From Arcobacter sp. (lineage in GTDB: Bacteria; Campylobacterota; Campylobacteria; Campylobacterales; Arcobacteraceae), in the NCBI GenBank assembly GCA_002685075.1, contig NYWO01000116.1, forward strand, positions 1-50,346: a stretch of DNA of 50,346 bases, in the 5' to 3' direction. The notes beneath the pieces were generated by a model. The model saw only the letters and a program-made list of their open reading frames with translations, searched no databases and was not told the origin of the DNA. Each line of letters opens with the position of its first letter. The stretch's first letter is position 1. A program made the translations under genes and the position numbers. Positions 1 to 50,346 of this stretch are shown piece after piece.

Positions 1-883
1 ATCTGCTGGTGTTACACTTTTTTCAATATAATCCATAATCTTTCCTGCAATATCAAGTTTCGTTGATTTTTCAATTCCTTCTAATCCTGGAGATGAATTT
101 ACCTCCATAACTAAAGGACCACGACTAGATGGAATCATATCAACACCACAAAGACCAAGTCCCATAGCTTTTGCAGCTGCAAGTGCTGTAGCTTTTTCTT
201 TTCTATTTAGCTTATAAGCTGTTGCACTTCCACCTTGGTGTAAGTTTGATCTAAAATCACCTTCAGCACCTTGTCTTTTCATAGCTCCTACAACCTCACC
301 ACCTACAACTAAAGCTCTAATATCCGCTCCTCCTGCTTCTTCAATAAACTCTTGAACAAGTAAGTTTACATCCATTCCATAAAAGGCATCTAGAACTGAT
401 TTTGCAGCTTTTTCACTATCTACTAAAACAACTCCAACACCTTGAGTACCTTCTAGAATTTTTAAAACTAATGGTGCTCCTCCACTTAGTGCAATAACAT
501 CTTTTGCAGATGATTTATTTGAAGCAAAAACAGTCTTAGGCATATCTACATCATTTTTAGATAAAACTTGTAAACTTCTTAGTTTATCTCTAGATCTAGC
601 AATTGCTAAGTTTCCTGAAGTACTAAATACATCCATCATCTCAAAGTGTCTAACCATAGCCGTACCATAAAATGTTCTACTTGCTCCAATTCTTGGAATA
701 ATTGCATCAGGTGTTGGTAAAACTTTCCCAAGGTAATTAATTACTAACTCACCTTTCATTATTTCAATAGTACATTTTAAATAGTCAATAACTCTAACAT
801 CCCAGTTCTTTTCTTGTGCTGCTTCAACTAATCTAGCTGTTGAATATAAACTTGGGTTTCTTGATAATATATATACTTTCATT
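1..883 (-). CDS. rimK: RimK-type ATP-grasp ligase (ribosomal protein S6 glutamylation), C-terminus truncated by window edge
   Basis: Manual translation from 883 (-): [37 protein letters not shown]...[24 protein letters not shown]...[26 protein letters not shown]; typical RimK ATP-grasp motifs. Absent from the ORF track because the stop lies outside the window. Confidence 0.93.
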
Positions 884-1305
884 TATTTGCCTTTTTGTGA
901 TAAATTTTCTTTTGATACATCTACTAAAAATCTATCTTTTAAGAATCTTCGTCCTATTAACATAGGAAATTTCATATCGGCTCTGTTTGTTAAAGATATT
1001 ACACTTTTATATTTTTTTCCAAAAAATTCTACTGAAACTTTTATAGATGGACGAAGTTGTATTTCTCCATTTGAACTTTTAACTTTTTTCACTTTATAAA
1101 GAGGTAAAGAAATTCTTTTACCATGATATGATTCATGAACTTCATCTAGTAGGCAAAAGTGCACCATATCGTCTTCAATCACGATATTATCACAATGTAA
1201 GGCATTTGAATCTGCACCTGTGTCAACTTTTGCATCTAAATCAACTAAGTTAAGATCTAGAATTGATATTAACTCTCTTCTTCCTACTACAATTTTATCT
1301 TTCAT
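883..1305 (-). CDS. Retropepsin-like 'ATP-dependent zinc protease' family protein (RimB-like)
   Basis: VDTGADSNALH aspartic-protease-like active-site motif, LIGRRFLKDRFLVDV; gene immediately upstream of rimK. Confidence 0.85.
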   Translation of the reverse strand: MKDKIVVGRRELISILDLNLVDLDAKVDTGADSNALHCDNIVIEDDMVHFCLLDEVHESYHGKRISLPLYKVKKVKSSNGEIQLRPSIKVSVEFFGKKYKSVISLTNRADMKFPMLIGRRFLKDRFLVDVSKENLSQKGK

Positions 1306-1330
1306 CTATATCCTTTGGGAATGATTGTTA

Positions 1331-1753
1331 TTAATTAACAGAATTATCTAATTGCTTGATAAGCGTATTTAAATCACCTAATACCCATATACTTTTTATT
1401 TTACCTTCACTAAATTTAAAAAAAGTAGCTCCATTATATCTAATTCTATTATTTGTAGCTTCATAAGATAAAAGTTTTCCTGTATGTTTTCCTGTATATA
1501 AAGCTCGTACCGCTATGTTTTGGTCATCAACAACAATATCAATAATACTATGAAACAGTGCTGGTATTGCAGTTTGTATCATATCCATGTACTGCTCGAA
1601 TTCTTCTTTTCCATTTGAAGAAAGACCTAATGAGCCATGAAAAGTAATATTATCATCAAAAAGAATATCAATATACTCTTTATTCTTTTTATTCCAAAGT
1701 TCTTCATAATATAAGTTTACTAAATCCTTATTTGTTAATCTTCTCATTTTCAT
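1331..1753 (-). CDS. SnoaL-like / ester cyclase (NTF2-fold) protein
   Basis: 140 aa with NTF2-like pattern (LYYEELWNKKN..., GKHTGKLLSYEATNNRIRYNGATFFKFSEGKIKSIWVLGD). Confidence 0.65.
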   Translation of the reverse strand: MKMRRLTNKDLVNLYYEELWNKKNKEYIDILFDDNITFHGSLGLSSNGKEEFEQYMDMIQTAIPALFHSIIDIVVDDQNIAVRALYTGKHTGKLLSYEATNNRIRYNGATFFKFSEGKIKSIWVLGDLNTLIKQLDNSVN

Positions 1754-1903
1754 ACCCCTTTCTTAAATAATTGTATTTTAATATGGAATTATAAATCATA
1801 AAAAATTTTTTTAGCTAAAAGTTTTCTTAATTTTTTTCTAAACTAAATAAAGATCGATAAATTGGCTTTTTCTTTAGTTGTTTTTCTTTTAATTCTTTTA
1901 TAT

Positions 1904-3739
1904 TTAAGAGCTTAAATTTTTATTTGAATCTCTTTTTACATGTAAATCTAATTGAGGGAAAGGAATCTCAATTTGATGTTTATATAAACAATTATAAATA
2001 AGTGTTAAAAAATCAGATTTTATTGAGTTTACATTGACTTTATCATTTGCTTTTACCCAAACTAATAATTCAAAGTCTATACTACTTGTATTCATATTTT
2101 CAAATCTTATTTCAGGCTTTTTATTTTCATCATTCTTTACATAAACTAAATCACTTTGTTTTAATTCTTCTAAAATTACTTCTTTTATTTTTTCAACTTT
2201 TGTTCCATATGCAACACCAAAAGCTATATGTAATCTTCTTGTTGGATCATCTAAAGTCCAGTTGATTACATTATTTTGAATAAACGATGAGTTTGGAATA
2301 ACTATATCGATATTATCAAATGTTTTAATAGTAGTTGACCTAATTCTTATATCTGTTACAGTACCTTTTAGAATGTCATTTATTTCTATAATATCCCCAA
2401 TTCTAATTGTTCTTTCAAACATTAAAATAATTCCGGCTATTAGGTTTGAAACAACAGTCTGCAAACCAAAACCTATACCAATAGATAAAGCCCCCGCTAT
2501 TAAAGATATAGAAGACATATCAATTCCAAGACTACTCATTGAAATCATTATTGTAATAAATATTATTAGATAGAAACCTACATTAGAAGTTAGTTTTAAA
2601 GACATTTGACTCATGTTTGGCCATTTTAATGAAATCTTATTTATCCATCTTTTATATAAGGAACCAATTGTAAACCCTAATGTGATTAAAAATAGAGCTC
2701 TTATAATACTTAATAAACTTATTGCTTGTTCATTAAAAATAAAAAGAGTAGAAGTAAAAAGATTTTTAAAATCTTTATAATAGTTTACACTTTGAGTTAA
2801 AGAACTTCCTAAAAAGATTTTTGTATTTCCTAAAATCTTTTTTGCAATATCTTTGATTATGTTATTTTGTTCCATGTAAATATCTTTTAAATTACCACTT
2901 AAAGATATTATTAAAGAATCAACTTGCTCTTGTATTTTTAAATATTCTTTATGCTTACTTTGCATTAAATTATTAATAATAACTTTATTTAATAAGTCGA
3001 TTTTCTCTATAGATACCTTTTGAATTAAGTCTTCATATTTTGATATTTCTTTAGTTAGTTGATCTTTATTTTTAATATTTTCATTTATAATCTCTTTTTC
3101 TAAGTCGATTTCAAAACTAGTTTTTTGCAAAACTAATTTTCTCATTTTTTCATCAAAAGCTTCTATTTCTTTTTCTATATTAATTCCAGTAAGTTTTGTT
3201 TTTTTATTAAGGGCTATAATTATGGATTTAAATACAATTTCTCTTGTTTGTGTAAATAAATCTATTCTATTTTGTATATTATTTTTTTGAAGTTTATAAT
3301 AGGCATATTGTAATTGATATGTTAGTAAATTCTTCTTATCCTCTTCAACTATATTTTCTATTCTTTTTTTTATTAAAGATAGTTTATTCTGTATTTCAAT
3401 AGATAATTGATTTTGATTCTTTTCTTTGATTTTAAGTTCAGTGATATAAAATACTGATTTGAAAAGTGAATCTAATAAGTTTTTTTCTTGATTTAATAAA
3501 CTTAGATCAAACTCTTTAACAGTAATTATTGTTGAATAAACTTCAATTAACTGTTTTAAATGTTTTTTTTCAGTATTTATAGTCTCAATATCTTTTGAGT
3601 TTTCTTTTTCTGATTGTAAGATGGTAGTTTCTATCTCTTTTAGATACCTTGTATCTTGAACATTTTCAAATAATTTTGTGTCTATTTGTGCTGAAAATAA
3701 AAAACTAATTGTAAAAAAAAGAAATAATATGTATTTCAT
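1904..3739 (-). CDS. MscS-family mechanosensitive ion channel with long N-terminal periplasmic coiled-coil region
   Basis: Signal peptide; C-terminal MscS core 'SIGIGFGLQTVVSNLIAGIILMFERTIRIGDIIEINDILKGTVTDIRIRSTTIKTFDNIDIVIPNSSFIQNNVINWT'. Confidence 0.92.
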   Translation of the reverse strand: MKYILFLFFTISFLFSAQIDTKLFENVQDTRYLKEIETTILQSEKENSKDIETINTEKKHLKQLIEVYSTIITVKEFDLSLLNQEKNLLDSLFKSVFYITELKIKEKNQNQLSIEIQNKLSLIKKRIENIVEEDKKNLLTYQLQYAYYKLQKNNIQNRIDLFTQTREIVFKSIIIALNKKTKLTGINIEKEIEAFDEKMRKLVLQKTSFEIDLEKEIINENIKNKDQLTKEISKYEDLIQKVSIEKIDLLNKVIINNLMQSKHKEYLKIQEQVDSLIISLSGNLKDIYMEQNNIIKDIAKKILGNTKIFLGSSLTQSVNYYKDFKNLFTSTLFIFNEQAISLLSIIRALFLITLGFTIGSLYKRWINKISLKWPNMSQMSLKLTSNVGFYLIIFITIMISMSSLGIDMSSISLIAGALSIGIGFGLQTVVSNLIAGIILMFERTIRIGDIIEINDILKGTVTDIRIRSTTIKTFDNIDIVIPNSSFIQNNVINWTLDDPTRRLHIAFGVAYGTKVEKIKEVILEELKQSDLVYVKNDENKKPEIRFENMNTSSIDFELLVWVKANDKVNVNSIKSDFLTLIYNCLYKHQIEIPFPQLDLHVKRDSNKNLSS

Positions 3740-3781
3740 TTATAAAACCCTTATACTAAGATGTATAATTATAGTATATTT

Positions 3782-6082
3782 TTATATAAATTGAATATTT
3801 AATTTAATCGTAAACTTAGCACCTTTATATTTTTCATCTTTGTAAGAATAAGTTTCATTTTCTACGTATATTTCACTATTTAAAAGTTTTGTAATAATAT
3901 CCCTAGACATATACAGTCCTATTCCTGTTCCTTCTTTTTTATCTTTTGTTGTAAAATAAGCATTAAATATCTTATCTTTTATATCTTCTGAAATTCCTTT
4001 AGCATTATCTTTTATTTCTATAAATATGTAATCATTTTTTTTGTATGCATTTATAAAGATTAGCCTTTTATAATCATATTTGATTAATTCATCTCTAGCA
4101 TTATTTATTAAGTTTATTAAAACTTGGATAAGAGCATTTTGAACTGATTGTATTTGGATATTTTTGATATCTTTTATTATCTCTATATTTTGTGTTTTAA
4201 GCTTTGGTTCTAAAAATTTTAATGTTTTATCTATTGTTTCTAAAATACTAACATTTTCAAATTTTGTTTTATCTGGTTTAAAAAAATCTCTAAAATCATC
4301 AATTGTTTGAGCTAAATGTTTAGCTGAATTATTAATAAGTTCAAGAGATGAAGCAAATTGTTTATCGCTTAGACAGTCCATTTCTTTTTGGATTTTTAAT
4401 CCACTGGCTGCTGCTGTTATTGTAGATAAAGGCTGTTTCCATTGATGGGCTATATTTGCTATCATCTCTCCCATAGTTACAAACTTACTTTGTTGATATA
4501 AAATATTTCTTTGCTTATTATTCTCTTTTTCTAATCTTTCTTTATCTGTAATATCTATTGAGAATATCATAATATTCACTACATTCCCTTTTTTATCAAA
4601 GATAGGTATTTTTGAACTGTTTAATATTCTAGGGCCATCTACGGATTCATAAGCTTCTACAAATTCATGTTTTGCTTTTTTTGAGTTTATAACTTCTAAA
4701 TCATCTTTATAATAATCTTCATAATCATTAGGAAAAATTTCTTTTGAAGTAACATTTGTTAATTCATCTACTGTGCGGTTAAGAGATTGGGCTGTTTTCT
4801 TATTTACTGTTAAAATATTGTTTTTTATATCTTTATAGAATAATAGCATAGGAAGATTATCAAAAATATCTCTTAGCTCTTTTTTCATTGATTCAAATTT
4901 TATTCTTTCTTGCTTAATAATATATTTTTCGTATTTATTGAATTTTTTCTCAATAATTCTAGAAACAAAATATGAAATTATAAGTAAAACACTTGTAATA
5001 AAAAGAGAAACAAGTATTAAATATTTGATATTATTATTATATTCGTTAACAAGCCTTTCATGTTCTTGCTTTATTATTGCATCAACTTTTTGTATATTAA
5101 ATCCAGTACCAAATACCCATTGTAAACTTGGATTTTTCATTAAGTATGATATTTTTAAATAGTCTTTATTCTTTTTATCTTTTACATAATATTCTGTAAA
5201 GGCTGTGTTATTCTTTGATTTTATAAAGTCTTGAAATTTTTTACTTGTTTTAGGTGAATTGTTTTTCTTAAAGACATTTATGTTTTTGATTCTTTGATTG
5301 TTTTTAAGTAATAAATTACCATCAAAATCCATAACAAAAATATATTCATTATTTATATATTTTACTTTTTTTAAGTCTTCTAGAATTTTTTCTTTTAATA
5401 ACTCTTCAAAATCCTTTATATAAATTCCTGTACCAATAAACCAATCATAAGACTCAAGTTTTTTTATAAATCCAATTTTTTCCTTTTGATTAGATGAATT
5501 AATGCTTTCAGGAAAATACCATCTTTGAAATCCTTCTTTCTCTTTACTTTTTGCTATTTTAATTGATTCTTGAACAATAAAAGTACCATTTATATCTTGT
5601 GCATTAAAAAAGTTTTTACCTTCTCTTTCTTTATGTGTTGGATGTAAAATATTGTTTCCTTCTAAGTCATAAATGAAAAAATATCCTTGTCCTTTATTAA
5701 AGCGTAAAGTTTCAATAGCTTCTTTTATATGGCGTACTATTTCTTCTTTTGGTAATATATCTTTATTTTTTTGATATATATTATTAATAGTAGTGTAAAC
5801 TATATTTATTTTTTGTTTTAAATTCTTTTTTAATAATTCTCTTGATCTTGAAAAATCATCATTTATATATTGATTGATAGTGTTTTTAATATTATTTTTT
5901 ATATATTCTTTATTTGTTTTTATATAATCGTTTTTAATACTTGTTTGTTCTTTTATTAGATTTGAGGTATGCTGAGATGATAAATAATAAGTAAAAGATA
6001 AAGATAATAAAAGAATAAAAACTATCGGTGCATAACGTATCGTGAGTAATATGGTATTTTCTTTATTATTCAATAAATTCAT
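3782..6082 (-). CDS. Sensor histidine kinase with Cache-type sensor region, PAS and HATPase_c
   Basis: Cache-like motifs (GQGYFFIYDLEGNNILHP, DWFIGTGIYIKDFE, LQWVFGTGFNIQ), PAS region, H-box 'GEMIANIAHQWKQPLSTI', G-boxes 'NAKGISEDIKDKIFNAYFTTK..GTGIGLYMS'. Confidence 0.92.
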   Translation of the reverse strand: MNLLNNKENTILLTIRYAPIVFILLLSLSFTYYLSSQHTSNLIKEQTSIKNDYIKTNKEYIKNNIKNTINQYINDDFSRSRELLKKNLKQKINIVYTTINNIYQKNKDILPKEEIVRHIKEAIETLRFNKGQGYFFIYDLEGNNILHPTHKEREGKNFFNAQDINGTFIVQESIKIAKSKEKEGFQRWYFPESINSSNQKEKIGFIKKLESYDWFIGTGIYIKDFEELLKEKILEDLKKVKYINNEYIFVMDFDGNLLLKNNQRIKNINVFKKNNSPKTSKKFQDFIKSKNNTAFTEYYVKDKKNKDYLKISYLMKNPSLQWVFGTGFNIQKVDAIIKQEHERLVNEYNNNIKYLILVSLFITSVLLIISYFVSRIIEKKFNKYEKYIIKQERIKFESMKKELRDIFDNLPMLLFYKDIKNNILTVNKKTAQSLNRTVDELTNVTSKEIFPNDYEDYYKDDLEVINSKKAKHEFVEAYESVDGPRILNSSKIPIFDKKGNVVNIMIFSIDITDKERLEKENNKQRNILYQQSKFVTMGEMIANIAHQWKQPLSTITAAASGLKIQKEMDCLSDKQFASSLELINNSAKHLAQTIDDFRDFFKPDKTKFENVSILETIDKTLKFLEPKLKTQNIEIIKDIKNIQIQSVQNALIQVLINLINNARDELIKYDYKRLIFINAYKKNDYIFIEIKDNAKGISEDIKDKIFNAYFTTKDKKEGTGIGLYMSRDIITKLLNSEIYVENETYSYKDEKYKGAKFTIKLNIQFI

Positions 6083-6286
6083 CTTTCCTCCAAATTATAC
6101 ACAGTGCATTAATAACTAATATAATACAATAAATAACATAAAAGCGTTAAAAAAATGATTGATAAATGTTAAATATCTTTTATTATTAATATTTAGTAAT
6201 TAAAAGTTAATGTTAAATGTTATAGAAGTTTGTTATACTGAATATTCAAAGAATGTTGATAAAAATATAAATTAAGAGGATTAATA

Positions 6287-6427
6287 ATGGCTAAAGTAAA
6301 TTACAATTATGAGAAACGAGCGCGTGAAATAGAAAAAGAGAAGAAAAAAGAAGAGAAACGTAAGAAAAAACTAGCTAAAAACAATGAAGAGACGAATACT
6401 ACAGAAAATGATTCTACTAAAGAATAA
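6287..6427 (+). CDS. Small lysine-rich protein (46 aa)
   Basis: MAKVNYNYEKRAREIEKEKKKEEKRKKKLAKNNEETNTTENDSTKE*, preceded by AAGAGGA RBS-like sequence; not in ORF track (too short). Confidence 0.7.
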   Translation: MAKVNYNYEKRAREIEKEKKKEEKRKKKLAKNNEETNTTENDSTKE

Positions 6428-6447
6428 TCATTGGGACAACTGAAATA

Positions 6448-6467
6448 TGGTGTCAATTTTGACACCA
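6448..6467. terminator. Hairpin between two convergent small genes
   Basis: TGGTGTCA-attt-TGACACCA, 8-bp perfect stem between genes at 6287-6427 (+) and 6486-6587 (-). Confidence 0.5.
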
Positions 6468-6485
6468 ATATTTTATATATAAAAC

Positions 6486-6587
6486 TTACTTTCCAGCTTT
6501 TTTTGCTTTTTTCTCTGCTCTTTTTTCTTTTAATGATTTTGTTGATGCTGTTTTAAAAGATTTTTGAACGTCTTTACCTTTTGCCAT
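6486..6587 (-). CDS. Small basic lysine-rich protein (33 aa)
   Basis: MAKGKDVQKSFKTASTKSLKEKRAEKKAKKAGK*, preceded on (-) by AGGAGCT RBS. Confidence 0.65.
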   Translation of the reverse strand: MAKGKDVQKSFKTASTKSLKEKRAEKKAKKAGK

Positions 6588-6708
6588 AATAGCTCCTCTA
6601 TTCAATTTATACTGAGTATATCTTAAAATGATATAAGCATTATTAAATACTCAAAATTAAAATTTTTATTCAAAATAAATCAAAAAGAGTTATAATCAAG
6701 TATACTGA

Positions 6709-7596
6709 AATGACTTAGAAATACTACATAAACAAAGTTATTACTCTTTCTTATCTGAAATTTTAAAAATAAAAGAAAAAAATAAAGATAATTCTTTTAC
6801 TCAAACAGCTGAAGAAGTTCTTCTTTTTTTAACAAAATGGTTAGCTTTTCATATTGTTAATGAAGATATGAGACTTGCTCTTATTCTACAATCTTTAAAT
6901 CAAGGTAAAAAAATAGATGAAGCTGTTAGCGAAGCTAATGAACATGAAAATGAGTCTATGAAGAATCTAGTAGAAACTATCTTATCAATGTATGATCATC
7001 TATCATTAAAAACAATTAGCTTAATAAGAGAAAAAAAAGCAAGAATTCAAGCTGAAACAGAACTTTTAGAGACTAATAAAAAATTAGAAGAACTTTCTAT
7101 AACAGATCAACTAACAAACCTATACAATAGAAGACATTTTGATAAAGTTTTTAAAAGAGAATTAAAAAAAGCAAAAAGAAATAAAACATTTTTAAGTTTA
7201 ATTTTAATAGATATAGATTTTTTTAAAAAAATAAATGATACAAGAGGACATATTGTTGGAGATAAAGTTCTTCAAGAAGTAGCAATATGCCTACGAAATA
7301 CTTGTAAGAGACCAAGTGATTTTGTATTTAGAGTTGGAGGAGAAGAGTTTATAATTTTGATTACGGATGAAGATTATAAAAGTATTGTTTCTTTAACTCA
7401 GATTTTACAAAATAATATAAAAAACTTGGAAATCCCATATGAAAAGAAAAATCTAAAAGATTTTTTAACTATTTCAGGTGGAGTTGCATGTAGTGTTCCT
7501 TTGCAAGAAGATACTGTTGATTCTATTGTTAAAATAGCAGATAATAGATTGTATAAAGCAAAAGAAAATGGACGGAATAAAATAGTATTTGAATAA
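6709..7596 (+). CDS. Hemerythrin-like (partial) - GGDEF diguanylate cyclase; start codon uncertain (tracked ORF starts at 6868)
   Basis: GGEEF motif in 'RVGGEEFIILITDED'; in-frame coding continues upstream of 6868 (NDLEILHKQSYYSFLSEILKIKEKNKDNSFTQTAEEVLLFLTKWLAFHIVNED) to a TGA at 6706-6708. Confidence 0.75.
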   Translation, partial: NDLEILHKQSYYSFLSEILKIKEKNKDNSFTQTAEEVLLFLTKWLAFHIVNEDMRLALILQSLNQGKKIDEAVSEANEHENESMKNLVETILSMYDHLSLKTISLIREKKARIQAETELLETNKKLEELSITDQLTNLYNRRHFDKVFKRELKKAKRNKTFLSLILIDIDFFKKINDTRGHIVGDKVLQEVAICLRNTCKRPSDFVFRVGGEEFIILITDEDYKSIVSLTQILQNNIKNLEIPYEKKNLKDFLTISGGVACSVPLQEDTVDSIVKIADNRLYKAKENGRNKIVFE

Positions 7597-7768
7597 GAAA
7601 TATTTTTGATGATTTTGGCAAACAAGAATTTTATGAAGGGGCGTAAAATCTTCATAATAATAATTATTATTTTATTATATTAACTAAAGATTAACAAAAA
7701 CAAAGTTATTTAGAGGAAACTTTGTCTATAATTATAATAATCTATAAATGAACATAGGATTATTAATG

Positions 7769-10700
7769 ATGCATAAATTTATCTTTCTTATAACGCTACT
7801 TCTATTTACAAATCTTTTTGGATTTGAAAACAATACCTTAAAAGTTAATTTAACTGGAGATGAAAAAACTTGGTTAAAAGCAAACCCTACAATTACATTA
7901 GGTTCAGATGAACAGTGGGCGCCTTATATTATAAAAGATAAAGATGGAAATATTTCAGGTTATGATCAAGATATTATAGATTTAATTAATAAAAATACTG
8001 GTGCTAATTTTAAAATCATTGTAGGTTCATGGAATGATATACTTATAAAAGCAAAGAAAAAGCAAATTGATGGTTTAAGCACTAGTGCTATTCATGAAAG
8101 TAGAAAAGAACAATTTAATTTCTCAAAAGTTTACCTATCATCAAAAAAGGTATTAATCACAGCAAATAATAATCCTAAAAATATCAATTCTGTAGATGAT
8201 TTAAAAGGAAAAAAATTAGCTTATCAAAAAGGAAATTTATTTGATGAAAATTTAGCTTCAAAATATACTGGTGCTATTTTAGTTCCTTTAAGCTCTATAT
8301 CAGAAACTTTAAATAAGTTAATCAAAGGTGAGGTTGATGCTATAATTGGAAGTTATACACTTATTTATCTAGCAAACGTGTTAGATTTACCTTATATAAA
8401 AATAGTCGATTTTATTCCAAATAGTAAGCTTGATTTAGTTTTTTCATTAAGAAAAGATTTTCCTCAAGCTCTTTCAATTTTAAATAAAGGCTTAGATTCA
8501 ATCCCTGAATCAGAAAAGATAAACTTAAAAAATAAATGGTTTTTTAATAAATCAGAAAAAATCATCTCTTTAGAAAAGAATAATGAGTTATTATTAAATT
8601 TCACAAAAAAAGAAGTACAGTACTTAAAAGAAAAAAAAGAAATAAAAATGTGTGTTTTACCTAATTGGCTTCCTTTTGAACAAATAGATAAAAATGGCAA
8701 ACATCAAGGTATTGGTGCTGATATTATTGAGTTAACATCAAGTTTAATTAATTTACCAATAACATTAGTCCCTACTACATCATGGCCAGAATCTTTAGAA
8801 AATATAAAAAATAGAAAATGTGATATTTTACCTGTTGCTATGGAGATACCAAGCCGTAGAGCAACTATGAACTTTACACGTCCTTATACTTCTGAACCTT
8901 TTGTTATTGCTACAAAGCTAGATCAACTTTTTGTAAAAGATAGTAAAAGTATTGGAAATAAAAAAGTAGGAATAGTAAAAGGCTATGCTTTTGTTGATGT
9001 TTTAAAACAAAGAAATCCTAACATAGAAATAATTGAAGTAAAGAGTGCACAAGAAGGTCTTATAAAAGTTCAAAATAAAGAACTTTTTGGATATATAGAT
9101 ATTATGTCAGCAATTGGATATCAAATGCAAAAGCATGGAATGTATGACTTGAAGATTGCTGGTAAACTTGAGTTTGATATTAAACTTAGTATTGCTTCAA
9201 GAAATGATGAACCTTTACTAAATTCAATTATGCAAAAATCATTAGATAAAATTAGTAAAGAACAGTTAATAACAATTGTACAAAGATGGGTTGAAATTAA
9301 AGTTGATGAGGCAGTTGATTACAGTAAGGTTTTATATTTAAGCGTTTTTTTTATAATCATTTTATTATTAGTTCTTTATAAAAACAGATCAATAAATAGT
9401 ATAAATAAAAAATTAACAATAGCGAATAATGAAATCTTTGAACAACAAAAAATGGTTAATAAATATGTACTTATTATAACTACAGATTTAAAAGGTTTAA
9501 TTACAGATGCAAATGAAGCTTACTGTAAAGTATCAGGTTTTGCAAAAGAAGAATTAATAGGTAAAACTCATAAAATAATGAGACATGAAGATACAACTAC
9601 TGAGGTATTAAAAGATATTTGGAATACAATAGAAAATGATAAAACTTGGATTGGAGAACTTAAAAACTATACAAAAAGTAAAAAAGTTAAATATTTCAAT
9701 CTTTATATAGAACCTTTGTATCTTGACAATAAAAAAGTAGGATATCGTTCAATTTCTGAAGATATTACTGATAAAAATACATTTGAAGAACTAAATAAAT
9801 ATCAAAAAAGTATTCTTTCTTTCTTTGATAAAGGAAATACTGTTCTCTTTAAATGGAAAAATGATGAGAGTAAAAGTATTGAATATGTATCTGAGAGTAT
9901 TTATAAACTAACTGGATATAGCAGTGATGAATTTATAAATAGAAATTTAACATATAGTTCATTGGTAGATAAGGAGGATTTAAAAAAAATAAATCTTGAA
10001 TTTAAAAAAGCAATAAAGAAAAAAGAAGATTATATAAAGCATGAGCCATATAGAATAAAAACGATAAAAGGCAAAGAAAAATGGATTTTAGATAGTACTG
10101 TACTTTTATATGAAGATGGTGAAATTACACATTACTTAGGATATATGACTGATATAACAGAACATATTTTACAACAAAGAATGATTTTTCAACAATCAAG
10201 AACTTCTGCAATTGGAGAAATGATTGGAAATATTGCTCATCAATGGAGACAACCTTTATCTGTAATATCAACTGTTGCTACAGGTTTAAAATTGAACTTA
10301 GCTCTTGATGATACCTTTGATAAAAAAGATATTTCAAAGAATCTTGATAAAATAAATAAGCACACACAGCATCTTTCTTGTACTATTGACGACTTTAGAA
10401 ACTTCTTTAAAGATAATTTAAATACAGTAGAACATAATAACTTAAAAGATACTATAAAAAGGGTTAGAGAGCTTACAGTCGATAGTTTTAATAGTAATTT
10501 TATTGAATATAATGAAGATATTGAAGATGTAAGTTATGATTATAATGAGAATATTTTTATTCAAGCCTTGTTAAATATTTATAATAATGCAAAAGATGCT
10601 TTATCTGAAAAAAAATATGATAGATATTTTAGTATTAGAATCAAAAAAAATCAAAAAGAGATTATTATAAAAATTAAAGATAATGGTGGTGGAATAAAAG

Positions 10701-10897
10701 ATGAGTTAATTGAGAAAATCTTTGAACCTTATTTTACTACAAAGCATGAATCAATAGGTACAGGAATTGGTTTATATATGACTAATCAAATTGTTACAAA
10801 ACAGCTAAATGGTACAATTGTTGCTCATAATGTAGAGTTTACTCATAATAATAAAGAGTATAAAGGAGTAGAGTTTGTAGTTAGAATTTCTATTTAG
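7769..10897 (+). CDS. Sensor histidine kinase with two periplasmic SBP_bac_3 (amino-acid-binding-like) domains, PAS domains and HATPase_c
   Basis: Tracked ORF starts at 7748; second Met at 7769 begins a cleaner signal peptide. Two solute-binding repeats (TITLGSDEQWAPYIIKDKDGNISGYDQDI..., IKMCVLPNWLPFEQIDKNGKHQGIGADI...), PAS, H-box 'GEMIGNIAHQWRQPLSVI', G-box 'GTGIGLYMTNQI'. Confidence 0.92.
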   Translation: MHKFIFLITLLLFTNLFGFENNTLKVNLTGDEKTWLKANPTITLGSDEQWAPYIIKDKDGNISGYDQDIIDLINKNTGANFKIIVGSWNDILIKAKKKQIDGLSTSAIHESRKEQFNFSKVYLSSKKVLITANNNPKNINSVDDLKGKKLAYQKGNLFDENLASKYTGAILVPLSSISETLNKLIKGEVDAIIGSYTLIYLANVLDLPYIKIVDFIPNSKLDLVFSLRKDFPQALSILNKGLDSIPESEKINLKNKWFFNKSEKIISLEKNNELLLNFTKKEVQYLKEKKEIKMCVLPNWLPFEQIDKNGKHQGIGADIIELTSSLINLPITLVPTTSWPESLENIKNRKCDILPVAMEIPSRRATMNFTRPYTSEPFVIATKLDQLFVKDSKSIGNKKVGIVKGYAFVDVLKQRNPNIEIIEVKSAQEGLIKVQNKELFGYIDIMSAIGYQMQKHGMYDLKIAGKLEFDIKLSIASRNDEPLLNSIMQKSLDKISKEQLITIVQRWVEIKVDEAVDYSKVLYLSVFFIIILLLVLYKNRSINSINKKLTIANNEIFEQQKMVNKYVLIITTDLKGLITDANEAYCKVSGFAKEELIGKTHKIMRHEDTTTEVLKDIWNTIENDKTWIGELKNYTKSKKVKYFNLYIEPLYLDNKKVGYRSISEDITDKNTFEELNKYQKSILSFFDKGNTVLFKWKNDESKSIEYVSESIYKLTGYSSDEFINRNLTYSSLVDKEDLKKINLEFKKAIKKKEDYIKHEPYRIKTIKGKEKWILDSTVLLYEDGEITHYLGYMTDITEHILQQRMIFQQSRTSAIGEMIGNIAHQWRQPLSVISTVATGLKLNLALDDTFDKKDISKNLDKINKHTQHLSCTIDDFRNFFKDNLNTVEHNNLKDTIKRVRELTVDSFNSNFIEYNEDIEDVSYDYNENIFIQALLNIYNNAKDALSEKKYDRYFSIRIKKNQKEIIIKIKDNGGGIKDELIEKIFEPYFTTKHESIGTGIGLYMTNQIVTKQLNGTIVAHNVEFTHNNKEYKGVEFVVRISI

Positions 10898-11748
10898 AAT
10901 TTAGGAACTATCCAAAACTTAGTATTTGTTATATCTGTTAATGGAGATAATAAAGGGTTTGAGATTTTAAATATTTTTCGATTTTGCCATTTATTTGTAC
11001 TATATAAATATTTTGTACTTGAGTTTTCTTTTAAATAAGTATCAAAATTACCATTATCTATCATTTTTAATAGGCCTTTTTCTATTCTTAAAGCTAAGTC
11101 TTCATTTCTTTTCGAGACAAAGAAATACATAGGAAAAGGATAATATAAAATAACTTTATCATAAATCATTAAAGTTGGATATGAATCTTTTCTTGCTTCA
11201 ACTTCACTATATCCTTCATAAATACCTCTTGGAAAATAATCACACCTTTTAATGCTTAACTGTAAAAACATAGCTTCATAATTAGTATTTCTAACTACAT
11301 TTAATCCAGATTTTTCTAATATTTCTGTATCTGGCCATTGTGCACCTTGGCAAGCTCTTAGTTCTTTTAATTCTTCTATTGTATTTATTTTATTAAATTT
11401 TTTTTCATCTTCTTTATTTATAATAAAAACTCTATATCCTAATAAACCTTTTAAAAGGGGTATTTTAATTGCTCTTAAATCTTTTTCTCTTTTTATTGAA
11501 GTTCCTGTCCACATTACATCAATTGTTCTATTCTTTTTTAATTCAATTAAAGCTCTTTCTTGACTCATTTCTTTTGAATGTAATATATTTACTTTTCTTG
11601 AATCATCTTCTAAAGATTCTTTTAAAATTTTTGAAAAATAATTATGAGAGATATCAGAATTTGATTGAGGAGGAATTATTGTAATATTTTCTTCTGCTTG
11701 TAAAATATTAAATAGTAATGTTATTATTAATAAAGATGTAAATTTCAT
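10894..11748 (-). CDS. Periplasmic solute-binding-like protein (SBP_bac_3-type fold)
   Basis: Signal peptide; 'INTIEELKELRACQGAQWPDTEILEKSGLNVVRNTNYEAMFLQLSIKRCDYFPRGIYEG' as in periplasmic sensor/transporter substrate-binding proteins. Confidence 0.75.
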   Translation of the reverse strand: MKFTSLLIITLLFNILQAEENITIIPPQSNSDISHNYFSKILKESLEDDSRKVNILHSKEMSQERALIELKKNRTIDVMWTGTSIKREKDLRAIKIPLLKGLLGYRVFIINKEDEKKFNKINTIEELKELRACQGAQWPDTEILEKSGLNVVRNTNYEAMFLQLSIKRCDYFPRGIYEGYSEVEARKDSYPTLMIYDKVILYYPFPMYFFVSKRNEDLALRIEKGLLKMIDNGNFDTYLKENSSTKYLYSTNKWQNRKIFKISNPLLSPLTDITNTKFWIVPKF

Positions 11749-11826
11749 AAATTGCCTCTTTTCTTACTAGCTTATTTAATCTTATTAATTATACAATATT
11801 ATTACTTGAGTTGTAAAAGAGGTTAA

Positions 11827-14520
11827 ATGACTTTATTAAATAAAATTTTCTTATTTACATTTGTAGTAACAGGGTTATTTGTAACGGTTATTTTAAATAT
11901 TATAATTGAGAATGAGCGAAACCAAAGATTAGAAATATTAGATAATAAACGAATTTATAATGAAAAAGTCTATAAAAAAATGATTACTTCATTATTATTT
12001 GATTTAAATAAAGAAAATATAACTATCTCTCTTAATTCTTTATATTATGATAGAGACATTGTAGAAATTAATTTAATTGATTATGAAAAAGTAATAGAAT
12101 TTAAACTTGATACTAAAAAACTCAATGAAGAAGATTTAATAAAAAGTCGATTTTTTTTACAGGATGATAAAAATTTAATAGGTGAATTACATATAACTTA
12201 TACTACAAAAAATATTGAAGATTTTTTAGATAACTTTAAAATAAAAGTTATTATAACTTCAATCTCTTTAATGTTTTTTCTTTTTTTAATATTATTTTAT
12301 TATATTAGTTATGTAACAAAATCATTAAAACAACTTGCTAGACTTACAAAGAATATAGGAAATGGAAATTTTGATTTTGATATTGATATTAAAGAAAGTA
12401 ACGATGAAATAGGTCATCTCATAAAAAACTTTAAAGTGATGCTAAGTTCAATAAAAGAGTATCAGTTAAACTTTGAAAAACAATTAAAATTTCAAGAACT
12501 TTTAATAGATAGTATTAATATTCCTGTTTATATTAAAGATATAAATGGAAAATATGTTGATTGTAACAAAAAATTTGCAGCTTTTTTTAATAAAGAAAAA
12601 GAAGAAATTATTGCTAATGATATGACTTTCTTATTAAATGGAAAACTTCTAGAAGAACAACAAGATATAGAAAAAGAACTAATTAAAATAGGTGGCACAA
12701 CTACTTACGAGATTTTAATTCCTAATGGAAAAAATGAAAAAAGAGATTTAATTCAATATAAAACTACTTATAAAGAAGATAATGAAGTAAAATGGGTAAT
12801 TGGAACATATTTTGATATTACGGAAAGAAAGGCTTCACGAAAGAAAATTGAAATTTTTACACAAGCTATTGAACAAAGTCCTGTATCAATTATGATTACA
12901 GATATAAATTTAAATATTGAGTATGTAAATAAGTTTTTTGAAAAAACATCTGGATTTACTTTAGATGAAGTTAAAGGTAAAAAACCAAATTTCTTAGATT
13001 TTAATATAATTACTACAAAAAAATATGATGAGATTATTGAAAGTATAAATAATAAAAATACTTGGGAAGGTGAACTGCAGTTATATAAAAAGAATAAAGA
13101 ACTTTACTGGGAATATATTTATTTCTCAGCTATTTTAAATGAAAATGATAAAGTAAGTAATTATCTTGTAGTAAAAGAAGATATTACACTAAAAAAACAA
13201 CAAAATAAGAGACTTCAATATCAAGCTAATTATGATATTTTAACTAATTTACCAAATAGAGCTTTATTTAATGACCGTTTAACTCAACTTATAAAAGAAT
13301 CTAAAAGAAACAATAAAATCTTTGCTGTTCTCTTTATTGATTTAGATAATTTTAAAAAAGTGAATGATACCTTAGGTCATGATTTTGGAGATTATATATT
13401 AGTAAAGACTGCAAAAAGATTGACTAGTTGTCTAAGAGAAAAAGATACTGTTAGTCGTTTTGGAGGAGATGAGTTTATAATACTTTTATCTGAAATTAAT
13501 AATGTAGAAGATATTTCAAAAACAGTAAAAAAGATATTAAAAGCGTTTAGTGTTCCTTTTGAAATTAAAGAAAATAAAATTACTATTACAACAAGTATTG
13601 GAATTACTACAAATCTTGACAATCCAAGTAATAAAATACAAAATTATCTAAAAAATGCAGATATAGCAATGTATAAAGCTAAAGATAATGGAAAAAACAC
13701 ATTTGTTTTCTTCAATGAAAAATTAAATAATGATCTTCTTCGTAAAAATAAAATAGAACAACAAATGAGTGATGCATTGGTAAATAATGAATTTGAAGTT
13801 TATTATCAAGCTAAATTTGATATTTCTAAATCAAATATAATTGGAGCTGAAGCATTAATACGTTGGAATAATATAAATCTAAAATTTATATCTCCAGAAG
13901 AGTTTATTCCTATTGCTGAACAAACAGGATTAATTATCTCTATGGGAGAGTTTGTAATAAAAGAATCCATAAAATTAATAGCTACAATTAAGCAGAAATT
14001 TGATGTAGAATTGTGTGTAGCCGTTAATGTATCGCCAAAACAACTTTTAAATGAAAATATCATTAATTTTATAAAAGAAGAACTTTATATAAATAAGATT
14101 AAACCAGAACTTCTAGAAATAGAAGTTACAGAAGGAGTTTTGATTGATAAAGAAATAAGAGTAGAAAATAGATTAAGAGAATTTAAAGAATTAGGAATAA
14201 GCCTTGCACTTGATGATTTTGGTACAGGGTATTCTTCTTTAAGTTATTTAAGAAAATATCCTTTTAATATTATTAAAATTGACAAGAGTTTTATCGATGT
14301 AGAAGATTATACTCTTGTTAGTACTATTATATCTATGTCCTCAGTTATGAATTTAAAAGTTGTAGCAGAAGGTGTTGAAACTAAAGAACAATTAGAAAAA
14401 CTCAAAGAGCTAGAATGTGATATTGCACAAGGTTATTATTTTTCAAAACCAATACCTAAAAAAGAATTTTTAACATATCTTAATTCAAAGATAAATAAAG
14501 ATTTAAAAAAATCAAATTAG
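11827..14520 (+). CDS. Membrane HAMP-PAS-PAS-GGDEF-EAL bifunctional c-di-GMP protein
   Basis: Two TM helices around a periplasmic loop, HAMP-like linker, PAS 'FDITERKAS', GGDEF 'RFGGDEFIILLSE', EAL 'IIGAEALIRW', 'DDFGTGYSSLSYL', 'VVAEGVET'. Confidence 0.95.
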   Translation: MTLLNKIFLFTFVVTGLFVTVILNIIIENERNQRLEILDNKRIYNEKVYKKMITSLLFDLNKENITISLNSLYYDRDIVEINLIDYEKVIEFKLDTKKLNEEDLIKSRFFLQDDKNLIGELHITYTTKNIEDFLDNFKIKVIITSISLMFFLFLILFYYISYVTKSLKQLARLTKNIGNGNFDFDIDIKESNDEIGHLIKNFKVMLSSIKEYQLNFEKQLKFQELLIDSINIPVYIKDINGKYVDCNKKFAAFFNKEKEEIIANDMTFLLNGKLLEEQQDIEKELIKIGGTTTYEILIPNGKNEKRDLIQYKTTYKEDNEVKWVIGTYFDITERKASRKKIEIFTQAIEQSPVSIMITDINLNIEYVNKFFEKTSGFTLDEVKGKKPNFLDFNIITTKKYDEIIESINNKNTWEGELQLYKKNKELYWEYIYFSAILNENDKVSNYLVVKEDITLKKQQNKRLQYQANYDILTNLPNRALFNDRLTQLIKESKRNNKIFAVLFIDLDNFKKVNDTLGHDFGDYILVKTAKRLTSCLREKDTVSRFGGDEFIILLSEINNVEDISKTVKKILKAFSVPFEIKENKITITTSIGITTNLDNPSNKIQNYLKNADIAMYKAKDNGKNTFVFFNEKLNNDLLRKNKIEQQMSDALVNNEFEVYYQAKFDISKSNIIGAEALIRWNNINLKFISPEEFIPIAEQTGLIISMGEFVIKESIKLIATIKQKFDVELCVAVNVSPKQLLNENIINFIKEELYINKIKPELLEIEVTEGVLIDKEIRVENRLREFKELGISLALDDFGTGYSSLSYLRKYPFNIIKIDKSFIDVEDYTLVSTIISMSSVMNLKVVAEGVETKEQLEKLKELECDIAQGYYFSKPIPKKEFLTYLNSKINKDLKKSN

Positions 14521-14564
14521 AAATAATATTTTGATATAATAGAAAAATTTTAATAAGGTATTAA

Positions 14565-15101
14565 ATGAGCGATAGATTACATGAGATAATTGCTGAAATA
14601 GGCGTATTACATAACGAGTTAATTCAAAATAAAAAAATTGAAGATGCAAATGAAGTTTTTGAGTATATTGAAGATTTAGATGGAGATGTAAGAGATCATT
14701 ATATAAATTTATTATTACAATATTATTTCCAAGAAAATGACTTAAAGAACTTAAAAGAAGTTCTTTTAGTTGGTGCTAAATTTGATATGAGATTTTCAGA
14801 TGTTAAAAATGCATTTTTAAATATTAAATCAAGTGGCGAAAATGTTATCGAATTTATGGAAGAAGCAGTTGTATTTTTAAAAGACACAGAGTTAGAAGAT
14901 TCTTTAAATGAAATGTATTTATACTATACACAAAATGAGTCTTTACAAGTTAATTTAGAAGAAGCTTTAGAGCTTATTAAAAGAAATAGGTATGTTTGTG
15001 CTCATTGTTATAAAAATGATACTAAAGCCTATTCAAAACTATTTTTAAATGAAGACTTATTAGAAAGTTTAAAGCGTGATTTACCATATTTATTGAATTG
15101 A
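14565..15101 (+). CDS. Hypothetical protein
   Basis: 178-aa ORF with upstream promoter-like TATAAT (ttgatataatag) and AAGG RBS; no family recognised. Confidence 0.75.
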   Translation: MSDRLHEIIAEIGVLHNELIQNKKIEDANEVFEYIEDLDGDVRDHYINLLLQYYFQENDLKNLKEVLLVGAKFDMRFSDVKNAFLNIKSSGENVIEFMEEAVVFLKDTELEDSLNEMYLYYTQNESLQVNLEEALELIKRNRYVCAHCYKNDTKAYSKLFLNEDLLESLKRDLPYLLN

Positions 15102-15114
15102 GTTATTTTTGATA

Positions 15115-15144
15115 AAATGGGAAATTAAAATATATTTCCCATTT
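15115..15144. terminator. Bidirectional intrinsic-terminator-like hairpin
   Basis: AAATGGGAAAT-taaaatat-ATTTCCCATTT between convergent ORFs; overlaps the stop of 15125-15448. Confidence 0.6.
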
Positions 15145-15448
15145 CATCATTTAAGTATCTATCAATCTTTTTAGAAAAATCATCAAAAGTTTTATTACCT
15201 TGTTTATTAAAAATCACAATTTCTTCACCAAAATCATCTTGAATAAAATGCTCTTCTTTTAGTATCTTTTTATAAAGTTCTTGTAAATCATCATCGCTTT
15301 CTTGCTTATTAAATAAAAACCAGTTTGCAGTTGAGTCTTCAATTCTAATTAATCCATAAGTTTTTTTATCATCAATATAGTCTTGTATTGTTCCATTTTC
15401 AAATTGCGCACCTACAACTAAATCATTTTCATTTAAAATCATTTCCAT
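15125..15448 (-). CDS. Hypothetical protein
   Basis: 107-aa ORF, preceded by AAGGG-like RBS; no family recognised. Confidence 0.7.
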   Translation of the reverse strand: MEMILNENDLVVGAQFENGTIQDYIDDKKTYGLIRIEDSTANWFLFNKQESDDDLQELYKKILKEEHFIQDDFGEEIVIFNKQGNKTFDDFSKKIDRYLNDEMGNIF

Positions 15449-15506
15449 TTTATACCCTTATAACAGCTTTTATTAAATCGCATTATAATAAAACATTTGT
15501 TACTTC

Positions 15507-16460
15507 TTGATTAGGTCTTTATTAAGGATTAGCTACAATCATGAAAAATTAATCAAGGTTTATATTATTAAAAAATTTAGAAAAGTTCATATAGAAATTA
15601 CAAATATATGTAACTTAAAATGTACCTTTTGTCCTCCAAAAACTCTTCCAAATGGAATAATGTCATTAGAAAATTTTGATGATATTAATAAACAATTAAA
15701 ACCCTATACAAAAGAGTTAGCTTATCATATAGTAGGAGATCCTCTTGTTTTATCAAATTTAAATGAGTATTTAAATATTAGTTTAAAACATGATTTAAAA
15801 GTAAATATAACAACAACAGCAAATAAAATATCTTCAAAAGATTATGATGCTTTAATGAATAAAACTATAAAACAAATAAACTTTTCAATAAACTCATATA
15901 ATGCAAACTCTCATAAAAAATCTTTAGAGGAATACTTAAACCCAATTTTAGATTTTGTTAAATATGCACAAGAAAAAGAACATGAATATTTTATTAACTT
16001 TAGAATATGGAATTTAGATGAATCTAAAAGTGCAAAAGATTTTAATACACAAGTATTCAAAAAAGTTAATGAATGCTTTGAAACGAATATAGATATTGAA
16101 GAAGTATATAAAGACAGACCAAAAAACATAAGAATAGCAAAGAAAATATTTTTTAATTTTGATGAGTATTTTAATTGGCCTAGTTTAGAAAATGATTTTG
16201 TATCCAATAAGGGCTTTTGTTATGGATTAGATTCTCATTTTGGTATTTTAACATCAGGAGATGTAGTTCCTTGTTGTTTAGATCAAAACGCATGTATTAA
16301 TCTTGGAAATACAAATGATACACAATTAAAAGATATCTTAAGTTCAACAAGAGTTAAAAATATTCAAAATGGTTTTAAAAAAGGTGAGGTAATAGAAGAT
16401 CTTTGTCAAAAATGTGAATATAGAACTAGATTTGATAAAAATGAAAAGGATATAATTTGA
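15507..16460 (+). CDS. Radical SAM / SPASM domain protein
   Basis: CxxxCxxC 'EITNICNLKCTFCPPKTLPNG' and C-terminal Cys cluster 'CYGLDSH...GDVVPCCLDQNACINLGN...CQKCEYR'; start codon (TTG) uncertain. Confidence 0.88.
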   Translation: MIRSLLRISYNHEKLIKVYIIKKFRKVHIEITNICNLKCTFCPPKTLPNGIMSLENFDDINKQLKPYTKELAYHIVGDPLVLSNLNEYLNISLKHDLKVNITTTANKISSKDYDALMNKTIKQINFSINSYNANSHKKSLEEYLNPILDFVKYAQEKEHEYFINFRIWNLDESKSAKDFNTQVFKKVNECFETNIDIEEVYKDRPKNIRIAKKIFFNFDEYFNWPSLENDFVSNKGFCYGLDSHFGILTSGDVVPCCLDQNACINLGNTNDTQLKDILSSTRVKNIQNGFKKGEVIEDLCQKCEYRTRFDKNEKDII

Positions 16461-17308
16461 GTGAAGTAGATATTTTTTCAAAAAGTGTAAAAGACTTCTT
16501 AACTTCTGATATGTTAAAAATTGCATTAATTCCATTAATTGTAACAATGATATTTTTATATATACTATTTTTTACAGCAGCTGATTTTGGAATAACAGCA
16601 TTACAAGAAATCGCACAAGCTTCTCAAAATGGAGAAGAAATAGTTATTGATGAAAGTGCACCTTTTTACTTTGTATGGGCTACTTATGTAATAATTTTTT
16701 TATTTAAATACTCATTTACATCTTATATCGCTGGTTTTTTACTTTATACTGTTGGAACAATTGTTGTTTTAAACGTTTCAGTTATATTAACTATTATTGT
16801 AATTGGTTTTTTAACTCCAATTATTTTAAATAAAATACATAAAAAACATTATTCTCATTTGACCTTACATGGTCATGGAACATTGCTTTCACCTTTATGG
16901 GTTTTATTTAAAAGTTTATTAATGATGCTTTTCTTATTTATATTGTTTATCCCTTTATATTTTGTACCATTAATCAATATAATTGCATTCTCACTGCCTT
17001 TATACTATTTCTTTCATAAGCTGTTAAATTATGATGTATCTTCAACTATATTAAGTCAAGAAGAGTTTAAAACAATTTATAAGACAGAAGCAAATACTGT
17101 AAGATTAAGAACTTTACTTTTATATTTTATTTCTATGGTTCCATTTATTACACTATTTACTGCTGTATTTTATATTATATATTTAGGTCATGGTTATTTT
17201 GTAAAGCTTGAAGAAATGTATAAGTTAGATATTCCAGATTCAAAATTAGATGAAGATAAAGAAAATGTAAAAGAGTTAGAAATAAGAAGACAAATAAGTA
17301 ATTCTTAA
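16457..17308 (+). CDS. EI24/CysZ-like integral membrane protein
   Basis: Multiple TM helices, 'LLNYDVSSTILSQEEFKTIY', start overlaps upstream stop. Confidence 0.65.
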   Translation: MSEVDIFSKSVKDFLTSDMLKIALIPLIVTMIFLYILFFTAADFGITALQEIAQASQNGEEIVIDESAPFYFVWATYVIIFLFKYSFTSYIAGFLLYTVGTIVVLNVSVILTIIVIGFLTPIILNKIHKKHYSHLTLHGHGTLLSPLWVLFKSLLMMLFLFILFIPLYFVPLINIIAFSLPLYYFFHKLLNYDVSSTILSQEEFKTIYKTEANTVRLRTLLLYFISMVPFITLFTAVFYIIYLGHGYFVKLEEMYKLDIPDSKLDEDKENVKELEIRRQISNS

Positions 17309-17319
17309 ATTACTTATTT
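17292..17319. terminator. Bidirectional terminator hairpin
   Basis: AAATAAGTAATT-ctta-AATTACTTATTT perfect 12-bp arms between convergent genes. Confidence 0.7.
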
Positions 17320-18005
17320 TAATCTCTTACTAAACGATAGCCAGTTCCTTGGATGTTTTTTAAGGATTTTTCAGGTAGTTTTTTCCTAAAGTTTTTTATA
17401 AATAATCTCATAGCATTTGGTGTCATTACAGAGTCTTCATCCCAAATAAGAGTTTCCATCTCTTCATAAGTTATAATTCTATCTTTTGTTAATAATTGCT
17501 TTAGGAATAAAGCTTCTTTTTTAGTTAAATCAAACTGTTTTTTATCACTTGTAATTATTGATTTACTAAAATCAAATAACCATTTTTCATTAAGATTATA
17601 GATTTTATTGTTATCATAACTTTTAATAAAGGATTCTAATGCTGTAATTAATTTATCATGAGTAATTGGCTTTACAATATATTTTATCAAGTGTAATTCA
17701 GTAGCTTGTAGCATATAATCTAAATCAGTATATGCAGAAGTAATTATAATTCTAGTTTTTGAATCAGATTCTCTAATTCTTCTAATTAAATCAAGACCTG
17801 TTTCATTTCCCATTTGTATATCAGTAATGATTAAATCAGGTTTATTTTGTACATACTTTAAATAAGCATCTGGAGCATTTGTTGCAGTATAAGTTTCTTT
17901 AAAATAATGTTCTAATATCTCATTTATATTTTCTCTTATTCCATCTTCATCTTCTACATATAATACTCTAAATGCATTAAGTTTATTAAATATAGTTTCT
18001 TTCAT
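17319..18005 (-). CDS. OmpR-type response regulator
   Basis: Receiver (VLYVEDEDGIRENI, DLIITDIQMGNETGL, IITSAYTD, KYIVKPI) plus winged helix (NAMRLFIKNFRKKLPEKSLKNIQGTGYRLVRD). Confidence 0.93.
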   Translation of the reverse strand: MKETIFNKLNAFRVLYVEDEDGIRENINEILEHYFKETYTATNAPDAYLKYVQNKPDLIITDIQMGNETGLDLIRRIRESDSKTRIIITSAYTDLDYMLQATELHLIKYIVKPITHDKLITALESFIKSYDNNKIYNLNEKWLFDFSKSIITSDKKQFDLTKKEALFLKQLLTKDRIITYEEMETLIWDEDSVMTPNAMRLFIKNFRKKLPEKSLKNIQGTGYRLVRD

Positions 18006-18014
18006 AGACTATAA

Positions 18015-18063
18015 TCCTTGTTACCTTATTTATGTTATCATAACATAAATAAGGTAACAAGGA
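18015..18063. repeat. 49-bp perfect inverted repeat in the divergent RR/HK intergenic region
   Basis: TCCTTGTTACCTTATTTATGTTA-tca-TAACATAAATAAGGTAACAAGGA, 23-bp arms, 3-nt spacer. Confidence 0.95.
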
Positions 18064-18068
18064 AAAAT

Positions 18069-19627
18069 TTGAAGTTAATAACAGAAAAAAATTTATCAAA
18101 AATAATAATTTATATTTTTATAATAATCATGTCTTCGATGATTTTTATGATTACATATTTTTATGTTAAGAATACATATGAAAATTTTGAAACAGAGATG
18201 GAAATATTTAAAAAAGAATATTATGAAATAAAGAAAAAAACATTAAAAAAAGAAGTAGATACAGTTCTAGATATTTTTAATTATAATATTACAAAAGAAT
18301 ATATTGATGATCAAGAACAAAAAAATGAGGCTATTAGACTACTTAATAATATAAGATTTGAGAAAAATAAAAGTAACTATTTCTTTGTATATGAAATTAA
18401 AAATATGAATGGAGGGGATGGTTTTGCAAAGCTTCTTGTCAATCCTAATAGACCTGATATTGTAGGAAGTTTCATCTCTACAAATTATGAAGATGATAAT
18501 GGAAAAAAGTTTAGGGAAATATTTTTAAAAGATATAAGAGAAAAGCAAGAATCGTACACACAGTACACTTATAAAAAACCAGGAACAGATGAGATAAAAC
18601 AAAAATTATCATATTTTAAATATTATGAAAACTGGAACTGGGTTCTAGCTGTTGGAGTTTATACAGATGATATTGAAAAAGAGATTTCATTAAAAAGAGA
18701 GCTTTTAGAATCAAGAATAAAAAACAAGTAGGCCAAAATGTAGTTTTATTTATTATGTTTTTATCCCTTGCTATTTTAATATCTATTGTAGTTTCTCAAA
18801 AAATTGATGAAGTGCTAAAAACCTATGAAGAAAAAGTAAAAGCAAAAACACAAGAGCTTGAAAACTTAAATAAAAGCTTGGAAAACAAAATTACACAAGA
18901 GCTTGAAAAAAATAGAGAAAAAGAACAACTTTTAGTTCAAAAATCAAAATTTATTGCTCTTGGTGAAATGATATCAAATATCGCACATCAATGGAGACAG
19001 CCATTATCTGAATTATCATCAATCTTAATGTATATAAAATTTAAGCACAGTATTAATAAGCTAGATGACAAAACTATGCAAATAAAATCAGAAGAAGCTG
19101 ATAAAGTTTTGGATTATATGTCACATACAATTGATGACTTTAGAAACTTTTTTATGCCTAAAAAAGAAAAAGAAGAATTTTTCTTATATAAAGCAATTGA
19201 TTCTGTTATGACTATTGTTTCAAGTTCTTTAAAAAGTGACAAAATTAACCTTGAAATTAACCTTGATAAAAATATCAAACTTAATACATATTTAAATGAA
19301 TATGAACAAGTAATATTAAATATATTAAAAAATGCTAAAGATGCTTTAATAGAAAAAAATATTAAAAATCCTAGTATTAAAATAACTGCTTATGAAGAAA
19401 AAGAATATGTAGTATTGTTTATTGAAGATAATGCAGGTGGTATTACTGTTGAGCCAAAAGGTAAAATCTTTGAACCATATTTTACAACTAAAGATAGTAG
19501 TAATGGTACAGGTATTGGCTTATATATGTCTAAAATTATTATTGATAAAAATATGAAAGGAAAGTTACGAGTAAGAAATACAAAAGATGGAGCAAAATTT
19601 GGAATTCATGTTCCTAAATCTTTATAG
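18069..19627 (+). CDS. Cache-domain sensor histidine kinase split by a -1 frame change at 18719-18725
   Basis: Two tracked ORFs (18018-18731 with Cache domain; 18755-19627 with TM2, H-box 'GEMISNIAHQWRQPLSEL' and HATPase) join seamlessly by -1 shift at A_AAA_AAC; likely TTG start at 18069 with AAGGA RBS rather than 18018 inside the palindrome. Confidence 0.82.
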
Positions 19628-19650
19628 TATTTTGTCTTGATATTCTAAAA

Positions 19651-19670
19651 GGAGAGCTTAAAAGCTCTCC
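19651..19670 (-). terminator. Terminator overlapping the MCP stop codon
   Basis: On (-): GGAGAGCTT-tt-AAGCTCTCC-TTTT; overlaps codons for W-E-S-F-stop. Confidence 0.75.
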
Positions 19671-21706
19671 CATTCGTCATCATCATTTGTATTAGAAATA
19701 AATGTATCAGTTTTAGTAGCTTGTATAGGTGTATATATTTTTGTATCTTCTTTCTCTATAACAGGAGCTTTTTTATATGAAGATGTGTTTGTAGTGACTT
19801 TTATTTTTTCTTTGTTTATTGAGCTTTGAGCTATTTCTCTACTTTTAACACTACTTTTCCCTTCAAACTCTTTGTTCTCAGTATTTTTTACAATATCAGA
19901 TGCAATTTCTAAAGTATTTCTTGCAATATTATTTGTTTGAGATGCTACTGAAGCATTTGCTTGCGTTTGTTGGTCTAAAGAGTTTATTGCATCATTAATT
20001 TGAAGAATAGAAGATTGCTGTTCTTTTGAAGATAGTGAAATATCTGATATTAAATCTATTGTTTCATTAATATTTTTGTTTAATCCAGAATAACCTTGAA
20101 TCATTTCATCAGAGATTTGTTTTCCTTCATTTGCCTTAATATTTGCATCTTGAACTAAATCTTTTATTTCTTTAGCCGCTTCTGCACTTCTTGATGCTAA
20201 ATTCCTAACTTCTTGAGCAACAACAGCAAAACCTTTTCCAGCTTCACCTGCAGTTGCAGCTTCAACTGCTGCATTAAGTGATAGAATATTTGTCTGGAAG
20301 GCAATTTGATCAATTACTGTAATTGCTTCATTTATTGCTGTAACTTTTTCATTTATTTCATCCATTGCTTGAGTTGTTTTACTTGCAAGATTTTCACCTT
20401 TTGTTGCAGATTGAGTAACTGATTCTGAAATTTTTGACATTTGTGCAATTTTTTGAGTTGAAGTGTTTATATTTCCTGTTATTACTTCAAGTTCAGCAGC
20501 CGTTTCTTCAAGTTTTACTGCTGCATCATTTGATGAACTATTTAGTTTTTCAACATTTGTAAGTAAAGTAGTAGCTGAAGAATCAAGTGTTAATCCATTT
20601 TCTCTATTTTCTCTTAACATACTGTTAATAGCATCTCTTAGTTTATTAATATCATTTATTAAAAGTTCAAAAACACCACCTTTTTCAATTCCAGAAATTT
20701 CTAGTTTTTTCGTATAGTTATAATTTGAATACTGTTCTAATGAGATATTTATATTAGATATATGACTTTTTGTTGCTTCAATCATATCGTTAATTCCATC
20801 TTTTAAAACTACTAATGTTGGATTAGAAGTTGAAGCTTCAATATGTTGAGAATACCAGCCATGCTTAACTTTATTTACTACAATAGAGGCATCAGCAATA
20901 AGTTTATTATCTTCATCATAATTCTTCTTTATTGTTTGAATATTTTTGTTTACAATATTTGCCATTTGTTCAAATTCATCTTTTGCATTAATATTAATTA
21001 ACTCTGTATTATCTGATTTTTTATTTAAGAAATCAAAGAACGAAATTAATCCCGTTTTAAATTGAGTTAATGAAGAGGAAATGTTTTTTGTTAAGAATAA
21101 TAAATAGGAGATTATTAAAATTAAAATTATAAAGGCTTCAATAAAAATAAATGTAAATAAGTACTCTAAATCTTTATTTACAATAGTAGTATTTTTAACA
21201 AGACCCTTATCTTTTATATCTGTAATTTTTGAAAAAGCTTCTCTTGATATATTTGCAAGTGGTGTTGCATCTTTTTTATATGCTTGATAAGTTTGAGCTA
21301 AAATATCTGGTGTTCTTTGGATATTTGATAAAGCTTTCATTTTATTATAGCCATCATCAATAAATGTAAGAGTTTTCTCTTTTGATTCTGCAACTTTTGA
21401 CAGTTTTTCTTCTTCGTTTGGTGTTCCGACCATCGTTTCTTTTAATTCATCATAAGACTTAATAATATTATTTTTACTTTTTTCTATCTTATCCATATTC
21501 TTTTTATAGTCATTACCTAGCATAATATCTCTAGTGCATCTGCTAATATAGTTTAAATCTTTACCTATTTGTAATACTAAAATTTTACCCATAACTGCTT
21601 TTTGTGAATATGCGTTAAAACTGTCTTTTGTTTCTTTAATAATATTATATTTGATTATAGTTGCTATTAAAATAACAATAAAAATAACTATTCCAAATAT
21701 AGCCAT
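19658..21706 (-). CDS. Methyl-accepting chemotaxis protein
   Basis: MCP signalling hairpin '[46 protein letters not shown]'; C-terminus ...DDDEWESF. Confidence 0.95.
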
Positions 21707-21775
21707 CTTTTTTGCTATTGAAAAGAACTATTAATAGTAAATTATATAATTTTAAGAGTAAAAGAGGAAAGAATT

Positions 21776-21901
21776 TTAGTCTTTTTCATCTTCATTTTCA
21801 TCTTTAAATCTTTTTTGAAGTTTAGAAGTAAAATAAGCTAACATAATTACAACAATAGTAACTATACTAAAGCCAATTAATTCAGAGATTAAGTCACTCA
21901 T
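21776..21901 (-). CDS. Small single-pass membrane protein (41 aa)
   Basis: MSDLISELIGFSIVTIVVIMLAYFTSKLQKRFKDENEDEKD*; ATG abuts upstream stop (TAGATG), suggesting translational coupling. Confidence 0.65.
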   Translation of the reverse strand: MSDLISELIGFSIVTIVVIMLAYFTSKLQKRFKDENEDEKD

Positions 21902-22093
21902 CTAAAAAGGAATTACTGCATCAAGTACTTCACCAGTCCCAGAGATAGTATCTCCTACAACATCTGGTGTTACTGTATTTACAACTGCACCTGCAACTTT
22001 AAATGGAGCTGATACTACAGTTCCTACTATACATCCTTGAATTGTTAGTGTAATGAAACAAATAAATAGTATTTGTAGTAGTTTAATTTTCAT
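21902..22093 (-). CDS. Small lipoprotein
   Basis: Lipobox 'ITLTIQGC', hydrophobic short protein of the DUF6726-like type (family name from memory). Confidence 0.6.
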   Translation of the reverse strand: MKIKLLQILFICFITLTIQGCIVGTVVSAPFKVAGAVVNTVTPDVVGDTISGTGEVLDAVIPF

Positions 22094-22174
22094 TAAGAAC
22101 CTTGAATTTTTTGTAAGTATATCAAAAGATTATTAATACTACATGATTAATTAAATAGCTAAGAGACAAAAAGT

Positions 22175-22193
22175 AAATGATAACCATTATTAG
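22175..22193. promoter_or_regulatory. Candidate Fur box 1
   Basis: aaaTGATAACcATTATTAg, 7-1-7-like match to TGATAATnATTATCA. Confidence 0.5.
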
Positions 22194-22243
22194 TATTAAG
22201 TAGTACTTAAGAAAAATATTACTAGAATGTCACAAATCATTTA

Positions 22244-22258
22244 TGATAATAATTATTA
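22244..22258. promoter_or_regulatory. Candidate Fur box 2
   Basis: TGATAAT-a-ATTATTA, near-perfect 7-1-7 Fur box 14 bp upstream of the lipoprotein start at 22273. Confidence 0.65.
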
Positions 22259-22272
22259 GTATAGGAACTAAA

Positions 22273-23613
22273 ATGTTAAATTTAAAATTAATTACAGTAT
22301 CAGTTGGATTAGCTGCTGCTTTATCTTTCTCAGGTTGTGTTACAACTTCAGAAAATATGGAAACTACAAAAAATATGCAAATGGAACAATCTCCAATTTT
22401 AACTGCATATGCAAAAATTGCACAAGCAAATTATTCTGATGCATTAAATGATGCAAAAAAATTACAAATGGCAATAGAAAACTTTGCTTCAAACCCTACA
22501 TCAACAACTTTTGCAAATGCTAAAATTGCTTGGTTAAACTCAAGAGAGTCATATGGACAAACTGAAATCTTTAGACTTGCAAATGGTCCTATTGATGCTG
22601 AAGAAGGTTGGGTAGCTGATACTTATGGTGCACTTGAGGGACAACTTAATGCTTGGCCTTTAGATGAAAATATGATTGATTATACAATTGATGCAGAAGG
22701 TGAAAGAACTTCTGGAAATATTATTGATACTGTTGGTGTATTTAATCCAGGTGGTGAAGATGCACAAGCTGTAAATGTTTCAAATATCACTGTTGATGCA
22801 ATCACAGCTTTAAATGAAAATGGTGGAGATGCAAATGTAGCAACTGGTTATCATGCTATTGAGTTCTTATTATGGGGACAAGATCAAGATTATTCTAACT
22901 TTGTAAAAGATTCTATTACAAATGGTGCAAAAACTGCAGGTCAAAGACCATTAAGTGATTATATAAGCGATAAAAATGCTCCTAGAAGAATTGCATTTTT
23001 AAAAGCAGCTGCTTCTAAAATAGTATCTGATTTACAAACTGTTTCAAATGCTTGGGAAAATGATGGTTTATATAAAAATGCATTCTTAGGAAAATTAAGT
23101 GGTGCAAATGCAAATAAAAATATTGCTTCAGGTGATGCTTTAAAACAAGTAATTGCAGGAATGGGTGTATTTATCAAATCAGAACTTGCAAATGAAAGAA
23201 TTGCAGTTGCAGTTCTAACTCCAAGTGAAGAAGACGAACACTCTTGTTTTTCTGATAATACACACAGAGATATTACAACTAACTATTTAGGATTTAGAAA
23301 TGTATTAACTTCAACATACAAAGGTCAAACATATGGAAAATCAATGTTAGATTCTGTATCACTTGAAGATAAAACAAGAATTATTGAATTAATGAAATCA
23401 ATTGAAACAAAAATTGCAAGTATTAATAAAGTAGCAATGACTACAGCACACTTTGACTACCAAATTCAAGCTGATAATCCTCAATCAAAAGTTATTGTAA
23501 AACTTAAAAATGAGATGAGAAAATTAGGTGATGAAATGGTAAATGTTGCAAATGCAAATGGAATTTCATTAACTAAAGATGATGTAACAGACGCAGATGA
23601 AACAAAAATCTAA
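22273..23613 (+). CDS. Imelysin-family lipoprotein (IrpA/EfeO-like iron-associated)
   Basis: Lipobox LSFSGC; GxHxxE motif 'GYHAIEFLLWGQD'; ORF track start 22243 lies upstream and overlaps the Fur-box-like site. Confidence 0.9.
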   Translation: MLNLKLITVSVGLAAALSFSGCVTTSENMETTKNMQMEQSPILTAYAKIAQANYSDALNDAKKLQMAIENFASNPTSTTFANAKIAWLNSRESYGQTEIFRLANGPIDAEEGWVADTYGALEGQLNAWPLDENMIDYTIDAEGERTSGNIIDTVGVFNPGGEDAQAVNVSNITVDAITALNENGGDANVATGYHAIEFLLWGQDQDYSNFVKDSITNGAKTAGQRPLSDYISDKNAPRRIAFLKAAASKIVSDLQTVSNAWENDGLYKNAFLGKLSGANANKNIASGDALKQVIAGMGVFIKSELANERIAVAVLTPSEEDEHSCFSDNTHRDITTNYLGFRNVLTSTYKGQTYGKSMLDSVSLEDKTRIIELMKSIETKIASINKVAMTTAHFDYQIQADNPQSKVIVKLKNEMRKLGDEMVNVANANGISLTKDDVTDADETKI

Positions 23614-24985
23614 TTTATTTTTTAGAACTATTAACTGTTTAATAAACAGAAGCCTTGTAGCAATATTTGCTACAGGGCTTTTTGTCGTTAATGGCTTTAG
23701 TGAAAACATATCAAATATAAAAGATAAATCTCTTCTTTTAAAACCTATAAAAAATTTAAATGATGAGCAATATGATAAGTTTATATTAGGTAGAAGCTTT
23801 TTTGTAATTCCTTGGGTTGAAGCTCCAAGTGCAACAACTGCTAGAGATGGATTAGGTCCTTTATTTAATGCAAATACTTGTGTATCATGCCATCCTGCAA
23901 ATGGAAGAGGAACCTTATATAATAAAAACATGCAGTTTTCAAGAAGCTTAATAGCAAAGTTATCAATTCCTAATGATAACTCAAAAGAGCATAAAGAAAT
24001 TCTTAAAACAAGTCCTTTAATAATTGAGCCAACTTATGGTGGTCAAGTAGCAATAAATGGAATTCATGGTGTTAATTACGAAGCAAAACCTGATATTAAA
24101 TACAAAGAAATAAAAGTAAAGTTTCCAGATGGTGAAGTTGATACTCTTTTAAAACCTATATATGCACTAAAAGATTTACAATATGGGAAACTTCATAAAG
24201 ATACTATTATGACTTTTAGACTTGCTCCTAGTTTAAATGGCTTAGGATATTTAGAAGATATATCAAATGAAGATATTCTAAAAAACACTGATGAATTTGA
24301 TACAGATAATGATGGTATTTCAGGTCGATCAAATTATGTATATTCTCCAATTACTAAAAAAATGGAACTTGGACGTTATAGCTGGAAAGCAAGTACGACT
24401 TCTCTAAAACATCAAAGTGCAGATGCTGCAATAAATGATATGGGATTAACAACTTCACTTTTTCCAAAAGATAATTGTACAAAAAATCAAAAAGCTTGTA
24501 ATGAAGCTCCTAAACCACGAGATTTAATAGACTTAACTGATCAAAGATTAGATGCTATTAGTTTTTATATAAAAAATAGAAAAACATATAGTGCTAAAAA
24601 AACAAAAGCTTATAAAGAAGGTTTAGAAATATTTAAATCAATTTCTTGTGCTAAATGTCATATTGATAATTTTACTACAAAAAGTGGAGTTAAAATATCA
24701 CCTTTTACAGATATGTTACTTCATGATATGGGTGAGGGATTAGCTGATGGAAGAAGTGAATTTAAAGCAAATGGTAATGAATGGCGAACTGCTCCATTAT
24801 GGGGATTATCTTTACATGAAAAGATAAATAAAAAAAGCCCACGATTACTTCATGATGGACGTGCAAGAACTTTCCAAGAAGCAATTCTTTGGCATGGTGG
24901 AGAAGCTAGTAATTCAAAAAAGAAGTATATGAATCTTGATAAACAAGCAAGAGAAAAATTAATAAAATTTTTAAATGAGGTATAA
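23597..24985 (+). CDS. DUF1111-type di-heme oxidoreductase
   Basis: Signal peptide; two CxxCH (CVSCH, CAKCH); 'RDGLGPLFNANTCVSCHPANGRG', 'RTAPLWGL...LLHDGRARTFQEAILWHGGEA'. Confidence 0.9.
   Translation: MKQKSNLFFRTINCLINRSLVAIFATGLFVVNGFSENISNIKDKSLLLKPIKNLNDEQYDKFILGRSFFVIPWVEAPSATTARDGLGPLFNANTCVSCHPANGRGTLYNKNMQFSRSLIAKLSIPNDNSKEHKEILKTSPLIIEPTYGGQVAINGIHGVNYEAKPDIKYKEIKVKFPDGEVDTLLKPIYALKDLQYGKLHKDTIMTFRLAPSLNGLGYLEDISNEDILKNTDEFDTDNDGISGRSNYVYSPITKKMELGRYSWKASTTSLKHQSADAAINDMGLTTSLFPKDNCTKNQKACNEAPKPRDLIDLTDQRLDAISFYIKNRKTYSAKKTKAYKEGLEIFKSISCAKCHIDNFTTKSGVKISPFTDMLLHDMGEGLADGRSEFKANGNEWRTAPLWGLSLHEKINKKSPRLLHDGRARTFQEAILWHGGEASNSKKKYMNLDKQAREKLIKFLNEV
23650..23680 (+). terminator. Intrinsic-terminator-like hairpin inside 5' coding region of the di-heme oxidoreductase
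   Basis: AAGCCTTGTAGCAA-tat-TTGCTACAGGGCTT-TTTG; 14-bp stem with one T/G (G-U) wobble followed by T-rich tail. Confidence 0.7.
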
Positions 24986-24988
24986 AAA

Positions 24989-25993
24989 ATGAATATAATT
25001 AAAAGTTTCCTATTAGTAGGATTATTATGTGTAACAACAGTCTTTGCAAATGTAAATGATGCAAAAGATACAAAAGAAAATAAAGAGATATTAAATACTT
25101 TATATGAAAAAGTAATTATAAAAGATGTAGAAAAGGCTTTAGAAGATATAAAAAGTTTAAAGCAAGCAGTTACAAATAAAGATGAAAAGAACTCAAAAGT
25201 AGATTTTGCAAAGCTTGTAAACTCATGGAAAAGTGTTGAAACTTTCTATCTTTTAGGAGATATAAATGAAGACTTTATTGATACTCCAAGATATATAGAT
25301 ATTTTTCATAATGGAAATGAAAATATAAAAGAACAACTTGATCGTGCAATTAAAAGTAAAGATGAAATTAGAATTGTATTATTTAAAAATTCTCTAAAAT
25401 CAATAAATGCTTTAGAGTATATGCTATTTTCAAAAGATATTAAAAATACAAGAGAAAATAAAATTACACTTACTATTTTAAATAGAATTACAAGCCATTT
25501 AAATGATATAAAAGATGAGTATATTGCACAAAAACAAAACTTTTTAAAAGATTTAAAAAAAGCAAATGCACTTACAATAAATGCAATTATTCAAAACACA
25601 TATAAACTAAAAGAGTGGAGAGTAGGTGATATTGCTGGATTTACTAAAAAGTATGAAGGAAAGCCTGATAATAAAAGAGCTGAGTATTTTATAAGTAAAA
25701 ATTCTACAAATGCAATTGAAGCTGTTTTAAATACATATAAAAAGGTATTAGATAATGACTCTTATGAAGACTATGGTGATTATCTTATAAAACTTACTGA
25801 TGGTAAAGAGATGAAAAGATTAAGAATGGCATTAAATAAGTCACTTGAATTGGTAAAAGAGATTAAAAATGATGATTTCTCAAATACAAAAGAGTTATAT
25901 GAAAATATAAATACTATTCATGTTGTACTTTTTGTAGAGATGCTAGAAGAACTTTCAATAAATGCAAAAATCTTAGATGCAGATGGTGACTAA
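24989..25993 (+). CDS. Second imelysin-family protein
   Basis: Signal peptide; imelysin pattern 'LVNSWKSVETFYLLGDINEDFIDTPRYIDIFHNG', 'INALEYMLFS'. Confidence 0.8.
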   Translation: MNIIKSFLLVGLLCVTTVFANVNDAKDTKENKEILNTLYEKVIIKDVEKALEDIKSLKQAVTNKDEKNSKVDFAKLVNSWKSVETFYLLGDINEDFIDTPRYIDIFHNGNENIKEQLDRAIKSKDEIRIVLFKNSLKSINALEYMLFSKDIKNTRENKITLTILNRITSHLNDIKDEYIAQKQNFLKDLKKANALTINAIIQNTYKLKEWRVGDIAGFTKKYEGKPDNKRAEYFISKNSTNAIEAVLNTYKKVLDNDSYEDYGDYLIKLTDGKEMKRLRMALNKSLELVKEIKNDDFSNTKELYENINTIHVVLFVEMLEELSINAKILDADGD

Positions 25994-25995
25994 GC

Positions 25996-26907
25996 TTGGG
26001 TAGCTTTTTTGGCACTTTACTTGAAGAGTATTTAATAAACCCAGATAAGAGAACTTACTGGGTTTATATACTTTCATCTTTTATTATTGCAATAATTTAT
26101 CTATACTTTAATAAAAAGCAAAGTAGGATAGTTTTTAGTTCAAAACTTTGGTTACATCCAAGTGCAAAACTAGATTATTACTACTTTATTCTTTCATACT
26201 TTATTAAAATAATGATGATTATTCCAATTGTAATTAGTGCAAAAACTATTGCTTTTTTTATAAATAAAAATCTATATTATGAGTTTGGTTTTAATCAAGT
26301 TCAAAGCTTTTCTTATGAAAATACACTTATTTTATACACAGTTATACTTTTTATTGTAAGTGATTTTACAAGATATTGGTTACATAGATTCTTGCATACT
26401 ATTCCATTTTTATGGGAGTTTCATAAGGTTCATCATAGTGCTAAAGTTTTAAATCCTTTAACTTTTTATAGAGTTCATCCTGTAGAAAATATTTTATTTG
26501 GCTTTAGATATTCGCTTTCTATTGGTTTTGTAACAGGAATATTTATTTATTTTTTTGGCTCAAAAATTGGACTTGTTGAGGTTTTAGGAGCAAATGCTTT
26601 TATCTTTGTTTTTTCACTTCTTGGTTCAAACTTAAGACATTCTCATATTCCTTTAGCTTATTTCAAAACTTTAGAAAAATGGTTTATTTCTCCAAAGCAG
26701 CACCAAATACATCACAGTAAAAAGTATTTTAATAAAAACTTTGGAGGCTATCTTAGTGTTTGGGATAGACTTTTTGGGACTTTAAAACTTTCGAATGAAG
26801 TAAAAATTTTAAAATTTGGACTTAAAAAGGAGCAGATGAAAAACTATGAATCTTTAATTAGTATATTACTTTACCCATTTATAAACATTTTAAAAAGGAA
26901 ACAATAA
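25996..26907 (+). CDS. Sterol desaturase / fatty-acid hydroxylase superfamily membrane di-iron protein
   Basis: His motifs HRFLH, HKVHHS, HQIHHSKK; multiple TM helices. Confidence 0.9.
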   Translation: MGSFFGTLLEEYLINPDKRTYWVYILSSFIIAIIYLYFNKKQSRIVFSSKLWLHPSAKLDYYYFILSYFIKIMMIIPIVISAKTIAFFINKNLYYEFGFNQVQSFSYENTLILYTVILFIVSDFTRYWLHRFLHTIPFLWEFHKVHHSAKVLNPLTFYRVHPVENILFGFRYSLSIGFVTGIFIYFFGSKIGLVEVLGANAFIFVFSLLGSNLRHSHIPLAYFKTLEKWFISPKQHQIHHSKKYFNKNFGGYLSVWDRLFGTLKLSNEVKILKFGLKKEQMKNYESLISILLYPFINILKRKQ

Positions 26908-26908
26908 A

Positions 26909-28066
26909 ATGAAATATTTAAATTCACTTGCACTTATATCTAGTGCTATACTTTTAGGTGCTTGTACAACAACAAGTCCTTCAAAAGCAGAAATTTTAGA
27001 AAAAACAAAAGAAAAAGAGATTTTAGGAAAGATTCTATTTTTTGATAAAAACCTATCTAAAAATAGGACACAATCTTGTGCAACGTGTCATAATCCAGAA
27101 GCAGGATTTGTAGATGATAGAGATAATGGAATAAGCTCTATGGCATCACTTGGAGATGATGGACACTCCTTAGGAGATAGACAAGCTCCAAGTGCTGCGT
27201 ATGCCATGTTTAGTCCAGAATTCCATTATGATATGAAGAAAAAGCGTTATATTGGTGGGCAGTTTTGGGATGGTAGAGAAACAAATCTAGCAGGACAAGC
27301 AGGTGGACCTCCTACAAATCCAATTGAAATGGGAATGGCATCAAAAGAGACTACGGTTTTAAGACTTAAAGAAAATGAATATTATGTAAGTGCTTTTAAA
27401 AGTATTTATGGAGATGATATTTTCACAAAACCAAATAAAGCATATTCTGCTATGGCTGATTCAATTGCAAAGTTTGAAATGACAAAAGAGTTTGCTCCTT
27501 TTGATTCTAAATATGATAGATTTTTAAAAGGTGAGTATGATTTAACACCTTTAGAGGATTTAGGAAGAACACTTTTCTTCTCAAATAACAATAACTCTTG
27601 TGCAACTTGCCATGTTTTAAAAGGTGAAGATAAATTAGGGGAAACATTTACAAACTATGAATATCACAATATTGGAACGCCAATAAATCATGAACTTAGA
27701 GCTAAAAATGGTGTAAGCAATATTGACGGAGGTCTTTTAAATAATCCAGCTGTAAATGATGAAAATCAAAAAGGAAAATATAAAGTTCCAACATTAAGAA
27801 ATGTAGCTGTAACTGCTCCATATATGCATAATGGTGTTTTTAAAGAGTTAAAAACTGTTGTAGAGTTTTATGACAAATACAACAATAAAGAAAGAGTTTT
27901 AAATCCTGAAACTAATAAACCATGGGACAAACCTGAAGTTAAAGAAACTATTGCTTTAGAAGAATTAAAAGCTAAAAAACAAAATGATAGAAAAATTGAG
28001 TCTTTAGTAGCTTTTATGAAGCTATTAACAGATAAAAGATATGAGCATCTTTTAGAGAAAAAATAA
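26909..28066 (+). CDS. Di-heme cytochrome c peroxidase / MauG-family lipoprotein
   Basis: Lipobox LLGAC; two CxxCH (CATCHNPEAGF, CATCHVLKG); 'VPTLRNVAVTAPYMHNGVF'. Confidence 0.93.
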   Translation: MKYLNSLALISSAILLGACTTTSPSKAEILEKTKEKEILGKILFFDKNLSKNRTQSCATCHNPEAGFVDDRDNGISSMASLGDDGHSLGDRQAPSAAYAMFSPEFHYDMKKKRYIGGQFWDGRETNLAGQAGGPPTNPIEMGMASKETTVLRLKENEYYVSAFKSIYGDDIFTKPNKAYSAMADSIAKFEMTKEFAPFDSKYDRFLKGEYDLTPLEDLGRTLFFSNNNNSCATCHVLKGEDKLGETFTNYEYHNIGTPINHELRAKNGVSNIDGGLLNNPAVNDENQKGKYKVPTLRNVAVTAPYMHNGVFKELKTVVEFYDKYNNKERVLNPETNKPWDKPEVKETIALEELKAKKQNDRKIESLVAFMKLLTDKRYEHLLEKK

Positions 28067-28089
28067 AAGAAGAGTTTCTCTCTTCTTTT
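28065..28089. terminator. Bidirectional terminator
   Basis: AAAAGAAGAG-tttct-CTCTTCTTTT between convergent genes. Confidence 0.65.
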
Positions 28090-28092
28090 ATA

Positions 28093-28401
28093 TTATATAT
28101 TAATAAATATCATATTATCTTCAATTTTACTTTCATAAACATTAGTACATCCACTATCATTTCCAAGAACACCACCTGTTTTTAAATCAACATCCCAATT
28201 ATGCATAGGACATGTTACAACAGATTCATGAACTAACCCTTCACTTAATTTTCCTTGTTTATGTGGGCATATATTGTTGATTACAAATATTGAATCATCT
28301 CTTGTTTTAAAAATAGCTATTTCTAAATCTCCATAGTGTACTACTCTTGAACCCATTTTTGGGATATTTTCTGTTTCCGTGATTTTAATCCATTTTGCCA
28401 T
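28093..28401 (-). CDS. nirD: Nitrite reductase small subunit (Rieske-type)
   Basis: CPHKQG...CPMHNWDVDLKTG Rieske-like motif; adjacent to nirB. Confidence 0.92.
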   Translation of the reverse strand: MAKWIKITETENIPKMGSRVVHYGDLEIAIFKTRDDSIFVINNICPHKQGKLSEGLVHESVVTCPMHNWDVDLKTGGVLGNDSGCTNVYESKIEDNMIFINI

Positions 28402-30869
28402 TATACTGTTTCCTTTGCTTCAAAACTTTCTGAATTTTCTGGTGCTATTACAATAGGACTAAACTCATCGGTAAAGCCGTCTTTTCTTGATTTTTCCCAT
28501 GGATCTATTTGAGCTGTTCTTTGAGATTCATCAAATCTTGCTGCATAAAAATCAATTCCAGACTTATCTTTTAATAGTGCATCTTTAACATATTCTAATC
28601 CAACTCTTTCAACCCAATGTGCAGTTCTTTCTAAGTAATATGCATCTTCTCTATAGAACTGCATAATTGCTTTTATATAATGATACAGCTCTTCATTTGT
28701 AGCTACTTTTGTAAAAAAGTCAGTAACTCTTACCTTTATTCCACCATTTCCTGCAATATGTATCTCCCATCCTGAATCAACAGCAATAACACCAATATCT
28801 TTAATAGTAGCTTCCGCACAGTTTCTAGGACATCCTGATACTGCAATTTTAAACTTATGTGGAGTCCATGAACCCCAAGTCATTTTTTCAATATCAATAC
28901 CTGTTTGCATAGCATCTTGAGTTCCAAATCTACACCATTGATTACCAACACAAGTTTTAACAGTTCTTAGACCTTTTGCATAAGCTTGACCTGATACAAA
29001 ACCACAGTCATTTAAATCTTTCCACATAGGCTCTAACTGCTCTTTTTTTACACCTAACATATCAAGTCTTTGCCCACCTGTGAATTTTACAGTTGGAACA
29101 TCATATTCAACAGCAATATCTGCCATATCTTTTAACTCTTTTGGAGATGTTAGTCCACCCCAAATTCTTGGAACTACTGAATATGTACCATCTTTTTGGA
29201 TATTTGCAAAAACTCTATCATTTACCAATAATGATCTTTTATCATTTTTATATTTATCATCATTGTATTTTACTAATAAGTAGTAGTTTACAGCAGGACG
29301 ACATTTAGTACAACCATCTTGGGTTTTCCAATCAAGTTTTCTAAATACATCATAAACATTATCAAAATCATTTGTATTAACACACTCTTTAATTTGCTTA
29401 TGATCAACATCACAACAATCACAAATACCCTCTACTGTATCGTTATATTCATCACCTAAAGTATTTACAAGTATTTGCTCAACTAGTCCTAAACATGAAC
29501 CACATGAAGCTCCTGCTTTTGTACAAGATTTTACTTCTCCTAATGTTTTTAAGTCATTATCTCTAATTCCACAAACAACATCACCTTTAGTAATTCCATT
29601 ACATCCACAAATTTCTTCATCATCACTCATAGCATTTATATCATTTCCACCATGACCAGCATCTCCTGAAAGTGCTGATTTACCAAATAGTATTTTAGTT
29701 CTTAAATCACTTATATCTGTATGCTCTTTTAAAAGTTTTAAATACCATGAAGCATCTGCGGTATCCCCATATAAAACAATACCAATAATTTTATCTTTAT
29801 AAATTACAAGTTTTTTATAAATACCAACTTTCTCATCAAGTAAGATTAACTCTTCAGTAGTTTCATCACCTAAATAATCACCTGCTGAGAATAAATCAAC
29901 TCCAGAGATTTTAAGTCTAGTAGAAAGGGTAGAACCACTATATCCCTCATCTTCTTTTCCAGCTAATTTCTTTGCACAAAATTTTGCTTGTTCATAAAGT
30001 GGTGCAACTAAACCATAAGTATTTCCATTATGTTCAGCACATTCACCAATAGCAAAGATATCTTCATCTGATGTTTGAAGATGGTCGTTTACTAAAATAC
30101 CTTTTTTGCACTCAAGTCCTGCATCATTTGCAAGTGCAATATTAGGAATAATTCCAGTAGCAAATACTACAATATTAGATTCAACTGTAGTTCCATCAGT
30201 AAAAGTTACACTTTCAACTTTACTTTCACCTTCAATTTTTTCAATTGTTGTATTTAGTTTAAATTCAATTCCGTAAGTTTCAAGATTCTTTTGAAGAAGT
30301 TTACCACCTGTTGAGTCAAGTTGTTGTGATAAAACTGAACCACTTCTATGAACTAAAATAGTTTTAATTCCATGCATTGCAATACCGTAAGCTGCTTCAA
30401 GTCCTAAAAGTCCACCACCTACAACTACTGCTGTTTTATCTTTAGAGATTAAATCTAAAATAGTATCACTATCAAGTTTAGTTCTAAAGCCTATAACATT
30501 TTCTAATTCACTACCAATTGTAGGAGGAATAAAAGAGTTTGAACCAGTTGCTATTAGTAATTTATCATATGAAAGTTCTTTACCATTTTGTGAGATTACT
30601 TTTTTATCTTCTTTATTGATTTTGATTACTTTATCACCTTTGTGCAAAGTGATATTATGCTCGTCATACCAAGTTTGATGATTTATGATTGTCTCTTCAA
30701 AAGTTTTTTCGCCAGATAAAAGGTACGATAACATGATTCGATTATAGTTTAAATGAGGTTCTTCCCCAAAAATCGTAATATCATATTTATCTTTTTGTAT
30801 ATCAAACAAGTCTTCAATAGTTCGAAGACCACTCATACCATTTCCAATTACTATTAACTTCTCTTTCAC
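28401..30869 (-). CDS. nirB: Assimilatory NAD(P)H nitrite reductase large subunit
   Basis: N-terminal FAD/NAD domain, BFD-like [2Fe-2S] 'CGCNGITKGDVV...CGSC', siroheme/4Fe-4S 'TCVGNQWCRFGTQD...SGCPRNCAEA'. Confidence 0.96.
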   Translation of the reverse strand: MKEKLIVIGNGMSGLRTIEDLFDIQKDKYDITIFGEEPHLNYNRIMLSYLLSGEKTFEETIINHQTWYDEHNITLHKGDKVIKINKEDKKVISQNGKELSYDKLLIATGSNSFIPPTIGSELENVIGFRTKLDSDTILDLISKDKTAVVVGGGLLGLEAAYGIAMHGIKTILVHRSGSVLSQQLDSTGGKLLQKNLETYGIEFKLNTTIEKIEGESKVESVTFTDGTTVESNIVVFATGIIPNIALANDAGLECKKGILVNDHLQTSDEDIFAIGECAEHNGNTYGLVAPLYEQAKFCAKKLAGKEDEGYSGSTLSTRLKISGVDLFSAGDYLGDETTEELILLDEKVGIYKKLVIYKDKIIGIVLYGDTADASWYLKLLKEHTDISDLRTKILFGKSALSGDAGHGGNDINAMSDDEEICGCNGITKGDVVCGIRDNDLKTLGEVKSCTKAGASCGSCLGLVEQILVNTLGDEYNDTVEGICDCCDVDHKQIKECVNTNDFDNVYDVFRKLDWKTQDGCTKCRPAVNYYLLVKYNDDKYKNDKRSLLVNDRVFANIQKDGTYSVVPRIWGGLTSPKELKDMADIAVEYDVPTVKFTGGQRLDMLGVKKEQLEPMWKDLNDCGFVSGQAYAKGLRTVKTCVGNQWCRFGTQDAMQTGIDIEKMTWGSWTPHKFKIAVSGCPRNCAEATIKDIGVIAVDSGWEIHIAGNGGIKVRVTDFFTKVATNEELYHYIKAIMQFYREDAYYLERTAHWVERVGLEYVKDALLKDKSGIDFYAARFDESQRTAQIDPWEKSRKDGFTDEFSPIVIAPENSESFEAKETV

Positions 30870-31017
30870 TTTTAGTCCTTTTTTTCTTATGTTTAAATTA
30901 TTACTGAATATAAAATTTTATTGTATAAATATATGTATATAAAATATTCAATTTCTTAAAATTTATTTAATTTTTATAAATTATTAGCTAAATTGGTCTC
31001 AAGTAATAGTTATTTAG

Positions 31018-31037
31018 CTTAAATTTACATTAAATTT
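31018..31037 (-). promoter_or_regulatory. Nitrate-locus motif copy A (upstream of nirB)
   Basis: (-) AAATTTAATGTAAATTTAAG. Confidence 0.5.
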
Positions 31038-31038
31038 A

Positions 31039-32766
31039 TTATTTGTAGAGAAATTGGAAAAATACAATTACTCCAAGTATTAAACTTATTGATTGCCAAA
31101 ATATTAATGGATTTCTTTCAATTAAAGCTGGTTTTGTTTTATTTAAAAACTTTTTATTTGGATTTCTTAAGTCATAAATAAATTCTGAGATTTCACTATA
31201 TCTATCATTTGGATCAATAGCTAAGGCTTTTTTCAAAGCTTCATCAATCCAAAGAGGTATTTTGCTATTTTCATCTTCATAAAGAGGGGTATATTTTAGT
31301 TTCTTTTGTTGCCTAGCATTTTCACATTTTGCTATATTTGTTCCATATGGAAATTTTCCACTAAGCATTTGATATGTTATTACTCCAAGAGAAAAGATAT
31401 CAGAACGATTTGTGCCTAAATATCCTAAAAAATATTCAGGTGCAGAATAGAGTGCAGTACCTTGAAGAGAATGCTGTTGCATAACTGTATCAATATCAGC
31501 AATCCCTTCAACACGAGTTGAACCGAAATCTATGATTTTTACAGAATCACTTTCATCTATTAGGACATTTTCAGGTCTTAAATCTTGATGTAGCATCTCA
31601 AGATTATGAAAAGCATATAGCCCTTTTGCAATCTGTTCGATTATATTACGTACATTTTCAAGTTTTGGTTTTGGATTATCTTTTATCCACTGTGTTAGGG
31701 TTTGACCTTGTATATATTCACTTACATTGTAAAGAAAGTTTTTCTTTCTTGTTTGTAAGAATGACTTTACAACATGTTCATTATTTATTTTTTTTGCAAT
31801 CCAATCCTCTAATAAAAATCTTTCTAAATATGCCTTATCTTCTTGTAATTCAATTGATGGAATTTTAAGAATTACATTTTCTTTTGTTTCTTCATCAGAT
31901 GCAAGATATACATGACTTCTTGGACTTGAGCTAATATTTCTAATAATAGTATAGCCATCAAACTTTTTTCTAGCTTCTAGCATAGGAGGAAGAGGTTTAT
32001 TTTCAAGCTCTTTATTTATATCTTTTATATCTTTATTTGGAATATTATCTATTCTTACTATTTGAATAGTAAGATTATCATTGCTTCCGTTTTTTAAAGC
32101 AGTATCAACAAAAAACTTGGCAAGTTTTTCATAATCATTCTCATATTTTTCTAAGTTATCTAATAAAAAATTATCTTCAAGATATTCATAAACACCATCA
32201 GTTGAAAGTATAAAAATATCATTTTTTTCTATTGGAATTGAGTCATAATCAATAGTAAGTTGCGAATCCATTCCCATAGCACGACTTAGATAACTCTTAT
32301 CACTTGATACCCATAGTCTATGGTCTTGGCTTAACTGTTCAATTTTTTTATCTCTTACTCTATAAATTCTTGAATCACCTAAGTGAAAAATATGTGCTGT
32401 TGTTGATTTTAAAATAATTGAACTAAGAGTACAAATATACCCTTTATCTTTATTTGAGGAGTGAATACTTTTTTTTGTTTGTGAGTAAAGCCAAGAGTTG
32501 GTTGCTGTTAAAATTCTGCTGGCTGATTTTTTAACAGACCAAGTCTGAGAGGTACAATAGTAATCTTCTAGAAAGGAGTTCACGGAAATTTTACTAGCAA
32601 TATCGCTTACATCACTACTACTTATGCCATCTGCTAAAGCAATTGCGATACCTTTGTATTTTAATAAATACTCATTTGGCACACTTATACCATGAAAGTC
32701 TTGGTTAACTTCCTTGTTACCTTTAGTAGAGTATTGACCGATTGTTACTTGTAAAATATTTTTCAT
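31039..32766 (-). CDS. PP2C phosphatase - Ser/Thr protein kinase fusion with C-terminal TM anchor
   Basis: PP2C motifs (ALADGISSSD, HLGDSRIYRVRD, LSTDGVYE); kinase HQDLRPENVLID, IIDFGSTR, APEYFLG; C-terminal hydrophobic helix. Confidence 0.93.
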   Translation of the reverse strand: MKNILQVTIGQYSTKGNKEVNQDFHGISVPNEYLLKYKGIAIALADGISSSDVSDIASKISVNSFLEDYYCTSQTWSVKKSASRILTATNSWLYSQTKKSIHSSNKDKGYICTLSSIILKSTTAHIFHLGDSRIYRVRDKKIEQLSQDHRLWVSSDKSYLSRAMGMDSQLTIDYDSIPIEKNDIFILSTDGVYEYLEDNFLLDNLEKYENDYEKLAKFFVDTALKNGSNDNLTIQIVRIDNIPNKDIKDINKELENKPLPPMLEARKKFDGYTIIRNISSSPRSHVYLASDEETKENVILKIPSIELQEDKAYLERFLLEDWIAKKINNEHVVKSFLQTRKKNFLYNVSEYIQGQTLTQWIKDNPKPKLENVRNIIEQIAKGLYAFHNLEMLHQDLRPENVLIDESDSVKIIDFGSTRVEGIADIDTVMQQHSLQGTALYSAPEYFLGYLGTNRSDIFSLGVITYQMLSGKFPYGTNIAKCENARQQKKLKYTPLYEDENSKIPLWIDEALKKALAIDPNDRYSEISEFIYDLRNPNKKFLNKTKPALIERNPLIFWQSISLILGVIVFFQFLYK

Positions 32767-32827
32767 ACTATATAACCTTAGTGGAGAATAAAGGAATTTA
32801 AAATTACGCTCCAGTAAAATTATTTCT

Positions 32828-32860
32828 AAACTTTATAGGCAAGTTATGCCTATAAAGTTT
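32828..32860. terminator. Hairpin downstream of the formate/nitrite transporter gene
   Basis: AAACTTTATAGGCA-agtta-TGCCTATAAAGTTT perfect 14-bp stem. Confidence 0.6.
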
Positions 32861-32865
32861 TTAGT

Positions 32866-33702
32866 TTATGCAGCTTTTTTACTTGCTGTAGTATTTAAAA
32901 CTCTTTTTGCATTTGTTCTAACATGTGTATAATATAATGGTAGACCAACAAATAATAAACCACCAAATAAGTTACCTAAAGCAACTGGTAATTCATTCCA
33001 TAATAAGTAATCAGCAATAGTAAAATCACCACCCATAATTAATGAGAATGGGAATAAAAACATATTTACAATCGAGTGTTCAAATCCCATAAAGAAGAAC
33101 AGCATAATTGGCATCCACATTGCTAAAAATTTACCAGAAACTGAAGTTGAAACCATAGCTCCTACAACACCCATAGATACCATCCAGTTACATAACATAG
33201 CTCTAATAAATACAGTAAACCATCCATCTACTCCATGTGCAGCATAACCTAAAGTCCTAGCTTCACCAATAGCAGCAACTTTTGCAGCAATTGCTCCACC
33301 ATCAGTATTAAATCCATATGTAAAGATAAATGCCATCATAACAGCAACACTAAAAGCACCACCAAAGTTACCAAGAGCAACTAATCCCCAGTTTCTTAAA
33401 ACTTGATTTGTTGAAACACCTGGTCTTTTATCAAGCCATGCTAATGGTACTAACATAAATACACCAGTTAATAAGTCAAATTTCATTAAGTACAACATAA
33501 TAAACCCAATAGGGAATAAAGCAGCTCCTAAAATTGGAGATCCTGATTTCATTGCAACTGTAATTGCAAATACTGCTGCTAATGCTAAAACTGCACCAGC
33601 CATATATGCTCTAATTAATGTATCTTTTGTAGACATGTAAACTTTTGATTCACCTGAATCAACCATCTTGGTAACAAATTCTGAGGGCTCTAAATATGCC
33701 AT
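32866..33702 (-). CDS. Formate/nitrite transporter family protein (NirC/FocA-like)
   Basis: FNT family topology and motifs (LFPIGFIMLYLMKFDLLTGVFMLVP, NWGLVALGNFGGA, CNWMVSMGV, GFEHSIVNMFLFP, LGNLFGGLLFVGLPLYYTH). Confidence 0.93.
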   Translation of the reverse strand: MAYLEPSEFVTKMVDSGESKVYMSTKDTLIRAYMAGAVLALAAVFAITVAMKSGSPILGAALFPIGFIMLYLMKFDLLTGVFMLVPLAWLDKRPGVSTNQVLRNWGLVALGNFGGAFSVAVMMAFIFTYGFNTDGGAIAAKVAAIGEARTLGYAAHGVDGWFTVFIRAMLCNWMVSMGVVGAMVSTSVSGKFLAMWMPIMLFFFMGFEHSIVNMFLFPFSLIMGGDFTIADYLLWNELPVALGNLFGGLLFVGLPLYYTHVRTNAKRVLNTTASKKAA

Positions 33703-33885
33703 GTTATTTCCTTTTTCGTAGTTTGATTTTTGATTAAAAACATTCGTTTAAATCACTTGTAAACATTAAAACAAAGAAAGTGAGGAAAAAAATGTGAAAA
33801 TAGAATTTAGCTGTATAATAAATAACCAATCAAAAAAATACAAAGTAGTTAATATAATTTATAATATAAATAAAAAAGAGTACAT

Positions 33886-35439
33886 ATCAAAAAATCTATC
33901 ATATTTATCTTCGTCTTTTTATTCTTTCTTCTAAGCCTTTTTTTTATAATTGGGAATACAATAAAAGATTCATATAAAATACAAGAAGACTTATTAGAAA
34001 ATTCACTTAAAAATAAAGCTGTTGCTATATTTGATTTAATTGTTGATATGCGACATTGGAATGCTAAATACGATGGTGTATATATAAAAAGTGAAGAACT
34101 AACTCCTAACCCATATTTAAATCCAAATTCAATTAAATCTGAAACTGGAGAAACTCTAGTTTGGGTAAACCCAGCTTTTATGACAAGACAAATATCTGAT
34201 ATAGCAAGTAAAAGAGATGGTTTTAAATTAAAAATAACAAGTAATAAACTAATAAATAAAAACAATGCTCCTGATGAAGATGAGAAAAAGATTTTAAACT
34301 ATTTTGATGAAAATATTGAAGTTCCATATTATTGGAAAATTGAAAATAATCAATTTAAATTTATGGGAGCATTAAAAACTGAACAAAGTTGTCTTACTTG
34401 TCACTCTCATCAAGGATATAAAGTAGGTGATATTAGAGGTGGTATTAGTGTTACCTTTGATGTAAAGCAAGAGTATGAACAACTTGAGGTAATAAATAAG
34501 GAAAAAGAACAAACTATTACTTATTTGATATTTGTAGCAATTGGGGTATTAATTAGTTTTATTATTTATCTTAATATAAAAAGAAAAGATGAAAAAAAGA
34601 TTTCTAGACTAAATGAATCCTTAGAATTAAAAGTAAAAGAGCTTGATACTTTTAATAAAACTTTACATAAGAAAGTAAAAGAAGAAGTTGATAAACAAAG
34701 AGAAAAAGAAAATCTTCTTATACAACAATCAAAACTAGCAGCACTAGGTGAAATGATAGGAAATATAGCGCATCAATGGAGACAGCCTATTAGTGCAGTA
34801 AGTGCTATTATGATGAATATAAAATGGACAGCAATTTCACAAGGTGTTGATAAAGGTTTTTTAGATGATAGAATGAAAGAGGCAAATGAGCAGTTAAAAT
34901 ATATGTCTGAAACTATAGATGATTTTAGAACCTTTTTTAAACCAAATAGAGAAAAAGAGTATTTTAATTTAAAAGATGAGGTGAAAAAAGCTTATCATAT
35001 TTTAAAAGCCTCTTTAGAAAATCAAAATATAAATCTTCAAATACATTCAAAAACAGTTATAACAGCTTATGGTTATGCAAATGAATTTTCACAAGTTGTA
35101 CTAAATATAATCTCAAATGCTAAAGACGTACTTATAGAAAGAGAAATAATCAATCCAAAAATTGATATCTATTTGAATTTAGATAAAGATAATATTTATT
35201 GTGAAATAAAAGATAATGGCGGAGGAATAAAAGAAGAAATAATTGATAAAGTATTTGAACCATATTTTACAACTAAAGAAGGTCATGGAACAGGTATTGG
35301 TCTTTATATTTCAAAAGAGATTATCCATAAGCATATGAAAGGAAGTCTAAAAGTTAAAAATATTGATAAGGGAGTGACTTTTATTATCTCAATTCCATTT
35401 AAAAAGGAGGAAAGTTGTGGAAACATTAAAAAGGCTTAA
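33886..35439 (+). CDS. DUF3365 (Tll0287-like) histidine kinase with a CxxCH heme-c motif; start codon uncertain (tracked ORF starts at 34048)
   Basis: In-frame hydrophobic N-terminus upstream of 34048 (..KKSIIFIFVFLFFLLSLFFIIGNTIKDSYKIQEDLLENSLKNKAVAIFDLIVD); 'QSCLTCHSHQGYKVGDIRGGISVTF'; H-box 'GEMIGNIAHQWRQPIS'. Confidence 0.85.
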   Translation: MKKSIIFIFVFLFFLLSLFFIIGNTIKDSYKIQEDLLENSLKNKAVAIFDLIVDMRHWNAKYDGVYIKSEELTPNPYLNPNSIKSETGETLVWVNPAFMTRQISDIASKRDGFKLKITSNKLINKNNAPDEDEKKILNYFDENIEVPYYWKIENNQFKFMGALKTEQSCLTCHSHQGYKVGDIRGGISVTFDVKQEYEQLEVINKEKEQTITYLIFVAIGVLISFIIYLNIKRKDEKKISRLNESLELKVKELDTFNKTLHKKVKEEVDKQREKENLLIQQSKLAALGEMIGNIAHQWRQPISAVSAIMMNIKWTAISQGVDKGFLDDRMKEANEQLKYMSETIDDFRTFFKPNREKEYFNLKDEVKKAYHILKASLENQNINLQIHSKTVITAYGYANEFSQVVLNIISNAKDVLIEREIINPKIDIYLNLDKDNIYCEIKDNGGGIKEEIIDKVFEPYFTTKEGHGTGIGLYISKEIIHKHMKGSLKVKNIDKGVTFIISIPFKKEESCGNIKKA

Positions 35440-36097
35440 AGAAAAAACTATATTATTAGTAGAAGATGAATTAATTATAAGAAATAATATTGCTTCAATG
35501 TTAAAGTTTTTCTTCAAAGAAGTATATACAGCAATGGATGGATATGAAGCAATAGATAAGTATGAAGAGCATCTTCCTGATATTGTAATGACAGATTTAA
35601 AAATGCCAAATATGACAGGTTTTGAACTTATAGAAGAGCTTAAAAAAAGGTCAAGTACTTCATATACGATGATTGTATCTGCACATACAGATACAGACCT
35701 TTTAATAAATGCAATTCATAATGGAGTAGATAGATATATAATCAAACCAGTTACTGAAGATGAGCTTTTTGAAGCGTTTGAAGCTTACTTAAAAAAGTTT
35801 GATGAAGAAGTACCAAAAGTATTTACTCTATCTTCTAATGTTAGTATTGATTTAGATAAGCATATAGCACTTGTAGAAAAAAATGAGATACATTTAAATA
35901 AAAAAGAAACAGAACTTTTAACTCTTCTTTATGTTGATATGAATAAGACAATAACTTATGAAGAAATAGAGAGTAAAATGTGGGGAAGTGATTCAATGAG
36001 TTTAGCTGCAATAAGAAGTGTGGTTAGAGACTTAAGAAAAAAAATAGGTCAAGAGTATGTTGTCAATGTCTCTGGAACTGGTTATAGATTAAAGTAG
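35417..36097 (+). CDS. OmpR-type response regulator, cognate of upstream HK
   Basis: Receiver (LLVEDELIIRNNI, DIVMTDLKMPNMTG, IVSAHTD, YIIKPV) and winged helix (LAAIRSVVRDLRKKIGQEYVVNVSGTGYRLK); overlaps HK 3' end. Confidence 0.94.
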   Translation: METLKRLKEKTILLVEDELIIRNNIASMLKFFFKEVYTAMDGYEAIDKYEEHLPDIVMTDLKMPNMTGFELIEELKKRSSTSYTMIVSAHTDTDLLINAIHNGVDRYIIKPVTEDELFEAFEAYLKKFDEEVPKVFTLSSNVSIDLDKHIALVEKNEIHLNKKETELLTLLYVDMNKTITYEEIESKMWGSDSMSLAAIRSVVRDLRKKIGQEYVVNVSGTGYRLK

Positions 36098-36099
36098 GG

Positions 36100-36127
36100 A
36101 GTAGTTAAGATTGATATCTTAACTACT
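36100..36127. terminator. Bidirectional terminator
   Basis: AGTAGTTAAGAT-tgat-ATCTTAACTACT-TTTTA between convergent genes. Confidence 0.75.
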
Positions 36128-36596
36128 TTTTATTCATCATTGACATTCTTTTTTCTTTTTTTAAATCCATTAATACTTTAAACTGTTCTTTTTGTTTTGG
36201 AGTTAAAACTTTATAAACTCTATCCATCATTTCAGCTTTAAGTTCAATCTTATTATCTCTTTTTTGTTTCATTATTTCTATGAATTTTGCTTTATCAAAT
36301 GAATTATTTGTAAATGCTACATTTGGAGTAACTCTATTTTTCATTAAATCTTGTTTGATATTGCGGATTTGGTTTTGTTGATCTTGCGTTAAGTTTAGTT
36401 TTCTTAATAGTGACATTGGTCCTTTTTGTGCTTTGTGATGACCTTTTTTCATCATGTGTTTTCCACTTTTCATTGCACAAGAATTATTTCCTTTATCCAT
36501 TCCTTTTTTCATCATACCTTGACCATTGCATGATGCATAAAGACCTGTACTTAAAACTGCTGTTAAAGCTGTTGCTACTAATAATTTTGTTTTCAT
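36123..36596 (-). CDS. Spy/CpxP-like periplasmic protein, Met/His/Lys rich
   Basis: Signal peptide; two LTxxQ-type motifs (LNLTQDQQNQ, LTPKQKEQ); MMKKGMDKGNNSCAMKSGKHMMKKGHHK segment. Confidence 0.75.
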   Translation of the reverse strand: MKTKLLVATALTAVLSTGLYASCNGQGMMKKGMDKGNNSCAMKSGKHMMKKGHHKAQKGPMSLLRKLNLTQDQQNQIRNIKQDLMKNRVTPNVAFTNNSFDKAKFIEIMKQKRDNKIELKAEMMDRVYKVLTPKQKEQFKVLMDLKKEKRMSMMNKK

Positions 36597-36820
36597 TTTA
36601 TAACCTTTTATATAGTTTTTTATTTGTTACAGTGAAAGTATGACATGGGTGTTTTAATCGTTTATGAATCTTGTATTAATGGTATATTAACGGGCTGTTT
36701 TCTCTTTGAAAATAATTGAAGTAATATTTCTAACTTTATATATGATTTTGTGTTTTGAAGGTTCCTAGTATGAGTGTTTGATGTTCAAATAAATAAAATT
36801 ACTTTTTAAGTATGATTTTA

Positions 36821-36857
36821 AAAGAAAAAGAGATTAATTATAAATCTCTTTTTCTTT
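36821..36857. repeat. Left copy of ~37-bp near-direct repeat (also a self-complementary hairpin)
   Basis: AAAGAAAAAGAGATTAATTATAAATCTCTTTTTCTTT; 34/37 identical to 37956-37992. Confidence 0.8.
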
Positions 36858-36878
36858 GATGAAGTGACTTGTTAGAAG

Positions 36879-37841
36879 TTACATTAGAGCTCTTTGTAAA
36901 GCTTCTTTAATTTCTTGTCTAGTATCACCTGAAATGATAAATATTTTTTGATTGCATGAAAGATCATTGTGCTCATCAATTAGTTGCTGTGTTCTTTTGG
37001 TAACTCCCGACTTAGCAACTAAAATACCACCCTTATCTAAACTATTAGCTAAATATAAAAACTCCCGAGCTGTTCCAAGACCTAACAAATTTTTATAAGC
37101 TTTAACCTCAACAACTAACTCTTTACCATTAACCTCTGCTATAAAATCAATACTTCGATTTGAAGATAATTCACTATTCTTCTTTAGTATCGATAATTCA
37201 TCAAGAACTTTACCCACCATATTTTCAAATTCATATGCCGCATGAATATTCTGACTATGAGAGTTCATTACATAATTATTTGAGTTTTCTGATGATGAAA
37301 TATCTACTTCTATCTCTTTATCATCTTTATTCTTCACAAATATACTAATTATTGCTAATAAGGCAAATATTAAGGATATGACACTTCCCACAATAGAAAT
37401 AAGCTCATAATCATTACTGGGTTTAGAAATAGGAGTATTAGGTTCTTTATATTGTTTTCGTAATTCTTTTATATTTTGGATTAATACATTTCTTTTTTCT
37501 AAAGGAATAAATTTATTTTTCAAAAATTCATTCTGTATTTGGTTCAATAATTCCGTAGACGTAAATTTATATACAATTGAGTAGGAAAGTTCTTTTCCTG
37601 TTATTATAGATTCAATGTCTTTTAATGTTATCGGTTGCTCATAAAATACCAATTCTTGAATGTCAGATACCAACTCGCTATGGGCAGAATTTTGTTTACT
37701 AATAGTTATATCTTTTACATAATCAGGTACATAAAAGAAACCTACATATATTGTTGCAATTACACCTATAAAACTAAACAAGTTCCAAAAGTTGGAAATT
37801 GCCCAATTTATTAAATCTTTAAGTTTATCCCATAGGAACAT
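36879..37841 (-). CDS. Membrane protein with two TM helices and C-terminal Mrr-like / PD-(D/E)xK restriction-endonuclease-type domain
   Basis: 'NRSIDFIAEVNGKELVVEVKAYKNLLGLGTAREFLYLANSLDKGGILVAKSGVTKRTQQLID' nuclease-like; TM at residues ~18-34 and ~150-168. Confidence 0.75.
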   Translation of the reverse strand: MFLWDKLKDLINWAISNFWNLFSFIGVIATIYVGFFYVPDYVKDITISKQNSAHSELVSDIQELVFYEQPITLKDIESIITGKELSYSIVYKFTSTELLNQIQNEFLKNKFIPLEKRNVLIQNIKELRKQYKEPNTPISKPSNDYELISIVGSVISLIFALLAIISIFVKNKDDKEIEVDISSSENSNNYVMNSHSQNIHAAYEFENMVGKVLDELSILKKNSELSSNRSIDFIAEVNGKELVVEVKAYKNLLGLGTAREFLYLANSLDKGGILVAKSGVTKRTQQLIDEHNDLSCNQKIFIISGDTRQEIKEALQRALM

Positions 37842-37955
37842 CGATAATCCTTGTAACTTCTAAATGTTTATTCAAGGGATACTATATCTAATTAATATTT
37901 AAATACATTATTAAAAGACATAGAACGTGTATTTTGTAAAACTAGAATATTTAAG

Positions 37956-37992
37956 AAAGAAAAAAAGATTAGTTACAAATCTCTTTTTCTTT
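37956..37992. repeat. Right copy of ~37-bp near-direct repeat, overlapping the 3' end of nasA copy 1
   Basis: AAAGAAAAAAAGATTAGTTACAAATCTCTTTTTCTTT. Confidence 0.8.
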
Positions 37993-40299
37993 AATCAGTT
38001 CACTTTCAAAAACTTCTTCATTTTTAACTACAACATGCTCTAACTCTCCTACTATTTCTTCTTCAATAAACTTAATTCCATCAGGGACTTTAATACTATG
38101 AAGTTGCACTGCACATTGTTTATAGTTTGGTTCAAAAGACTTAGGGTCAAACTCCGCTTTTGTGATAGTGTTTATTAACTGTTCGTTATAGTGGAAGGGT
38201 ACGAATATATTTCCTACTCTTACGTTTTGTGATTCTCTTACAATTATATCTTTGATTCTTCCTCTAATTGAAGAGATATCAAGTCTATCACCGCTTTTAA
38301 CTTCTAGTTTTTTTGCGTCTTCTGGATTAATCTCAATCCATGCTTCTGGTGCTAAATCATTTAGTATTGAGATAGTTTTTGTTTTAGTTCTTGTATGCCA
38401 CTGCTCAACTGTTCGTCCTGTATTTAAAATAAGGGGGAAAGAAGCGTTTTGAGGTTCACTCATTGGAAGCCAATCAAGTGCTAATAGTTTTGCTTTTCCA
38501 TCTGCTGTTGGACAAGGCATATCAACACTGTATAATCTTGGTGTTCCTTTTGGATTAGCTTCATTACATGGCCATTGGATTCCTCCAAGTTCTTCAATTA
38601 ACTCATAAGTCATACCCGTATAATCACAAAGTCTTCCAGCACTTACTTTTTTCCACTCATTAAAGGCATCAATAGGTTTCTTCCAATTTGGGAATAGTCT
38701 TTCATTTACACCTTCAAAATATTTAGAAAACTCTAGAACAATATCAAAATCACTTTTTGTAACTCCAAGTGGTTCAACTGCTTTTCTAGCTCTATTACAT
38801 CGTCGCTCGCTATTTGTATAAGTTCCTTCTTTTTCACTCCAAGTTGCTGCACTAAAAACAACATCTGATTTAAATGCTGTTTCACTTTTAAAGGCATCTT
38901 GAACTACAAGAAGTTCAAGTTTATTTAAAGCACGTCTTAGTTTCTTTTGGTCAGGGAAAGACACTAGTGGATTAGTAGCTACTAACCATAAGGCTTTTAT
39001 TTCACCCGCTTCAATTGCATCAATAATTTGTGGATATGAATACCCACGTGCTGTTGGTACATCTTCTACTGGAACGTTTACAAGTGTTGCATACTCTTCT
39101 CTATCATAAGAGCTTGCAAAGTTTCTATATCCAGGAATTGAAGAAGTAAATCCAGTCTCTCTTGTACCCATTGCATTACATTGTCCCGTAATTGAAAGAG
39201 CAGTTGCTCCTTTTCTTCCAAGATTTCCAGTAATAAGGGCCAAATTACAAATAGCACTTACAGTATCAGTTCCTAAACTACTTTGATTTACTCCCATAGT
39301 CCAAGCAGACATTGCTGCACTTGATTTAGCATAAACTCGTGCTAATTCATATAAATCTTTTACATCAATACCTGTAGTAATTGCAACTTCTTGTGGAGTA
39401 TAATTGGCCATTATATGTTTTCTAAACTCTTTAAAGCCCGTAGTTCTATCAGATATAAACTTCTCATCTTCCCAACCTTGCTCTAATATGATGTAACAAA
39501 GTCCATTCATAAGTGCTAAATCACTTCTAGGTTTTATAGGTACAAACATATCTGCCATCTTAGCAGTCTTTGAAAATCTAGGGTCGATTACAATAATCTT
39601 AGGTTTTTTACCCGTAATCTTTTTATTTTTAGCAATATGTAATTTTAAAATAGGGTGGTTATCTGCGATATTTGCACCAATTAACATAATAGTATCAGCA
39701 TATGAGAAGTCTTCATAACATCCAACAGGACCATCTGAACCAAATGTTTGTTTATATCCCATAACTGCACTTGCCATACAAAGTGTTGTATTACCATCAT
39801 AGTTATTTGTTTTAAGACCTAATTGTACAAATTTTCCTAGAGTATAAAACTCTTCACTCAGTAATTGTCCTGTTGATACAACTGAAACAGCACCATTTCC
39901 ATGTTTCTTTTGTATCTCTTTAAACTTATCACTAGTAGTTTTAAATACTTCATCCCAAGTAGATTCTACTAACTGTCCATTTTTTCTAATCATTGGTGTT
40001 GTATATCTATTAGAACTTTGAACCATTTCATGCTCAGACAAACCTTTTGGACAAAGTGTTCCTTTGTTTACAGGATGAGCTGGATCTCCTTTAGTATAAG
40101 TAGGAATTCCATCTTTAACTCCAATATATAAACCACATCCAACTCCACAATATCCACAAGTTGAACGAACCCATTTATTGGGAGCTTTTTGTTTTGCTAC
40201 TTTACCAAATACTTTATCATCAACAAGGGCATATTTATCATTTTTGATATCTAGTCCTAAAAAATCTTTTACATTAAAGTTCTTAATTTTTTCTAACAT
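37969..40299 (-). CDS. nasA: Molybdopterin assimilatory nitrate reductase catalytic subunit, copy 1
   Basis: N-terminal 4Fe-4S 'CGYCGVGCGL', 'MSAWTMGVNQSSLGTD', C-terminal 'RTVEQWHTRTKT'; start at second Met (40299) preferred over 40338 because it follows AAGGGG. Confidence 0.92.
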   Translation of the reverse strand: MLEKIKNFNVKDFLGLDIKNDKYALVDDKVFGKVAKQKAPNKWVRSTCGYCGVGCGLYIGVKDGIPTYTKGDPAHPVNKGTLCPKGLSEHEMVQSSNRYTTPMIRKNGQLVESTWDEVFKTTSDKFKEIQKKHGNGAVSVVSTGQLLSEEFYTLGKFVQLGLKTNNYDGNTTLCMASAVMGYKQTFGSDGPVGCYEDFSYADTIMLIGANIADNHPILKLHIAKNKKITGKKPKIIVIDPRFSKTAKMADMFVPIKPRSDLALMNGLCYIILEQGWEDEKFISDRTTGFKEFRKHIMANYTPQEVAITTGIDVKDLYELARVYAKSSAAMSAWTMGVNQSSLGTDTVSAICNLALITGNLGRKGATALSITGQCNAMGTRETGFTSSIPGYRNFASSYDREEYATLVNVPVEDVPTARGYSYPQIIDAIEAGEIKALWLVATNPLVSFPDQKKLRRALNKLELLVVQDAFKSETAFKSDVVFSAATWSEKEGTYTNSERRCNRARKAVEPLGVTKSDFDIVLEFSKYFEGVNERLFPNWKKPIDAFNEWKKVSAGRLCDYTGMTYELIEELGGIQWPCNEANPKGTPRLYSVDMPCPTADGKAKLLALDWLPMSEPQNASFPLILNTGRTVEQWHTRTKTKTISILNDLAPEAWIEINPEDAKKLEVKSGDRLDISSIRGRIKDIIVRESQNVRVGNIFVPFHYNEQLINTITKAEFDPKSFEPNYKQCAVQLHSIKVPDGIKFIEEEIVGELEHVVVKNEEVFESELIKEKEICN

Positions 40300-40300
40300 A

Positions 40301-41899
40301 CTAACCCCTTTGATTCCCAGCGAAGAAATTCCCAGCAAGACCTAAAGCAACTGCTGTTTTATAAAATAAAAGTCTAGATATTATTTCACTTGAAAATGAA
40401 ATAATAATACTTAAACCTAAAACCAAAATAGTACTTGAATAACTCCCACTTGCAAGTAATAACATAGCAAGTAGAGGTAAAGCTAATGCCCCAATACTTA
40501 AAGACCTTTCTCTATATTCATTATACTTAGCAAAGTTATCTTCATATAAAATCTTTGTTTTATTTAATTGGTAGAAATTATCATCTTTTTCTTCTAAATT
40601 TGTATAAAAGTTTTTTTGTTTAGTAAACTCTTCAAATTGAAAGTATCCAAAAAATAGTGCAAATGGTAATACAACTCCAGCAGTTGTATATTGTTCATTT
40701 AAAGCTAAAATTAAAGTAATTAACAATATTCCTATATATGATACATAGAAGAATATTTTTGTTGTTTCTTTTTTATTCCAAGAAGGTCTTGCTTTAATTC
40801 TATAAATCATAGATTGAGCATAAATACCATATATCCCAGTAGTAAGAACACCAAGTTCAACTATAAACCTAAAAGTTTGATTGAACTCAAAAAAGAATAT
40901 AGCTATAAGAAGTGTAAGACCACCTGCATAAACACCAAGTGCTAAAGCCTCTCTACTTAACCATGATGTTTTTATATTCTTCATTGCAGTATATGCAAGT
41001 CCTGGACGTCCTAAGTGTAATGCTGATAAAGGTAATCCAATAGCAGCAGGTATAAATACTGCAATTATCATCCATATATTTGGCATTGCTAAATTAAATC
41101 CAAGTAGATTTATAAACTCACCTAAAACTAATGTAGCAAAACCACCTACAGATATTTGAGTTAAAATAGTCATAAATACTAAAGGCCATTCTGAATGGTT
41201 TGGTTTAATTATATGATTATCTGCAGGGGTAACTTTTGCATTTTTCTCATCTTCATCTATTGTATATCTTGTTGTTGGTTTAGTAATCTCAATATTTGGA
41301 AGATGAGGTGCAACACCTTGCTCGGCCATATCTTTTTCTACCCAATCTTTTACATTTACTATTTCAATAGCAATTGCACCTGCTGGACAGGCTTGTACAC
41401 ATGCAGGAGTTTGACCAACATCTAGCTTTTCATGACACATATGACATTTTGTAACTATTCCTCTATCTTCATTAAAAACTGGCACTTCATAAGGACAGTT
41501 CCAAGTACAGTATTGACATCCAATACATGTATCATCATCATGGAAAACAATACCATTATCAAATTTTATATATGATTCTGTAGGACAGCCTTTTAAACAC
41601 TCAGGATCAACACAGTGATTACATGACATTGAGTTAAAGTGATTTGAAACATTTGGAAAAACTCCACTTTGAGTTTCCCCAACTCTTCTCCATTTAATAT
41701 CTGCGCTATTTCCATTTTGTTCATTACATGCAACTTCACAACAATGACAACCAACACATGCAGTTGCATCAAAATGGAATCTATATTGTTCCCCTTCTTT
41801 AGGTTTAGGAATATCAATACTATAATTTCCACATTGCATATTAGTATCTGCTTTATGATTTATAAAGTCTTCTAATGGAGTTGTTTCGTTTGCACTCAT
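40301..41899 (-). CDS. DmsB-type 4Fe-4S ferredoxin subunit fused to DmsC-type membrane anchor
   Basis: Multiple Cx2Cx2Cx3C clusters (CVGCHCCEVAC, CNHCVDPECLKGC, CIGCQYCTWNC, CHMCHEKLDVGQTPACVQAC) followed by several TM helices. Confidence 0.92.
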   Translation of the reverse strand: MSANETTPLEDFINHKADTNMQCGNYSIDIPKPKEGEQYRFHFDATACVGCHCCEVACNEQNGNSADIKWRRVGETQSGVFPNVSNHFNSMSCNHCVDPECLKGCPTESYIKFDNGIVFHDDDTCIGCQYCTWNCPYEVPVFNEDRGIVTKCHMCHEKLDVGQTPACVQACPAGAIAIEIVNVKDWVEKDMAEQGVAPHLPNIEITKPTTRYTIDEDEKNAKVTPADNHIIKPNHSEWPLVFMTILTQISVGGFATLVLGEFINLLGFNLAMPNIWMIIAVFIPAAIGLPLSALHLGRPGLAYTAMKNIKTSWLSREALALGVYAGGLTLLIAIFFFEFNQTFRFIVELGVLTTGIYGIYAQSMIYRIKARPSWNKKETTKIFFYVSYIGILLITLILALNEQYTTAGVVLPFALFFGYFQFEEFTKQKNFYTNLEEKDDNFYQLNKTKILYEDNFAKYNEYRERSLSIGALALPLLAMLLLASGSYSSTILVLGLSIIISFSSEIISRLLFYKTAVALGLAGNFFAGNQRG

Positions 41900-41901
41900 G
41901 A

Positions 41902-43497
41902 TTAAAGACCAATTCTTGTTTGAATTTCTTCTATTTCTAAATGTGATAAAACTCTTGTATCAAAACTTTCAAAAGTTTCATTCTCTTCTTTTTCATTTTT
42001 ATAAATAGAGATAAGTTCCCCTACTAATTCTTGTGCTTTTGGTATTGGTACAGCTTTTGTTAATTGTCTAGCTTCTAAAATAGAAGAGGCTGCTTTTCCA
42101 CCAATAAAAACTTTAACACCATAACATGAATTTCCTTCTTCATCTTTAGCTTTTGCACCCTCAAATCCAATATCAGCAACACCATGAATACCACATCCTT
42201 TAGGACATGCAGACCAGTACATTCTAACTTTTCCATCTTGAATTGGTACGTTTGTATTTAAATAATGAGCCATTTCAATTGCATCTGGTTTCCCAAGAAT
42301 TACTCCAAATGAACACTCATTTTTTCCAGCACATGCAATTTGGTTATTGAAGTAAATATTATGATATGAGTCATATTTTGTATAAAGAGGTGATTGTTTT
42401 ATATCTTCAATATTCTCTTTATCTGTAATTATATAAAAACTTTGCTCATACGTTAATCTAATAACTCCATCATATTTTTGCGCTAATAATGCAGCTTCTT
42501 TTAAGTCACTTCCACAAAATATTCCTGATGGAATACTAAAGTGAATAGCACTTTTATTATTCTTTAACTCAATTGTTGAAGAATCATCAAGTATAAATTC
42601 ATCTTTTACTAGTAGCTCACCTGCATTGCTTAAAGGAAGTTTTGAATACTCTTTAATTGCCTTTGCAAACTCTTCTAAACTTACTGCATCTAAAAGGAAA
42701 GTTAATCTATTTTTATTTCTATTATCTCTAAATCCATACTCTTTATATAAAGAAATTACAGATGAGAATACTTCTTTTACTTGATTTGGTTTAACAAAAA
42801 GATTTAAATCTCTAGCTTGAATTCCAACTTTACCACCTAGGTATAAGTTAAATCCAAACTCTCCATCTTTTTTTGCTAATGCAAAAGCACAGTCATTACC
42901 AAAAATATTACATGTATTTATACTATCACCTAATATTGCAATATTAAATTTTCTAGGAAGATTTCCCATCCAAGCCTCTTGTTTGTAAAATACTGATTGG
43001 ATTTCTTGAAGTAATGGCATAGTTTCTATTGGAGATGTTTTAGAATATGAGTCAAAAGGAGATGTTACTACACCTCTAAAGTTATCACCTGCACACTGAA
43101 TAGCAGTTATTCCTACCGAGTCTAACTCTTTAAGTAATTCAGGAAGTTCATTGAACTTTAAATATCTAAATTCAACTTGTCCTCTTGTTGTAATATCTAT
43201 ATAATCATTTCCATATTTTTTTGAACATTCTGAAAGTTTTAAAGCTTGTTCAACTGATAATTGTCCACCTGGAATTCTAATTCTAATTACAAAAGTATCA
43301 CTTGTTCCTTTGTCATATAATCCCAGACATTTTAAGAAGTGTTTTGTGTGAGAGTCTGTTACAGTTTCTTCATACTCTCCTTTACAAAATTCTTCAAAAG
43401 ATTTAATAAAATCCATAGGATTTTGTTCTGATTTCATCTTTTCAATTTTGTTGATTTTCTTATTTCTTAAATTATGTGCTTCTTCTAAAACTTTCAT
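41902..43497 (-). CDS. nirA: Ferredoxin-type nitrite (sulfite) reductase
   Basis: Siroheme/4Fe-4S motifs 'CAGKNECSFG...CPKGCGIHG'; half-domains with 'RGQVEFRYLKFNELPELL'. Confidence 0.88.
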   Translation of the reverse strand: MKVLEEAHNLRNKKINKIEKMKSEQNPMDFIKSFEEFCKGEYEETVTDSHTKHFLKCLGLYDKGTSDTFVIRIRIPGGQLSVEQALKLSECSKKYGNDYIDITTRGQVEFRYLKFNELPELLKELDSVGITAIQCAGDNFRGVVTSPFDSYSKTSPIETMPLLQEIQSVFYKQEAWMGNLPRKFNIAILGDSINTCNIFGNDCAFALAKKDGEFGFNLYLGGKVGIQARDLNLFVKPNQVKEVFSSVISLYKEYGFRDNRNKNRLTFLLDAVSLEEFAKAIKEYSKLPLSNAGELLVKDEFILDDSSTIELKNNKSAIHFSIPSGIFCGSDLKEAALLAQKYDGVIRLTYEQSFYIITDKENIEDIKQSPLYTKYDSYHNIYFNNQIACAGKNECSFGVILGKPDAIEMAHYLNTNVPIQDGKVRMYWSACPKGCGIHGVADIGFEGAKAKDEEGNSCYGVKVFIGGKAASSILEARQLTKAVPIPKAQELVGELISIYKNEKEENETFESFDTRVLSHLEIEEIQTRIGL

Positions 43498-43537
43498 AGT
43501 CTATCTCCAAATATATTATATTTGTAAGTTTAGCTAT

Positions 43538-43557
43538 AAATTTATGTAAATTTAAAG
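43538..43557 (+). promoter_or_regulatory. Nitrate-locus motif copy B (upstream of nirA)
   Basis: AAATTTATGTAAATTTAAAG. Confidence 0.45.
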
Positions 43558-43599
43558 TTAAACTATATAAAAAATAGACATATTGATATTTTATAGTTT

Positions 43600-43619
43600 A
43601 AATTTTATGTAAAATTAAG
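43600..43619 (+). promoter_or_regulatory. Nitrate-locus motif copy C (upstream of nirA)
   Basis: AAATTTTATGTAAAATTAAG. Confidence 0.45.
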
Positions 43620-43621
43620 TT

Positions 43622-45613
43622 TTATAGAATTTTTTCAATTTTTACTGCTGAATGATTATAATCAGGCTGAAGTGATTCTTTATCTAATAAATCATTTGTT
43701 AAGTAGTTTATTTCTCTATGACTTACGGGAATAAAAATTGTATCTTCTTTAATTTTATCTGTTATTATAGCTTTTGATTCTATCTCTCCTCTAAGAGAAG
43801 AAATTTTAATAAAATCACCATCTTTAAGATTTAATGCTTTTGCATTTTTAGGATGAATTTCACAAAAGTTTAATTCTTTGAATTTTAAAAGAGTTCTTGG
43901 AAGATTTGTTTTTGTTCCACTATGCCATTGATCTCTTGTTCGACCTGTTAAAAGTATGAAAGGATATTTTAAATTTGTTTTTTCACTAAGAAGTTTATTT
44001 TGAACAAAGTGAAGATTAGCTTTTTTATTTTCTGTAAAAAACTCTTTTTCTTTTCTGATTTTTTCTCCCCAAATAAAAGGTTCTTCTCTTAGTTTTTTAT
44101 ATGAAGTTTCACTCATATTTAAATGAGGGTTTAACTTTGTCATTTCTTGAAACTCCTCAAAAATATCTTGACTACATGAATAATTAAACTCTTTTGAAAA
44201 GCCTAACTCTTGTGCTAGAAGTTGAAAAATCTCCCAATCTGCCTTACAATCAATTGAAGACCTTGTTAACTTTTCTTGTTTTGTAACTGTTCTATCTAAG
44301 TTTGTTTGCGTTCCTTCTTTTTCACCCCAAGGAGCAGCAGGAAGTTTTATATGAGCAAAGTTTGAAGTCTCTGAGTTTTCATAAGCATTCAACTCAACTA
44401 CCATTGGAATTTTTTGAATTAACTTCTCAACTTTATTTCTATTTGGTAAATGGTAAACTGGGTCAGTATGACAAATAATTAAGATATCTAAATTTGCACT
44501 TAGCATTTGTGTTGCAGTAAGACCTGGCTTTTTATCAATTTTTTTTGTATTCCAAAATTTGGAAACTTTTTTGATAGACTCTGCATCAAAACCTAAATGA
44601 ACTGCAAGCATAGTTGAAAGTCCACCAACTTCTCTTCCACCCATTGCATTTGGTTGTCCTGTTAGAGAAAAAGGTCCATTTCCATCTTTAAATATTTTCC
44701 CAGTTAAAAGATGTGTATTTATTAATGCAAGATTTTTATCAACTCCTTGTGAAGATTGATTTAAACCCATTGTCCATGCTGATATAATATTTTCATTATT
44801 TTTATATAAAAGCCAGAACTCTTCAAATTGCTCTTTTGTTAAACCTGTTCTTTTTAGCATTTTTGTTACAGGAATTCTTTTAAACTTATTAGTTAATAGT
44901 TCATAATTATTAACATGTGTTTTTACAAACTCTTCATCAACAAGTCCTTCATCAATTATTCTTTTTGAAAGTAAGTTAAAAAAATCTATATCGCTATTAG
45001 GTTTTAAAGGAAGATGTAAATCTGCAATTTTTGCAGTATCTGTAAATCTAGGATCAATAACTACAATTTTTAAACCAGCTTTTTTTGCTTTTTTTATTCT
45101 ATTGTGAAATACAACATGGGCTTCAGCAGTATTTGCACCAGCTAAAATAAGTAAGTCTGCTTTATGCACATCTTCCATTCTAACAGGAACATAATCAATA
45201 CCAAAAGCTTTTTTATGTGCACTTACAGCACTTGACATACAAGTTCTACTGTTTGTATCAACATTATTTGTGCCAATAAAACCTTTACCTAATTTATTTG
45301 CAATATAGTAATCTTCCGTTAGAAGTTGTCCTGATAGATAAAAACCAATCTTTTCTTTTGAAGTTTTTTTAATTTTTTCTGCAACTGCAGATATTGCATT
45401 TTCCCAAGAAGTTACTTTATATTGATCACTTATATCTTCTCTAATATGAGGTCTTAATAATCTTGTTGGTGTTTGAATACTTATTAATTCAGAAATACCT
45501 TTTGAGCAAAGTTTTCCTTCATTTGTTGGATAAACTACATCTCCAATTAGTTTATTTTCTTCAAATTCTAGACCACATCCAACACCACAATACCCACACA
45601 CTGACTTTATCAT
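43622..45613 (-). CDS. Molybdopterin assimilatory nitrate reductase catalytic subunit, copy 2
   Basis: 'CGYCGVGCGLEFEENK', 'ISAWTMGLNQSSQGVDKNLALINTHLLTGKI', 'GRTRDQWHSGTKT'. Confidence 0.92.
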   Translation of the reverse strand: MIKSVCGYCGVGCGLEFEENKLIGDVVYPTNEGKLCSKGISELISIQTPTRLLRPHIREDISDQYKVTSWENAISAVAEKIKKTSKEKIGFYLSGQLLTEDYYIANKLGKGFIGTNNVDTNSRTCMSSAVSAHKKAFGIDYVPVRMEDVHKADLLILAGANTAEAHVVFHNRIKKAKKAGLKIVVIDPRFTDTAKIADLHLPLKPNSDIDFFNLLSKRIIDEGLVDEEFVKTHVNNYELLTNKFKRIPVTKMLKRTGLTKEQFEEFWLLYKNNENIISAWTMGLNQSSQGVDKNLALINTHLLTGKIFKDGNGPFSLTGQPNAMGGREVGGLSTMLAVHLGFDAESIKKVSKFWNTKKIDKKPGLTATQMLSANLDILIICHTDPVYHLPNRNKVEKLIQKIPMVVELNAYENSETSNFAHIKLPAAPWGEKEGTQTNLDRTVTKQEKLTRSSIDCKADWEIFQLLAQELGFSKEFNYSCSQDIFEEFQEMTKLNPHLNMSETSYKKLREEPFIWGEKIRKEKEFFTENKKANLHFVQNKLLSEKTNLKYPFILLTGRTRDQWHSGTKTNLPRTLLKFKELNFCEIHPKNAKALNLKDGDFIKISSLRGEIESKAIITDKIKEDTIFIPVSHREINYLTNDLLDKESLQPDYNHSAVKIEKIL

Positions 45614-45665
45614 TTTTTAACCTTAACTTATTACTATGTTTAATTTATATTCATAAGTATACTGT

Positions 45666-45684
45666 AAATTAATGTAAAGTTAAG
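45666..45684 (+). promoter_or_regulatory. Nitrate-locus motif copy D (upstream of nasA copy 2)
   Basis: AAATTAATGTAAAGTTAAG, followed by a partial copy AAATTAATGTATAG. Confidence 0.5.
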
Positions 45685-45710
45685 AAATTAATGTATAGAT
45701 TTTATACTTA

Positions 45711-47336
45711 TTACAGTAATTTCATTAGCAAAATAAAATTAAAAATCAAAAGAAAATAAAAACCAAATTTATAAACTTTTAAAGGGTTCCTTTCTAATAA
45801 GGGTGTGTTTTTATTAAAAAATGCTGGTACTTTATTTGGATTGTCTAGTTCATACTTCATTAATGAATAGTTTGAATATCGAAGTTCATCATCAGCACAA
45901 GTTGATCTTAAAATAATATTTTCTAACCATTCAGGGATATTTTTATTATATTTTTGAGGCAATTTTATATTTTTAAAACTAGGGTTTTGAAAAGGCTCAA
46001 TTTCTCCATAAGGAAACTCTTTTGTAAGTGCTTCATATAAGGTAACTCCAATTGAATAAATTTCAGTCTTTTCATTTATTGCTGCTTCCTTAAATCTTTC
46101 AGGTGCTAAATATGAAGCTGTTCCTGCTTTGTTGACAAGAGAGAATATTTCTGTAATAGAACCAAAATCAATAACTTTAAAGATCCTTTTATCATCTCTT
46201 TGCATTACTATAATATTTTCAGGTTTTATATCTCCATGAACTAAGTTATATTTTAATAGATACTGAGTCATTGATAAAAGAGTTTTTGTAAGTGTAATCG
46301 CATCATCAATAGATAAAGTTCTTTTTTTAAGATACTGTTTTAAAGTGATTCCATCTAGTTTTTTCATTATATAATATCGAGCAGTTCTATTTTTAGGAAC
46401 CTCACAGTTAGGGAAAAAACCAGCTTTTAATCTTTTCGCATTCCAGACTTCTTTTATATATAAATCTAAAATATCCTCATTTTCCAAAGCTTCATAGGGT
46501 GCGAATTTTATCACATACTCTTCTTCATCTTTTTTACAAACCCATGTTCTATCATTTTGTATTAAAGATAAGGTAAGTTTATATCCATCAACAATATCAC
46601 CTTTTTTAAGTTTTTTAGGAATACTTAAATCTAGATTTTTCATTTTTTCTATTTCATCTGTATCATTAACTTCCAAAACAACAGCACTTGTATCATCAGG
46701 AAGATTATCTTCCATTAAAGAACTTGCTTTTTTTACAAGGCTATATGCTCCATTCTCTAGATGTTTTATAATCAAATTTTCACTCATAACAGAATAAAGA
46801 CCATCACTACAAAGTAAAATTCTGTCATCTTTTTGAATATTATTTTCAAAGTAGAATATTTCTATATCTTTATCAATACCAACAGCATCAGTTAATACAC
46901 TATCCATTCCTTCTTCATTGTGATCGTGTGAAAGTTGAGATAAATCTTTATTTCTATATAAATAAATTCTACTATCCCCAACATTTGCTCCATAAAGTCT
47001 ATTTCCTTTTATAACTGCGACTGTTACCGTAGTTACAAGTTCAGGTCGCTCATAATCTTGTATTGATTGAGCATATAAAATTGAATTAATTGAACTAATA
47101 AAAGTTTTTAAAGCTTTTTCAATACTCCAAGTTTTTGGAATATTTTTAAAATTTGTAACAATATGTTGTGCAACTTTTTTTGCTGCTTGTGCACCTTCTT
47201 CAGCTGAGCCTACTCCATCACAAAGAACAGCAATAGTAAGGTCATTTAATTGTTTAATTTCATAGTAATCATCACCAATAATTTCTTCTCTTTTTGCAAG
47301 TGAAAATCCAGAAGTTTTAATATTGTTTTTACTCAA
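45711..47336 (-). CDS. Second PP2C phosphatase - Ser/Thr protein kinase fusion with C-terminal TM anchor
   Basis: PP2C (VLCDGVGSAEEG, VGDSRIYLYRN, LCSDGLYSVM); kinase VHGDIKPENIIV, VIDFGSITE, APERFKE; C-terminal hydrophobic helix. Confidence 0.93.
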   Translation of the reverse strand: MSKNNIKTSGFSLAKREEIIGDDYYEIKQLNDLTIAVLCDGVGSAEEGAQAAKKVAQHIVTNFKNIPKTWSIEKALKTFISSINSILYAQSIQDYERPELVTTVTVAVIKGNRLYGANVGDSRIYLYRNKDLSQLSHDHNEEGMDSVLTDAVGIDKDIEIFYFENNIQKDDRILLCSDGLYSVMSENLIIKHLENGAYSLVKKASSLMEDNLPDDTSAVVLEVNDTDEIEKMKNLDLSIPKKLKKGDIVDGYKLTLSLIQNDRTWVCKKDEEEYVIKFAPYEALENEDILDLYIKEVWNAKRLKAGFFPNCEVPKNRTARYYIMKKLDGITLKQYLKKRTLSIDDAITLTKTLLSMTQYLLKYNLVHGDIKPENIIVMQRDDKRIFKVIDFGSITEIFSLVNKAGTASYLAPERFKEAAINEKTEIYSIGVTLYEALTKEFPYGEIEPFQNPSFKNIKLPQKYNKNIPEWLENIILRSTCADDELRYSNYSLMKYELDNPNKVPAFFNKNTPLLERNPLKVYKFGFYFLLIFNFILLMKLL

Positions 47337-47405
47337 ATCTTTGCCTTTTTTATATATTTAATATATATCTAAATTAAAATTCTTTTTAAGAGTCTTAATT
47401 TAAAT

Positions 47406-47431
47406 ATAAAAAGAGCCCAAGCTCTTTTTAT
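47406..47431. terminator. Terminator at the narK-like 3' end
   Basis: ATAAAAAGAGC-ccaa-GCTCTTTTTAT. Confidence 0.75.
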
Positions 47432-48708
47432 ATTCTACCACCAGCACTAACTCCCCAAGTAGTTCTCCATCTTGTTTTAACAAGTGAAATACCTGAAATT
47501 GCAATAAATACAACAAGAGCAAAGATTAAGAATCCAGCTGTATATCCATCAAATACACCTTTTGACCAACCTAATGTTTGTATTAAAGCAGTACCACCAA
47601 GTCCTCCTGCACATCCTACAATTCCTGTCATAATACCAATATCTTTACCAAATCTTTGAGGAACTAATTGGAACACAGCTCCATTTGCCATACCAAGATT
47701 TGCCATAATTAAGAATAATACTAAAATTGCAACTGCAAATGGTAGAGCAATAGTTGCATTAATTATTGCCAATAGGGCTACTGTTCCATAAAAATAGTAT
47801 AAAGATCTAATTCCACCAATTTTATCAGCAATTGCTCCACCAACTGGTCTTAAAACAGCACCTGCAAAAATACATAAAGCCCCAAAATATCCTGCAATTA
47901 CTTTTACATTTCCTTCATCTAATACATCAAGTCCAAAGGCTGACATATCAACTTGATAGGTATTCATTAGATAAACTTTCATATATCCGGCAAATCCTAC
48001 AAAACCACCAAATGAAACAGCATAAAATAGACAAAACCACCATGTATCTTTATCTTTTAAAAGTTTACCATAGTCTTTTAATTTCTTTGGATTCTTTTTA
48101 TATACATCTTCTGGTGCATCTTGTGCAAGGAAGAAATAGGCAATTAAAACGATAATAGCCATAAATGCTCCAACTCCAAATACAGATTCCCATCCCCAGA
48201 TTTCTGCAATCTTTGGAGCAAATAAGAAGTCAATTACCACACCAATATTACCAGCACCTGCAATTCCTAAAACAACACCTTGTAATTTTGGTGGATACCA
48301 TTGACCAGCTTGTGGAAGTGCAACTGCAAATGATGCACCAGCAAAACCAAGACCAAGTGCCACAATTAATAATTGATTATAAGAGATTTCATTTCCTAAT
48401 AAATATGCTGTTAATAGTGCAGCAATTACAATAGTTTGTGAAATAAGTGCTGTTATCTTAGCTCCTAATTTATCAACACCAAATCCTAATAGAACTCTTA
48501 ATATTGCACCTGAAAGAATTGGAAGTGAAAGTAAGGTAGCTTTTTCACTTGCTGTCATTATATGACCTGTTAAAGCTAATGCTTCACTAATCTCTGTACT
48601 TAATGGACCTAACATTGTCCAAACCATAAAACTCATATCAAAGTATAAAAAAGCCATAAACAATGTTGGTGCATGTCCTTGACCTTTTAAATCTCTTAAT
48701 CCTGCCAT
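47428..48708 (-). CDS. MFS nitrate/nitrite transporter (NarK/NasA type)
   Basis: 12-TM MFS; nitrate-signature-like 'GLGFAGASFAVALPQAGQWYPPKLQGVVLGIAGAGNIGV' and 'FLIMANLGMANGAVFQLVPQRFGKDIGIMTGIVGCAGGLGG'. Confidence 0.94.
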   Translation of the reverse strand: MAGLRDLKGQGHAPTLFMAFLYFDMSFMVWTMLGPLSTEISEALALTGHIMTASEKATLLSLPILSGAILRVLLGFGVDKLGAKITALISQTIVIAALLTAYLLGNEISYNQLLIVALGLGFAGASFAVALPQAGQWYPPKLQGVVLGIAGAGNIGVVIDFLFAPKIAEIWGWESVFGVGAFMAIIVLIAYFFLAQDAPEDVYKKNPKKLKDYGKLLKDKDTWWFCLFYAVSFGGFVGFAGYMKVYLMNTYQVDMSAFGLDVLDEGNVKVIAGYFGALCIFAGAVLRPVGGAIADKIGGIRSLYYFYGTVALLAIINATIALPFAVAILVLFLIMANLGMANGAVFQLVPQRFGKDIGIMTGIVGCAGGLGGTALIQTLGWSKGVFDGYTAGFLIFALVVFIAISGISLVKTRWRTTWGVSAGGRI

Positions 48709-48819
48709 TTTATTCCTTTAATGTAATTATAAGTTTATTATATAGTTCATAGTTACAAATCATCTTTTATATATGTATAATTTATATCCAATTGAATAAT
48801 ATAAATACTATCTGTCTAA

Positions 48820-48838
48820 AAATTTATGAAATATTAAG
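48820..48838 (+). promoter_or_regulatory. Nitrate-locus motif copy E (narK/nrtA divergent region)
   Basis: AAATTTATGAAATATTAAG. Confidence 0.45.
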
Positions 48839-48900
48839 TTAAAAACTTAAAATAGAAAATATAAAACTAGAAAAAATCTATTTTAAAGAAATGATAAATT

Positions 48901-48920
48901 AAATTTAATGTAATATTAAG
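48901..48920 (+). promoter_or_regulatory. Nitrate-locus motif copy F (narK/nrtA divergent region)
   Basis: AAATTTAATGTAATATTAAG. Confidence 0.5.
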
Positions 48921-49020
48921 ATTAAATGTATAAAAAATATCCATTAAATTGTATCTTTTTTATTTTCACTGTGTTACTATTGAAGATGAAAAACATTGAC
49001 GTTAATCAAAAGGAGAAAAG

Positions 49021-50346
49021 ATGATTAAGCAGGTTCTAAAAATTGGGTTAGGTGTATCTATTGTTGCAAGTACATTATTAGCAGCTCCAGAGAAAACAAA
49101 ATTAAAAATAGGTTTTATTGCATTAACTGATTGTGCACCATTAGTAATTGCAAAAGAGAAAGGTTTCTTTAAAGCTGAAGGTTTAGATGTACATGTTGCA
49201 AAAGAAGGTGGTGGATGGCCTGGAATTCAACAAAAAGTAATTTCTGGTGAATATGACTTCTCACACGCACTTGCAGGTATGCCAATTGCTGCAACTTTAG
49301 GAATCAATGGAAATGCCCATTTACAAGCTTTATTATCTTTAGACTTTAATGGTAATGCAATTACATATGGTAATAATATTATAAAAGAGATGGAAAAGTA
49401 TGGTTTAGATAAAACTGAAAGACCAGTAACTGCAGCATCTTTAAAAAAATATATTGATGCTAAAAGAGCAAAAGAGGGTAAAAACTATCAACCTTTAAGT
49501 TTTGGTATGGTTCATCCTGTTTCTACTCATAACTATGAATTAAGATACTGGATGGCTTCATCTGGAATTAGACCTGATCAAGATTGTACGATCAAACCTT
49601 TCCCACCACCAACAATGCCATCAAATTTAATTGCTGGTAATATTGAAGGTTACTGTGTTGGTGAGCCTTGGAATTCAAGAATTGTACTTAAAGGTAAAGG
49701 TTCTGCACTTGTAACAAACTATGATATTTGGAATAATAATCCAGAAAAAGTTTTACAAGCAAGAGCTGATTTTGTTAAGAAAAACCCTGAAACTACAAAA
49801 GCAGTTATGCGAGCAGTTATTAAAGCTCAAAAATGGTTAGATGAATCTTGGGAAAATAGAGAAGAAGCAATTGGATACTTAGCTAAAAGAAACTATGTAA
49901 ATGCTCCAAAAAATGTATTAAGAAAGTCAATGAGCGGAACATTCCTTTATAACAAAGGTGTAGATTCAGCAAACCCTATGTTTAATGTATTTGCAAATAA
50001 CTATGCGGCTTATCCATTCTACTCACATGGTATGTGGTTTGTTACTCAAATGTATAGATGGGGACAATTAGACAAGCCAGTTGATATGAAAGCATTAATT
50101 GAAAAAGTTTATAGACCAGATTTATTTGCAGAAGTTGCAAAAGAAGTTGATTATAAATTACCTCCAAGCCCATGGAAAAAAGATGGTGTTGATGAATACA
50201 ACAAATTCTTAGATGGTAAAGTTTGGGATCCAAATAAAGCTGTTGATTATATCTTTGATGTAAAAGTTCAAAACTCTTTAGTATCAAAAGAAGATTTAAT
50301 GAAAGCTAACAAATGGTCTGTTGAAACTGTTCAACCAAAATATGAG
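49021..50346 (+). CDS. nrtA: Nitrate ABC transporter substrate-binding protein (NrtA-like), truncated by window edge
   Basis: Manual translation MIKQVLKIGLGVSIVASTLLAAPEKTKLKIGFIALTDCAPLVIAKEKGFFKAEGLDVHVAKEGGGWPGIQQKVISGEYDFSHALAGMP...; AAGGAG RBS; not in ORF track (no stop in window). Confidence 0.93.
   Translation, partial: MIKQVLKIGLGVSIVASTLLAAPEKTKLKIGFIALTDCAPLVIAKEKGFFKAEGLDVHVAKEGGGWPGIQQKVISGEYDFSHALAGMPIAATLGINGNAHLQALLSLDFNGNAITYGNNIIKEMEKYGLDKTERPVTAASLKKYIDAKRAKEGKNYQPLSFGMVHPVSTHNYELRYWMASSGIRPDQDCTIKPFPPPTMPSNLIAGNIEGYCVGEPWNSRIVLKGKGSALVTNYDIWNNNPEKVLQARADFVKKNPETTKAVMRAVIKAQKWLDESWENREEAIGYLAKRNYVNAPKNVLRKSMSGTFLYNKGVDSANPMFNVFANNYAAYPFYSHGMWFVTQMYRWGQLDKPVDMKALIEKVYRPDLFAEVAKEVDYKLPPSPWKKDGVDEYNKFLDGKVWDPNKAVDYIFDVKVQNSLVSKEDLMKANKWSVETVQPKYE

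Follow-up and report, generated by a model that had tools for sequence, protein, structure and literature searches.

Several sites are known through which bacteria control nitrogen and nitrate genes: the NtrC site has the form TGCACC-N5-GGTGCA, the TnrA/GlnR box of Bacillus is TGTNA-N7-TNACA, and the Nss-type dyad is TTAAC-N4-GTTAA. In cyanobacteria, as cited in one account (PMC3898017), the nir operon is controlled by the global regulator NtcA together with the pathway-specific NtcB, and NtcA also controls amt genes. The Nss regulators of Wolinella and Campylobacter are of Crp-Fnr type, respond to nitrate, NO and N2O and control respiratory genes (PMC6682613), and HP1043/HsrA of Helicobacter pylori uses the site TTTAAG-N5-TTTAAG (PMC8345958). 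Campylobacterota abound in marine and sulfidic waters; in the literature searched, the control of their nitrogen assimilation is essentially undescribed, and nothing was found on the motif considered below.

Here, we have analyzed a 50,346-nucleotide stretch of Arcobacter DNA (the window) whose nitrate-assimilation (nas) promoters carry two elements, designated A-box and B-box. The boxes of TnrA, NtcA, NtrC, Nss, FNR and HP1043 were scanned in 113 promoters and were essentially absent. The B-box resembles the TnrA/GlnR box in being a 17-bp dyad with TGT...ACA ends, in its position some 50 bp ahead of the start and in its association with a putative nitrogen regulon that includes amtB and nas, but its fifth position is T, not A, and the TnrA box occurred in 0 of the 113 promoters. 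It also shares with the NtrC site the 17-bp dyad, the TG...CA ends and the 5-bp centre; however, the -10 element here is of the sigma70 type, and neither the sigma54 promoter (-24/-12, GG-N10-GC) nor the GCAC...GTGC site was present in any of the 113. The Nss-type dyad was likewise absent from all of them, and the FNR box (TTGAT-N4-ATCAA) was found in one. The NtcA box (GTA-N8-TAC) is an even-length dyad centred at -41.5 and was seen in 4 of 113 promoters, whereas the B-box is odd in length and lies at -52. Shared with NtcA and NtcB (PMC3898017) would be the dependence of nitrate-assimilation promoters on a global and a pathway-specific regulator, the global one acting at amt as well; the A-box, by comparison, has a direct and directional structure and recurs at helically phased distances. 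Nss proteins are nitrate-responsive regulators of the same phylum, but their targets are respiratory genes (PMC6682613). HP1043/HsrA belongs to the same class of bacteria, and its site shares A/T-rich, TTAA-containing half-sites at 11-bp spacing with the A-box, whose first half-site is nevertheless TTWATG and whose regulon comprises nas genes only; the exact HP1043 consensus was found in 0 of 113 promoters.

The A-box at the nitrate-assimilation genes

The A-box consensus in Arcobacteraceae is TTWATGTAANNTTAAG, and the window was searched with the exact pattern TTWATGWAANNTTAAG. The initial annotation had reported six copies of a motif with TTWATG and TTAA(A)G 11 bp apart, all upstream of nas genes, and had noticed no equally good copy in other intergenic regions. 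All six were recovered at their positions and strands, five exactly and one with a single mismatch; the 11-bp offset holds in each, and every copy was correctly placed. Five exact matches in the window compare with a mean of 0.05 and a maximum of 1 in 200 dinucleotide shuffles, and the 702 bp of nas intergenic DNA contain seven matches with at most one mismatch against a shuffled mean of 0.04 (P ~0.001). Nowhere else in the 2.68-Mb, Poseidonibacter-like genome is the exact pattern found, so that its five occurrences are all in nas promoters of the nitrate locus. When one mismatch was allowed genome-wide, the motif gave 18 matches and a reversed-pattern control 24, so that outside the locus it is not above control; about half of the matches elsewhere fall inside open reading frames. 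Each half-site contains a near-invariant G, and the two (G6 and G16) are on one strand, an arrangement that is not dyad-like.

The nirB gene (28401-30869, minus strand; TIGR02374) is preceded by an exact A-box, TTAATGTAAATTTAAG (31018-31033, minus), 148 bp from its start (146-161 bp in relatives), and by a weaker proximal copy with two mismatches, TTAAATAAATTTTAAG (30955-30970, minus), which lies 63 bp from the first and in relatives keeps a distance of 84-87 bp to the start of nirB. Its B-box is TGAATATTTTATATACA (30934-30950; PWM score 17.9). Upstream of the nirA-like sirohaem nitrite reductase gene (41902-43497, minus), which forms an operon with dmsBC-like genes and nasA1, are a distal exact copy, TTTATGTAAAATTAAG (43604-43619, plus), and, 63 bp away, a proximal copy, TTTATGTAAATTTAAA (43541-43556, plus), the single mismatch of which is an A instead of G at position 16, with the G one base later. 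The proximal copy is 24 bp from the centre of the B-box, TGTCTATTTTTTATATA as read on the minus strand (43564-43580; PWM score 13.0), this centre being 75 bp from the nirA start. The nasA2 gene (43622-45613, minus) encodes a NasA/NasC-like molybdopterin oxidoreductase; an exact A-box, TTAATGTAAAGTTAAG (45669-45684, plus), is located in its -35 region, 24 bp from the centre of a B-box at the consensus position, AGTATAAAATCTATACA as read on the minus strand (45692-45708).

The remaining copies flank narK (47428-48708, minus), for which TIGR00886 is the best family at a score below its curated cut-off, and the gene for an nrtA-like ABC substrate-binding protein (49021-50346, plus), which scores below the cut-off of an SsuA-type family and is truncated by the contig end. 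A seventh copy, overlooked in the initial annotation, is TTAATGTAATTATAAG (48718-48733, plus; one mismatch), which covers the predicted transcription start and ribosome-binding site and is separated by 9 bp from the start codon of narK; across 10 loci drawn from relatives and the window, this distance is 9-10 bp. The narK B-box is TGGATATAAATTATACA as read on the minus strand (48774-48790; PWM score 18.1), and the predicted -10 hexamer TATAAT (48737-48742, minus) begins 40 bp from its centre. Between narK and nrtA, TTTATGAAATATTAAG (48823-48838, plus), exact to the W form, is 105 bp from the narK copy and 82 bp from the next, TTAATGTAATATTAAG (48905-48920, plus), an exact match whose PWM score (25.0) no other copy in the window reaches. 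The nrtA B-box is TGTATAAAAAATATCCA (48927-48943; PWM score 17.5), and here too the predicted -10 hexamer, TACTAT (48975-48980, plus), begins 40 bp from the B-box centre.

The B-box, promoter geometry and conservation

The B-box is a 17-bp dyad, TGNNTA-N5-TANNCA; neither this element nor the fixed A-B geometry or the helical phasing of the A-boxes had been noted in the initial annotation. In 103 of 113 promoters it scored higher than 99% of shuffles, and in 80 of 101 the predicted -10 hexamer, of the sigma70 type, followed the B-box centre at a distance of 39-41 bp, which places this centre at about -52 of each predicted promoter. Taken alone, the B-box is no rarity genome-wide, with 35 places at no more than one mismatch versus 44 for a reversed control counted alike. 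All six amtB promoters tested (in L084, L085, L113, L256 and L319, the last a contig end of the window's own genome) have a B-box and no A-box. The B-box is thus found at ammonium-transport and nas promoters alike, the gene membership expected of a general nitrogen-limitation operator.

In adjacent pairs the A-box centre is 21-25 bp from that of the B-box, either 21-24 bp upstream in sense orientation or 23-24 bp downstream in antisense orientation, and in nearly all of them the A-box turns the same face toward the B-box. A-boxes are also found 49-131 bp from the B-box and over the narK start site, and narK has none adjacent to its B-box. Neighboring A-boxes are on the same strand in 32 of 32 pairs, and the distances between repeated copies (63, 73, 84, 95 and 105 bp) correspond to whole turns of the helix, with a phasing at 10.5 bp of R=0.83 (R=0.77, p ~3e-4 for unique spacings).

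Across Arcobacteraceae, the A-box is found upstream of nasA, nirA, nirB, narK and nrtA. The window and 38 loci of relatives together have 113 sites at one mismatch or fewer, none inside an open reading frame, and 113 promoters contained 122 sites against 0.5 in shuffles; 690 kb of other loci, mostly from related genomes, contained no site. Among 31 genomes with nasA2, 54 of 62 exact GTAA-type matches are within 50 kb of that gene, and the 19 exact matches in 73 genomes without nasA2 represent background only. The layout of both boxes is preserved in Sulfurimonas- and Sulfurovum-type loci, whose nasA2 promoters served as an out-of-sample test of PWMs trained on Arcobacteraceae only: 21 of 34 promoters had an A-box, the A-B offset was +24/+25 or -70/-71 in 15 of 15 cases, and the A-A spacing was 94-95 bp in 8 of 9. 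Conservation, proposed in the initial annotation as one check on the motif, was confirmed upstream of nas orthologs in about 30 Arcobacteraceae as well as in genomes of the Sulfurimonas/Sulfurovum type, and the motif also withstood the check on frequency, as it is not frequent elsewhere. Since four nas-positive genomes (G044, G046, G049 and G050) have a B-box and no recognizable A-box, the A-box is not obligatory. Twenty A-boxes outside nas loci were inspected as possible pointers to the gene of the regulator itself; three belong to nirB (in G060, G020 and G075), and the others lack a B-box and look like background. The A-box is a nitrate-gene-specific, putative control site kept across many Campylobacterota.

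A two-input reading and its rivals

From these sequence patterns, it is fairly likely that the A-box is a directional operator of a nitrate-assimilation regulator, placed beside the B-box as a general nitrogen-limitation operator that also serves amtB; we infer the two roles from the genes that carry each box. The B-box would bind a general nitrogen-limitation activator of Campylobacterota, and the A-box a nitrate- or nitrite-responsive partner contacting the protein on the B-box from one side or the other (near -76 in nrtA and nirB, near -28 in nasA2 and nirA). Additional A-boxes, 6-10 turns away on the same side of the helix and including that over the narK start site, could allow binding that is cooperative or involves a loop. 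Full expression of the nas genes would then require both a shortage of nitrogen and the presence of nitrate, and amtB would need the nitrogen shortage signal only. More tentatively, and with somewhat less than even confidence, this may be a new two-regulator code in Campylobacterota, whose nas promoters lack the usual nitrogen-control boxes, with a global B at -52 and a directional nitrate-specific A that docks on either side of B, recurs in exact helical phase up to 10 turns away and is read by a protein outside the families recognized here. Such a code would give a testable definition of the nitrogen and nitrate regulons for the whole class, the boxes may be used as baits for pulling out the two regulators, and the promoters are a good example of regulatory logic built on fixed spacing in phase with the helix.

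The initial annotation's idea of an operator for a nitrate regulator stands as far as a locus-specific, operator-like element is concerned, but not in its candidate, the OmpR-type response regulator encoded at 35417-36097 (plus strand). That protein would read the motif as 11-bp tandem half-sites, and the regulator and its kinase adjoin nirC in several loci; however, its orthologs (at least 62% identity) occur in only 14 of 104 genomes, the window's own counted, and are missing (best match below 45%) from A-box genomes G006, G010, G011, G021, G022, G030, G036, G066, G073, G091-G094 and G099, while orthologs also occur where there is no A-box or no close NasA2, the latter being the case in G085. 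The candidate was rejected; its involvement is highly improbable, and it is outside the system on present evidence. The OmpR-type geometry itself holds as an 11-bp direct repeat of similar half-sites, TTWATG and TTAAG, like the operators of the OmpR/PhoB family (e.g. HP1043, PMC8345958), but the likeness is one of resemblance only. Another response regulator of this family with wider duties is a somewhat unlikely reader of the A-box: of those common to the A-box genomes G097, G104 and G107, none is absent from G012 and G014, which are nas-negative, yet A-boxes are restricted to nas genes. A/T-rich intergenic DNA might suggest chance repeats or an RNA leader element, a near-negligible prospect in view of the shuffle tests and family-wide counts, the mixed orientation relative to the gene, the position outside the likely transcript and the lack of an Rfam match.

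Repression through the A-box, which nitrate would lift or ammonium bring about, with the B-box alone activating, is unlikely. The narK copy over the predicted start and ribosome-binding site, the overlap with the -35 region in nasA2 and nirA, and the 6-10-turn phasing, which fits a repression loop, would agree with it, but in nrtA and nirB the A-box nearest to B is upstream of B, a poor spot for simple repression, and the fixed A-B face resembles cooperating activators. It is rather improbable that one regulator occupies both boxes, such as a LysR-type tetramer with B as recognition and A as activation dyad. The T-N11-A dyad of LysR-type operators can be read in both (TTAAT-N5-ATTAA and TATA-N5-TATA), though imperfectly in the A-box, the 21-25 bp centre spacing fits two dimers, and one near-universal LysR-type candidate, 86-96% identical across tested Arcobacteraceae, is the sole such protein found in G097. 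Against this, amtB promoters carry a B-box without an A-box, A-boxes occur 49-131 bp away, over the narK start site and on either side of B, their two invariant G are on one strand, and no B-box lies next to the candidate's gene.

Against the preferred two-regulator reading, no gene tracks the A-box among the dedicated OmpR, LysR and AraC types surveyed. No OmpR-type distribution followed the A-box among the window regulator, RR2, P0001 and the sets of G097 compared with G104, G107, G012 and G014. RR2 (17319-18005, same contig) was rejected because it is common among nas-negative genomes and because G073, an A-box genome, has no close ortholog of it, and the degenerate P0001 because it was found in G097 only. 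A dedicated LysR-type regulator was rejected because G097 has only the near-universal one, none being nas-specific, and an AraC-family regulator because G097 has none and the single ones of G104 and G107 are mutually unrelated. Neither A- nor B-boxes were seen near OmpR, LysR or AraC genes as a sign of autoregulation, and no DNA-binding gene was consistently nas-linked in 38 Arcobacteraceae loci and about 40 loci of other Campylobacterota. A two-component system with an NMT1-type sensor, which has no close ortholog among the response regulators compared, is situated beside PKP2 in L218 and L222 only.

Occurrence and conservation of the A-box

All six copies of the A-box (a TTwATG/TTAAG-type motif with half-sites 11 bp apart) listed in the initial annotation are present as described, and a seventh, absent from that list, lies at 48718-48733. 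The window spans the whole of contig G000:C34, which belongs to a 2.68-Mb draft genome; in that genome the exact pattern occurs five times, always in these nas promoters, bearing out the claim that the motif is rare elsewhere; shuffled windows gave a mean of 0.05 exact matches. The gene calls near the motif also agree with the initial annotation: the neighbourhood includes nirB (family TIGR02374), a nirA-like sirohaem reductase, two NasA/NasC-like molybdopterin enzymes, a DmsB-DmsC-like membrane partner, and narK with an nrtA-like binding protein. A DmsB-DmsC fusion of 532 aa (40301-41899) adjoins nasA1, an assimilatory-type nitrate reductase that apparently has a quinol-linked membrane anchor. 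Poseidonibacter ostreae (93%) and P. lekithochrous (91%) have the closest NasA2 proteins, which identifies the genome as that of a Poseidonibacter-like member of Arcobacteraceae (Campylobacterota).

Among the 104 Arcobacteraceae genomes compared, 31 have NasA2 with at least 75% identity, and 54 of their 62 exact GTAA-form A-boxes lie no more than 50 kb from nasA2. The 73 remaining genomes contain 19 such boxes (approximately 0.26 per genome), a rate equal to the off-locus rate in the nas genomes. With up to one mismatch allowed, 113 sites were found in 38 loci of relatives plus the window, confirming conservation upstream of the relatives' nas genes. None of these sites lies within an ORF, and nearly all are located 4-290 bp upstream of nasA2, nirA, nirB, narK or nrtA, at strikingly constant distances from the start codon, e.g., approximately 101-104 bp at most nrtA sites and 146-161 bp at nirB. 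In the consensus, TTWATGTAANNTTAAG, G6 and G16 are near-invariant on the same strand, which makes the element directional.

A second promoter element and its geometry

Side-by-side comparison of the promoters revealed a further predicted element, missing from the initial annotation, the dyad TGNNTA-N5-TANNCA (B-box). In 103 of 113 promoters its score was higher than the 99th percentile of shuffled regions, a somewhat generous comparison with a PWM trained on the same promoters; six of the ten exceptions are nirB or nirA inside an operon, without their own promoter. In 80 of 101 promoters, 39-41 bp separate the B-box centre from the start of the best predicted -10 hexamer, a spacing that formed no part of the PWM training and that places the B-box at about -52. 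A scan of 690 kb from other loci, chiefly of related genomes, yielded no A-box of comparable score and a single such B-box (coding).

The adjacent A-box is centred 21-24 bp upstream of the B-box in sense orientation at nrtA and nirB, and 23-24 bp downstream in antisense orientation at nasA2 and nirA, so that its TTAAG end is toward the B-box in nearly all adjacent pairs; at narK, one A-box lies over the predicted start site. Neighbouring A-boxes share a strand in 32 of 32 pairs, and their spacings (62-63, 71-73, 82-84, 94-95 and 105-106 bp) amount to 6 to 10 helical turns, with phasing at 10.5 bp (Rayleigh R=0.83; unique spacings R=0.77, p ~3e-4, the species being non-independent). In loci outside the training, from Sulfurimonas-, Sulfurovum- and Nitratifractor-type genomes, an A-box is present in 21 of 34 nasA2 promoters, with A-B offsets of +24/+25 or -70/-71 in 15 of 15 cases and A-A spacings of 94-95 bp in eight of nine.

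Meaning of the two boxes and candidate regulators

The A-box was seen at nas genes only, with the B-box alongside. The B-box occurs without an A-box approximately 75 bp upstream of amtB in three relatives (two with both amtB copies so marked) and in one Campylobacterota genome that is less closely related. In the own genome, such a B-box lies at the end of a contig, with amtB on one side and an ankyrin gene on the other. A further B-box was seen upstream of an amino-acid ABC binding protein. From this gene content, we infer that the B-box serves as operator for a general nitrogen-limitation activator, and the A-box for a nitrate-specific partner. The A-box is a real, conserved, nitrate-specific candidate operator and half of a two-box promoter code, which is of an ordinary kind (transcription-factor sites) but new in its particulars; no description of nitrogen control in Campylobacterota was found in the literature searched.

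The OmpR-type response regulator at 35417-36097(+), suggested in the initial annotation, is ruled out by its distribution across genomes. Neither RR2 (17319-18005, same contig) nor P0001, a degenerate response regulator, has a distribution that tracks the A-box, and the same is true of dedicated OmpR, LysR and AraC regulators. These exclusions are strong but not absolute, because some comparison genomes are incomplete drafts. Boxes for TnrA, NtcA, NtrC with sigma54, Nss, FNR and HP1043 were essentially absent from the promoters examined.

Signalling and other genes near the nas loci

Two PP2C phosphatase-Ser/Thr kinase fusions lie within the nas region (31039-32766 and 45711-47336), and the latter is conserved next to nasA/narK throughout Campylobacterota (in 15 of approximately 40 distant loci); no other signalling gene of the locus is as constant. 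In many Aliarcobacter-type genomes, c-di-GMP phosphodiesterases of protoglobin-EAL (L091:3084-4334) and receiver-PAS-EAL (L090:3566-5578) form adjoin nasA2. Immediately before PKP2-nasA2, two loci (L218:116-4726 and L222:3502-8121) encode an NMT1/THI5-type (NrtA-like) periplasmic sensor kinase paired with an OmpR-type response regulator, a two-component system that may be a nitrate sensor in these two genomes. A cyanase gene (e.g., L110:7325-7780, c16) adjoins nirC and a Tll0287-type kinase/response regulator pair in several loci, and a DUF2071 gene between narK and nrtA is flanked by A-boxes on both sides (L083:5118-5780, L113:7281-7943).

Tandem amtB-glnB duplicates near the nas locus (L084:14876-18152, L113:12480-15763) have a strong B-box for each pair and no A-box. 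A double-Cache-domain protein (L302:2182-4200) has a B-box approximately 76 bp upstream, and a longer relative, which includes a CheW-like domain, adjoins the nas loci in L218, L222 and L226, so the protein possibly belongs to the nitrogen regulon as well.
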